Shown here: positions 1 through 64,000 of the stretch, one piece after another | Numbering within the stretch: position 1 is the first letter of the stretch | How the letters are laid out: every line of letters begins with the position of its first letter | Source: Deuterostichococcus epilithicus | Lineage: Eukaryota; Chlorophyta; Trebouxiophyceae; Prasiolales; Stichococcaceae | Assembly (NCBI GenBank): GCA_033439295.1 | Contig: JAVTLE010000005.1 | Coordinates: 620,001 to 684,000, forward strand | DNA: 64,000 nt | Reading direction: 5' to 3' | Notes under the pieces: model-generated | Databases searched by the model: none | Told to the model about the DNA's origin: nothing | The model's input: only the letters and a program-made list of their open reading frames with translations | Position numbers and translations under genes: made by a program

Positions 1-119
1 TAGGCCACCTAAGCTTGCTGTGTCTCGCATGAATGGTCGCTCCGGCACTGCAGTATTGGAATTGGGCCGCCCGACCCTCTGCCGACCTGCTACTGACCCA
101 TCCGTCCCTGGCTCCGCAG

Positions 120-561
120 GCTTCCACCGCCGCAGCGCAATGGCCAGCCCGGCCATGAACATCCCGCAGCTGCGCGCCCCTGTCGACAACGTGCCTGCTG
201 ACGACGGCGGCTTTGCACAGGTGTGCTGCATTCCTGTCTACATAGGGCTTGCGAAGGAGCAGGGTTGTCTCATCCTGTCCCCAGCTATCCCACAGCCCTA
301 CTACTGAGATGCATGCCCGGTTCGCATACAGCAGCCCTCCCCCGCGAAATGTCATTTGGTCGCCGCACTTAGCGTCCCTGGCGCCTTGGGCTCCAGCGAG
401 CTTGTGAGAGTGACTGCGCCCTGCTCCCTGCCGCGCAGACCGCGCCGACTGGCGGGCCGGCGGAGCCGCCGCACCGCCGCCACGCCGGCCGCCCGGAGGG
501 CAAGATTGACGGCATGGACTACTACGGCTGGTGCGAGCTGCTGCGGTCCAGCAGCCTCTGA
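120..561 (+). CDS. 3' end of an unrecognised protein gene (two last exons)
   Basis: Two exons with good junctions are visible. The first (120-220) follows a CAG acceptor and ends at CAG|gtgtgc. The second (439-561) follows gcgcag and ends in TGA. Phases agree (2 nt carried in, then phase 0). The first exon encodes a short stretch rich in Ala, Pro and Asp; the second has a Pro/His/Arg-rich part and the C-terminus MDYYGWCELLRSSSL. I do not recognise the family. The 5' part lies before the window. The model rests only on frame, codon look and splice sites, so an upstream start or other exons cannot be judged. Confidence 0.5.
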
Positions 562-1735
562 GCCGGCAACGACGGCAAGTCAGCAGGCGCCTGGCGGGGC
601 GACGGTCGCCTCCCCCCGGTGTCAGCAAGCGAGCCAGGCCGCCGCTGCGCGGCCGGGCTCGGGCGGCAGCCCGCCAAACCCGCCGCAGCCGGCTGGCAAA
701 GCTTCGTGCCAGCCGCTGCGGCTTGTGTCAGCAGTCGCGCGATGATCAGCAGTTGGTGCGAGCCAGCGCAGGCGTTAGAAATGGGGCAAATATATCAAGT
801 CAGGCCCTGGCGCCCCCCGCGCGGCCGCACGCATTCTTCTGGAGGGCAATGGCAACTCCCATTACTATGTTTGTTCCACCCGGGCGGAGGGTCGTGGGCC
901 TTTGAGAGGCCAGCAAGAATGCAGTGCCAGCGATGATGTGCAGCCGGGCGAACAACGAAAGCAGCAGCGCAAACCCTGTCCCCTTTCATCGATTATCCTC
1001 TTGCGGCAGAAGCAGCAATGGATCAGTTTCTCGCGCGTCGCGGGAGAACAAGCGGTGACAGTATTGCGTTCAAGGCGCAAGACGCTGAGGCACCGTCGTC
1101 GGTGTTGAGCATGCGGCGCGGGCATGATGATGAGGCATGGTGGTTTAATGTGGAGCCGTAGCCCTGCTTTCTGCGCTGGCGGCAGTTGCCAGCAGCACTA
1201 GCGACAGCTTGGTTTGCACACCAGATGTTGTGGCAGCCCAATTTTCTGGGCAGTCAGCAGTTTGGGAAGGAAATGTGCTGGTGCCACCAGGCGTGTTATG
1301 AGTTCCGCTGAGGACGTCAGACAGTTGGAAGGCAGCCTGCAACGAGTTGTATTTTTCGATGTCGATTTGAGCGGAGCAGTTTTGAGGGGTCGAGCGGCCC
1401 TTTCGGACCGGTGTGTGTGGGTGCATCACAAGGTTCGCAGAGTTTTCTTACTGGTGAGCCTTCGACTGGAGGCGTGTGTGAGCAGCGCCCTGCGGGCACT
1501 GCTGAGTTTGTGAAGACTGGTTTTCTGTGTAAAACATGCTCGCCTGTCCTATAGCGCGGTCTCAGAACTCCTTTGCTGCCACCGCTGCTGTTCTACTCTT
1601 TATAGTGCCTGGTAGTATTTGTACATATCGACCTTCTTACACATTACTCTCTACCATTACAGTACCGCCGCTGGGCTGCTAGCCCGGTCCATGCCCCAAC
1701 GACTGCTGCGAGCCAGACTGTGAGACCCCGCCCCC
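562..1735. other. Convergent 3' flanks, no gene seen
   Basis: This stretch lies between the stop of the partial plus-strand gene and the stop of TFIIE beta on the other strand. Short frames exist on both strands but none has paired splice sites or a recognisable motif. It is probably 3' UTR and spacer. Confidence 0.5.
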
Positions 1736-4082
1736 TCATTGCTCATCGATATTACGCGGTGCATCCCCCGCAAACAGCTCCGGCATGTGCGCGTTGGTGA
1801 CCTTGTCCAGCCGGACCTTCTGCTGCCGCCGCTTCCGCTCCTGCAGCCAGGGGCGCAGCCCCTATGTCACCCGCTCTGCTTCGCTTTCGGACACGATGCT
1901 GACTGACTTGCGCATCAGCGCCCACACACGTCACCGTCGCCACAACATGCTGTGGCTGTCTGCCCTCTTGGGAGTGGCAGGAGGGGTTCAACAGGCCTGG
2001 GCCACTGCCCCTGACCGCCAAGACCCGCCAGCCGAGCCCCGCCAGACCGCGGCGGCAGCGACTGCAGTCGCGGCCCCATGTCAGCGGCGCCCAGACGTCG
2101 GAAACACTCTCACCTTGGGCGGCAGCGCGGTGCGCTTGCGTTCAGCAGAGCGCGCCGCCGGCGTGATGCCCGCGGCATTGAGCTCCCGCTCCAGCTCCAC
2201 AGGGTCCGCCGGCACCAACGCCTCGCGCCACACGGCCGCCAGCTCACCGATGTAGGACACCTGCGCGTCCAGCTTGTCGTCCCTGCAGAGCGTGAACAGG
2301 TCTGTATCAAGTTTGGGATCAAACTTGCATGAACCAGCTCTGCGGCGTAGGATTACTACGCATCCAGCTCGTCACCCCTGCGGAGCAGGCTGGGCTCTGG
2401 GGTCGGCTGTCTTTAGGGTTCCTTTGCAGCCAGACTGATGCTGGACAGCAATTCCGCATGCGCAACTCTCCTGAGTGCGCCGCGCCCGTATGCAACCGAG
2501 CACTTAGCGCCCTGTGCTCGTCGCGGTGAGGCGCCACCCTCCGCGGCAACTGCCACCAAACCACGGCATCTCACCTGGAGTAGAGGACATATTCCCGCAG
2601 GTCGTGGTTGTGAATCGCGTACAGCTGCCCACCCTGCCTGAGCCGCTCGATGTCCTCCTTCACGCCGGCATACGAGTCGTCCACGTCGCTCTGGGGAAGG
2701 CGGAAGCGCACGTGCGTCAGCGTGCGGCGTTGCCTCATCAACGGCGCCCGGCGCGTCGGCCGATGAGGCGTCGGCCAGCCTCTGGCGCTTTCAGACCGGG
2801 GTGGGGGAGTCACAGGTGCAGGGTCGCAGCAGGCAGGCATGGGGCGCTGCACGACACACATGCGAAGGCAGTTCTGTCTTGATCCTTTCCCGACCATGAC
2901 GGCAACAGCACCCCAACAGCGCCCCAGCCATGGCAGCGCCAAGGCACCATCGCTTGTGCGCGCCTGTATGAGGCCGGACTCGCCCTTGGCACGCAGCGCA
3001 GTCAGCAGCGCCTCTGCGTCCGGGATCTCCAGCAGCGTCTGCGCAGGCACGGCACATGTGCACGCGTTCACCACAGCCGCCCGCAGAGCATGGGCGGGGC
3101 GGCGACCGAGGGTGGAACCTGGTCGTATATACCTGCAGCAGCTTCTGCACAGGGGCCGCAGTCATGGACATGCTGAGCGCAGCGTGCCCTCCCGAGCATG
3201 GAAGGGGTCAGCGTGGCAACACCACAGGACTGGAGCAGCAGCCCGAAGGCAGGTCGGACGCCTGCCAGGGCACCTGGCACTCACTCTGCACCGGTGCTTG
3301 CACATGCCGCAGACATCGATGTCTGGAATAAGGGTGGCTCAGCTTCTGTGCTGAGTCTCTGTGTGTCTTTGTGCTGAGTCGCTCGATCATGGACCTGCCG
3401 GCAGGCAACGTTCAAGCGGCAACGAAAAGGAATAAGGAAACAAGCGTCCACCTTGTACTCGTACAGGCCGTCAGGCGTTGCTGAGATCTTCGGGTTGGCT
3501 TTCACCGCCTCCGCCAGCGCCGCATCCCCCTCCACATCAAAACCCAGCGCTGTCTGTATCTCCGCAGCGCTGGCGGGAACTCGGTGCTCCTTCAGCCACT
3601 CCAGCAGGTCTTTCAGCTTCTTGCCGAGCGCCGCAGGGCGCCGGCCGCCGGCGCCCGCTCGGGGCTTTGCCGCGTCTGCGGCGAGACACCATCACTCGTC
3701 ACACTCGCAACCTGCGTCTTCGCGTCTGTGAGATCTGAGATGCGCCGGGGCTCAGTGCTTGATGTCACCCATGTAGGAGTATTCCCTCGCTGTCTGTATG
3801 GCAGCTTCATTCACATGTGGCGTCACAGTGGCTGTTGGCACCACGCACCATGCATCGCCGCCGCCGTGCTCCTAGCATTCCTCTCGGCCAGCCTGCCTGC
3901 TTTAGACGCCAACAGAGAGCCAGCCAGCAGCTACCTGGCTTGGCGCGGGGCTTGGCGGCACGCTGCACCTTTTGCCGCTCAGCCGCGGATGCCTTGCGCT
4001 TCGCCTCCTCCACCGCCTTGGTCTGCAGCTTCATCTGGTTGTTGCGGAACGCCGCCAGCTTCTGCTGCAGCTGCGACGCCAT
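1736..4082 (-). CDS. GTF2E2: Transcription initiation factor TFIIE subunit beta
   Basis: General transcription factor that pairs with TFIIE alpha and helps recruit and regulate TFIIH at RNA polymerase II promoters in the nucleus. Exon 1 (4082-3935) starts MASQLQQKLAAF and is a Lys/Ala-rich helix. Exon 2 (3675-3452) holds the first winged helix, with the core NPKISATPDGLYEYK, close to the family's NPKI..DGKY.F. Later exons carry the second winged-helix region (TLLEIPDAEALLTAL; SDVDDSYAGVKEDIERL; NHDLREYVLYSRDDK) and the basic tail RKRRQQKVRLDKVTNAHMPE before the TGA at 1736-1738. The family is about 290 residues in human; this model is similar. The junction after GLIQ uses a GC donor (2962-2963). 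One intron contains a copy of the next exon's start (see repeat at 2377). The exon between the two winged helices is not fully resolved. Confidence 0.9.
2337..2398 (-). repeat. Intronic copy of a TFIIE beta exon start
   Basis: Read on the minus strand, this stretch repeats the acceptor and first ~40 bases of the true exon that starts at 2282, shifted by 95 bp. The true exon reads DDKLDAQVSYIG; the copy reads DELDA and then a stop. Both carry a CAG-type acceptor, the copy at 2377. Confidence 0.75.
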
Positions 4083-4903
4083 GGCTGCCGCTGGCTGGAC
4101 CGCCGCTGCCTCCTGGTGTGACTCCTCGGTCCTGAGCCGGGTGGCGCCGATTGCCGCTGGTCGGGCGACTACTTATTCCGGTGACCGCTGCGGCATGGGA
4201 GGCGCTTCGCTACCATGTGGCCCTGCCTCAGGCTCCGCCCTGACGCGAGCGCCGCTTCGTTGAGAGGCTGTGAACTCGAATTCGCTGTCGAACCTATGCC
4301 AGGCGCACAGGCACAGGCGCCACCTGCGCCGCACTGTCGACGTGGTGAGCCGCTGAAGCTGAAGCGGGCTACCGTTGCTATTAAGCTTCGGTTGAGTCTA
4401 TAAACCGTCGACCTCAAGTTCCTCGCACGTAAGCCTGTGAGTGCGGCACGCTGCGGGCGCTGTGGCTGATAGCGTGACCCCGATTGCTGCACTTCAGATG
4501 GCGCGCTTGCAGTCTCGGATACAGTCACAACCGTGGGTCCGAACAACAGCCTCGGAGATGCTCAGTATCCCGAGCTTGAGAAAAGGTAGATGCTCAGACG
4601 TTGAGATTATCGAATGCAACCGGAAGTGCCAACAATTTTGCGAACGAGGCGAGGCACGACGGACGATATGTTGGAAACCGAAATTCGTGCAAACTCTCGT
4701 GCAAATGCTGGTATCGAGCGCACGAGGCGTCGCTGCACTGGATTTGAGCCCTGCGCCCTCGCGTACGCCTGCTCAGTCCCCTTTTTGATCGACACAACAC
4801 TTGCTCACGGACCAATTGCATTCTGTAGTCCTGTGTTGCGAGCATAGAGTGTTGCGATCAGCTACAGCGCTTGGTAAACGAGGCTCAGTCGCGTGCAGCC
4901 GCT
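4083..4903. promoter_or_regulatory. Shared divergent upstream region of TFIIE beta and ClpR4
   Basis: About 820 bp separate the start codons of two divergently oriented genes, so both promoters and 5' UTRs should lie here. I see no clear TATA box or other motif. The region is less GC-rich near 4560-4700 than its flanks. Confidence 0.45.
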
Positions 4904-7791
4904 ATGTCGCAGGGCCTGGCGCTGCTGAACTCGCAGCAGAGGTGTTTGTCCAATTTGGCAGCGCCCTCTGCAGCAGCGCACCTTGCACATGCAACCTCGC
5001 CGACCGCACCATGCACAGCGCGGCTACTGCAGCTGCGACGACCAGCCTGGCAGCTCACAGCCGGCGCTAGCAGGCGGCATTGCAGAGCACAAAGGCAGAC
5101 AGCAGCCAGGGCTGCTTCAGGTGGGGCCAAGTTTCAAGCCTGCACACGGCCCTCATCATACAGAGATGCTTTCAATCCATCGGAGTAGCCTTGCCACAGC
5201 GGCCTCTCGCCCTTTGGGCATGCGCGGTGTGCACATGCGCACGCGCGCATTTTCTGTTTTGTCCACCACCATTCCAAGCGGACATGCACGATGCTGCTGA
5301 CTGCGGTCGTAGGCTCGACACCAAACAAGCACATTGTCCCTGAGCCCGACATACAGCGTCAGAATGCATTTGCGGCAAGGCAGTCGTCCGGCGTCCTGCC
5401 GCAACGACACATACAAGTCCAGAAGCTGCCTTGTCCAGCTCAAGCCATGTCCGGGCTACTCTCACAGGGGAGCCCTCCGCACTGTGGACGCCGCCGGGGG
5501 AGCTGCTGCTGCCCGACGCGGCGGACATGATCGCGCCGCAGATGTCGGCCAACAACGGCATCGTCGCAAGCTCTGGCGCTGGTGCCGCGGCGGAGCGCGG
5601 CAGCTTCGACGAGCACAAGGTAGGCCACAGCTGTCGCAGTTGTATGGCGCCGCCGACTGGCAGCCACTCCAGGCAGCGTCTGCCGCCGCATCCGCCCGCC
5701 GTGCGCAAGGAACCCCCCCTCGGGCCTGCGTGGTTGCTTGGTCAGACCTTGTAGAGAGCACGCATGCTGTCGATGAAGGGCACCTGTTTCACTTGGCTCC
5801 CCGCAGGCCAAGTCGCCGCCTCCAGACCTGCCATCGCTGATGCTGGATGCCCGCATCGTGTACCTGGGCATGCCGCTGGTGTCCGCCGTCACGGAGCTCA
5901 TCATCGCGGAGCTGCTGTACCTGCAGTACCGCGACCGCACCAAGCCCATGAACCTGTACATCAACAGCACCGGCACCACGCGCGCCGACGGCGAGTCGGT
6001 GAGGAGGCTTTGTCGTTTGCTTCCTCCCTTGCGTGCGACCGCACCAAGCCCGTGAACCTGTTCATCAACAGCACGGGCACCCCGCGCCCCGACGGCGAGT
6101 CGGTGCACGCGGATAGTTCGTTTCAGTGTCTGGCATGTGTGCTGTCACCCCTGTTCCGAGGACCCAGGGCTGTAGACAAGTCATGCCACCCTGAAACCCT
6201 GGCAGATGCCGGCCATCCTGGCAGGGTCTCAGTGACACACCGCGACCAGCAACCCATTGTCAGACGGGGTCGAAGGTAGACTGCTTCAAGGAGCTGGCGT
6301 TCAAATGGTGTCTCCTTCCTGCTGCAGGTGGGCTTTGAAACAGAGGGAACAGCCATCTTCGACACGATGTCGTATGTAGGCAACGAGGTGAGCCATGAAG
6401 CGCGTTTCCGGGGCACATGCTCAGTTTCCAGCAGCCACGTCTTCAGACGTACTGGGCTCCTGGTTGCGTGATTCCAGAGTCATTGCAGGCTGCATAGTCG
6501 TATGCGGCCCCACACGTCAGCGCCACTGCATCCTGTGCGTCCTCGCATCAGCGCTGCGACGTCCCAGCATCTCATGCACTTTTTGTGGGCCTGCGCAGAT
6601 CCACACGGTGGGCGTCGGCGTCGCCATCGGCCAGTCGTGCATGCTGCTGTCGGCGGGCACCAAGGGCAAGCGGTTCATGCTGCCCCATGCCACAGGTGCG
6701 CATCCTCCCTGCACATGCAGTTGCCTGCTGCTGCGCCGCCGGTCTGGGGTGAGGATGGCGATGGGGATGTTTAGGGTTTAGGGTAAGGGTCTAAACATGC
6801 GTTGCATCTCCTTGCTTGATCCTCGTCCAGGCAACGACCCGGTTGGCATCAGGGGCGTGATACCTCCGTCCGAGAAGCTGTGGATCATCTAGGGACATAA
6901 CGGCTGATGGGCATCCCATGCCGAAACCCCATGCTGAACCCTCAAACCTGCCCGCATGCGCAGCCATGCTGCACCAGCCGCGGGTGCCGCCGACGGGGCA
7001 GCGCCAGGCGGTGGAGATTGCCATCAAGTGGCGGGAGGTGCTGGCGCAGAAGACCGCCTTCCTCAAGATCCTGGAGAAGACCACTGGCCACACGCCCGAG
7101 AAGCTGGACAAGGTGTGGGCGGCGCCAGAAAGCAGTCGCGCGGTCTGCATGCGTGTTGGTCTTTATGCGGCGCTGCTTCCCGACTGTGCGACAGTGCTGC
7201 ACACCAGCTGTAGTGCGGCTGCGCTGAGCTGGCGGATGCTGGCTGGTGGCGGGAGCCTCTTAGCCAGAGAGATCGAAAGCTTGCGCCGCATGCCAGCGCT
7301 GCGGCAGCCGGGTTCATGTAGGATCGTTAACTTCTGCTGCATGTTGTGGCGCGCAGGACATGCAGCGGCCGCTGTACATGCGGCCGCTGGACGCCATCGA
7401 GTACGGCGTCATTGACCGGCTGGTGCCGCCGCAGAAGGAGCTTGAGATCATCGACCAGGTGCATATATTCTATAAATGGTCTTTTCCAAAATCCTGCCCA
7501 AGCTGCAATGCAAATCAACTCTGGCAAGCACGAGTGGTAGCAACAGCTGCACACGTCCTGATCAGGGCGCCCAATCGATCCCTCAGTGGCTGTCATGTGA
7601 ATGCCTTCGCCAACGTGCTGCCTTCTTGATGCACAGGTCCCCTGCCCAGCTTGTGAGGCTGCACTGGCATGCCTGAAAGGCCTGCCGAATCCTTGGGCTG
7701 ACTTGTGTGGGGTGCTGCCCTACAGATCAAGAGCCCGGACATGTATGATAAGGAGGCGGGGCTGGTCGCCCGGCCCGCCACATCCTTTTGA
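4904..7791 (+). CDS. CLPR4: Plastid Clp protease core subunit ClpR4
   Basis: Non-proteolytic ClpP-like ring subunit of the chloroplast Clp protease. Eight exons join in phase: 4904-5120, 5468-5619, 5807-5998, 6328-6387, 6599-6695, 6964-7112, 7357-7458, 7726-7791, giving 344 residues. Residues 1-70 are Ala/Arg/Ser-rich and acidic-poor, as in a plastid transit peptide. The core matches ClpR4 rather than other ClpR (PPPDLPSLMLDARIVYLGMP, NSTGTTRADGE, SAGTKGKRFMLPHA, EYGVIDRLV). The ClpP catalytic Ser position is Gly (VAIGQSCMLL), while the His of HQP is kept. Intron 3 contains a near-copy of the end of exon 3. Intron 5 holds TTTAGGG telomere-like words. The start is the first ATG of the transit-like exon. 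Confidence 0.93.
6035..6102 (+). repeat. Intronic copy of ClpR4 exon 3 end
   Basis: The 68 bases match 5931-5998, the end of exon 3, with about five mismatches and lie 104 bp downstream in the intron. The copy still reads CDRTKPVNLFINSTGTPRPD, in another frame, and is followed by a GT. No AG acceptor precedes it, so it could act only as an alternative donor. Using it would shift the frame, because 104 is not a multiple of three. Confidence 0.9.
6767..6787 (+). repeat. Interstitial telomere-like repeat
   Basis: Two full TTTAGGG words and a degenerate third lie in a ClpR4 intron. This is the plant and trebouxiophyte telomere word. Confidence 0.7.
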
Positions 7792-8334
7792 GCAGAGTGC
7801 CTGACGGCAGCATGCGGCAGGCGTGTCAGCCGCAGAGCCTGGCAGGACCAAGGGGGGTCCTGCACCTTTGCATGGGCAGGGCACTCTTGCAGCGTTGCGC
7901 TCAGCACACATGGCAGCTGTGCTGCCGCCTTGCGAAGACCATTGCCAGTTCTCTGCACTGAACCTGGCTTTGCGGATATTTGATTACCCAGCTGCCCAAC
8001 TGGATCCTCTTAACACTTGCCGTGCAGCAACATCCGAGTTCGGGGTTTCCCAGATGCTTTGCAACGACGACCACTTGCCATCGTCCGTGTCAAGTCAGAA
8101 TTGCTCAGCCTGTGAATGCTGCTTTGGTAATGCGACTCCCTTGTGGTCTCGTGCTGCAGGAAAATGTATTGGATGTGGCGCTGACTGGTGGCAAGTTTTA
8201 GGTTGGAAAGTTTGACACTGGCGATCAGGCGATGAGGCGCACTCACACAGCCGATGCACGCCCCGCAGCTCGAAGGATTCGACGCCTGCCAACAAGTGTT
8301 GCGCTGCCAAGAAAGTACACCACAACAGCAGTAG
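7792..8334. other. Convergent spacer, no gene seen
   Basis: This lies between the ClpR4 stop and the stop of the minus-strand low-complexity gene. No motif-bearing frame is present. Confidence 0.5.
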
Positions 8335-9963
8335 TCAGACTTTGGTTTCCAGGCCCTTTCGCGACCACAGGTCCAAGATGCCGTTCGTTCGCTGCCTCTT
8401 GGTGCGCCAGCGCCCCTTTGGGGCGCTACCGCCCGGCGGACGTACAGGCACAGCATCTCCAGCATCTGATGCCGCCATCGCAGCCGCTGATGTGGCCGGA
8501 CGTGCCCGAGCACCGGAGCCGAGTGCCGCCGCCGCCGCCATCCCCGCCGTTGCTGCAGGCTGCTGCACTTCATGTCCTGCTGCCACGAGGGCAGCACTGC
8601 TGTGTCTAGGCGCTGCACTGACGCCATGCCCCACCACAACGCCCTGCTGCGGCGGCGTGCGGGGTGGTCCAGGCGACAGCGGCACGGCCGTGCCCTGCTG
8701 CAAGCGGCTGGCGGGCGCAGCGGCGGCGCGCAGGCACTGCGATAGCGACTGCGTCACGCCCTGGTCCGAGGGCTGCCCCGCTGGGCTGGGCGTCGCGAGC
8801 GGCTGGGGCGGCGCTGCGGCAGTGTCAGCTGCTGCCGGCGTCGGGCTGGCATCGTGCTTATCGCTACAAATGCGGGCCGCGGCTGGCTGCAGGTCTGGCT
8901 GCAAAGCATCGATGCCGCTGCCGGACTTGCCGCCGCCAGCGCCGCTGCGGTCGCGCCGCACGCCGGGTCGGCCAGCCCTTTTAGGCGGCACAGGCGCCGG
9001 CGCCTGCGGGCCGCCTGGCGGCAGTGGCGTCACCACTGGCTGGTCACTCTGCGCCGCTGCTGCGGGCTCGCCAACACAGCGGCTGGCTGCCCGGCTGTCT
9101 GATGCGCAAGCGCCTGATGGAGGCAGCGGCGGTGCCCCTGGAGTGCGGGGCTGCACTGCCGTCGCTGCAGCATCGTCCGCGGCAGAGTGCGCCTCTGGCG
9201 GCGGCCACGGAGCACTGCTGGCCTCACTGCACCCCAGGAGCTGTGGCAGCCTGCCGGCCTGTCTGGTCGCCAAGGCCGGTTCCGCCGCTTCCTGCCACGG
9301 AGGAAGCGGGTGCGGCCAGGGGCTCAGGCCACCGCCGCCAGCCTGCGACGCGCCGCTGCAGGAAGTTGCTGCTGCCGCTTGTACGCCTTTGGGCACCGCT
9401 GGCCGCGGCCGCAGGTCCCACGTTGGCTGCATCGTGACCTGAGACGGTGTCAGGCCCGCCGCCGCTGCCGCCGTCGCCGCTGCAGCCGCTGCTGCTGCAG
9501 GCTGTGCAGCGGCTGCGGCCTCCGGCTGCAATGTGTGCCTTGCAGCCATCTGTGCCATGGCCGCGGTGCCCGGCACCACTTGTAGCAGCCATGCCGGCTG
9601 CGTCGACACCTGGGAGGCTGACAGCGGCTGCAGTGACAGCCGCAGCACAGCTGCGTGCCCACTGCCTGCACCAGCTGCCGCGTTGGGGGCGCAGAGCATG
9701 TCGCCGTGGCATGCGGCAGGCACCTGACTGCTGCCTTCTGGCGTTGCGCTGGCAGCCTCCCCCGGCCGGTCCTGGACGCGGGATGGCAGCTGCCGCTGCT
9801 GCCGCCGCTGCTGCTGCCGCTGCTGCCGCCATGCTTGCGGAGGTGGTGGCAGCTGAGACCGTTTTGGTCGGCAGCTGGTCTGCGAATCACTGAACTCGAT
9901 CTTTTCGCTTGCAGCACCTGCAGCCGATGCAGTGCAACACAGTTGCCATGGGCATATGGACAT
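8335..9963 (-). CDS. Putative low-complexity Ala/Gln/Pro-rich protein
   Basis: A single open frame of 542 codons runs without stops to TGA at 8335. It is dominated by Ala, Gln, Pro and Ser runs, with a basic C-terminus (KGRWRTKRQRTNGILDLWSR). I find no known domain. The true 5' boundary is uncertain: a CAG acceptor near 9920 could make this the last exon of a longer gene. A 366-codon frame lies on the opposite strand (8342-9442), but it is richer in Cys and Arg and looks like a shadow. The tail GILDLW resembles a short linear motif, but that alone shows nothing. Such GC-rich repeats often give long open frames by chance, so coding status is moderate at best. Confidence 0.4.
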   Translation of the reverse strand: MSICPWQLCCTASAAGAASEKIEFSDSQTSCRPKRSQLPPPPQAWRQQRQQQRRQQRQLPSRVQDRPGEAASATPEGSSQVPAACHGDMLCAPNAAAGAGSGHAAVLRLSLQPLSASQVSTQPAWLLQVVPGTAAMAQMAARHTLQPEAAAAAQPAAAAAAAATAAAAAGLTPSQVTMQPTWDLRPRPAVPKGVQAAAATSCSGASQAGGGGLSPWPHPLPPWQEAAEPALATRQAGRLPQLLGCSEASSAPWPPPEAHSAADDAAATAVQPRTPGAPPLPPSGACASDSRAASRCVGEPAAAAQSDQPVVTPLPPGGPQAPAPVPPKRAGRPGVRRDRSGAGGGKSGSGIDALQPDLQPAAARICSDKHDASPTPAAADTAAAPPQPLATPSPAGQPSDQGVTQSLSQCLRAAAAPASRLQQGTAVPLSPGPPRTPPQQGVVVGHGVSAAPRHSSAALVAAGHEVQQPAATAGMAAAAALGSGARARPATSAAAMAASDAGDAVPVRPPGGSAPKGRWRTKRQRTNGILDLWSRKGLETKV

Positions 9964-10270
9964 AAGCCGCTGGACCGCACAATTGCAAATGTCACAGCAT
10001 CAAAAGGACCAGGCGCCAATCGAAAAGTCATCAAAAGGGTGTCAGCGGCACGTAATGACGAAAATGTGGCCGAAGCTGTCTGGATCCTGCACCTTCTGTT
10101 ACTGCTGGGCGGCCAACTGTCACAGATGGCGCAACCTCCGGAAAACCTGCGCACGGACAGCAACGAGCTGCGCATTCGGCTCCAGTGCATGCTGTGCTCC
10201 GTTGCATGCTGTGCGCTCCTTTCTAAGACCAGCTTGCACGGCATGATTCATCACTACGCTCACCATCTTC

Positions 10271-10950
10271 CAGAGCCGGTGTCGACGTGTACTGCATGCT
10301 CAGCAGGTACTGCGTGTCAACGACAGCGCACGCGTCGGGCTCTGCTCCATCTGCCTGGCTGCAATCGGATGTTGGCACGCAGGCGGGACGCCCGATCGAC
10401 AAACCGGGCACTAACTCGAAGTTGTCTGCATGTGAAAGCGACACCTGGCCTCAGCATTGCGGGGGTCAGCGCATGCACAAGTCGCAGTGCATCCTTAGCA
10501 ATGGCCTGCATTTGACGAACGCTGGTTGCCGTGCCTGAAAGAGCCGGTGTTGCCGTGTATTCGATGCTCTGCAGAAATTGCGTGTCGATCAGCCGTCTTG
10601 CTGGCATACTTGTGGTGCGATGCGGTCACAAAGGCCAGCACTCCCTCGCAAAATCCATGAAAGGCCACAACGGAGGCTCCTGCACAATATTCTGTAATGA
10701 TACCTCGACCCACACTCATCTGAGTTACCTGCGAAGGACCCTGTTCAAACTTCGAAAGGGTCATTGCGGCGGATGACCTGGCGGCTGGCGATATCTGTAA
10801 ATTCGCAGCAACCGCCATATTCACACTGGAACGGCATTTGGGCTCGATGACAGAAATACGCGCATGCAACGAACGCTGAGAAGAGTGGTGGATGTCCGCC
10901 TCGTGCCCATGCCTCAGCGGGCTCCGTCACCATCTGCAGCACCTGGCTTG
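10271..10950 (-). CDS. Possible exons of an unidentified minus-strand gene
   Basis: Several short stretches look coding on the minus strand. One runs from a CAG acceptor near 10436 (reading DNFELVPGLSIGRPAC) to ACAVVDTQYLLSMQYTSTPA and a gtgagc donor near 10270. Another reads QAIAKDALRLVHALTPAMLR (about 10515-10455). A third, near 10745-10940, reads VLQMVTEPAEAWARGGHPP. A second version of the first stretch, LIDTQFLQSIEYTATPAL, lies about 270 bp upstream, either as an internal repeat or as an intronic exon copy. I do not recognise a family. The relation to the 8335-9963 frame is unknown. Confidence 0.25.
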
Positions 10951-11856
10951 GAGCTGCCGAGCCTGCATGGTCAAACAGTTGCTGTGCAGATCATGCAGGA
11001 TGCAAGGTCAGTGTAACCGTGCGATCGTGCGCGTTGCATGCGCATAACATCCAAAGCAGAGCGATGCCGCCGCTCAAGTGGCGCTGCCAAGGGGGCAACA
11101 TGCACAGCTCAGCCGTCAGCACATGTCTTCTAGATGGCATCTGTATGCGGACATACATTCGGGGGGCACGCCACAACCACAGCGTCCTGCGCACATGGAT
11201 CATTAGGCTGCACGACAAACATGGGCAGCAATTGCGCGCCCTGCTCACAAACTTGGGGCGATCCACACCACACCGCACAACCACCGCACAGCACACCTTA
11301 GTCCTCGGTGGGCGCATGGCATGTACAGCAACATATGGCAAAGCAGGAAAGCAACAGAGCATGACCGACTGCTGCCGCCTCCTGCATGCCAACAGCACCG
11401 ATGCCAACAGCACTGACCCGCCCCGACAGCTCAGAGCCTGCGGGCCACATCAGCAGCTGCAGCCACGGGCCTCATCAGCGATGCAGCAGCCACCCGCAAC
11501 GCCCTGCATGTGGTCAGTCTGCAGGCGCCAGCAGGCTGCCGGGTGACCCGGCTTGGTTGTTCGTCACGCTTCACACCGTCGACCGTCAAGCGCTCTCTGA
11601 GATCACAGGGTTTAGGGCAGAGCCTGCCCCATCTGCAGTGGTCAGCACAGGACGTGTTTTGGGGGACCAGCACCAGTCAAGGCGGTCAGCCAGCCAGTCA
11701 GTCAGTCAGTCAGTCAAACAGGCGGTTGCCAGATTCCCGTGTGCTCAGTGCCTGGCTGCTGTGCTCTGGCTTTGTTCTGGCAAGCTGTCCTGCGTGCTCA
11801 GCGAGCCAGCATGCGAGCATGCCTGCAGGATGACTGGGGCCGCCAGCAAGCGACTG
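10951..11856. other. No supported gene; short tandem repeat
   Basis: Only shadow frames are seen. A TTTAGGG word lies near 11610 and a CAGT tetranucleotide run at 11688-11716. Part may be 3' UTR of SF1, or may hold one more short SF1 exon if the last exon splices at GAG|gtgcga near 11930. Confidence 0.4.
11688..11716. repeat. CAGT/CAGC tetranucleotide microsatellite
   Basis: About seven tandem tetranucleotides (CAGC then CAGT) lie in the spacer downstream of SF1. Confidence 0.85.
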
Positions 11857-14800
11857 TCATCGCACAAAGTAACGGGTCGTCAGAGAGAGTGTCATCACAA
11901 GGGTGGGGAGGGGTGAGGGGGATCGCACCTCGGCCATGAAGCGCTCGTACTCGGACATGACGCGGCCGCCGTCGGGCTCGGCCTTAGGCTCCATCTTGGG
12001 CGGCTCCTCCGGTAGCGGTGGCTGCCATGCGGGCGCCTGCATGTAGTAATGCACACCAGTTGCACACAGTGCACAACACAGGACACTCAGGTCTGGTGGC
12101 GACGCCGTGACATGAAATGTTGTGTCCGAAGCCATCCAGTCGATACGAGGCCATGGCATATGCCACGCTGAATGCTTCCACACCAGGTGTGCCAACCGCC
12201 TCAGCCTCTGGCGCGCAATATGCACGGGCCATCCCGTGCAGAAGGGAAACGCAGTCACAGGAGCCCCGCGCCAGCCAATGAGCGCCCTGCAGCAGCCCGG
12301 ACCGCAGCGCACGCCCGGATATAGGGATGAAACAACAGCGCACCGCGGGCGGTGTGGGGGCCTCGGGGGGCGGCGCGGCGCCGGTGGGCGCGCCCGGGGG
12401 CGCGCCGTANGGCGCCTGCTGCTGGTACTGGCTCGCGTCGGGCTGCGGCGGCTGCGGGCCTGGCGGCGCGCCGTAGGGCGGCGGGTACGCGCCCTGGAGG
12501 CGGGACAGCATGCCCCAGCCACGGTGAGGCACTGCCGCCGGGGGTGTGGACGGATGCAGGCGAGCTTGCCCGCCACATGCACGACTCGCAGACATGTCGA
12601 GGGAGAGTGTGCTGGGACAGAGTCGTGCAAACAAGGATCAAGGGTTTGGGGTCGAACCCTAAATACCAAAGGGCTACGCAGGGGGGCGCACCATCGGCGG
12701 CGCGCCGTAGCCGTGCTGTGGGGGGTAGCCATAGGGCGGCGGCGCGCCATACGGCTGCAGCACACACAAAGCACATGCTGACACAGCAGCGGCCGAGGAG
12801 CTGTGCTGTCCAGTGTGAGGTCAAGCTGGAATTGAGTCACCCTTGCCGAGGTGAAAGCTGCGACGGAATGCTGGTGGCAATGACAACGCGGCCTGCCAGT
12901 GGCTGAGAAGGCTCACAAGCATCCGGCCCAACAGACCCAGCATTTGCAGCATACGCGCAGCCCATGCAGCTTCCAAAGACGCACGCGCTGAAAAGTGGAG
13001 TGTGCACCTGAGGCGGCGCATAGCCGTAGGGTGCGCCGTACGGCGGCGGCGCGCCATAGCCGGGGGGCGGAGCGCCATAGCCTGGCATGGGAGCACCATA
13101 GCCAGGGGGTGGACCTCCATAGCCCTACAGCCAGAGAAGGCAGGGGCTGTAACCAAACGGCAGCACGGCGCTCGACGACAGCGACGGCTTCGAGCGACTG
13201 TTTCAGACCTGTGATGCACGCTGGCTGTTTTTCCATGCTCAGCTCTGAAACCGTCCGCAACACCTTGAGCAGCTGCGACACGCTCCAATGCGACAGGGTC
13301 CCTGCAGTGCACGGGGTCATAACGCAAAGCTGGCGTCAGGGGAGCGACACGCACCGGCGGTGGGCGGGGCGCGCCGTAGGGCGCCCCCGGCGGCGGCGCG
13401 CCGGGAGGCGGCGCGCCATACTGCCCAGGCGGCGGCGGCCCGCCAGGTGGGCCGCCGGGCGGCTGGCTGCCGGGCGGGGGCCGCGGCGCGCCATAGGCAG
13501 GCCGCATCGTGGGCGGCCCGCCCGGGCCGCCGGGGCCGCCTGGTGGGCCGCCGAAGCCGCCGCCGCCGCCACCGCGCGGGTTGCCAGCGATGCGCACCGC
13601 GAGGGTCTTGTCCGCCATCTTGTACCCGTTGATGCCCCTGCGATGGGAATTCATCAGCCTCGACTTGCAAGCCCCCTTGCAACCTGTGAAGGATGTGTCA
13701 TGGCGCTGCAAGGAGCGCATCGCAGGCGCCTGGCGGCCCGAAGCAATGACCAGCGAGCTGCCAGCCGCGTCTCAGAGGCCCATGCCGGGAAGAGCATGCT
13801 GCGGGGACTGCTGGGGGCTGCTGGGGAATGGTGCGCACTTGATGGCGGCCGAGGCGGCCTCCACGGTGGCCATGGTGATGAAGCCGAAGCCGCGGCAGGG
13901 GCCCATGTTGCTGCCGATGGCGCGTGCGTCCAGCACCTGAGGACCCACGAAATGCTCAGCAGATGTTGCGCCGGCTGTAGAGTTGGCGGGTCCGTCATTG
14001 AGTTAATTGGAGGCCGGCAGCGCGACTGCAGAATAAGGGTGTGCACACAGGGTGTGCAGCTTGTGTCCTTGAAGGTCAAGCCGCGGGCAGCACGAGAGCT
14101 GTGTCGCTCAGGCACCCTTGGCCGCCGCATCGTGATCTGATCCTGATGATAGCTCACACAGATGTGACGACACTCGTGAGTTTGAAATCTGGGTGGATGA
14201 CTGAACGCACCTCGCCAAAGGGCGTGAACACGGAGCGCAGCAGCTCGTTGTTCATGGTGGACGGCAGGTTGGAGACGTAAAGCTTGGCCTCGTCTGGCAC
14301 GTCGGGCCGCGGGGCGCTCTTCGGCGGCGGCCCTGCAGCGGATGGCGGAATGCGGAAGTCATGTGAAACATTCGCTCGAACACATCGACATCTTCACAAA
14401 GGGTCTGCAAATGTGAAGCCTTGGCCTCATCCCGCGGCAGGGGCTTGTGGCGGCGGCCCTGCGCCTGACGAGCCGTGTGGCTTTGACATTGAACATGCAA
14501 GGATGCCTGCAAAACCTTAGACCTTGAATGAGGCTCATGAGGTGCACAAAGATCTGTCCTGCTGTGGGTCTTAGGCTGCCCGGGGGGAAAACTCTGTCAG
14601 GTCATCGTTGGGGAACCAACATACAGCAGACCTGCTGACAGCCTACCATGCCCTTGCCCTTACGTCGACACAACGCCGGAGGGACCTGCCCAGCAGCTCA
14701 CCTTGCGAGCGCAGGCGGGCGACAATCGCGCGGCCGTCGATCATCTTGCCGTGCATGCCGTCCGCCGCCGCCCTGGCCTGCTCCTCGCTCGCCATGTGCA

Positions 14801-17800
14801 CGAAGCCGTAGCCGCGGCTCTGCAGAGGCAGACATTCGCACATCCGTCGGCTGTTCGAAGTCCATCTAGGGAAGCTGCTCCAAGAGGCCAACGTGCCAAG
14901 ACCGCATAAGGGGACGGGCCACGACGAAGTGCCTCTGATCGCAGCAGCACAGCAGCATTGATGAAGCCACGCACACGACGTCGCTATGCTTCTGCAAGCA
15001 CGATGGCATGCAGGACCTTGCCATGCGCACTGAGTCCAGACCGAATAGGGTCCTCAACTTCACTGACGCGAGTTTCGGTTTTGTGCAACCGCACCTGCTG
15101 CGTGTTCATGTCCTTGAGCACGATGGCGTGCAGGACCTCGCCGTAGGCACTGAACTCGGACCTCACGCGGTCGTCGGTGACGCTCTCCGGCAGGCTGCCC
15201 ACGTACAGCTTGCAGCTGTCCGGCAGGTCGTCGCCGGGGCGCCCGCGCGGCCGCGCAAAGCCTGCACAGACGGGAGGAGTGCGAGCTTTTCAGAGCTCCG
15301 TACTTCGGAAGCATTAAAGGGATCGCATTGAACATAGTACAACATAACCCTGGTCGGCCCCAGATGAGGTTGCAGGCGCGCCGCAGTAGAAGGCAACTCC
15401 ACAGCTCCACATTGACTCGCAAGGCAGCACCGCAATGCACACAGACTGCAGCGCTGTGCAGCGCTCGCGCCGGACTGCAGGCCCAGCAGCGGGCCGCCGC
15501 ACCGAGGCCGTCGTGGCTGCGGCCGGAGTCGCCGCCGGGCGCCCNCGGCGGCGCACTGCCGCCGGGAGCGCCGCCGCCCAGCGATGCCAGGAACGACTTG
15601 TACTCGTCCTCCTGCCCAGCGGCGCCCGGCTCGGCGCCCTGCAACGCGGAAGACGGTATGGGATCGTGTTGTACCAGGGATCGTAGCACAACAAGTGTGA
15701 TGGTGGTTGGGAAGGACTGACACTTGCACTCTGGCGTCATGCCGCTGGGGTTTACGCCTGCAGCGCGGGAACTGCAAGCGGGGTGTTGGGCATGTGTGAG
15801 GAAGGTCTGGCGACCTGGACAGCCATTCTCGACACTTTGCGACCACAGGCTGCCAAGATTGTGTGGGCGCCTGGTGCAGCGCTGCCACCGAGGGCAGCCA
15901 CACGCCGGGAGCCGCCCTCAACACGTGGCAGTCGCCCTGGCACAAGGACGTTGCAGGTGGCGGCACCAACGAGCAGTCGCCCCCTTGAGCAGCAGCGATG
16001 CAGGTGCGCAGCACCGCTTCCAATCGAGATATATGGCACATGATTGTCGCCGGCCTGGACGACGCTGACGACCATCCGCGTGCTGCGGAGACAAGCCCTC
16101 ACCGAGCGGCGGGCGATGTCGCGGGCGTACAGGCTGTCCACCTGCGCCTGCACGTTCTCCGGCAGCTTGTACACCTCCTCCTTCTGGTTGGGGCACTCGA
16201 ACTGGCGGTGCCCCGTGCCCCCGCACAGGAAGCACGGCTGCTCCTCGAACTCCTGTTGTTTGGGGGGAGACAGGCTCAGGGTTTAGGGTTCAGGGTTCAG
16301 GGCAGGTCAGTGTGGTGCCGCTGGGCTCCACGGCCGAGATGCACGAGCCGCCGTGCGTGCCGGGTTGGAAACAGTATCAGGCGCATCTCCTGCAGAAGCG
16401 CCTTGTGCATTGAACGAGCATCTCCACGCGCCAGGGCAATCGCAGTGCGACTGCCGCTGAGCACATCCGGGGCCGATTCCTCACCTTGAGCGTGCCGTTG
16501 AGGGCGGCCAGCTCGCGCAGCTGCATGCGCTTGTGCTCGTTGCGGGCCTCGTCCTCCGGCTGCATCAAGTCCGTCAGCATGTCCGCCGCCGCATCCACCT
16601 GCGCATTGTGTGGCCCAACAAGTTGAGAATCGTCATCTTCCCCCATGCTGGCCCAACAGTCCTGGCAGCCCATATCTGCTGCTCCCTCAGTGCTACAACC
16701 GCTGCGCGATTGCAGCGAGGAGAGAAAATACACCCAACCACCAGCAGCATGCTCGCTGCTCCTGGCAAAGGTGCACGTCATCTTTGCACCGACTCCTTGT
16801 CAGCAACAGCTGAATGTGAGTGCATCCGTGCAGCATCAACCTCCAGGGAGCAAGGAATGCATCAGTGCAGCATCGTGTCTCCAGGGAGCAGGGCGGCCTC
16901 ACGTCCTCCTGCTTGTCGCCGGTGACGAGCACGTGCAGCTCCTCGTCTTCGCCATAGTCGTTGCGCGGGTCCCGCGCCGCGCCCTCCTTGACGGAGCCGC
17001 GCCCCCTGATCGCGATCTTCGTGTTGGTCTCCCTGCACATGACGTGCGCCAGGCGGTCTGATGCGATGCTTCAGCGACCGGGATTGCGGAGCGCGACCTG
17101 CTGCAACAGACTGCAGCTCCTGGAAAGGCATGCAACAAACGCTAAGCGCGGCGGGACCGCACTGGACCAGCTGCTTGGTAGGACTGGTCTTGTGCAGGCG
17201 ACTGGCGAGGGAGGACCATGGGCTTGGCGCCTGGCGTGCAGGCAGGGCGCACCGCTGCATGCGCTTCTGGGTGTTGCCGCGCGGGCCGATGATGAGGCCG
17301 ATGAAGTTGGTGCCCGGGTACTCCTTCTGCGGGATCCAGATCTTCTTCCACTTCTTGGCCGGCCTGCGACACAGGGAGAGGAGGTGGCTCACCAGGTCCT
17401 TCACGATGTGCAGCATTGTAAGAGGAGACGCCATGACGCACCAAGCGACCAGAAGACTCGACGGTGCGATTTTCGTGGAATTATGCTTGTTCGAGATGCA
17501 TTCTGTGGGCTCGGAAGAAGTCTCGGCCTCATTCAGAAGCCCTCCTCCTTGCGCCTTCACTCTGTCTCGACTCCACGAGATGCCAAGCGGGCACGAGCAT
17601 GTCCCTAACAGCAACCCCTCACCGGTAGTCGGAGGGGGGCCGGTAGGTGGGGTCCCGCTTGATCATCTCCTCCACCAGGTCCTGCCGCCGCGCCTGCATC
17701 TTCTCCTTCTCCCGCATCTCCCGCGTGTTCTGCCGGATGCCGTTCCTGATGCGCAGCGAGCGAGTCGCGTCAGTTCGGCGCTGGGATGCGCGTTGTGCTT

Positions 17801-20238
17801 GTGGCACCCTCGGGGCAGGCCACCTTCCGGGGCAGACAGTCGAGGCTGCTGCGCAGCCTCGGCAGCTCCGGGGTGAAGAGCACCACCATGCATGTGCACT
17901 GCGCTGCAGAGGCTCGGTCAGCGCGTGCGCTGCGCAGCAAAACAATGTAAACGCAATGCCAGCGTGCTGCAAGCGAAATGAGGCCCCACGGCGGCGGCTC
18001 ACCGGTCGTACACGGGCTCGGGCGAGGGGGAGCGCTCCCCCTCCGGCGGGATGTTGAGCTCCCCCGTCTGCAGTCGCTTGTTCAGGTCCGCCAGCTCCTC
18101 CTGGATGGCCGCCACCTCCGGGTCGGAGCTGCGGTCCGGCAGCCCCGTCATCGCGCTCGGAAGCCGCACCTGCGCGTGCAGCAGCGTGTTGAGTCTTTAA
18201 CATGTTAGAAGATGCATGTCCGAGCATCGAACTGGACAGGCGCAGCGTTTCAGGGTGGAGCTGGTGCTTGTGTTCCTGCTCCTGTTCCTGTTCCTGCTCG
18301 TGCTGCTGCGCTGCCTGTTGCTGCCGCGTGCGGCTGCCGCCGCTGGCCCTGTTGACCAGTTGACAGGGAAGATGCAGGGAAGATGCAGGGTGCCGCACGG
18401 CGGATGTTGCAGTCACACCTTTCACCAAAGGACAGAAGGGATAGGAGGATGCAGGCGGCAGGAGGAACCGATGTGGGGCATGCCCACTCACCACGATGTT
18501 GCCGGGCAGCACGATCTGCTCTGGCACGCCTCCAGGCGTCATCTTGACCAATGCTGTTGACGACTCCTCAGCGGTCTCCCACCTACGGCAGTTGCGTCAG
18601 TCACGACACGTTCCGAGCGCGGCTCGACTTCAGTGGCGGCAGTGATTTGAGACGACCGCACTCGGTTTTAGCCCCCTCCCTCTGGACGGCCAGCGGACAT
18701 ACGCTGTTGTCAAGGCAGAGATGCCACGAGGATGGACATGGTGTGCGCGAGATGACAGACTCTGCAGCCCTCGAAATGGTTTCCATGCCGGCGCCCTTTT
18801 CCCACCTGCTCTTGCGCTTCTTCTTGGGCGGCTCGCCGTCGGCGCCGGGCGTGCCGTTTGCCGCCGGCGCCGCCGCAGCATCCTCCTTCCCGGGAATGGG
18901 GCCCCAGCGTGCCGCGCCACGCTTCCGCTCCCGCACGACTGCGCAGCAGCAACGGTGTGGGTGGGGATCGTCTCAGAGCAGGGTGACCGTTGTTGTGAAT
19001 GTGGACCCTGATGACCCAGACATGCACCGCAAGAGGCGGAAATGGTGAGCCGCAGAAAAAAATGATGAGCCGTAGGCCATTGCCACGCAGACGATAACCA
19101 GCTCACCATAGCTGTGCATTTTGTGTCTTGCCGACAGCCATGGTGAGTTGTTATTCGTCCGCATGGCGACGGACCCAGGCACAGCACCTCAGCCGATAGC
19201 TGCATTATAGAGAGATACTTCTGTCCATTTTGCATCTGCAACTACAGCACAGACTGCCGAGGGGCACAGCAGTCAGCTCAGATGGCGGGCTGTCGGCCGC
19301 ACCGTGCGGCGTGACGATTGCGGGCGGAGGCGGCAGGGAGGCGGAAGGCGCCGGCGACCCCGCCGCAATGGGTGTCGCGTCTGCCGTAGTGTCCCATTTG
19401 GAGCGCCGCTTGCGCTTTGGCACGCCATCTGGCTGCGCTGCCTCCCCAGCCGCCGGCGCGGCCGCGCCTGNCNCCCCGGCCGCGGGCGCCGCCGGCGCCG
19501 CCGGTTTGGACAGCCCGGGGATGCCCTGGCCATCAGCCTGCGCCTGCGGCGGCACCGGGTCCGAGGGCGCGACGCCATTTGGCACGGCGTTCATGTCGCC
19601 GGCCACGGGCTGCATGTGCTGCCCTGCCTGGGGTGCCGCTGGCCTGGCCTCCCCCTGGTCGGCTGGCAGCGTCGTGGCGTCGCCGCCGGTCGCCGCCTGC
19701 GCCTGCTGGGCCATCGGGTCGCCGCCCGCCGCCTGCAGCAGGGCCTCCGCCGGCGCCGGCTGCGCCTCGTGCAGCACCGCCTGCGGTCGACAGGCATGCA
19801 GAGATTGCAGATGCATCAGCAACAGATGCAGGCAGCAGCTTTGCAGCAGTACATGTGATAGTGCCATCAGCAGGCGTCAAAACGCCAGTATGGCGCTTCA
19901 ACGTCTTGAAAGAGCTCGGGTCGCACCTGCGCTGCCTCAGCGGTGGCCTGCGTCACTTGCGTGGCCTCGGTGGGCACGGCGCCCGGAGGTGGAATGCCCT
20001 CCTCAGGCGCCGCCGCATCTGGCGCCGCCGGCTCCGCCGAGCTGTCCGGCGCCGCTGCTGCTGCTGCTGCATCGGCAGCCCCCACGGTGGCATCGGCGGC
20101 GGCAGCTTCACCGTCTGCGGGCGCGGCTGCATCGTCATCGTCCCCAAACGCCTCTGCCGCAGCAACTGCGGCGATGGCGGCAGCCGCCTCTGCGGCCTCG
20201 TCATCCTGAACCTGACCCCTCGTGCGCCTGGTGCGCAT
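11857..20238 (-). CDS. SF1: Splicing factor 1 / branch-point binding protein (plant type)
   Basis: Recognises the intron branch point and binds U2AF65 early in spliceosome assembly. About 17 exons join in phase from ATG at 20238. Order: an acidic Ala-rich N-terminus; two U2AF-ligand motifs ([11 protein letters not shown] near 19420, KKKRKSRWE near 18810 and 18575); helix-hairpin region with [17 protein letters not shown]2 with [16 protein letters not shown] and [24 protein letters not shown]; one CCHC knuckle ([14 protein letters not shown]); [15 protein letters not shown]1 ([12 protein letters not shown] / [10 protein letters not shown]); RRM2 ([12 protein letters not shown] / [10 protein letters not shown]); then Gly/Pro/Tyr repeats (GYGAPPP) and SEYERFMAE. 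Plant SF1 normally has one RRM. The stop at 11857 assumes read-through of a possible gtgcga donor after FMAE, so the last residues are uncertain. Introns contain copies of exon edges at both RRMs. Confidence 0.93.
14420..14458 (-). repeat. Intronic copy of the SF1 RRM2 exon start
   Basis: On the minus strand, a CAG acceptor and the following bases GGCCGCCGCC...GATGAGGCCAAG repeat the true exon start at 14332, shifted by 126 bp, with an internal gap. Splicing to the copy would hit a stop within about 11 codons. Confidence 0.75.
14997..15069 (-). repeat. Intronic copy of the SF1 RRM1 exon end
   Basis: It repeats the end of the true exon (15117-15182) at roughly 75% identity, shifted by 120 bp into the following intron. 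The true exon reads [19 protein letters not shown]; the copy reads [19 protein letters not shown]. The true donor edge is at 15095. Confidence 0.85.
16278..16302 (+). repeat. Interstitial telomere-like repeat
   Basis: One TTTAGGG and two TTCAGGG variants lie in tandem in an SF1 intron. Confidence 0.7.
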
Positions 20239-21141
20239 GGCTGCAGCCCTGGCTCACGCGCCTCCGAGGCAGTCCACGCTACTGCGCAACTCCTCGTCCA
20301 GTAGCACCTGTGCAGGAAGACGGAAGCGCCGGTATAGTGCGTATTGTGTAGAAGAAAATGCTTGGAAGGGATCGCAGCAGGTGGTCTGCCCGGCCCGCTC
20401 ATGTGAGCTCAAGTGAGCCTTAGCCGATTCGAGCATACGCGAGGCAAAGTAAGTGTAGAACGACTGACCATGTACAAAAGCGCAGGCACAGTAGATGCTT
20501 GCTTGCAAGAAGTGAGGGGTGGTGCATGTGAGGCCACACACCAGCACGTGGAGCAGGGGCGCACCGTTTTGCAAGCCTTCAAGGGTTGCTCTGCGGCTTG
20601 TGCTCCGCTGCCTTCGCGTTGCTAATGCTGATCGGCGCGATGTTGGTGCAGATGTTTGCACTATGGGCGCCGCCTCTGCGAGCTGCGCCTGCGTTCGCAC
20701 TCGCTGTTACCGCACGACCACGCCTTTTGCAAGCAATTGTACGCCCAGCCGAGGTATCTGGTCTGTTCGGGTCTGTTTCAAGGGGAATGCCACGAGGGGA
20801 GGAAGTACATTCACCTACATTCCCATGGTAGAAGGGGGACCCGAACACTGATGAAGTTATGATGGTCCTGGCTGAATCTGGCTTGGACTGGGCTTGGACT
20901 GTGAAACGCCAGTTTGCAGTGCATCGGCCGCGGCACGTATTGCTAGAATCAAAAGGGATTTCATATTCAATTGGATCAGTTCATAAAGGCTCCGTCCACG
21001 CTGCGCACCGTTCTAAGATACGGTGGCAGCACGAATGCAGTGTTTGTGAAGCTAAGTCAAGTCGTGGGGAGCTCGTTCGTGACGTTTCGTGAAGTTTTCA
21101 GTCCTTCAAAAACCTCGTTTGGGAGCGTCCAAGGCGAAATT
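20239..21141. promoter_or_regulatory. Divergent upstream region of SF1 and the ABCG gene
   Basis: About 900 bp lie between the two start codons, and both promoters are expected here. A short minus-strand stretch (about 20250-20310, VLLDEELRSSVDCLG) looks coding and ends in a possible GT donor. Its phase does not fit the SF1 start, so it may be 5' UTR exon or chance. Confidence 0.4.
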
Positions 21142-24100
21142 ATGTTGCCCAAAGCCGCAACGCTGCTGAAATTGCTACTGACTTATTTGCAGCTGCTGGC
21201 CATTGTCAGCAGCATGCCCGCGGACGCCTCGCGCACTGCCTGGATCAAGCGGATTGAGGTAACTCAAAGGAATGCAGAGCATGCTTAAGATGTGCTTGTG
21301 AAAATGCCAGCTCTGTCCCGCACGGTTTGTGTGCCGAATCGCTTGCTGGTGAGTATCCTGACTCATCAAACCTGCCTTCAAGCGCCTTTGCTGCCGTGCA
21401 CCGAAGGGCCTGCCGTGGCCAGCCGCCGCGCTCAAAGCAGCCCTTCCACATCACGCTGGCAGCGAGCCATCGGATGCATGGGCGCAAACGCTTCAGAGCA
21501 TATGGGACGCCGGCGGCAGCAGTGCGGCCTTCTGCCTTGGAGGCAGCAGGCACGATAAATCCATGACATCTGCCAATATGGTTCTGTTCCGATGACATCT
21601 GCATCGCAGACTCTCCTTCGAGCACTGCATGTGATGCGCCCGTCTGCCGCCCGCAACGCCACAGAACAACAAACCAGTGTAATATAACAAAGGCTCTTGC
21701 CACCGCCCCCGCAGACACAACTCGAAGCCCATGATCAGACTGCTGACCAGCAGCTTCCAGCTGGACACGCCCGATGCGGAGCGCGGCCGCGTGTGCGGCA
21801 ATGTCACCATCATCAAGTCACGGCTGTGCTCCCCGCCCGAGGTCGCCGAGTACCATAAGGTCAGTAGTGGTGTCGCCAGGCTTGCTAAAGTGTATTTTGC
21901 GATCTACATTGCAAAAAGCAATCTCGGATGGTCATGGATCCAGCTGCAGCTGGCAGAAAAGCCTTGTTGCCACAATGGCGTACAAAATTTGCATGACCAC
22001 TTCCTGTGCGAGAATTCATGCACTGTGAAAATCGAGACAGCCCAGGTGCATGTCAGCTTCTGTCTGCTTCGCGCAACTGACAGAGTTCCAACCAATACCT
22101 TAATGTTTCCACGTTCGTGTAGTACATTCTGCGGACGGAGAATCCAGAGAAAGTCCCCAACATTGCGGCGTGCCGCGCCGGTATCGCTTCGCTGGCCTGC
22201 GGCCCAGGCTTCTTCGATGCAGCCATGCCCTTGCCGACTGGCGACCCAGCTGGCGGCCTGATCCGGTATGAGTATGCTGGCAGCCGCCGCAGCGACGGCG
22301 CCGGTGCCAGCAACGACAGCGGCGGCGACGGCGGCGGCCGCGGCGGCGGCCGCGGCGGCGGCGATGATGCCAGAACCGCAGGCAAGCAGGACGACACCGA
22401 ACGGGAAGTCGGACACAACCGTGAGCTGCAGAAGCAGGACGGCCTGGTGCCCGGCTGGCAGCAAAAGGCAGCAGAAGAGCTGGCTCAGGATCCGCACCCC
22501 TGTTGCGAAGGCTACTTCTGCCCGTCGGCGCTGACATGCATGGTGCCGTGCCCGCTGGGCGCCTTCTGTCACCGGTAAGTCGTCAGTGACGGTCCGCTCC
22601 TCCACTGCAAGGCACCATGCTGAAGTTTCAGCTGGTGTTGCCGACTGGTGCCTGCACTGTGAGCATGTTTCACTTTTCTTTTAAATGCAGGACTGTTGCC
22701 GCAGTTTCGTATGCATCCTGTGGACGATATTACATGTGCCTGCAGGGCTGTGCCTGCTGCCCCGCCGCCGGCATTTGCGCACCCGGACTTCAGCCCTCAT
22801 GCCGATGACAAGTGCGCTTCTGCGCAGCGTTTGTCAGACCTGCACTCAGTTTTCCATGGCTGCATCAGACCGCATTAGCCACCCACATGGCGATAATATT
22901 TGGTGCCTCAAAACGAGCTTTCACCGCACTGTGGCTCATGTTCAACCACTTGGTGCCGTTGATTGAAATAGCCTCAATTGGTTCCAGCTCTGCTGAGGGA
23001 TGTTTGCAGCCACTAGTGCGCCCCATCTGCTGCTGAACAGGATGCAGAACCGGATCGCATGAGTCACCGCTTCATCACAATGCAGACCCGGCAGCCGTTG
23101 CCTTGAGCTGATGAGGTTCACGCCTCTTCGGAACGTGGCATTCGTCGGATTGCTGATGCGGCAGGTGGTGTGCGCCGTACGCTTACAAGGAGCGAGCGGG
23201 CCTCGGCTGCGGCGGCGCCGACAAGTGGACGGTGGAGCCCGCCGGCAGCGCCTTCCCAGCGACGCACTGGGCGGCGGGCAGTGGCTCCATTTACTGTGAC
23301 CCCGGCTTCTTCTGCCCCAATACCACCTCCAAGGCAGGGCTCTGAGTGGATACGTGCTGCAGGAGTCGCCTGAATCCGCAGTCTCCAGCTCCTCCTCTTG
23401 GGCCACTAGTGGGTGCAAGTCATTAGGAACTGTTGCAGGCCATTGCCTTTCTCCAGGCTGCTGAGGGACACAATGCATGCTGGCAATGCCTCAGGTTACG
23501 CTGCTGTGTGCAGACCTTATGTCCCAAAGGGCACTACTGCAAGCGCGGCGCCAGCAGGCCGGTGCGCTGCCCGCCGCTGATGCGCTGCCCGGCCGGCTCC
23601 GACGCCCCCTCAGGCAACTCCACCGGTGCGGATTGGCTCACTGCTAGTGTTCTTTTCAGCCCTCACTATCATGGAAGCACCATTGGCGGCGGTAGTGTGC
23701 AACTGCCGCATGTTGTGGAAACCAGTGGCCATTGGCGTCGGGAGGCACAGGAACACGGCTGCAGGGCAGCTGGGCTCAAAGGTCTTTTCTGATTGTTGTC
23801 GAGCAGGTGGCGGCGCGTCCGACGCCATCCTGTTTGCACTGCTGTGGGCGGCGTGGGCGGCGTGGCGCTGGGCCGCGGGAGTGCGCCAAAAGGCCGCATG
23901 CAGGCGGGCGGCGCGCTGGGTTGCGGTGCCCAGCGTGGGCGCCGCCACCTTTGTTGCCGCATTTTATCCTCCCCGCCGGTCCGAAGACAAGGTGCCTTAT
24001 TCCCGCACAGTGGTGCCAACCTCAACGTGGGGCAGGCGATGGCGGCTGCAGATGAGGAAATCTGCCACCTCCGACTCAGTGTCTGCACCTCGAAACCTGG

Positions 24101-27100
24101 ACTACTACGCGTCCATGGGCGCAGGGGTCTCACACGCCAACAGCTGTGTACGCATCACTATGTGAAGGCCTTGCATCCTTGTGCCATGAGCAATTATAGC
24201 ACTCAGCTCCAGCAGCCTCAGTGGTATGTTCTCACAAAACTACACATTTCGCAAGCATCACATGGGTAGCGGGCGGCTGTTGTGGCATTCGTGAGTTGCC
24301 TCGATGCGGGAATGCGGCTGAGCCTGCCAAGGTTCGAGTCCTGCCTAGTCCCGGGCCCTAGCTGGCTGTCCTGCAGTGCATGATGCACACTGACATGTAT
24401 GCGCTCACGAGGATGGGCTGGCGGTCAATGGTGTCGAGCTTGGCGTTGCACGTCCTCTGCCTCACTGGCTTGTGCGGTTCGTCCTCTTGAGCTCATCCTG
24501 TTCTGCGCATCGGTGCAATAAAAGCAGTGCACTGCGCACGCATGGCAATCAGAAGCCGCCGTGGTGGCAGCATACTTACATGCAGAGCTCCGCCCAGAGC
24601 CAGCAGCATCCTGAAATCCTTCAAGCTGAAATGTCACCCCGACCTTGTGCATTTCTGCCACACAGCACATGCGTTATGCAGGCTTCTTGAGGCTCATTGT
24701 AACCCCGCAGTGGGACGTACTGTCTGCCAGGATATGCCAGCTGACTGGCTTGACTCTGCTCTCGCACAGGGCAGCAGGGATGCATCGGTCGAACTGACTC
24801 GCTCTTCCGATGGCGACGGCGTCTCGCCGCGCTCGCCTGCAACGGCTGATGCTGATGCGTCTGCAGAAGACATTGGCGCAACCTCGATGAGGTAATCTAT
24901 AAAAGTGTGTGCAACCCCACCGTGCCATCAGCAGCTCGCATGTACACGCTTGCTGGCAATGGGCAACATCGTGCGCGAGGATACGACCAACCGCTGGTGC
25001 TCGACAGGGGCAGGTGCAGCCCACACTGTCAGAAACCACACACTGCTCGCCGGCGGCTGAGTTTATGTACTCGCAGTGTCTGTGGCTGCGAGACTGCAGA
25101 GGAACACCCTAAGGCCTCCAAAGAAAAAACCCAGGCGCGGCAGCCGCCTGGCCTCCTGCACAGAACGTGTTCTGGTCGATTGCTTGCCCAAGCTCCATCC
25201 TGCAGCATCTCTTCGCAGGGCCAGCAGCGCCAAGAGGCGCCTACCATGGCCGGGGCGTCGTTGTCTGGACGGTCAAGCCAACAGCGAGGGCGGCGGCACG
25301 AACTCTGGCGCGACAGTCTGGGCAGCCTTCGACGGGCCCGGTGCCACCGGCGAGTTTGCAAATGCGGGTGCGGGGCTCCTCGACATGGGCAGTGGCGCCG
25401 GCTCCGACAACGAGACGTGAGAGTCTGAACTATACAAAGTCTGCATCGGGCAACTAGCCACAAGGCCAACTGCTCTCATAAGGTCAGATGTGTGCAATAG
25501 GGCGATATTGGTCCCCGAACCTTCAAACGCAGCATTGGGAATACGTCATAGTTCACCGCGCCCCAGAACCCTCACTCGTCTCACTCGCTGCTGCTGCCGA
25601 TTGTAGGCTGGCGGACACCGCCGGCCCTCTGCGCAAGGCTGGTGGCGGAACATGTAGCATCCAGGCGTCCTGCATCCTGACGTCCCCACGTGCCAGTGGG
25701 CTCAGCAGGTGCGACGACCGTCAGCATACGCAAGCTCAGTTGACCTTGCAAAGTGAGGAGAAGGGTATGCGGGCTGCAACCTGGGCCAGATGGGTGCCAA
25801 CTTTACACTGCGGTTTGTAAAGTCCGCGCGCACAATGCCCAGGTTGCAGCCCGCGCACATTGGCTTGCGTCCTGCAAAACCTGTTGTTCGCAAATCGAAG
25901 GCCATGCACTGATGACCTAGGGAGGTTGTGTCAATCAGCAGCCAGTGCCACAAGCCAGCTGGGCGCGGTGACGCATGGTTGCAGCCTGCCAGGACTCGAT
26001 TCTGCTGCAATGACTGGCATCAGCTGACATCCACCTGCTGTGCGATGCCGCTTGCATCGTGCCAAGCTTCTGTATAGCGAGGCTGACATCGATGCGGAGC
26101 TGCAGATAGATTCATCAGGACGCGAGGACAGCTATGCATGATTTTGCACAGAGAAAGCAGCTGCTCTGAGTGGCGAGGCAAAGGCCAAGCGCCTTGCAAA
26201 CCGAACTATGGGAAAGGCAGTAATCGCCCTGCACAGTGCCCATGAGGACAAAAGACTTCAGCATCATTGCTGTCATGCGCTTCAGCCTGAGGCTGGAGGT
26301 CGAGTTCCAGAACTTGGGCCTGAAGCTGCGGGGGCGCAAGGGTGCTCGTGTGCTGGCGGGTGTCAGCGGCGGCCTGAAGGCGGCGCGCTTGACCGCCATC
26401 ATGGGGCCCTCTGGCGCCGGTGCAACTNGAGCNCTTCCTTTGCTTTGCCCCTTCTTCGAACTTGTCCTGCGCAGCAGCTGGATCCGAACTGGTGCATTCG
26501 CTTTGCCGACAGTCGTGGCAGCACTGGCATGATTAATAATGACGTGCCACAGTTTCGCTGCCTGACATTGCCGGCTGACGGGCGCACCAAAAGTTGCCCG
26601 ACATGGGGCGAAGGAAATGCCAGCATACTGTCAAGGACACAGGCCAGGCCCTGCTTGAGCAGCAGCTTCCCTTAATCTCGGGGGCTTCTCAACCTGGTTT
26701 GAGACATTGTTATGCGCACCATCATGCAGGCAAGACCAGCCTGCTGTGCGCGCTTGCCGGCAAGGCAACGTACGGCACCGTCACTGGCCGCGTGTACATC
26801 AAGGGCTGCCTCGACCGACTGGACCGCTACAAGAAGGTGCCGCAGCGCCGCGACTGCAAGTGCAACGGCAGTTGCTAATTACATGATTGCGCTGACTGGT
26901 GCTGATGATGCACTGTCGCTGGTGTGATGCTGGCGCCTGCAGCGATTGCACTCTGGCTACCAGCTCTGGCGGCTGACACGAGCCAGCCTTATGGTGCCTC
27001 ACAGAGTCTGTGGGCTGCACAATGTGTGCAGGAAAATTCCTGGCGCATGTCGAACACAAAAGCGAGGGGAGTCTGTATTGCAGCATTCTCCATTGACATG

Positions 27101-30100
27101 TTGATCTAACCTCGCTCTAGCTGCTGGTGATTGCTTCGACCACCAGAATATGACCCAGAAGTGTCGCCACAGGTCATGGGCTTTGTCCCTCAGGACGACT
27201 TGATGTACACGGACCTCACTGTGGAGGAGCTGCTGCTGTTCTCCGCGCGCATGCGGCTGCCGGCGGCGGCGTCGGGCACAGACCACCGGCGCCATGTCGA
27301 GCGCACCATCAACGTGCGTGTCCCTGATGTCATATTTGGCAGATTCTCTCATGCGTCTGGGTTGGAACCACTCGTGGCCAGGACCCTCCACGACGACTTG
27401 TCGCAGGAATGTGGGGTCCGAGCGGGCAGGGTTTTTGGGGCAGAGGGTGCCGCCACCCCTAACCTCGTGAGCTCCACACGCCCGCTGAGGCGACTTTGAC
27501 TGGCCTGCCATGATGGCGGCTACAAAAGTCACTAGTGTGAAACCACTGCTGGAAGCGCGGTGTGCGGTGGCTGTGAGCAAGCCGGGCTGCCGTCTGTGCT
27601 GGAAGTTGCAGCGCCTGTGAATGTGGCGCCATGCATGTTGCGTGCGTCCTGTGATGGAGGGCCCGGGGCAGGTGAAGAACCTACGAGGTCACCTACCGCT
27701 GAGTCGTGATGACATCAAATGCTGCCCAATGCTGATGCCTTGTGGTGCCCTACACACGGATGCGGGAAGTAGCTGAGGGGTTGGAGCGCCTGTGTTTTCC
27801 GAGCATCTGGCTGTGCACTGACAATGTGCAGCGCCGTGCAGCAGGCATGTGGATGTTTACCCTCTTCTCCTCTCTTATAAACCAAGAATAAGCTAGGGCG
27901 TCAGTCCTCTTCTATGTTTGGACAGTTGCGCCAACGCTGCGGGCGGCACATGGCTGATAGTTTACCTGACAACATGCCAGGAGAAGCCTTCTCCTGGCAT
28001 GTTGTCAGCCTGAACATCTGCCGTGCGCACATGCCAGGTGCTGTTGCAGCTTGTGAAAATAATGGCCACATGGCGGCGGTGGCGCCCCAACAACTTCCAT
28101 CCAGCAGCCACCAGAAGTTAACCAGACGGCCCTTTGAGCACTGCGCCCACCCACGACAGGTGCTGCAGCTGGAGGACGTCCGGGGGCAGGTGGTGGGCGA
28201 CGGCGGCGCGCGCGGCATCTCCGGCGGCCAGCGCAAGCGCGTCAACCTGGGCCTGGAGCTGGTGGCGGCGCCGGCGCTGCTGCTGCTGGACGAGCCGACG
28301 AGCGGGCTGGACTCCACCGCCTCCCGCCTCGTCATGGCTGCCATGCAGCGGGTGCGGCCTGCCGCCGTCAGACACCCCTGTCAACGCTTAGGCACCCCCT
28401 CGCTGGAGGAATGCAACAAACATGACGACACGATGCAAACCCAGCCGGCTGCAAGCGTGGCCGTCCTCACAGGGTGCGCAAGCTCGCAAACCTGTTCATC
28501 CGGCTGCCGCTGTCTGATGTTGGTCAGGTGGCACACCTGGGCGTCACTGTGCGGGGCGGCGGCCATCCACCAGCCCGGCGCACAGCTTCCGGCTGCCTGC
28601 AGTCTGGTCATCCGTTCCGTGTCATTCCTTCGTCTCAGTTTCCCAGGTGGCGCACCTGTGAGTGACGGTGGCGGCGGTCATCCACCAGCCGGGCGCGCAG
28701 CTTCTGAGGCTGGTCGCCTCTGCGGTTTTATACCTTCATTTCAGCTTCCAGGTGGCACACCTGGGGGTCACGGTGGCGGCGGTCATCCACCAGCCCGGCG
28801 CGCAGCTGTTCGCCGGCCTCGACGACCTGCTGCTGCTGTCGCGCGGCGGCCGCACGGTGTTCTACGGCGCCCAGGCCGGCGTGCAGGCGTACTTCGACTC
28901 CATCGGCTTCAGGCTCCCCGAACAGGCGCGCATGGTCGGATGGTGTTGTTGCTTGACCACGGCGGCTAGCTCTTTGCTAGCCAGCATGCAGAAGGTTAAG
29001 AGCGATGCTCCGGGTACGAAGCCCTGTGGCGACTCGCAATCTACGGCGCTGGCAGGAATCCGCAAGTGAACACTGGTACCATTGATTCTGATGTCCGATC
29101 GGCAGCCTTGTTGCAAGAAACAGGTAGCTTCCACAACGCTTGTCGCCCGCGATGAGAGCAATTCAGGCAGAGGTACTCATTGGTGTGACGACGGTGGCTG
29201 GCAGCTCATCAAAAGACTCAACAATGGCAGTCGAAAAGCGCTGTCAGTTGGCGCCATGACTTCTGTTGTGGTGGGCGTTGATATACTTTCGCTCCTCGTC
29301 GAGGTCCTACGAGTGATTGGCCACGCCACGTTCTTGACAGACCAGCTTGATGAGGTCGCTGTGGATGAATGTGTGTTGGAGCCTCGTGCAGGAGTAATCG
29401 TGCGACCAAGCTGCTGATCAAAGCCCTGAAACTTCACGACCTTGCAGATATATGTCAAATGCTTGTGGTTTGGTGACGCAGGCCAATCCAGCGGACGTGT
29501 ACATGGACATCATCACCGGGCTGGTCATGCCCTTCTCTACGACCGGTACGCGCGAAGGGCTGACCGACCTGCCGTCGCTGTGGGCCGCGCACCGCGCAGC
29601 GCAGCGCTGCGGCCGTGGCGAGATCGACCCGCTGGGCGGCGAAGTGAGATGCCTCCCTGCTGAGCACCTCTCAACTTGCACAGCGGAGGCCCTTTCATTT
29701 CATGGGGGTCGCTGATATGCCATTGGCACTGGAGTTGTGGCGACTTTAATGCGCCAGAGGCTGGTGGCGCAGAGCTGCTGTGGTTTTGGTACATGATTAG
29801 TTCATCACGTGTATGTGAGCAGCAGCTGTGGCTGCAAATGCCGATTGCAACTTCTGCATGTCTTCTGCGAAATGCAGGACGGCGGCTCCTCAGGCCACAG
29901 CTCTCGCCGCAGCAGCTGGGGCGGCTGCGGCAGCGATGAGGAGGCGGGCGGCGGCTGCGGCGGGTGCGCCGGCCTGAGGGGCACCGCGCGCCGCGGCGCC
30001 NCCGCGGCGTCGGACGCCGCCCACGACCGGCTGGACGACGCCAGGTGCGGGGCAGACTTTCTGCCCTCTTGCATTACGACTGGCTGCTGTTGTTGTTACA

Positions 30101-33040
30101 ATGGCAGCGCATGCGTGTCTGTCAGTGTGCCGTGTACCCGCGTCCATTAAGGAATGTGCTAAAAGCAGTTGCCGGCGGAACGAGGTTTCGAGCAATTACT
30201 GTGCAGAGCAACACATGATGTAGTGTCGGGCTGCGACTTTGTAGATTCATGATAGGGCACTGCACCCAGCAGCCGGACACATCTCTACTGCCACAATGCG
30301 CACTGCAGGAATCGGGACCCCTTGTCGGATTACACCAGCTCCCAGGATTCCTGAGGCTCTAATGGCGGCAGGGTGGTTCGTCAGCTGGAAAAGTGTTGCC
30401 ATGCGCACCATGACAGGAGGCCTGCCGAGCTGCGTCAGCAGCTCCTGACAGCTCCTGACACTGGATGTGGTGTGCGCAGGCAGCTCCTGCAGCAGGCGAA
30501 GGGTACACTGTGGCGCCGCCGCCAAGGCGCCGCTCCGGCCTCGGCCGGTAGGGAGCCGCTGCTGCCGCGCGTCGCTGAGTCGGCGCCGCCTCAGCACACC
30601 AAGATGGTCGCTGCAGCTCAGGTGCGTTGCTGCCGATCGCCTTTTCACGCTAAATGCGCTTCTGCGAACATCAAACTGTGCTCGACAAGCTGGTGAAACA
30701 ACTTCACACTTGTTGTCGGACTTGCAATGTCACATCGACGAGGGCAGTGGCTCTTTAGCTGCCTTCAAGCAATTATGCAGTCGAGCAGGACCTCACATGG
30801 TTGACCCCTTCGAATTGCTGGCCGCAGAGGACGTTGCCGAGCTTCCGCCGCCAGTTCGTATGGTGCCTTGGGCGCGCAGTCACGCGCCGGGTGCGAGACC
30901 CGTCGGCAGTGTTCACAGACTACGCCATCTTCGCGCTCACAGGTGATCAACTGGTGACGAGCTGCCAGGTGTCTGCAGAGCAGCTGCTGGTCGCAAGCTC
31001 AGAGTGACCGTGCCTGCCTTCCCAGTGGCAGTCTAAATTTCCTGGTGGCAGTCCAGTTTTGCCGGACAGGGCATGCTCCGCTTGCCTGCAGGCGCGGCAC
31101 TGGGCTCAATATCCGAGCGCGGCCGCGGCAGCCTGGGCCACTTCACCGTGGAAATGGACTACAACAATGTGGCGCTGGCGCTGCTGGCCTCCGTGGCGGG
31201 GCTCAAGACCTTTTCGGCCGGGCGGCTGGTGTTTTACCGCGAGGCGGCCTCCGGCCTCAACAGGCGTGCTTTGAGGAAGTTGTGGTCGTTCCGACATGGT
31301 TGTGAGCAAATGCATGTGGTGACCCTGCCGCCGCAGCTGGGCGAGGTGCATGCCTGTCTCCGGCTCGGAGCAATATGCGCATCTTCGCCCCGCTTCCACG
31401 AGCGGGGACTGCCTATTCCGTCTCTTGTGCTCGCACTGTCCTCCTCGTACGAGGTGCTTGGGATCACTCGTTGGTGACATGCACTACATATGTGCTGTGG
31501 CCACCGTGGTGCATGCGGCCCTAACACCGACCCCTGTCACGCATGCGACCTCGCCAGTGCCGCTGCGCCACACCAGACGGCACTCTTGCTGCTAGCTGCA
31601 CGCACAGGTAGCAGCAGCATGTGTGATTTCTGGGAGGCGGCGCTCTGGCAGGGCACACATTCTGTCGTCACCGCATGAGCGGCGCGCATGTCAGGGGTCT
31701 CCTGCTGTTCGCCAACAACAACCACGTCCCACTGAGCTCTGCTGCTGCCCACGCTTCGCACAGGCTGGCACACTTCGCGGCGCTGGACGTCTTCGGCCAT
31801 GTGGGCACTGCAGTGCGGTCGCTGCTGTACCTGGTCATGTACGCCGCCTTCGCGCAGCCGCGCGCGGCGCTGTGGCAGATGTACCTCGTCACAGTGTGCC
31901 TTGTGTACTGCACCACCGGCACAGCTTACTTTCTTTCTCAGGTGACAGCTGCTGAGTCGGCGCAATTGCGTGTTGATTTGTGAGGGAAGACACCAAAACA
32001 GCCATTATGGACACATATTTGGCCACAGGTCCATGTCACAGAAGCAGCCGTGGTGTCTGAGCATGTCGTGCAGCGCACCTTGTCCTGTAAACTGCCTCCA
32101 CACGCAACGAGGTGACAGCATGTGCCGGCTCTGTGCCCTGAGCAATGGGCGAGGAGGCTGACCTTGCTTGCTATGCGTGGTAGGAACACAGTGCAAAGAA
32201 CAAGGTGCAGCTCGCAGCCCCGAAGCTGCACCTTGTTCTGTGTACTCCGAAGTGAACAACTGTCGCCATCTGCACTCTGTCACCAATCGCAAAGAGGATC
32301 GGCCTTGCAATCAACAATAGTCCGTGCATGCACCAGGTGATGGCGCCGGGGCCGAGCCAGCTGGCGGCGGCGGTGGTGAGCCTCATCGCGACGCTGGTCG
32401 CCCGCTCCAAGGACTCTGGCGGCCTGCTGTGGCTGGCCTGGCAGGCCTCCTTCAGCCACTGGGCGCTGCAGGCGTACGTCATCGCCGAGGCGGAGCGCCT
32501 GACTGGTGAGGCTGAGGTCTATCTGTCTGACGGCCTGGCGCTTTTGGCAGTGGGAATTGCAGAAATTGCTGGTCGTTGGAGCTGGGCCAGATTATGGGAA
32601 GCGCCTGGCGTTGGCAGCGACAGCAGTGGCTTAAAATACGGCGGGCACTCATTTGGCGGATTTGGCGGTGTGCCAAGTCCTTTCGTTCCTTGGTGGCTCC
32701 AGAGGCGTGGCAGTCCTGTAGCCACCTAGGCGCTGACGAGGCTGGGCATACATAGGCCTGTGTGGCCGCCATGAGCATGTCGAGGCCATCTGCGGATACA
32801 TAAGCCCATATCCTAGGCGAAATGTTCATGCCATCAGCCATGCGATGTGCACTTCACTTTGAAAGATGTGCTTGTGCCGCAGGCGTCTGGCTGCTGGCGC
32901 GCTGCGCTGACCTGGAGGGTCTAGGATACAGCGTCAACAACTACTGGGCCTGCCTGGGCATGCTGCTGGCGCTGGGCGCCGCCTGCCGCCTCGCCGCGGC
33001 GGCCGCTATGCTGACGCTGCACCGCGACAAGTGCAAGTGA
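21142..33040 (+). CDS. ABCG-type half transporter (plant ABCG24/ABCG28 group)
   Basis: ATP-driven membrane exporter; substrates of this plant group are poorly defined. The first exon (21142-21258) encodes a hydrophobic signal-like start, [20 protein letters not shown]. The Cys-rich outer domain follows (21715-23620: [39 protein letters not shown]), then a Trp-rich membrane segment near 23830, and a Ser/Asp-rich linker (24770-24893). The nucleotide-binding domain has Walker A GPSGAGKTS split by an intron at 26421, Q-loop FVPQDDL, signature ISGGQRKRV, Walker [14 protein letters not shown] (28290) and H-loop VIHQP (28787). The ABC2 membrane part runs from 30860 ([17 protein letters not shown]) to 32881-33040, ending LTLHRDKCK and TGA. 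Phases do not join exon 1 to the next seen exon, so one small exon is missing. Introns are long and contain foldbacks and exon copies. Confidence 0.88.
25769..25854. repeat. Nested foldback in an ABCG intron region
   Basis: Perfect 18-bp inverted arms (25769-25786 and 25837-25854, GCGGGCTGCAACCTGGGC and its complement) enclose a second inverted pair, ACTTTACA / TGTAAAGT (25800-25807, 25816-25823). Confidence 0.85.
27966..28008. repeat. Near-perfect 43-bp palindrome
   Basis: Two perfect 21-bp arms beginning CTGACAACATGCC are separated by one base. The palindrome lies in an intron of the ABCG gene, upstream of the exon with the signature motif. Confidence 0.92.
28528..28720 (+). repeat. Two intronic copies of the ABCG H-loop exon start
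   Basis: Copies start at 28528 and 28647, and the true exon starts at 28752. Each follows an AG acceptor and reads GTGGC(A/G)CACCTG... then the segment for IHQPGAQL. The spacings are 119 and 105 bp. The true exon reads [20 protein letters not shown]. Copy two meets a stop after four codons in that frame; copy one has a shifted frame. Confidence 0.9.
32197..32239. repeat. Stem-loop with 16-bp perfect arms
   Basis: Arms AGAACAAGGTGCAGCT and its complement are separated by 11 bases. It lies in an intron of the ABCG gene, just before the exon starting near 32336. Confidence 0.88.
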
Positions 33041-33718
33041 TGCCGTTTCTTTGATATTTAATGGAGGAAGTTGCAGCGTGACCCCTTGGCAGCCGCCCGG
33101 TTGTGCCGGCGCTGAGCCGCGACGAGCGCAGATGGCGCTGCAGCGTTATCACCACTTCACCAGGGCATGCTAAATCTGCAGGAGTTGCGCTAGGTTCTTG
33201 GAACATATCAGCTGCCAGTGTAGCTTTCTGGTTCAGCTATGGACGTAGATTCGAGGCTGTGCCGGCCTGCAGGATTAGGATCGCTCGTGAACGTTGTAGG
33301 AGTAGAAGAGGAGGACAGTCTGATGGATCTCGCTGTGTCTGTCCAGTCGTGGAAGTGGTTTAGCGTTCCGAGTACAAGACGGGCACATACCCTACGTTTA
33401 TGCTTGTTATTTTCCGTGGCTTGCGGTCACAGCCAAGCCATGCGCCGGACAACAACAGCACTTTCTGAACAAACCAATCACGTGGCAAGCAGAATTACCG
33501 ATTCGTCTTCTCCGTCCACAGTGCATTGCGAACCGCATACTGTGTTTTGCGTACACCCCTGCAGCAAGATTGCTGTGTAAATGTCGCCTGCCATCCGCAC
33601 TTCAACCCCCCGCCACGATCCCGGTGATTGGTGTAAGGATGCAGCCAACCGAACATCCATCGCACCAGCCAGCCCCAAAATATTCCGCAGGCCTGCTGCC
33701 AACTTCGGTCTGAACCGC
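33041..33718. other. Convergent 3' flanks of ABCG and PRORP
   Basis: No gene is supported here. The stretch is less GC-rich than coding regions and probably contains both 3' UTRs. Confidence 0.5.
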
Positions 33719-36700
33719 TCAGGCCGCCGGGCGTGCTGCGAGCCAGTCGCCGGTGGCCGCGGGCAGCAGCCAGGCGCCATTCTCCAGGTTCTGTGCTGCA
33801 GTGGAGTACGGCGGCGGGTACTGCGCCGCGAGGTGGCCGCCTGCGCCAAAGCCGTACCGCACCTGGTGCCGCTGCTTCCACTTGAAAAAGAACTTGGGCG
33901 CCAGCAGCTGCGGTGGTGAGCCGTCATTTGTCAGCCGGCATTTCATGCACTAATCAGAAATAATGCACTACAGACACAAGACAGGCCAGGACAGACCACA
34001 AGAAACAACATGCAGCATTGTGCAAATGGCTGGTCGCCTTGCTGCAGCTAAGCTGCCGGCAGGCATGCCAGGCGGGGGCCAGGCAGGCAGGCCAGGCAGT
34101 CCTCTCCACGCGACCTGCAGCCGGCACGAGAAGCAATCGCACCTGGAAGATGTGATCCCGCATCTCGTCGTTGGAGATGAGCAGGCCCTGCCGCCCGGAC
34201 CGCACCGCAGCATACATCCAGTACCTGCACACGTGAAACACCAGCAGCTGCTCAGGACCCGAATCAGCTCCGGCAGCTCAAGGGGCTCAGACCCCAGGCT
34301 GCAGCCTCGTGCTGGGGGGTGCGGCCGCCGCCAGCGGCTGCGGCGGCGGCAATTTATGCAGCCACAAGCAGCAGCTTCGGATCAGCGAGCGGGCAGCGAC
34401 CCGCAACGGGGAGTTCAGGCAGCGGTCGACGGGGGGAGGACCCGTCTCACCAGTCGTCGTTGGAACCGAAGGGGGTGGCGTAGAAGGTCTTGGCGCCGCG
34501 CCACTGCGCCAGCATCTGTGCGGAGCGTGGCTCCTGGGCCTTGGGCGCCTTGACGCGCCCCGCGTGCAGCACCTGCGCCAGGACGAGGCGTCAGGGTCAG
34601 GTGTCAGGTGTCAGGTGTCACCTCTCATTGCGCTTGGTGCATCTGTTGCACGCACCGGTTGTCGGCAGCCTGCAGGAGGATCGTCCAGCATGGCGACAAA
34701 GTTTCGGCTGGATGGCAGGGCATTGCACGCAGCGTCGGGAGCCCCGCAAGTGCGGGAGTCGACCACGGAACGAGATTTGCATTGACGACGCCTGATGGAG
34801 CCTGCTGAAGGGCGCACCACGAGCGGCTTGAGGCCCGAGTGCTGCTCCCGCACGTGCCGCAGCGCCGCGTCGATCTGGCCAAAGTCGAAGCCGCCCTCGG
34901 CGAAGTTCTGGCCGAACAGCGCCACGTTGGCGCCGTCGATCACGCAGCCAAAGGGGCCATTTGCGTCCAGCCACCGGGAGAAGGTCTCGAAGTCGTTTGC
35001 CTTCCGCTCCTGCAGGGGGTTTCCAGGTCTAGTCAGTACACACTTGTGTTCCTCTCAGGTTGAGGACGAACTTCCCTTGGTGTCCAGATTGCCTGCAGGG
35101 TGTGAATCCGCGGTGTAAATCACCGTATGCACGGCTGTTCGTGTCGAGTGGCCTGCATGACTGGCGGTGCGCAAGTGATGGGTGCACAGGACCCGACGAC
35201 CGAGCAGCAAAAACAAGACCAACGGCCAGACCCGCGCACACCGCAGCGCCTGGCATCATCGGCACATTGTGCTGCACCCGGTCGCCATGTTCAGCTATTG
35301 CCAGATTGCATCCCCTCATGAACAAAAGCTTCCGGTGTTGCATCACACAACCGCTGGCAAGCAAGGCTCAAAGGTGACAGCGGACCTGCTCTGACGCCAG
35401 GCGGGCGATGCCCTCCGAAAAGGCGGCCCACTCGCCGTCGTCCAGGTCGAACGCCGCCAGCTGCTCCCCACCGCCGCTCACTCGCCCTGCACTCGACGAT
35501 TGCGTGTGGAGTCGTGCATCGCAAGCGGCAACAGCTTGCTGACAGAAGTGCTCTACAATTGCAGACAGACGGCAGCAGCTGGTGTCCAGCTTCCAAGCAA
35601 GGCCTGTGATGGTGCCAGCTGAGAACTTGCAGGATCCACTGTTGCAGGAGCCTGTGACCACCTGTGAAATACAAGTTGAAATCCCACCTGTGGCGTCGAC
35701 AGTGACATCTGCCACCTCCCACCGACTGCCGCGGCCTGCCAGGGCGCCGCCCTGCGCAAATGCGGCAGCGCCCGCTGGGCTGGCAAACACCGCCTGCGCC
35801 GCTGCCAGCGTGCCCTGTGCATACATGTTGCATCAGTCGAGGTTCAAACCGATTATACCACATACTACGTACATCCTTATGCAACACAACAGCACCAGTG
35901 TGGCAACTGAGAAGCCGGGCTTCCAGAGGATGCAGAGTGTGCGCCTGCTGCGCGTCTGCTGGTCGTGAGCGACCTGGTGGTCTCGCAGTGGCGACAACAT
36001 GCCCAAGGTGCCATGGCAGCTGCAGCCCTTCAGGATTGGAATGCTCCAAGTTTTTATTTTTGAAAACTCTTGAATCTCACTGCGCTGAGGACAGTCAGCT
36101 CGCGTCCAATGCGCCGCAGCAGCTCGTCCGTCCGCTGCCAGTCGACGTCGAACTGGCACGCGTGCAGCAGCGCCGCAAACTCGGCCTCCGTCAGGTCGAT
36201 GCCCAGGCCGGCCAGCGTGTCCGCCACGCCGAATGCTTCGTCCACCTGTGTGCGGAGGAAATGCCCCATTGCAACAGAGGCAACCGACCTCGACCAGGCT
36301 CCGCAACAGGAGCAGAATGTATTCATCAATGGGCATGCGCAACCCACATGGGCATGCTCCGTTGTCCATGTGGTTTCCTGCGAGACAGGCCTCTGCTGGC
36401 CTCGGGCTGGGCTGCTCTGTCAGTGTCCAAGACTGTCAGTAGGGTGTGACAGAGCGCACGGCCAGTCGCAGACGTGCACCAAAGCAAGCACAACTGGCGA
36501 GGTCCAGGCCGGATGCTCAAGAAAACCCTACAACCCTAAACCCCAAAATGTGCACCTGGCCAGCGGTGGAGAAGGCGAGCAGCGCGGGCGTGAAGGAGCG
36601 CAGCCGGGGCGCCACGCCGGCCGCGACCATGCCCTGCGCCGCCGCCAGCGCTGCAGCGCCGTCGCCGGCCGACGCCGCCATCCGCGCCAGCGCCGTGTAC

Positions 36701-38107
36701 GCTGTCTCGCCCAGCGGCAGGCCTGCAGGGGTCGACGATCACAACCTGATGATCACCACTGATGGTCATGGATTCCGACCAAGGAAGTGGCGGTGGTGTG
36801 CGTGATGCTCGCACAAGCAATGGACTGTGCTACGCATAATGACGCCGCCATATGCCTTGTCCAGCGGGCCAGGCCAATCAGCCGACATGTGGGCCGCCTT
36901 GCCGTCGTGTATGCACAGGTGCAACGGCGCACATGGGGGCAGTGATGTGCAATCCCCGCTGGACTGGCTTGTCGCAGAGGTCTGCATGGGAATGGAGGGC
37001 TGCCTTGCAAAACACGTGCAGCACAACGAACCGTGCCCACCCTTGGCCTGCATGGAGTCAAACACCTCCCGCCCGCGCTGGAAGAGCATCTGGTAGTCCA
37101 GCCCTGCGTCACCGGTCGCAGGCGCCTCCGCCGCTGGGCCGGCGGCGGCGGCGCCGTTCGTCAGCGCCGCGAGCGCGGCCGGCCTGCGGCGCACAGGCGA
37201 AGTCGCTTGAAAAGTGTGTCGTGGGATCATTCCTCCCCACACTGGTTGGACATGTGACGGAGCGCCAGACGGATCAGCCAGCTGGGCGCAGTCCCCCACG
37301 GCCACAGAAGAGAGGGCAGATGGGTGCCTGCCTTCGCATCCATGTGGGCCTCCTCTCTGCACACACAGCAACCTCCAGCCCTGCATGGAAGGACGGCGCC
37401 ACCTCTGGAAAATAGTTCGTCATCGTTCCAGGCATCAGTCAACACTCACTGTAAGTCGTCAGCGTCGGCGCGGGCGCGGGCGCGAGCCTCCCACGCGTCG
37501 CCGCCCGCGCACAGGTACAGCAGGCTGGCGTAGCTGTCGGGCTTCAGGTCGGTGCCCTCCGCCACGCCCCGGTCGTATGCCGCCAGCGCGCGCATCGGGT
37601 CGCGGTCCCGCGCGGCGTCCCGGATGGCAAACGCGATCTGTGAAGATGAAAACCGAACAGAGGGTGTGCAGAGGCGTCCAGGATGGCGGCTGCAATCTGT
37701 GAAGATCAGGAAGCGGAGCAGAGGGTGTGCAGCGTTTCCAGGTGGGAGAGGGCTGGAAGCAGTAGCGGGCGCAAGGCTTGGCAAACATAAATCAGGCGAT
37801 TGCTCCGAGGCGACTGCATCCTGCGCGGCGGTGTGGCAGCGCACTTTGCCGACCAGCAGGCTGCAGTCAAGAGGGGAACGAGCCACACGCAGACTATGCT
37901 GGCAGTGGCGCTGCGGTTCATGTGTCGGCACAGGCATGTGTCGGCACAGCAGCAGCACACCTCGTCTGCCGGCGAGGCCGGACGCTTGCGTTTCCGACTG
38001 TTGGGCTGCCGCGGGGCACGGCTGGCTCCGGCTGCCGCATTGCTCTCACCGCCGGCGCCGCTTGGGGCCTGCACGCACCCATGGATGCTGGGTTGACAGT
38101 CCGGCAT
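33719..38107 (-). CDS. PRORP: Protein-only RNase P (PRORP)
   Basis: Removes 5' leaders from pre-tRNA without an RNA subunit. The start ATG at 38107 opens MPDCQPSIHG; a basic cluster RKRKRP follows and suggests nuclear targeting. PPR-like helices come next (AFAIRDAARDRDPMRALAAY, LKPDSYASLLYLCAGG, GVAPRLRSFTPALLAF, LTEAEFAALLHACQ). The linker WEVADVTVDATG joins to SGGGEQLAAFDLDDGEW. The NYN nuclease domain has VIDGANVALFG, a strand with HAGRVKAPK, FYATPFGSNDDWYWMYAA, LLISNDEMRDHIFQ and YPPPYSTAAQNLENGAWLL, then TGA at 33719. All catalytic Asp positions known from Arabidopsis PRORP1 (DGAN, NDDW, NDEMRD) are present. The usual zinc ligands (CxxC in the linker, His and Cys near the end) are replaced. 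Two PPR exons are short, and the N-terminus has no clear organelle signal in frame. Confidence 0.93.
34601..34621 (+). repeat. Short GTCAGGT tandem repeat
   Basis: About three GTCAGGT units lie in tandem in a PRORP intron. Confidence 0.7.
36528..36547 (-). repeat. Degenerate telomere-like repeat
   Basis: Two CCCTA-type words (AACCCTACAACCCTAAACCC) lie in a PRORP intron. Confidence 0.6.
37675..37730 (-). repeat. Intronic copy of a PRORP exon start and its acceptor
   Basis: The true acceptor (exon start 37637) and its upstream intron are repeated 59 bp away (copy start 37696). Both units share the intron side CTGCACACCCTCTG...CTTCACAG, and the exon side GCCATCC(G/T)GGACGCC. Confidence 0.9.
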
Positions 38108-38195
38108 CAGGTACAGAGGTGGCTTGCAAGCGATGCGCGATGCTGACTCGTCCTGCCAGAAACCGCATCAGTGATACACAAGACGGCAGCCCGGT

Positions 38196-41161
38196 TTAGG
38201 CATTGCCGTCCCGCGCACACTGAGCCTGCGGCAGCTGGAGGACGAGCCAGCGCTCCAGATGGCATTTGTTGATGTTCAGGGGGGCGTCAGCCACTGGGCT
38301 CTGGGTGCGGCTGCATTCCCTAGGATGAGCGGGACAGTTTCGGCCAGAGCCATCGACCATGCACCTCCTTTTGACAGTGCTCCGCAAGCCTTAGCAGGTG
38401 AACCCATCCGTCATTCACCCCTGTGGCGGGCTGAGCCAAGACAGCTGCAGATGGAAACAAGCCCGAAAAAAACCCCGAAAAACCCGACAAACCCCACCCG
38501 CCTCACCCGCCCGCCGGCGGGGCTCTGGCCAGACAGCGCGCTCTGGTCGGGCCGCGCCGCGGGGGCGCCCGTTCCACCAGGCCGCTCTGCCCGGCGGTGG
38601 AGGGCCCGCGGGGGGTGCCGCCCCCCTCCGGGCGCTCGGGGCCCCGGCTGCCCGCCTGGCTGTCCTGCGAATGCGCGGCGCTGACGCTGAGGGTGGCCGC
38701 CGCGTCGTCCGCCGCCGCCTGCGGAGTCCAAGGGTTAAGACATTGGACCCGGCACGAGTCGCTCGGTGCAGCACCCTGCTTGGATGCTGCTGGCGGGCTG
38801 CACTGGGTGCCGCACGAAACATTTTGAGGCGCTGTCACAACAGCATCGGGTTTGACGCGATCAGCATGTGGAATTGTCCAGAGGAGGCCTGCAGCATTCT
38901 TCGAGCAGCACCTCGCGGCCTGGCGCGACGGAGCCGATCTGGGCGTCCGTGCTGGCAGCGGCGCGGCCGTCTGCCGACGCCGCTCGCCGCGGCGNCGGCA
39001 GACGGCCGGGACGCCGCCTCGCCGAAAGCGCCGCTGCGCCGCCCGGGACGCAGCGCGCTGCCGGCGCCGGCCGCGACCCGCGGCCCAACGTCTGACGTCA
39101 GGCTGAAGCCCGGCTGCAGGTCCCGCCGTGGCAGCCCGCGTGCCTGCGCCTGCGGTGCAGGCCACGCGCGCTGGTTCCAGCCCCTTGCTCTGTTGTGTCT
39201 CCTCCTTGCGTCAAAGCAGCTGGGGCTTTATGGTATCGTGAGCCCCTTCACATGTGAACTCCTACGTCTGAAATGATGCCAGGATACTTGGCGTGCATGT
39301 CAAGCCGCTCTCCGCAGCTGACCGCCGTCATGCTGCCCACCTGTGGCGCCGTCATGCCGACGCTGGCCGTCGGCGCGGGCATGCCGACGGACTCAGCCGG
39401 TGCCGGGGCGCGCCGGCCGGCGAGAGCCCCCGTCGCCCGAGGTCCGGCGCCCGCGCCCAGCGCCGAGGCGTTCTGGCTTCCGGCTGGCTGCGCCACCGCC
39501 GCGGCCGCCGCAAAGCTGGCCGAGCGCTCCGCTATCGACAGCGCGCCCGCGAGTTGCGCGGCCGCAGACGGCGCGTCCAGTGCCATGGGCTGGGAGGTCC
39601 CCACGAGGGCCGCCTCGCCGGGGGCCGGGGACAAGGGGAAGGCGGACGCAGCCACCGCGGCGTGCGGCGCGGGCCGCCCAGAGGACTGGATCTCGCCGNC
39701 TGCCGCCTCGCCGGCCGGCAGCGGCGGCTCTGCAGCGCCGCCGAGGGCCGCGCCTCCCTGTCGAGAGCAATGGAAACACTGGCTTGCGCCCGGCATGGCC
39801 ACTGCCCAGCTGCTCTCCCAAAGCAGGGTGCATTGTGCCCAGCTGGACAGTTCAAGACTGGAGTCTGACCGACCTCCGGTGCTGGACCAGCACGAGTGCT
39901 AGTACACCCTCACCTGCACCTCGCTGGCGGCCTGCTGTGGGCGGCCGCCGCCGGCGAACACCGAGTGCGCGGCGCCCTGCACCAGGCTGGCATCGTCATC
40001 CGTCGCCGCGGGGCCGCCGCCGCCGGAGTCGGCGTTGCTCACGACCGAGGTGTCCCGCATGCCGGACGCCAGCAGCAGGTCGTTCTCGGCACCGAACCCC
40101 GCGTCCTCTGGCACCGTCGCAGCCTCCTGGACCGCCTCCGTCTCAGAGTCCGTGTCCGCCGCGTCGTGCATCGTGGCTGCAGATGGGGAGGACAGCCACA
40201 CCGCTGACCGGCAGCCTGGAAGCTATGCGTCGGCGGTTGCGGAAGCAGCACAGCTTTGTGAAAGGCTGTGACGTCATTGTAAATATACATAGCGCCTTAC
40301 AGTAGCATGTGGACACTGGGAGCGTTGCACGCACTGCGCCATGTGTGCCCACCTAGGGTGGACGACGCGTCATTCGCGCGGGTGCGCACTCGCTGCAGCC
40401 CCGGGGCCTCGCCCTGACCCTCCTGCATGGCTGCGGCCACCTCCATGGCAGAGCGTGTGCTGCGCCGGCGGCCAGCGGCAAGCGCGGGCGACCCCCGCTG
40501 CAAGTTGCATATTGCATCACTCATGGGAGAGATATCGCTTGACGCGATCGAGGTTTCCCTGGAACAAATACATGAGCTTGCGACGCCCAGAGAAGCGAAA
40601 AGTGCACGGCTGCTGGTGTCGTCACTCTTGCTGTTGTCAGCATAGTCGAACCAGGTTGCACCAACCTGCAGAGAGCTGACGGCGTGAGTTCCGAAACTGC
40701 TCCGAGCGCAGACTCTGTGAAGTGAGGGCCGGATGCGCGTGCCGCGCGGCCCTGTCGAGAGCCACCTGCGGTCGCCTGGATTGTGAGTTGTGCGACAAAA
40801 GTGATGGGAAGATCTCACACCTTCTCAGCGCATGCATCATGCAGCATGCCACTAGGACCAGCAGAATGCATCCTGCAGGTACTTGGAACCCCATGATGCC
40901 GTCCGGCTCCAAGCACCTTGGTCTGGATGTCTCACAGCACGCGTGGTCCTGGCTCGCCTTGTGACCCAGCAACCCGGCGGCAGGGGTGTGATCGAGTTCT
41001 TGGATGCACGTGAATAGCACCTGGCCAGCGGTGGGACGCGATCGCTGGCGTGATGCGCGGCGGGCGGTGTCGTAAGTCGGGCCCGAGACGGCCTGCCGGA
41101 AAGGGGCCGGCCGCGCACCGCTGTCGTCAGCAGCCGTCGCGCTGCAAGCATCTGCAACCAC
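38196..41161 (-). CDS. Unrecognised Ala/Ser-rich, probably disordered protein
   Basis: About seven exons are suggested by phase-compatible junctions: 41160-40975 (ACSATAADDSGARP), 40674-40361 (VGATWFDYADNSKSDDTSS), about 40171-39913 (MHDAADTDSETEAVQEAA), about 39765-39340 (Ala/Ser/Pro-rich), about 39112-38870, 38727-38510, and a final exon encoding LNINKCHLERWLVLQLPQAQ with TAA at 38196. I recognise no domain. Acidic Ser-rich patches and Pro/Ala runs suggest a regulatory or scaffold role, but that is inference. The start is unresolved: an ATG at 41152 gives a mitochondrial-like peptide, but in a frame that soon stops. Around the N at 38995 the good frame changes, which suggests a miscalled or missing base inside a hairpin. 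Confidence 0.5.
38964..39008. repeat. 13-bp inverted repeat around an unresolved base
   Basis: Arms CGGCCGTCTGCCG (38964-38976) and its complement (38996-39008) flank a GC-rich loop whose last base before the right arm is the N at 38995. It lies inside a probable exon of the unrecognised gene. Confidence 0.85.
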
Positions 41162-41599
41162 TCAGACTTCGATGCTGGCGTGGCAGGTTTGCCCCGGACG
41201 CGCGCAGTGGCTTGCGGAGGCTCGCCTGTGCTTCGCCAAGTGCGGCAGAGACTCTCTGTTCATATTCCGGTCCCATGCCACAGCATGGCCGTGCTGTGCT
41301 GGACTTTCAGCCAGTGGCGTTGTTCACGCTTTGCAAGACGAGCACTTGCGCCACTGCGGTGCAGCTGCTCTGCAATAAGCAGTGATGCAGTCTCGACAGT
41401 AAGGTGTCCATCAGGCTGCGTGATAGCACGACTTTCCAGCTCAGTTCCTTCGCAGTGTCATATCCAGCTGCAGTCTTGAAGTGTTTTGAGGCCGCGAATG
41501 GCACAGGCAACCTGTGCGAGAAGTGCTTCCGACCTCTGATGTCTGGAGCCCTCATGCAAAATTCAAGAGTGGAATAGCAGCCTACAGGAAAGCACCAGC
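41162..41599. promoter_or_regulatory. Divergent spacer between the unrecognised gene and Pol kappa
   Basis: About 440 bp separate the two genes. It probably holds both promoters, and perhaps the missing first exon of the minus-strand gene. No clear motif is seen. Confidence 0.35.
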
Positions 41600-44500
41600 A
41601 TGGAACATGCCAATGCGGCGGCAGGTATGCCTGCCGTGCCGGGTCGCGGTGGAGCTGGTGGCGATAGCGGAGGTCATCCGCAGGCCTCGCAGGCCGCATG
41701 GCGCAAACACCACACTGTGTTCACCAACGAGAAAGCCGGCATGGCGGGAGTCAACCGGGACCATGTTCAGAAGGTTGTGTACGAGATGAGCAAGGTGAGC
41801 AAGAGCTGACCGTGCTGCTGTCTTCCATGAATATGTTCAAGGATTCTCGCCCGGATTCACAGCACCTGGCGGCATTTTTTTCGGCCTGCACAGTGCGATG
41901 CGCCGCGCAGAGATCACTGAAAAGGAGGAGTGCGCTTGCGCATCCCGTGTCGACTGGTAACAGCACCAATCTCATCCGCATGTCCTCGTCCAGGACTCGG
42001 CGCACTTCAAGAATGAGCAGCGGAAGCAGGCGCAGACAGACGAGCGCATTGCACGCCTCAAGCAGCGCGCCGCCAGCCTCACACAAGGGGAGCTGGCCGC
42101 CCACCAGCGGTGCGACATCCGGCCTCCGTGTCAGACTGTCGTTGTTGCCAGCCGCAGCTTGCCACTTGCTGCACGCAGCTCGCCTCCTGCCCGTGTGTGC
42201 ATGCACCGCGCTGAAGTGTGCATCAACCTCCTGCCCGCACCTCGCGTGCGGTCGCACCTTTGTTGTCTGGACACCCGCAGCTAAAGCATTATCTGTTTGG
42301 CCACTCGAAGGAACCCCATTGAATGCATGGCAAGCATCAAGTGTCCGCTTCCACAGACAGGCACACGGCTGTTGACCCTGACTCTCGCATGTGCCTCGGT
42401 GGCGCAGGGCCATGGACGCGCTGATAGCGGAGCTTGCGGCCACCAGGGACCTGAAGGCCACCTGGCTGGTCGTAGATCAAGACGCATTCTTCGCTTCGTG
42501 TGCAGAGCTGCGCGACCCCACCCTGGTGTGCAACCCTCGCCACTCTGACGCATGTCCAGGGGCCTCAGTGCGGGTGTCTGCTGACCAAGACTGTACGACT
42601 GCCAGCCTCATCGTCAGTTGCACTACTTCCCACTCGTGCATTGTTCAGAGGCATCAGTGAACACGGCTGCAGAAGGACAAGCCAATGGCGGTGGGCGGCA
42701 TCGGCATGATCTCCACCGCAAACTATGTGGCGCGGCGGTTTGGCGTGCGGTCCGCCATGCCCGGCTTCATTGGCCGCCGCCTGTGCCCCGAGCTTGTGTT
42801 CGTGCCCTCGGGTGTGCAATATTCTATACGAAAGAAAAGTTCAGTCAATTTCTCTTCGAAAAGCAATTGTTGTTCCTCGAAGAGGCACCCGGATTTCTCA
42901 CCAAATGCTGCGAGCCTGGGCTCTCCGGCATCACACCGTGCGCCCGGCGCTGTGGCGCTCCCGTTCAGGAGCACCTGCAGCTGCACCGCGATGCTGAGCA
43001 GGAGCCACGACGGCCCGCACGCCATGCGCAGGCGGCTGTGGACTTCGCACGACACATCAAATGTGCCTTGTGCTCTGCTGGTGCAGACTTCCAGCACTAC
43101 GTGGAGGTCAGCAAGCAGACGCGCGCCGTGTTTGCGGACTTCGACCCCGACTTTCATGCCGGCTCCCTGGACGAAGCCTTTCTGGACGTCACCGCCTACT
43201 GTGCGCAGCATGGCGTGTCGGGTGGGTTTCGGGGGAAAGGCCCCGGCAGCAGTCTGATTCGGCGCTCATTCCCTCGGTACCGTCATGCTCTGTGCTGCAG
43301 TGCGATGAGGGTCACCTGACTTGTCAACCACCTGGTGTTCGGCATCCTGCCGTGTGCCCCCTCCGTTTGGCTGTTGTGGACGAGGCTGCTGGCGAATCAC
43401 TTCACACACGACACACCGGCGGCGCAGGCGCGGAGGTGGCCGAGACCATCAGGCGGCGGGTTCGAGAGGAGACGGGGGTCACGTGCTCCGTGGGCATCGC
43501 GCCAAACCGCATGCTCGCAAAGGTGTGACGTGCCTCCTGCTGCATGCTGCTGTGTGTGCTCTCAGAAGAGCTTGCAAATTCAGTGCGAGTGCAAACAGTC
43601 ATGCCTGCTGCAGCGTGTGGCGCTGATACTGATCAGACATAGAAGGGGTCTGGAAGCCAGGCTCTGAACGTGACATCGTACGTAATCCTTCTTCACACAT
43701 GCTTCACGTTCAATGCTTGCCACCGCAGGTGTGTGCCGACCGCAACAAGCCGGACGGACAGTATGAGATCCCTGCAACAGTGGACGGGGTCAGCCGCTTT
43801 ATTGCGGAGCTGCCCATTCGCAAGGTCCCGGGCATCGGCAAGGTTGTGGTTTCGATTGGATTTGAGAATTGCAGTTGCATTCACAGAGTCTCATGGATTA
43901 TACAATGTTTCTCAGGGCATCACAATGTTTTGTTCCCAACAACCCTCCCCGCGTGTCACATATTACTTCAGGTTTTCAGGGGTTTTGGTTTGACAGTGCT
44001 TATGTTCTGTTGTGTATGCCGCAGGTGACAGAGCACATCCTGAAGTCCTTTGGGGTGGAAACCTGCAGCGGCCTGATCGAGCAGCGGGCGCTGCTGTCCG
44101 CCCTCTTCTCAAAGGTGCTACCGCTGGCCAGGAGTTCCTACTTCCTGCTTGCTGCAATGACAACCTGGCTCTGCTGCTCCTGCTTCGCCGCTCCAGGGAA
44201 CCTTCCCACTGAGCATCTGCCGGATGCGTCACCTCCAGAACTCTCGGATGGTTCTCTCGACAGCACTTTCGGATGGCTCTCTCGATGGTCCTTCGCAAAC
44301 CAGCCCTCTCAGCCGCCCCGCCCTGATATCTGAACATGCACGACAGGTGGCGGTTGACTACTTCATGCGCGTGGGGCTGGGCCTGGGACAGACGGCGCAC
44401 GGGGAGGCGACGCCCGAGGGCGAGGTCGGCCGCAAGGGCATCTCCTGCGAGCGCACCTTCCGCCCCCTGTCCTCCCCCGCCGACCTGGAGGCCAAGGTGT

Positions 44501-47348
44501 GCGCCGCGCATTGGTGGCGCATCGGCTCGCCGCCGCACCTTCACTCAACTCCTGCAAGCACGCCATCCGCCCCTGTCCGTGCCCGCCGACCTGCAGGTCA
44601 AGGGGCGCTCATGAGCACGCAAGGGCGGCTGCGCCTTGACAGCTATGTGACTCGGCTGCACTCCGCAGACTGCACTCCGTGGACATGGGGGCATGGGAAA
44701 GGGGGTCGCAACCTAGTCCAGGATCGGCACCCTAGACAAGCTTAAAGCCAACCCAAGTTGATGAGAGGCAGCAGCCTGACGATGTCAACAAAGTCCATAG
44801 ACTGCTCGGCAGTGAAGGAGCTTGCTCTGTACGACCGCGGATGCGCATTCATGCTCAGATGCGAATTTGTCCGTTATTTGCAGCGAGGTAAACCCCTCGA
44901 ACCCTGCCAAACCCTGGCCATCGTTGGAATGATTGCAGTGCGCTGAGATTGCGGAGCACCTGGCGGGGGATATGGCACGGGAGCAGCTGCAGGGCCGCAC
45001 TGTGACGCTCAAGCTCAAGTCCGCCACCACCTTTGAGGCACGTCACCCGTGCTGCCGGCTCCGCTGACATTGGCTTGATGGCGCCCTCGCTCCTTCCGAC
45101 TGGGCCATGGCATGCAATGTCGTCCTGCACAGCATGTCAACAGTCCGTCATCATACCACAGCCTCCGAGGCCACGGCCGATTCGCACGTGCCGCTCAGTG
45201 TAGCCAGCGCAGCTCGCAGCCGAGGCCTCCGTCGGTTGATTCAGCGAGGCTGCGCGCATGTGCAGGTGAACACGCGGGCAGTGACGCTGCCCAACTACGT
45301 GAGCTCGGCGGATGATCTGCGCAAGGCGGCACTGCGCCTGCTGCGCCCTGAGCTGCCGCTCACCCTGCGCCTCATGGGCATCAGGCGAGCAGGCTTCCAA
45401 ATTTCCAACTTCCAACTAAACTCGCTCGTTGGTTGTCTCTGCATGGGAGAGCCCACCGCTGCAGGGTGGCGCAACTGCGCAGGCAGCTCTCGGACCTTGA
45501 GTTATTCCTGGAGGCACAGGCTGTCGGTGTTCGCATGCAGCCCGCTGACCCTTTGCTCTGACATTGCTTCGAGTGGCTTCATTGCTGAGTGACAATCCGT
45601 GTGACTGAAGGCAACTTGGTGCCCTACAGGGTATCAGCTTTCAAGGAGCGGCCGGCGCCGCCCCCCGGGCAGAAAACCCTGGCTGGTTTCCTGCAAGTCA
45701 GCGATGCAGCGCAGCCTGTAGCAGGTGGCAGCGGCAGTGGCGTTGAGCACTCGGAGGCAAGAGAGCCTGATGGGGCGGCGGCGGCGGCCCCGCAGCCTGC
45801 AGACGGCAGACAGCCAGAGGGCGGTGGCGTGTGCAACAGTCACGGTGCTGGACCGGCAGCAGGGGGCCGGGATAATCGCCTTGGCGCGGACCGCGGCATT
45901 GACGGTTTTGGTCCAGAGAATGGCGGTTCCGTCTTTGGGCCCTCGGAGGGCAGCCGCAGCAGTGCTGGCGGGGGCAACGGCGGCGCTGGCGCGCCAGCGG
46001 AGCTGACGCTACAGGGCTGGGCGACCGACGCCGAGTCGGATCCCGAGGTGGACCAAGAACAGGAAGCGGCAGGCGTTGAACTCAGCCTGCGTGACTGGCA
46101 GCTGCCGGATGGCGCAGCGGAGCCGCACGGCAGGTGTGGACTTGGCATCACTCTGCGCCGTGCATTCTTTGATGTGCAAGAGAGCTGCCAGGCACGGACG
46201 AGCGCACCTTCCTTGCTGTTCCGGGAATCCTGCCTGCCAGTAGTGCCCGCAGTTCGTGCAGGTCTGCAATCCCCATCATTATTCGTTGTCTGTCACAGCG
46301 CGATGACCCTGCCTGTGTGCCGCCTCCCGCGCTGCAGCCAGCCGGCGAACGGGCGGCAGAAGGCAGCATCCTGGCGCTGCCGCACGTGCACCTACATCAA
46401 CCCGCGCCACCTGCTGCGTTGCGAGCTGTGTGAGGTGCCACGGCGCGGCGCACTCAGCTGCGACTCTGCCACCTACGGCGGCGGCGGGCTTGGTGCCAAC
46501 GGCGGGCTCGGCGGCGGCTCAGGGGGCAGCGGCCCCGGCAGCGATGCTGGTGGTAGTGGCGGCAGCGGCAGCAGATCGTCTCCTCCGCAGCAGCATGCGC
46601 CAGCGGCGCCGGCGCAGGAGCGGCAGCACATCTCGCGGTTCTTCGAGGAGGCGCAGCCAGTGGCGGCGGCACCGGCAGCGCTACCGCAGCTGCCACATGC
46701 AGGTTCACCCGAGCCTGAGCCTGCAGTAGGAGCCGTCGGCGCGGCAGCAGAGGCCGATGGCCGACAGGGTGACAGTGGGCTCAGCGGCGGCGGCAGCGCC
46801 CATCCAAACTCTTGGCGCTGCGAGTACGCTTTGCATGCTGCCCAAGAGCTCGCACGAGGCTTTTGCACATGCGCATGCTCGACCTGCACACCCACCTTCC
46901 CAGCAAGCATCTCACCATGGGCAGGCTGCATTGTGCCATGGCAGTCGATGCCTGCAAATCCCGCTTGCTCGGCTCGCATCTGCACCGCTGCCTGACGCTG
47001 AATGCAGGGGACCCATGTCGCAGGCGCTGTGGCAGGGCGGTCCCCGAGGCACGGCGCGCCGAGCACAGCGACTGGCACTTTGCAGACGACCTGCAGCGGG
47101 ACAATGGTGGCGCTGCTGCGGCGTCGGACGGTGGCGCCTCACAGCAGTCGGGCAAGCGGCGCAAGCTCCTGGCGTCGCCGGCGGGCTCCGGCGGCAGTTC
47201 AGGGCCGGGCGTCGGGCCAGCCGGCGGAAAAGGCACCGGCGGCGGCAAGGCAGGCCGTAAGGGCATGCAGCATCATCGGCAGCAGCAGCAGCATCAGCCG
47301 GGCACAATCGATGCGCTGCTGAGCCGACACAGACAGAAGTCCCAGTGA
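41600..47348 (+). CDS. POLK: DNA polymerase kappa (Y family, DinB type)
   Basis: Translesion DNA polymerase. Exons join in phase: 41600-41794 ([17 protein letters not shown]), 41994-42109, 42408-42525 ([17 protein letters not shown]), 42673-42811 ([19 protein letters not shown]), 43087-43221 ([10 protein letters not shown]), 43428-43522 ([11 protein letters not shown]), 43729-43842 (IRKVPGIGK), 44025-44114, 44347-44496 (ERTFRPLSS), 44948-45037, 45266-45384 (LRLMGIR), 45630 onward. The catalytic Asp pair and DE are present. The tail has a PIP box (QKTLAGFL), an NZF finger ([20 protein letters not shown], about 46370), a second PIP-like RQHISRFF, a UBZ3-like finger ([20 protein letters not shown], split by an intron at about 46819) and a terminal [10 protein letters not shown] before TGA. 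Two introns use GC donors (45038, 45385). Confidence 0.94.
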
Positions 47349-47636
47349 GAGAGGGCTTGTGAATGACTTGTAGGCATGCAACTGAGATACAGGTGGTATC
47401 GTGTAGGCCTCTGTGCTCATGTAGGTGTCCTGAAGCGTCAATAGTATTGCTCGTCAATACGGCAGTGCTCGTTCAGCTGAGCTTGGAGTCCCTGGTCAAG
47501 TGCTTGCCTCGAACGTCGCGAACGGCCCAGACCTTGGACAATGAAGAACTCCAGGCAGACAGCGCACTTTCTGTACGTCAGCTTTGCTGAGTTGGTGCAT
47601 CAACAGAAGCGGCTGTTGCTGCGGTGAGGCGCAGAG
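47349..47636. promoter_or_regulatory. Short spacer between Pol kappa and the expansin gene
   Basis: About 290 bp lie between the Pol kappa stop and the expansin start on the same strand. It must hold the Pol kappa 3' end and the expansin promoter. Confidence 0.35.
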
Positions 47637-50600
47637 ATGCTGAAACCAGGGGTGCTGAGTCGGCTGATCGTTCTTGCAGCAGTAACGGTTTTATCTGCGG
47701 TGGACGCACAAGAGCCCTTCGGCACAAACTTCACAGGCGATGTGCGCACCGCATTTAGTCTGAAATGGCACAGCCAACCGCTTGCATTACCGATGCAACT
47801 CACAAATCCCATGTAAAACTGCCTGCGTTGTCTATTCGAATGCCTCGAATATTTTTGGCGCCCGAGGCTCATACAAATCACAATGCAGATAAGCCATTCG
47901 ATCAGCCTGAACAATTTTGCACACAAGTCAATCCTCCCTGCTCAACCTGTGCTGTAGGGCACATCGTATGGCTTAGGCAGCGGTGGCGGTCATTGCAGGT
48001 CAGCTGCTTGTGCTGTCAATCGAGATATAGGTGCTTGAGGCCGCCTGCAACATTCAAATAGCACTGTCCGTCTTGATGCTGCAGCTACCAGATCAGCGGC
48101 GTCGCAGACCAGCCGTGGATCACAGGCATCAATTATTATGCCGCCAGCGGCCAGTATGCCGGCTCTCGTGTTTGCGGGCTGTGCCTGGCCTTTAGAGGCA
48201 CCAGGGCAGGCGGCACCATCCCCCTCAACGCCCAGTATGCTCTGAGTGAGGTCTCCATTATCGCTAGAGCCTTGATATTGAGCTATCCGGCTGTAGGACA
48301 CTTGGTCAGCTCTCTACTGGGCATGCCAATCAAATGTTCGTTATGCTGCTGCGCCGTCATCGCTTCTACCTAGTTTGCGCTGTGCAATGTGGAAGCTGAG
48401 AATGACGACACTGTCGAGCCTCCCTGCTGATGCAGTTGTGGATGAGTGCCCGGAGTGCAAGGCTGGTGACCTGGACTTCCAAAACAACTTTGGCGGACGC
48501 GACCCTGTGGGATGGACAGCAGTGCAGTGTGATGTTGATGAAACGCCATTTGTCTACTCCTTCCAAGTAGGTATAGCAGCTGGAGCAAGGTTGCACCTCT
48601 GCATGCCTGCTGATCATCCCTGCATCCCTGCTGCAGGTCCCATCCTCCATCAGGAATAAACCACACACACACACACACACCGCACCACTAGAGCAACTAT
48701 TGCGTTGCGTGTCTGCAGAGTTCCAATGAGTTCTACATCAAGCTTCAGGCGAGCGCAGCTGCTGTGTGTCTCCGGACATACCGTGTCTTCACCAGCTGCC
48801 AGGGTCCTTTCCTGCACTACTTTTATGGGCGTAGAACCAGCGCCATCCCTGCACACTGCTCATTAGGTGCTGCAGTAGTAGCGAGCCTAAAAGTGGTGAA
48901 CGCCCGCCAAGTGGTGCTAATTGTTGTGTGATTGCAGGTGGCCAACACTAGGTATGGTATCTGAGAACGCTTGGAAGCGAGATTCCTGTGGCGTGTTCTG
49001 CCTGCTGTTCTGTTTGGGTCTGAGCATGATGCCGCGCACCACTACCCAGCCCGCCGCATGCAAGCCAGTTGACTGCAACAGCGGGCCAGAGTGGCTCAGA
49101 AGCGGCAGATGCATTATGCATGAAGCATCTGTCGTCGGTCATCTTTTGTGCTGCATCGCAGGGTGCCGGTGGCATCTGCTCAGCTGCGGGTCAACGGTGC
49201 ATTTGTCAACATGCAGAAGTCAGCAGGTGGGCGATCCGCTCCTACTCTTGTATGGTTGCCATCACAGGCAGCCATGCATCACATACACGGTTGTTGGCAC
49301 TTGACTACTTGCTACTTGCTACTTGCTGATCAGCTATGACGTCTGCATTGCAGACAATTACTTCCTCGTCACCCAAGGCGGTCCCTTCACCTTTCCCGCC
49401 GCCATCCGTGTGACGTCCGTTCTTGGCGACACAGTCCAGGACACGGTGCAGACCAGCGACCCCTCTTCCACAGCGCTGATCCGCGGGTCCGCACAGTTCC
49501 CGCTGCAACCAGGGTACGGCGTTGTCTCCAACAGCCCAAACCCTGGCCCCGGGCGGCCCACCGCCAGCCCAACGCGGAACCCCACTCGAAGTCCCACTGC
49601 AACTCCCACGCCCGGGCCGACCAGGGCGCCGACCACCGGCCCCACCGCCGCGCCCGGCCGCAGCCCAACTGCGGCACCGACGCCGGCACCCTCCGCTGGC
49701 CCCTGCTCCCTGCCCATCAACCCATATGGTGAGGGTCGGGTGCATTTTGACAGGAGTGGCTGGCGCCCTCAGTGTGCATGACGTCTGCTGACATGGGCCG
49801 TTTTGCTTGCTATGGCGAACGTTGCACTCCTCCTGACACGAGCATCAGTGCCTGTGGCAATTGCAGCACTAAGAGAAGCAGGAGCATTCCATCTGCTGCA
49901 GGTCAGTGTGGCGGCAGGTCGGGTTCGTGCTCCGCAGCCACGCCTTGTTTGGACGCGGTCTACCCGAGCTCCTGTTGCCGGGCCAATGCTGCTGGCCAGG
50001 CATTCAGCTGCAGTCGCAGCTCTGAGTACTACTATCAGGTGGGTAGAGCAATGCTGGTCAGTTTCGGTGCCAGGCGGCGCTGACTGCAGACAGACGGCAG
50101 CAGCGTCGTCAGCCGCACCAACAGCACTTGGCAAGCACCCTGACCTGAGTGAGGGCGACTGTCGCTCCACTGTTGGGTTGTCGGAATCACTGCTGCTGCC
50201 ATGTGGACAGTGCATACCGTCCAGTCAAGCCCCGCCAACACGCGCGCCCACCAAGGCGCCCGCCGGCGCACCACCAACGAAAGCGCCAACACCGGCGCCC
50301 ACACCCTCCCCAACGCTCGCGCCGACGCGGTCACCCACCAGCGCGCCGACGAAGCCATCTACCAGCACACCTTCGAAAGCCCCGAAACCAACACCCACGA
50401 GAAGCCCCACTCCGGCGCCGTCACCCTCCTCGACGACGGCACCATCCAGCGGCTCATGCGCCATGCCCATCAAGGCCTATGGTAGGTCTCTTGGGTCTGA
50501 TGAGAGTCTATCTTTGTCCGTTCACGGCTTGTGTTTTGTTCACTGATGGACCGTCCGTTGCTGCGCAAACATCAGTCGCGAGTGATCAGGCTGTCCCATC

Positions 50601-51328
50601 GCAGGCCAGTGCGGAGGGCGCAGGAATAGCTGCTCAGGCACGGCCTGCGCCGACGCGCCATTTCCTTCCTCCTGCTGCTCCGCCGACGCCTCCAGCACAT
50701 CCTTCGCCTGCAGCAGAACGACTGAGTACTACTGGCAGGTACCATTTCGTGTTACAACTTATGTCGACCTGCCTGGTGCGTGTTGGAAAACCCGAGGTTC
50801 TAGGCCGTAGATTCTTGTTCACGCTCATTGAAGGTTCCAGCCATGCGTCTTGCTTGCCTTTCACTTGCCCTTTGTCTTCTCGCAAAGCATCTGCCATGCG
50901 GCCGCAGTGTGTGCCCGCCTCCCGCGCCGCAGCCGTCGTGCAGCAGCAGGCGCTGCTCGCGCGGCAGATAGCGCTGCCCGCACCGTACCGCCCACCCAAT
51001 TGCATGCACCTCGTCGAGGTATACGGTGAGGAGATGGACGACCACACACAGCGCAAACTGTGTGCATGGCATCGTGAGAAGCGCTGGATCCTTACCTGCT
51101 GTGTACCAACACTGTCCCGACAGCAATTCCATCCTCCAGGAGTGCATGCCCCACTCGGTTGCAGGGCAGTGCGGCGGAGACGGCGGCTTCAGCAAGGGTG
51201 CGCTGCGGCGCGATGCGCAGTACGCAAATAGCTGCTGCGAGCCCATGCGGGGGCGGCAGGCTGCGTGCGTGCGTCGCAGCCGGGCCTACTGGCAGTGTGT
51301 TGTCGCTGCCGACCAAGGCGCGGTGTAG
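47637..51328 (+). CDS. Secreted expansin-like protein with three CBM1-like modules
   Basis: Cell-wall loosening type protein. The start MLKPGVLSRLIVLAAVTVLS is a signal peptide, followed by EPFGTNFTGDV, an expansin-like start. The double-psi beta-barrel follows (about 48084-48560: ASGQYAGSRVCGLCLAF, VVDECPECKAGDLDF), then the second domain (EFYIKLQAS, VASAQLRVNGAFVNM, YFLVTQGGPFTFPAAIRVT) to about 49500. A long PT-rich linker (PTRNPTRSPTATPTP) leads to a Cys module near 49908 (GQCGG...SSCC...EYYYQ). A second PT linker leads to another near 50604 (GQCGGRR...SSCC...EYYWQ), and a third near 51168 (GQCGGDGG...NSCC...AYWQC) ends at TAG 51326. QCGG and Y-Y/W-x-C recall fungal CBM1, with an added Cys pair. 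Some exon joins between 47700 and 48080 are unresolved. Confidence 0.85.
48662..48680. repeat. CA dinucleotide microsatellite
   Basis: About nine CA units lie in an intron of the expansin gene. Confidence 0.9.
49302..49326 (+). repeat. ACTTGCT short tandem repeat
   Basis: Three near-identical seven-base units lie in an expansin-gene intron, just before the exon encoding the end of the second expansin domain. Confidence 0.75.
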
Positions 51329-51999
51329 CTGGAGGACGCGGCGCAGGTACTGTTGTAGCGTGATCTGATGGAGGCCATGGTAAAACGTGGCGGATCTGTC
51401 GGCGGGCACCATGGCGGCCTGAGGGTGGGGCACAACAGTGCATCGTTTTCAGCCTGCCGAGCTTGCTTTGAAATTGTTCGTGGTGTTCTCTGCACGCGGG
51501 CTGAAGGGTAGACCACAGCCGGAGCTTCCAAGGCTGGACAGCCTCGAGTGAACACGCTGTTATAAAACGTTGCCTCGCTCTTACTTTCAAGGCACGTTTC
51601 CAACCAGGGAGAAGGAGCGCAAATTGTCTTCTTCCTCGACCTCTTGTCGTACTGCATGGACTTCAGCGAAGGAAGAAAATTGTGTCTAAACAGCGGCTGT
51701 GGTGCCATAACAAAAGGAAACCATGTGGCTACAGCACGCCACTGTTGCTGAAACCGCTCAAAATTGTTGTTGGAAGAGTCGTACTTCGTGATGGCGGTGG
51801 TGATGAGCAGTACTGACAGCATGTACTAAGATGCTAAACGCTCCGCCTCTGTATGTCTTCATCTTGCAACCTGCTTCCGCGCTGCAGTGCTCGCCACCGC
51901 GGCGGTATGCTGGCGCCTCGCCCACTGGCCACAGGCCGCTGCTTACTGCGCCCGGCTGCTTGCTGACCTCTCTTCTATCTGCCTCATGCGCCGCACAGC
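51329..51999. other. Convergent 3' flanks of expansin and trehalase
   Basis: No gene is supported. A minus-strand frame at 51286-51822 lacks any motif or paired splice sites. Confidence 0.5.
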
Positions 52000-54900
52000 T
52001 CAGGCGCTGCCCGCCGGCGCGGCAGTGGCATTGCCGGCTGGCGCTTCGTAGGCGCTAGGGTCCCAGCCATAGCGCTCCAGCAGCGACAGCATGACGCCGT
52101 TGGTCCACCCGAAGCCGGACTGTACTGAGTACTCGCCACCTGCCACGCAGATGCACAGCGCCTAAACAACCTGACCAGCCGAGTCCGCACTTCACGCTGC
52201 AGCGGGCCGCAACTGGGCTGCTGGTGACTGTAAGTCACAGACAGGTGCGACAAGCAAGATGTGAGTTTAATGTTGTGTCGCGTCACAGAGGATCCCGTCA
52301 CCAGCACACCAATCAACAGGAGATACCGCAGGGGGCAGAAAACTTGAGTGCGCACCGCCGCCGGAAACGCCAAGGGCGGTCGCATCGTACTTCTCCACCA
52401 CTGCAGCATCACCAGGGCTTGTGAGCCTTGAGGCCGCAAGGCAGTGAAGCAGCGCCCGGGCACGCCATAGCATCAACAACGGGCAGATCTTCCTCCCACA
52501 AGCTTCTGGTTACGAAGCTCCCCTTGTTGCCCCAAGGCTCAACCGCTGCGGTGGCGCCCGCAGTGCCAGGTGCCAGACTGGGCAGCATCGGAGCACACGC
52601 ACTCTTGTGGAAGAACTTGGTGCCGGTAGAGCTCCAGCTCTCGTACATTGTCAGGAGCCAGCGCTGCGCAATGGACGCCGCCAGCTGCCGGCCCTCCTCG
52701 CCTGCACACCCCAACCAAAAACCTCACTCGGAATATGTTGTATTTGTACATGATCGACAGCGAGTTGCATGCAGATGTGCACCAAATCAAGCCGGAGACG
52801 GCTCGGCAGAGCGGGGGCACGGCGTGGAGCCCGTCAAGGGCTCGCCTCTGACAAACTGGTTGCATGCATTACCGCCGGGTCAGCCGCGGGCATGCAGGCC
52901 AGAACAGATGAGACTTGACTCGAGCAGGGGTGTTTAGTTGCACATATTCAATGCCCCTAGCCCGAGGCACCGCCGAAGTCCATGTGATATGTGATTATGC
53001 GTGGCGGCTGCGCCTTGCAGACCTGTCAGGCGCTGCACATGCATACAGATGGAGCATCAGAAAAGGAGAGGGCTCCCACCGGCGCTGGCGGCGAGCGCCT
53101 CGACAACGATGTCCTGCAGCGGCGGCCAGGCATTGGGCGCATCCCACTGCTGCCCGGTGCTGTACTCTGTCGTCAGAACGCCTGCCGGACCCAGCAGCCC
53201 ACTGGCCTTAAAGGCGTCCAGCGCCGCCAGCGCTTGCGCCCCCTCCGGCGCCGCCAGGCCCACCTGTATATCACAATCGTCTTATTCGATTTTGCATCTC
53301 GCGTGTTGCCTCACGGGAACTTACCGTTTGAACCTTGACTCCCTAATTTCTGAAGAAATATGAATTCCATCGGTGTCAGAACCAGCAGTCCCCTTGGATT
53401 TCAGGTTCTGATCGACTGCATACGCACGGCCAGCGCCATGGTGGCGGGGCGTCGCTGTGGGTATGCTGTCATGGGAAGGGTTGAGACAGGCCGAGGTGCT
53501 GCCTGCAGCCACAAACATACTTGCAAGGCACATCGGCCGTTGATCAATCGTCGGGCCTACCCAGAGGGGGATGAAGTTGGACACGAAGTTGCCAGGATTC
53601 TGTGTCACGGTCGACACGCCGCCAGAGGCGCTGCCGCCGATGACGAGGTCACGCCACTGGCCTGCAGCGTCAAGTGAGCTTCCACTTGCTCCCAGTTTCT
53701 TCGATGTGACGAGGAATTATGGTGTATGCATCCGAATGTGAGCACGACAAGTGCCTTTGGCATTTGGGCTGGGTGCCTCGCAGAAGCGGTGCCAACGGGC
53801 AGCAATCTGCTGACGCCCACGATTGGGGAAGCCCAGCTCGTTACGTGCCACGCAACACAGCAGAGGATCGCATCTGAGATACGAGAGCACATACAACAGG
53901 GAAGCAGGAAGCAGTCTCACCTGTGCTGCTGTCCCACATGAGGGCCTGAATTGCCTCAGCGCGCGCCGCTGCGGCGATGGCAAAGCGCGTTGTAACCGTG
54001 TCGTTACCGAGTGCCCGCGCAAAGTCTGCGATGTTGCGCTCCATGTCGTACAGGTACGCGTTCAGGTCCGCCGGCACAATCTGCGCATTTCCAGTATGAT
54101 ACATCAGGTTCACGATGCCACAGTAATGGATGGCTGCAGTCCCGTGGATTACGAATCCTGCGGCACTGCGGCAGAGGCTCTGCAAGGCATGCCAGTGCCG
54201 AAGTTGCAGTTGTCTTGCTCAGCTCAGCTCGAGTGTGGCACAGCATCAAGCGAACGGTCGTGCCCAACCCTCCTTCTGTGTGTTGCAATGCTCCGCTGGC
54301 AACGACAAATATCCGCGCCACGCTCGGATTTTTCGGATTTACCCGCGCCACGCTCGGATCCGGCATAGTTCAGGGAGCGGAATTTGGGTAAGGCAACGAG
54401 CAGAGGGCTGCCTCGGCAGCACCTTGGTGGTGCGAATGGTTGAGATGTTCTCGCCGTCAGCAAACCACCGCGAGCTGTAGTCCCAGCCGGATTCCGCGCC
54501 GGACGCCAGGTCCGTGTACAGCTGCGCCCGCTGGGCCGCAGGCACCTCGGCAGCAGTCGCTACATCCTCACTGCGCGGCATGCGAGGCTTCGAATTTTGC
54601 TTGGAAATCCCACCGCACATCAGCCTTTGGACCCTGCATCTATGTCCTGACCGACTTGCCCTCTTCTAGTGACCACGGTCATACCACCAACGAGGGCGAA
54701 TGACAGACGCCACCGCGACACTGCAGCAAGACGACATGGGATGGACTCGAGCTGAAGCAGCGACGCCAACAGTCCCTCCATGCAGCAGTTGATCCGGCAG
54801 TCACACTCATGAGCAACAATGGCGAATGCGCACTTGTAGGACTCTGGACGCGGCAAGTTCCACTCCGCATGGTAACGCGACAGGGAGTGCACTTTGCCAT

Positions 54901-57295
54901 TCGTGGCATTGGCGGACCGCGCGCGGACAAGCTTGGGCGCGCTCATCCAGTACTCGTGCTCCCTGATCAGCAGCTGCGCAACACACCAGGTCTTGAGAGT
55001 CGCTCCTGAGCTGATGTTGAGCGTAGCTGCCAGTGCGCCTGTGTCTTCAGCAGTGTGCGGCACACTGACCGAGGAATGCGGCCTCTCACACACAAACAGT
55101 CCGAGCACGATGTGTTCGATGTAGGTGCCTACACAAGTAGCATGCATGCGAGACGGCAGGAGCCAGACTGAACACTTTCATTGTTCCTCGGTGCACAACT
55201 GCAGGCAACGATCAGCCGAAAGCAGCAGCGAGCATGTTGGGCGGTCACCGGCAGCGCAGTGGTAAGCAGCTGGCGGCTGCGCGTGGCGGCGTACACGATC
55301 TTGACCATGGCCGACATGAGCGGCGGTTGGCTGCGGTTGAGGTAGTAGGTGCGCGCGCCTGTGCACGAGAAGCCAGCCTATCATGGCCCCAATGCGCAGG
55401 GCAGCGAAAGAAAAGAAGACCGGCAAACGATGGTACGCCGGTGTCCCGCAGCTGTGCTAGACGCAACTTTGCTTTGTTATTGCAAAGGGCAGCGCCGCCG
55501 CTCTGTGCGCGCCAATGTTTCACGCCGGCAGCAGCTGCTGCTCACGATTCAGGAGTGTGCAGGTCCGACAGCGGCAGTGCGACTTGCCGTTGGGGATGTG
55601 GCCATAGGTGTCCAGCAGGTTGAGCAGGTTGTAGCACATGTCCTCTGCTGTCGTGTTCATCTTGCTGACCAGCAGCCCTTTCAGGATCCAGTACGAATCC
55701 CTGCCAGTGAGTGCACCGGCGGCTTGTCAGATCGGGTGCGGCCAATCGCCTTTGAAATGAGTGACACAGTGCGCAGCAGCAGAAGGCATGGTGAAAGTCA
55801 AGGGCAAGAAGGGTTTGAAGCTGTACTCACCAGTAGTACAGCTCCCTGCAGCAGCAAGTACTCGTCATCAGAAGACGTGAAAGACAAGCACCATGGGTAT
55901 TGTGAGTGCGGATAGACAAACACTATAGACAAACCCAGTAATGTGGGCAGGTGACAGCACGGTACCAATGCTTTGCTGGCATACACAGCAGCCTGTAACA
56001 GAGAAGGGCAACACTGGCGCAGCGCACCTGAAGCGGGAGCCGGGGATCACCACACCCTCAGGGATCGGCAGCAGGCTGTGCCGCTTGGGTGTCTCAGCCA
56101 CCGATGCATTCTCCTGCGCATTGCGACATGAGCATCTTGATCGGAACACCCTGTCACCTGACAGGTCAGAGTCTCTGGGTCTCTTGTCCACGAATGACAA
56201 TATCACAAGCATGACCTCTGGAGGTAGTGAGATCGAATTCAAGTTCCAAATCTTGAGCAACATGGAGGGGTCGAGAGCGGACCACGCGGTAGAGGTCGTT
56301 CCACAGCGTGTGCACGTCCAGCGCCCACTGCCGGATGCTGGGCTCCTCCACGAGCGGCAGGAAGCCGGCTGGGCTGGGCTTGAAGTCCGCCGCTGTTGCC
56401 GCCGTCAGCTCGCTGGTGGACAGACCGTCATCCCGTCAGTGATAGCACGTGGGCGAGCACGTGTCAGTGCTCGATCGATTGGAGCTTGTTGAGCAGGAGA
56501 CGCAAGTAATTTTGTCTCAGGGCAACACCACCTGCCAGGTGGGCCGAAGTTGTCTTGCAAGAATCCGAGCAGCGTGGAATTGCGGTATGGGGTGGGGCCC
56601 TGGTCGCGCTGCGGCAGCGCCTCAAACGCCGATGTGGCCGTCGCCGGCGAGACCGTCAGCGGCTTGTCGCTGAGTGAAACAATGCGAGACGTCAGAGTTG
56701 TCCGACTGGCATGTCAGAATGCACCGGTCACATGCATAAGGTGCTGCTGCGATGTGCGCTGCGGCTGATCCACCTTATCGCTATCAGCCTTCCGGCCAAC
56801 AAGGTGCATCCATGCTGCAAGAAGTCGATGGCGTGCCTCAAGCACCAAGGCTGACAGACCTGGCGCAGGCAGATCTCGATATGATCTGCCGCCAGCTGTC
56901 CCATCAGCAAGTTCACTGGCCGTCACATGGTTGTGTGAGCTTGTCTGAAGATGACGCAGGGCAAACGTCAGAGGGAAGACTCACACGAAGTGTTTGCTGT
57001 CTGCGAAGAAGTGGTTGGACTGCACTGCCTCGAGAATCGGACCCATGCTCCAGAGGTTCAATCCCTGCAGCTGCATGGTCGGTGGCCCGGACGGAGGCGG
57101 CGCGCTGCGCCAAAAACCAGCGATAACCATCTAAAAGTTTGACACGAAACCATGCTTGCTTCACATGGACATTAGATGCTATACGCTCGCATGCATGCGT
57201 GAAGGACATCACCGAAATGTCAAAACTTACCGTGCTGCTGACATTCCCGGCAGCGTGATCAGCAGCAGAGCTGTAATGTACAATGTGAATTCCAT
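52000..57295 (-). CDS. TRE1: Trehalase, glycoside hydrolase family 37, secreted
   Basis: Splits trehalose into two glucoses. The start MEFTLYITALLLITLPGMSA (57295) is a signal peptide, so the enzyme is probably apoplastic or vacuolar. Exons in order carry LWSMGPILEAVQ, DKPLTVSPATA, QWALDVHTLWNDL, VVIPGSRF then the 15-nt microexon for ELYYW (55845-55831), DSYWILKGLL and the GC-donor junction within PNG|ARTYYLNRSQPP, then LVRARSANATNGKVHSLSRY and PRPESYK, AESGWDYSSRWF, IVPADLNAYLYDMERNIADF, NPGNFVSNFIPLW, GQQWDAPNAWPPLQ, QRWLLTMYES, and KYDATALGVSGGGGEYSVQS then GFGWTNGVMLSLLERYG. TGA is at 52000. Both trehalase signatures are recognisable, the first as PGSRF rather than PGGRF. The fit to GH37 is complete enough to expect activity. 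Confidence 0.94.
54311..54360. repeat. Two tandem ~18-bp units in a trehalase intron
   Basis: The unit CCGCGCCACGCTCGGAT occurs at about 54313 and again 30 bp later. Confidence 0.8.
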
Positions 57296-57950
57296 GATGG
57301 ACTCGCAGTGCGGTTGTGAGTGTGTGCCACCGTGAAGTCTCTCGCTCTTCGAGGGAATTCATCATGAGTCATTGAGATCGCCGTCAGCAGATCTTCGGAA
57401 AGTGGTAGGAAGCTGCAATCTACTGCTGCATTGTTGCGCAAACTAGCTGGCAAACGGACGTGTCTGTGTATGCGACACCGAGAAGAGGTTGTAAGATGCG
57501 GGGCGCTGGGTTCACGAGGGAACGTTCTGAAGCAGAAGCTGGGGGGAAATAAATGCTGAACTCAGACCCGCCCTGTGCCGCCTGCTGCTGTGTGCTGTCC
57601 GCTTGCAAGGTTGCTGCTCGACGTCCAAAGCAAGCAAGCAAAGCGTTTCGCCCATTGCGCACCATTGCGTTTGTACACCTTGAATATCCTCCTCGACGCT
57701 TCGCCGAAACAGTCCGATTGGTGGGTGATCTAACAGACTAAACGCTGTGGTTGAACGCCAGTGTGAGCAAGGCAATCCTGAAGTGTCTCAAGAGGCACGT
57801 CCTGAATAAGACTTGAAAGATTCAAGACATGCATCAGCCCAGCAGGGCACAGCAGGGACTCCCCGGGAATCAAGGTTAATCCACCTGTCGGAGCAGCAGG
57901 CAGCAAGTGTGCGCTGCCTGCTCCAAGGGGCTCGTCTCAAGCCTGCAAAG
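57296..57950. promoter_or_regulatory. Divergent upstream region of trehalase and the TOPRIM gene
   Basis: About 650 bp separate the two start codons. It probably holds both promoters. No clear motif was found. Confidence 0.4.
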
Positions 57951-59940
57951 ATGATAGGGAATCTCGAGACTGGGAGACCGCACCCATCATGCAATCGGAT
58001 GCCAGGGGGAGCACTGCCGGGCGGTGGACACCCAGGCCGTGCATGTGGCAGCGCACCGGTACCGGCACAGCGCGGCGATCGGCAGCAGGTCCTCAGAGCC
58101 TGGGCAGCCTCCCAGCGTCAGCAGCGCAACACAGCGCATAACGAAGCATGGGCAGCTGCCAAGTCGCGGCAGAGTCCTCAGGGTGGGTGGCAACCGCCAG
58201 CGCCCCGCCGGCAGGGTGCGGCGTCTGAGCCGTGGCGGCCGCAGCCGCATCCGCCGTCGCAGCAGCAACGGCAGCAGGGCCAGCAGGAGCAGCACCAACA
58301 GCCGCGACCGCAGCCGCCGCCTGCACAGCCGTTGCCACAGCGACGCCGGCCGCCGCTGCAGCGGCTGGCGCGGGCGCAGCCGGCGCCGCCGCCGNCACAG
58401 CACAGCAAGGCGCCACTGCAGCATCGGCAGACGTTGCAGCCGCTGCCGCGGTCGCCGGACGTGCGGCCGCCGCCGCCGCCCGGGCTGCCGCGGCTGCAGC
58501 CGCCGGGGCGCGACGGCAGGCAGCCGCGCTGGCCCCGCCTCGAGTACCTCATAGTCGTGGAGGGTGCCAACGACAGACGTGCGGTACTGGCTGCCACATC
58601 CTCAGAGGTGCACCCATAGCTGGCCTCCGAGGTCTTTCTCCTGGACGGCCCACCCTGCCAGACTCTTGCATCACCCTGCATGGCTGGCGGGGGCTGCATC
58701 CATAGTGCACGGCGCCTCCAATGTGTGGAAGTCTTGTTCAGAAGCCTTGTGCTTGCAGCGCAGGTCTTCGCCCTGAAGGGCGCGCTGCACGCGGTGGACG
58801 CGGCCACCATTGATGCGCTCGAGGCCACCCTGGAACGGGCCGGCTGCCGCGGCATCATCGCGCTCATGGACCCCGACGTCGCCGGCCGCCAGGGTGCGAG
58901 CCCAGCCGCCAATTTGGGAGCTCAATGTATCCACAGGATTAACTGAATGGCTTTCGGCTTTCGGCCTGATGCGCCATCACATGCGTGGTGAAGGCGCCAA
59001 ACTTTTGTAACACATTACTGATCCGCAGGATGCCCTGCGCCTGCAGGCCGCATGGCGCTTCAGGCAGCCTTTGGGGACCGCTGCTGGCACGCCTTCCTGC
59101 CGGCGGCCGACGCCACGGCGCAGCTGCGCACAAAGTGAGCGGGCCACCCGCAGTATCCCAGGTCGCACTGCGATCACGCCGTCGTTGTTGCCGTCCCAGC
59201 AGCCGTCGCTGTCTGGTCATCGTACACTTCTGCGCTGTGCCGCGGGCGCCACACTGAGAGGCACCGGCCTGCACTGAGCTTCATCCGCAAGACCCAAGGC
59301 CCTGCCGCTGCAAACCCTCGCCCAAACCCCGATGTGCGTCGCCTGTGAACATCGCAGGTGGCACGATGCGGGCGATGTGGGCGTGGAGCACGCGGCGCCG
59401 GGCTCGATACAGCGCGCACTCGCAGCGGCGCGGCGGGCACAGCCGGGGCGGTCGCACTTCATGCGCGACGACCTCGCCGGGCTGCAGCTCATTGCGGAGA
59501 TGGGCAAATCCGCCTCGAAGGCGGGCACAAAGTTTCACGCTGTTCAGCAAAAATGCAGGGTTGTACGGCATTGAGCAACACCTGGGCATGCAGCGAGTCG
59601 GGTGCTGGGTTCTCAACGACTCAAAGCAGTCTGGCGACTGGTGCATGACATCCTCGGCCCCAGGTCAAGCTCATGTGCCAGTGTGTATTTACCTGTTCTG
59701 CAGGACGGGCGCAGCGCCCCAGTGCTGCGGGAGATTGTCGGGCAGCTGCTGGGCGTCGGCATGTGCGACGGCCGGCAGCTCATGAGGCAGCTTAACACCT
59801 TCGGCTTCACCCGGGCCGAGCTGGCGGCGGCGGCGGTGCTGGCGAAGCAGGTACTCGATGCACGTACAGTGGTGGCCAGCCGGCCCGTGTCCTCACCGGA
59901 TGCCGCGCCCGACGCGGCCCCGGGAGGCTTTGTGGAGTAG
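57951..59940 (+). CDS. RNase M5-like TOPRIM nuclease
   Basis: RNase M5 matures 5S rRNA in low-GC Gram-positive bacteria; plastid copies in plants and algae presumably act on plastid RNA. Exon 1 (57951-58607) has an N-terminal part very rich in Gln, Pro and Arg, then LEYLIVVEGANDRRAVLAAT, which opens the TOPRIM fold with its Glu. Exon 2 (58764-58893) has FALKGALHAVD and LMDPDVAGR with the DxD. Exon 3 (59029-59134) has FGDRCWHAFLPAAD. Exon 4 begins near 59360 with GDVGVEHAAPGSIQRAL, matching the RNase M5 GVEHA signature. The last exon (59704-59940) has VLREIVGQLLGVGMCDGRQL and MRQLNTFGFTRAEL, as in the C-terminal domain. The exon 4 to 5 join is not resolved. The ATG at 57951 is the first in frame; a plastid signal is not obvious. 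Confidence 0.85.
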
Positions 59941-60846
59941 GCTGCAGCCGGCTGTAGTTGGCCCCTGCAGTACTTGATAGTCCTGGGGCGGCACAGCTTT
60001 GGCGTTGCCGCCTTCGGTTGTGGGATCGACGCCAGTGCGCTCGTCTTTGCGTCAGTGCCGAGATGGGTCTTGTGATGGTTGCCTCACTGCAACCAAAACT
60101 GCATCGCCCTCCATGTATGTCATTCTTGCATGTCAGTGGGCTGATGTCAGTTACGAAATGGGCTGCATTGAGGGCATTGGGGAGACGCAAGGGAACGCTT
60201 GCGTTCTAGATATTCAGAGGGAGGCGGAGGGATTTCAGGGCCATCCATATTTGGGATCAGCATTCTTGCAGTTTCAGCGACGGTGTTTCTGCATCTGTAT
60301 CTGTTTGTGGCCGCGTCAAACATCAAGGAGGCAAGAACCAACGATCGACCACGAATATACCTTGTTCAACATGATGCAACAGCAGCCGCGTCTGGTCAAG
60401 CAGCTCGAGAGGATTCGAGATGTTGTTCACCTTCTGGAAAGTATATTAGGGTTCGGTAACAAACCAGTTGCACACTCCAAAATTGTGTAAACACCAGTGC
60501 CCAACCAACCGTCCGCCTACCTGGCTAGCGGAAGGGTCCAGCAAAAGCTACACCTGTTCTGTACTTGTTTAGTAAGAGTTGGGCCCGGGTCCAACCCTCC
60601 GCATCCAACTGGCGATACAATGACATCGCTGAACCACGCCACCATCGCCTTCAATGACGGCGCTCCGGCTGCCATCTTGGCACGACTGGCAGGGCGCTCA
60701 GTTGCCATTGTCGTTGTCGCCGCCGCCGGTCAGCTTTGTGACGCCTGCATCACAGCAAGCTCGGTCATGTGCCAAAACGCAAGTGAAGATGGGAAGAAAC
60801 CGAAAGGGATTGAACACCCGTCAGAAGCTATCTGTCAAACGTCCGG
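59941..60846. other. Convergent spacer, no gene seen
   Basis: About 900 bp lie between the TOPRIM gene stop and the last frame of the GT2 gene. The base composition is less GC-rich. Short frames on both strands have no motif. Confidence 0.5.
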
Positions 60847-63800
60847 TCACATGCATTCGCACTCTGCAAGACACCAGCAAACAGCATGCGGCGCACCATT
60901 GACGCCGTCTCGAATCCATCGCTTCACAGTTTGAATGAAGCCGATGTACGTTGGATTCTGTGCGGCACCGCCTGTGAACTGCTGCGGGTTGTACCCGGAC
61001 TGGCCCTGCAGGCAGGTGAGTCTGGCAGAACATAAGCTTTTACGAATTGCCTGCTGTGCAACTTTCCAACGCTGCAGTGGACCTTCGGACTGAGTGGCAC
61101 AGAAGCAAGTGCGATTGGTGGGCAGGGCACCACCAGGCACATTGGCAGGGGATTGAAAATTGCGGCAGGCCCGCCGCAAGAGGCTTGGCACCATGCAGGA
61201 TTAGTCAGCATGCCAAGAAGGGGAAGCAGCCACTTGCCTGGATCCACCAGACGAACCCTAACGATGCGATGACTGCCGCGGTCGAGACGATCATGGCGAG
61301 GAAGCACATGAAGGAAAGGATGTACTTCCGTCCGGCGATTGCATAGGTGAACAGCAGGATCGGCGGGATGGAGTTGTAGAGGCACCAGATGATGGAGATG
61401 AGCAGCGGGCTCACAATCACGGCGCCAGTGAAGACCTGCATCCGAGACCAATGTTGGTTTGGTTAGCACGGTGAGGTCAAAGCTGCAAGGCTGGAGTTGA
61501 AACAATATCGCGCACATCAACTACTGCGCTGCAGCATCATGCAAGTGGGCAGGGCAAGCCAGGTCAAACAAACGGCCCGTCTTCTCGTGCGCATGACACC
61601 CAGAAGCTCGAGGACAGGTCAGAGGCGGCACCTGGATGAGCGGTCAGGCCAAACCAGGTCAAACGCGCGGATCGTGTTCGTGTGAGCATAACACCTAGAA
61701 GCATGAGGACAGGTCAGAGGCGGCACCTGGATGAGCCCCACGGCGATGGTGATCATGTTGATGGTGAGCGTCAGGCCATGGATCCACATGTCCCGGAAAC
61801 CACTGTTTCCCACCTTGCTCCCACCCTGCAGCACAGAATTCTCCGGCTCGCTATGCAGTCCTGTTGATCCGGTGTGCAGCACAGCAGATGGCGGCTCGAG
61901 GCTGGCTGTGACATCCTGTGCCTCCGCCCCGCCGGGGCCGGGGTACGGCTGGGTGAAGCGATGGGCATTGTTTTGAAGCAGTGACCCCCCTGGCCTGTGT
62001 GGACACGCCTCTGGCGAACGCACGAGTACGGACAGCTGCGGGGGGAGACCCCCCTGAAGGTGTCGAGGTCCTCGCGACCCTGGTGAAATAACGGAATCAG
62101 AACTGGGATGAGGGTGACGCACGCAAAAACACGCAAAAAGACGAGGCGGAGGCGCACCTTGGCAGTGGCCTTGAAACTGATGCTGCCGCAGCAGCATGCT
62201 GCTGTGAAGGACCGCCACATGGCCTTCGCATACGTCCACCAGAACAGCTGGTTGGCCAGGCCCGCAAACCACAGCGCCGGCAGGTGCCTGCACACGGGAT
62301 TGGAGATGCGCATCAGAGCACTGTGCCACAGATGTCTGAGCTGGTAGTGCATACGCATCACACTGTAGGCGCACTGCGAAATTTCTTCCCCCCAGTGCCC
62401 AGCAGGGCACGCCTCTCATCCTTGCAGCCCTGTCAGCTTGGACACGTCCGCCTTGCGCACGGCTCCCCGGGCGTCAGGCTCCTAAAATTCTCCATTTCGA
62501 AACAAGGAGCTGTGTGGGTCTTGCTGCAGGTGCACAGGGTTGCGCGAGACCATTGTGCAGACAGTGTCTCACATGGGGTTTCTGAAGTAGTAGAGCACGC
62601 AGCAGTTGGCAACGATGTAGATGGTGGAGCCCAACGCCATCCAGAAGTTGACGATCATTGGGAAGACGCCCACCCAGATGGTGATGATGGGCACCTGCGC
62701 ATGAGGACAGTGCAGTTTCGCATGAGAGAGAAATGCCAACACTGCGAGTGAACTGGGCTGGAATGCCTCCAGCATCGCATATACGCAGATTCGCAGTCGA
62801 CAGGGGGCATCCAGACCCAAGCCATAGTTGAAAGGCTGCTGATGTCCACGAATGGCAGCAATCGTCATGCTTTTGACCGCAAGCATTTGTGTTCTCCCGG
62901 TGTTCACAAGTGTCAGTTCTAGGACGTCAAGCGCACCGCCATGAAGATGGGCGTGGTGACGGCATTGATGACATAGGACCAGACGCCCGAGACGTACAGC
63001 ATGCGCGACAGCCAGTCCAGCTTGGCACGGAACAGCGGGCAGTACTTGCGGTTCATGATGATCTGGAAGTGGCCCTGCAGCGATGCAGTCAAGCGACGTG
63101 TGAGTACACCAGCTCGGAGGGATGTCTTGGCCAGCGGACGTCAGTGGGAGCCATGGCAGCCGCGCCGAGGCTGTCTCCAGGCAAAAACTCCTCATGTCGG
63201 GCGACTAAATGCTGTGTGGACTGGCTGCGAGCTCGGCATCGCATCGCATATTCAGACGGTTCAGGACGACTGACACACCTTGGTCCAGCGGGAGCGCTGC
63301 TGGAAGCAGTTACGCACGCCGTCCGGCGCCTGCGGCGGAGTGAATGTTTTTCAGCACGTGAGTTCCAGCACAAACTCACAGCACAGTAATGCCACATACA
63401 AGACCGGCACAGCACGTTCCCCGAGCAGGCAGGCTGGGAGGCTGGCGGCAGCTCAGCGAGTCAGCGGCCGCGCCCGTTGCGCATCTGCCGGCAGGGTCGG
63501 CTGTTTCACTTCCGCCCACCTCGCCGACGGCGAGATACTGGTTGAGGTAGCGGCAGTGCCATCCGTTGCGCTTCATCTCCATGCCCAGCGCAAAGTCTTC
63601 CGTCAGTGTCCAGGTGGGCGTCCAGCCCGCCTCCTGGTACGCATTGGCGCGCACCATGAAGTTGGTGCCAGTGCAGGAGATGAAGTCCAGCGCGTCATAG
63701 CCTGCAGGAGGCAGAGGCAGGGTCTGAACGCTGAATGTGGGTTGAGTGGGTTGGGCGTTTTCCGCTCGAGGCCCGGTGAACATGTGGGTGGGAAGGGTCA

Positions 63801-64000
63801 CAGCCACGCGAGCCACAGCGGGGCGGGGCAAGCTCCAGCGGCTCTGTGTGGCGGCCTGGTCCAGGAGCCTGGTGTGCGTGAGTAGGGCGTTCGTCGGGCT
63901 TATGCAGGGTTGCAGCGATCAGACGACGCTACGACGATGGAGCTGCTGAGAGGGCGGCATGTCCGCAGAGAAGAGTCGTACCGGTCTGCATGTACTGCCA
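60847..64000 (-). CDS. Cellulose-synthase-like GT2 glycosyltransferase (C-terminal part)
   Basis: Processive beta-glycan synthase of the plasma membrane or Golgi; the 5' part lies beyond the window end. Exons: about 63702-63528 with DFISCTGTNFMVRANAYQEA and TWTLTEDFALGMEMK (the TED motif), about 63330-63283 with NCFQQRSRWTK (the QxxRW motif), 63076-62935 (GHFQIIMNRKYCPLFRAKLD, then membrane), 62692-62578 (VGVFPMIVNFWMALGSTIYI), about 62287-62158 (FWWTYAKAMWRSF, SISFKATAK), about 61957-61727 (DMWIHGLTLTINMITIAVGL), 61437-61238 (several membrane segments ending FVWWIQ), and a last exon from 61006 (GQSGYNPQQF). The WWIQ junction uses a GC donor. The end is uncertain: the frame stops at 60847 but a gtgcgc donor near 60905 could lead elsewhere. 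The polysaccharide made is unknown. Confidence 0.85.
61597..61641 (-). repeat. Intronic copy of a GT2 exon end with its donor
   Basis: About 43 bases spanning the donor (edge 61727) are repeated 95 bp into the intron (copy edge 61632) with about three mismatches, including CTCATCCAG|GTGCCGCC. Parts of the surrounding sequence (CCAGGTCAAAC) are also repeated, so the unit is roughly 95 bp. Confidence 0.9.

What the first reader, a model, noticed from the sequence alone, without database searches (positions are those of the whole stretch)
2282..61736. Recurrent tandem copies of exon edges, including splice sites, inside introns
Seven splice junctions in six recognised genes carry a second, diverged copy of the exon edge within the intron, shifted by 59-126 bp: TFIIE beta (95), ClpR4 (104), SF1 RRM1 (120), SF1 RRM2 (126), ABCG (105, plus another 119 further), PRORP (59), GT2 (95). 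Acceptor and donor sides are both hit. In every case the site that keeps the conserved protein is the one joined to the exon body, and the other copy is decayed. Short tandem duplication is a known route to intron change, but such density in one 64-kb window is striking. It may reflect a mutational habit of this genome, a source of decoy or alternative splice sites, or slow intron lengthening. I know of no named system that matches, though I cannot search.
Basis: partly seen in the sequence, partly recalled or inferred. Interest (0 to 1): 0.85.

Follow-up and report, generated by a model that had tools for sequence, protein, structure and literature searches.

The report
Fossil duplications preserved at exon edges
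This green alga's genome once picked up many short head-to-tail DNA duplications of about 90 to 150 letters, and their worn remains can still be read where they overlap the edge of a gene's coding segment, because the coding copy is kept nearly unchanged.

Summary
Six of seven reported copies exceed the controls; SF1 RRM2 is borderline. A 304-kb sample (window plus 24 x 10 kb) holds 86 local direct-repeat pairs at offsets 20-700, against 4 at control offsets; 41 lie at 90-150 bp. With a self-trained gene finder, 28 of the 41 pair an exon with non-coding sequence and only 2 pair non-coding with non-coding; random re-placement gives 15.5 and 16.0. Introns holding a copy are about 100 bp longer. 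Intronic copies decay neutrally. The Rogers intron-gain signature was not found.

Simulation shows that exon targeting is not needed: random tandem duplications about 0.25-0.35 neutral substitutions per site old give a similar class mix, identity, length and score, because intron-intron pairs of that age are unreadable; a constant-rate process is rejected. This depends on the assumed indel rate. Best reading: a past wave of size-limited tandem duplications, like patch-repair duplications in rice (PMC7971508) and a potato duplication across an intron-exon boundary (PMC4974935). Decoy function is unsupported. No related alga or RNA data could be tested.

The parts
2239..2386 (-). TFIIE beta acceptor edge (2239-2291, splice at 2283) and its decayed intronic copy (2334-2386), offset 95
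   Evidence: score 27, identity 0.75; Pfam TFIIE_beta
3027..3207 (-). TFIIE beta, second duplication, offset 106: acceptors called at 3039 and 3145; gene finder calls a 12-nt exon 3133-3144 and a 94-bp intron 3039-3132
   Evidence: score 23, identity 0.70; model only, no RNA
5931..6123 (+). ClpR4-like donor edge (donor at 5999) and intronic copy 6035-6123, offset 104
   Evidence: score 63, identity 0.88; Pfam CLP_protease
14306..14462 (-). SF1 RRM2 edge copy, offset about 126-128; borderline
   Evidence: score 15 against null 99th percentile 12, maximum 16 of 600
14997..15175 (-). SF1 RRM1 donor-side copy (intronic 14997-15055, exonic 15117-15175), offset 120
   Evidence: score 29, identity 0.75; Pfam SF1-HH, KH, RRM_1
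28512..28819 (+). ABCG acceptor edge, three tandem copies, offsets about 115 and 105; the last is joined to the exon (acceptor at 28752)
   Evidence: scores 68 and 41; Pfam ABC_tran
37614..37742 (-). PRORP edge copy, offset 59
   Evidence: TRF 2.0 copies, 80% matches; score 33; Pfam PPR_long
44439..44608 (+).
   Evidence: score 36, identity 0.81; Pfam IMS, IMS_C, IMS_HHH
61544..61736 (-). GT2 donor edge (donor at 61727) and intronic copy, offset 95; mostly intronic sequence duplicated
   Evidence: TRF 2.0 copies; score 64, identity 0.83; Pfam Glyco_trans_2_3
10272..10586 (-). pair at offset 268, one copy labelled exon; no middle copy detectable
   Evidence: score 29, identity 0.81; middle-copy scores 9 and 6 against shuffled maximum 10

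Best explanation
These are remains of head-to-tail DNA duplications, mostly 90-150 bp long, that landed at random over the genome. Because exons (median 120 bp) and introns (median 217 bp) are short, many units crossed an exon edge. The copy joined to the exon body stayed the exon; the other became intron, lengthened it by about the unit, and decayed neutrally. Exon-edge duplications stay readable because only one copy decays; intron-intron duplications of the same age have faded below detection. Most date to a past wave, about 0.25-0.35 neutral substitutions per site ago. The most likely biochemical source is patch repair of staggered nicks (fill-in of both ends of a staggered break, then end joining). 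Shown here: the copies, their size class, position, neutral decay and score profile. Inferred: random placement, the wave and its age (by simulation), and the repair mechanism (by likeness).
For: Size class: 41 of 86 pairs at 90-150 bp; 680 control offsets gave 4 pairs in all. Simulated detection rises smoothly with unit size (one parameter set), so the drop above 150 bp is not a detection effect; the low edge near 90 bp is only moderately supported. Edge excess: exon edges against own intron at 80-140 bp reach score 16 in 19 of 1270 comparisons, swapped controls 0; intron-intron 3 of 1669, control 3.4. Position: 27 of the 28 exon/non-coding pairs have the second copy in a predicted intron, all 27 next to the copied exon, 18 acceptor and 9 donor side; these introns are longer. 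Neutral decay: mismatch 0.19, 0.21, 0.26 at codon positions 1, 2, 3. Joint fit: random placement at age 0.25-0.35 with 0.2-0.35 indels per substitution gives identity 0.78-0.80, length 44-53, score 21-24, non-coding share 0.05-0.14 and weak-edge share 0.02-0.08; observed 0.79, 50.5, 22, 0.06 (2 of 34) and 0.12 (4 of 34). Scores of edge events alone reject a constant rate, KS P 5.6e-8 to 6.5e-5. Literature: in rice the tandem share of insertions falls from 70% to 5% by 200 bp, starting to decline above 125 bp, and is ascribed to repair of adjacent nicks (PMC7971508, section 7 read).
Against: The fit needs about 0.2 or more indels per substitution at age 0.25-0.35; with 0.1, random placement there is rejected on the count of non-coding pairs (P 0.0013) and on scores (P 0.012), and only older ages fit. 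The observed weak-edge share (4 of 34) is a little above the fitted one. Pairs with offsets of 20-90 bp show no edge preference (2 of 18 exon/non-coding, 3.2 expected), which fits only because old short units are hard to detect. An assembly that collapses near-identical tandem copies could also hide young events; however a 51-bp unit at 0.94 identity (L009) and a 64-bp unit at 0.98 (L024) are resolved. Pairs are clumped: L018 and L012 hold 10 of the 28, and 10 of 25 sources hold none, though the pattern stays without those two (18 of 26). Acceptor to donor is 18:9.
Confidence: 0.7

Rival explanations
1. A duplication process aimed at exon edges (for example tied to transcription, splicing or nucleosomes on exons) copies the last or first 30-95 nt of exons about 115 bp into the intron.
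For: 28 of 41 pairs at 90-150 bp are exon/non-coding where random re-placement gives 15.5; 2 are non-coding/non-coding where 16.0 are expected. No intron-intron excess at 80-140 bp even at weak scores.
Against: Ageing alone gives a similar mix. Among the six non-EE pairs at 90-150 bp with score above 40, two are exon/non-coding, three weak-edge and one non-coding, which random placement allows (my binomial estimate, P about 0.06).
Confidence: 0.16
2. The intronic copies are kept as decoy, alternative or backup splice sites.
For: Some copies keep a good acceptor (for example those in TFIIE beta, L004 and L016). In L018 a near-intact extra copy of the methyltransferase motif I exon edge is called as an exon.
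Against: 15 of 28 splice dinucleotides kept, near neutral expectation; mismatches on all codon positions; 22 changes of offset (gaps) within the 28 aligned pairs.
Confidence: 0.06
3. Intron gain by tandem duplication: the introns themselves were born from duplicated exon pieces (Rogers AGGT model), or from boundary-crossing duplications as in potato RdRp.
For: Seven of 41 pairs at 90-150 bp are labelled exon in both copies; in four of them (L012, L014, L016, L018 4813) a donor is called inside the unit, and window 3027/3133 looks alike. In L018 4813 all 4 mismatches between exonic bases are at codon position 3.
Against: Rogers signature over 260 introns: 6, 2, 0 at scores 10, 12, 14 against 4.4, 0.6, 0.0 expected. 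Of the seven, L014 is out of phase, L012, L010 and L016 show no clear third-position pattern, and L011 is a 102-bp coding repeat.
Confidence: 0.1
4. Coding repeats (TPR, PPR, OPR, WD40, ankyrin; 99-126 bp units, recalled) or low-complexity sequence mimic tandem duplication.
For: L011 6413-6838 is an in-frame 102-bp coding repeat; unmasked scans fill up with low-complexity hits (170 near, 18 control).
Against: Masked scans keep the peak; 35 offsets at 90-150 fall 15, 14, 6 in classes 0, 1, 2 modulo 3; one copy is non-coding in 28 of 41.
Confidence: 0.03
5. A mobile element or introner-like family supplies the copies.
For: None found.
Against: 34 non-EE duplicated regions searched against the 304 kb: 5 had a match elsewhere, all 20-35 bp with E 1e-4 to 5e-4.
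Confidence: 0.02

Closest known systems
Tandem duplications ascribed to patch repair of adjacent nicks in rice (PMC7971508, section 7 and abstract passage read; Vaughn and Bennetzen 2014 seen only as a reference)
   Same: Head-to-tail copies of local sequence, no mobile element, common in a plant-lineage genome; tandem share declines above 125 bp and is 5% by 200 bp; here few above 150 bp.
   Different: Rice events are recent and polarised with an outgroup; these are old, in a green alga, read mainly at exon edges, and appear to have a lower size limit near 90 bp (moderate support).
Boundary-crossing tandem duplication in potato RdRp (PMC4974935, abstract and results section read)
   Same: A tandem duplication that crosses an intron-exon boundary and copies the 3' splice site and exon head.
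   Different: There RNA-seq shows a new intron with both exon copies used; here most extra copies look like plain intron, and use is untested.
Tandem genomic duplication model of intron gain (Rogers; Gao and Lynch 2009; Hellsten 2011; seen as passages in PMC3443670)
   Same: Tandem duplication next to splice sites.
   Different: The donor-acceptor likeness expected from a duplicated AGGT in an exon was tested and not found.
CST/Pol alpha-primase small tandem duplications at staggered breaks in mammalian cells (PMC8355091, passages read)
   Same: A concrete way to make short tandem duplications, with size set within the overhang.
   Different: Shown with induced breaks in mammalian cells; nothing is known here about the enzymes.

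Membership tests
Patch-repair (adjacent-nick) short tandem duplications | Head-to-tail direct copies of local sequence | tested here: met
   41 of 86 local pairs at 90-150 bp; GT2, ABCG and PRORP align over about the whole unit; in most others only part of the unit is still alignable
Patch-repair (adjacent-nick) short tandem duplications | Upper size limit around 125-200 bp | tested here: met
   Exon/non-coding pairs: 28 at 90-150, 1 at 150-195, 9 at 195-330, although detection is better at larger size; 8 of 15 pairs at 195-285 have a detectable middle copy, that is, are triplications
Patch-repair (adjacent-nick) short tandem duplications | Spectrum reaching well below 90 bp | tested here: inconclusive
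   8 pairs at 40-90 against 41 at 90-150; old short units are hard to detect
Patch-repair (adjacent-nick) short tandem duplications | Insertion polarised against an ancestral state | not testable with these tools
   no relatives of the genome are held
Rogers-type tandem duplication intron gain | Donor region and acceptor region of the same intron are copies of each other | tested here: not met
   260 of 681 introns tested (the others, or their exons, too short or masked): 6/2/0 at scores 10/12/14 against 4.4/0.6/0.0
Boundary-crossing tandem duplication that creates an intron (potato type) | Both exon copies used in mRNA with a new intron between | tested here: inconclusive
   Gene finder calls such structures at L016, L018, L012, L014 and window 3027/3133; codon pattern supports only L018 4813; no RNA data
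Introners or other mobile elements | Same sequence at many loci | tested here: not met
   5 of 34 regions had only 20-35 bp matches elsewhere in 304 kb

The most novel reading that the evidence does not exclude
In one past interval this alga's genome went through a wave of size-limited (mode about 105-120 bp) tandem duplication, by my model 190-375 events per 304 kb, that added roughly 7-14% to the sequence and built much of its present intron length, and may have made some introns; exon edges act as a natural fossil record that lets such waves be dated in any compact genome. A bolder form not excluded: the process was aimed at exon edges.
Probability: 0.35. Interest if true: 0.7.

Novelty: new member of a known kind. 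Interest (0 to 1): 0.5.

Why it matters
If the old-wave reading holds, exon edges preserve tandem duplications that have vanished from the rest of the genome, so the size spectrum and timing of an ancient repair signature can be read from a single genome without a relative. It gives a testable account of how introns lengthen in compact genomes in steps of about 110 bp, and a supply of near-duplicate splice sites from which alternative splicing or new introns could arise. It also warns that an apparent preference for exon edges can come from preservation rather than targeting.

Tried and rejected
BLAST self-comparison first suggested no units under 90 bp; I think part of that was BLAST dropping near-diagonal hits (it missed the 59-bp PRORP unit that TRF finds), so I wrote an offset scan instead. 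A first mask (TRF period up to 40) could hide short units and was replaced. Coding repeats were kept apart (L011). The random re-placement test suggested strong exon targeting; simulation with ageing showed that this test alone is misleading (one search was a first version, superseded). Rogers-type intron gain and mobile elements were tested and not found. Gao and Lynch 2009 was not held. The organism was not identified; 'green alga' rests on gene content, splice motifs and the CCCTAAA telomere repeats, judged from recall. Other algae could not be compared.
Full report
What is there. Six score 27-68; the seventh (SF1 RRM2) scores 15, where 600 random places gave a 99th percentile of 12 and a maximum of 16. 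Three dinucleotide shuffles of the window produced at most score 16 in the BLAST self-comparison that gave 91 to the real sequence. An eighth clear case is in a Y-family polymerase gene at 44439-44608, and a weaker one in TFIIE beta at 3027-3207.

Is it special to the window? I took 24 stretches of 10 kb from the same genome: 17 at position 200 kb of contigs C1-C20 (three of those contigs are too short; C21 was not asked for) and 7 elsewhere; with the window, 304 kb. A scan of offsets 20-700 with low-complexity masking found 86 pairs with score 17 or more; an equal number of offsets, every fourth from 1500 to 4220, gave 4. Of the 86, 41 lie at 90-150 bp. Without the window the figures are 34 of 72, so the sample repeats the finding independently.

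Where are they? A gene finder trained on the sample itself converged on AG/GTGCG donors, GCAG/G acceptors, third-position G+C of 83% and 681 introns of median 217 bp; it has not been checked against RNA. Exon pieces number 733, median 120 bp. In the 90-150 class, 28 of 41 pairs have one exonic and one non-coding copy, 7 are exonic in both, 4 touch an edge weakly and 2 are non-coding in both. Random re-placement of the same pairs gives 15.5 exon/non-coding and 16.0 non-coding/non-coding. Pairs at 20-90 bp show no such preference (2 of 18 against 3.2 expected), nor clearly those at 150-330 (10 of 18 against 8.0). For 27 of the 28 the non-coding copy lies in a predicted intron, and in all 27 that intron adjoins the copied exon; 18 are on the acceptor side and 9 on the donor side. 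Those introns are longer: median 334 against 214, or 241 when only introns of at least 140 bp are compared, P 1e-4. A direct test of 650 exon edges against their own introns shows the excess mainly at 80-140 bp: 19 of 1270 band comparisons reach score 16 against none in swapped controls, and 8 of 2928 in the six other bands; intron-intron comparisons at 80-140 bp show no excess (3 of 1669 against 3.4). The intron-intron null is probably inflated, because swapped windows can come from the same intron. Exon sequence 50-112 nt from the edge shows little: 8 of 730 reach score 12 at 80-140 bp against 4.4 expected.

What happens to the copies? Over 1379 aligned exonic positions in the 28 exon/non-coding pairs, mismatches are 0.19, 0.21 and 0.26 at codon positions 1, 2 and 3, with 22 changes of offset (gaps). 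That is a neutral intronic copy facing a constrained exon; if the exon changes only at third positions, exon change is about 0.12 of the intron rate (inference). Among 28 edges of exon/non-coding and weak-edge pairs, the splice dinucleotide is kept at the matching place in 15, some places being extrapolated up to 14 nt beyond the alignment. There is no sign of selection for decoy sites.

Targeted or preserved? The class mix looks like targeting, but ageing alone can do this. I placed simulated duplications of 116 +/- 16 bp at random, let exonic positions change at 0.12 of the neutral rate, added indels, and ran the same detection. At constant rate over 0-0.5 substitutions per site, non-coding pairs should make up about half of the non-EE detections; 2 of 34 were seen (P about 1e-7). 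At age 0.25-0.35 with 0.2 indels per substitution the expected shares of exon/non-coding, weak-edge and non-coding are 0.78, 0.08 and 0.14, identity 0.78, length 53, score 24; observed are 28, 4 and 2 of 34, identity 0.79, length 50.5, score 22. Using edge events alone, so that placement does not matter, the observed scores reject a constant rate (KS P 9.5e-7 to 6.5e-5 for ages 0-0.6; 5.6e-8 to 2.3e-5 for 0-0.4). Old ages fit, by indel rate: with 0.1 only 0.3-0.45 (P 0.57; 0.2-0.4 and 0.25-0.35 give 0.003 and 0.012); with 0.2 all three old ranges (0.19 to 0.51); with 0.35 the ranges 0.2-0.4 and 0.25-0.35 (0.95, 0.39) but not 0.3-0.45 (0.031). With 0.1 indels, age 0.25-0.35 is also rejected on the class mix (P 0.0013). 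The number of events implied, 28 divided by a detection rate of 0.075-0.146, is 190-375 per 304 kb; at about 115 bp each this is 7-14% of the sequence. These figures depend on the model.

Size. Simulated detection of exon/non-coding pairs rises steadily with unit size (one parameter set, age 0.2-0.35: 0.068 at 60, 0.095 at 75, 0.155 at 105, 0.217 at 135, 0.283 at 180 bp). Observed counts in this class are 2 under 90 bp, 28 at 90-150, 1 at 150-195 and 9 at 195-330, so the fall above 150 bp is not a detection effect, while the low edge rests on few events. At 195-285 bp a middle copy is detectable in 8 of 15 pairs (midpoint score 15 or more), so these are triplications; in 7 it is not. In L018 a cytosine methyltransferase gene holds about five tandem copies of the acceptor edge of its motif-I exon (read; Pfam DNA_methylase).

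Mechanism and what is known. A rice study (PMC7971508, section 7 read; [quoted passage not shown] In mammalian cells small tandem duplications arise by fill-in of staggered breaks (PMC8355091, passages). A potato gene gained an intron by a tandem duplication across an intron-exon boundary, and had a second, 83-bp duplication within an intron (PMC4974935, results section). These fit the anatomy here. The enzymes and the cause of the wave in this alga are inferred. The Rogers signature was tested over 260 of the 681 introns and not found; no element is shared between loci.

Verdict. Its most surprising part, the attachment to exon edges, is best explained as preservation, though aiming at edges is not excluded. 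What remains notable is the size class and the age profile, which point to a past wave of short tandem duplication.

Noticed in passing
L018:1900-2545 and L018:4501-5009: A C5-cytosine methyltransferase-like gene has about five and four diverged tandem copies of exon edges (motif-I exon MRALDLYCGCGGLS and LAAFVREWRAKER); between the copy at 4823-4861 and the one at 4956 all 4 exonic mismatches are at codon position 3.
   Followed up: partly
window 3027-3207: TFIIE beta: a 106-bp duplication may have made a 12-nt exon plus a 94-bp intron, like the potato RdRp case; gene model only.
   Followed up: no
L011:6413-6838: In-frame 102-bp coding repeat, 324 aligned bases at 81% identity, 34 residues per unit.
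   Followed up: no
window (10 letters) and 10 of 24 loci: Scattered N letters in an otherwise complete assembly; those seen by eye in the window are single and in G+C-rich stretches.
   Followed up: no
window 27966-28008 and about 32197-32239: Two inverted repeats with arms of about 21 and 16 bases inside ABCG introns, read by eye; no tool run.
   Followed up: no
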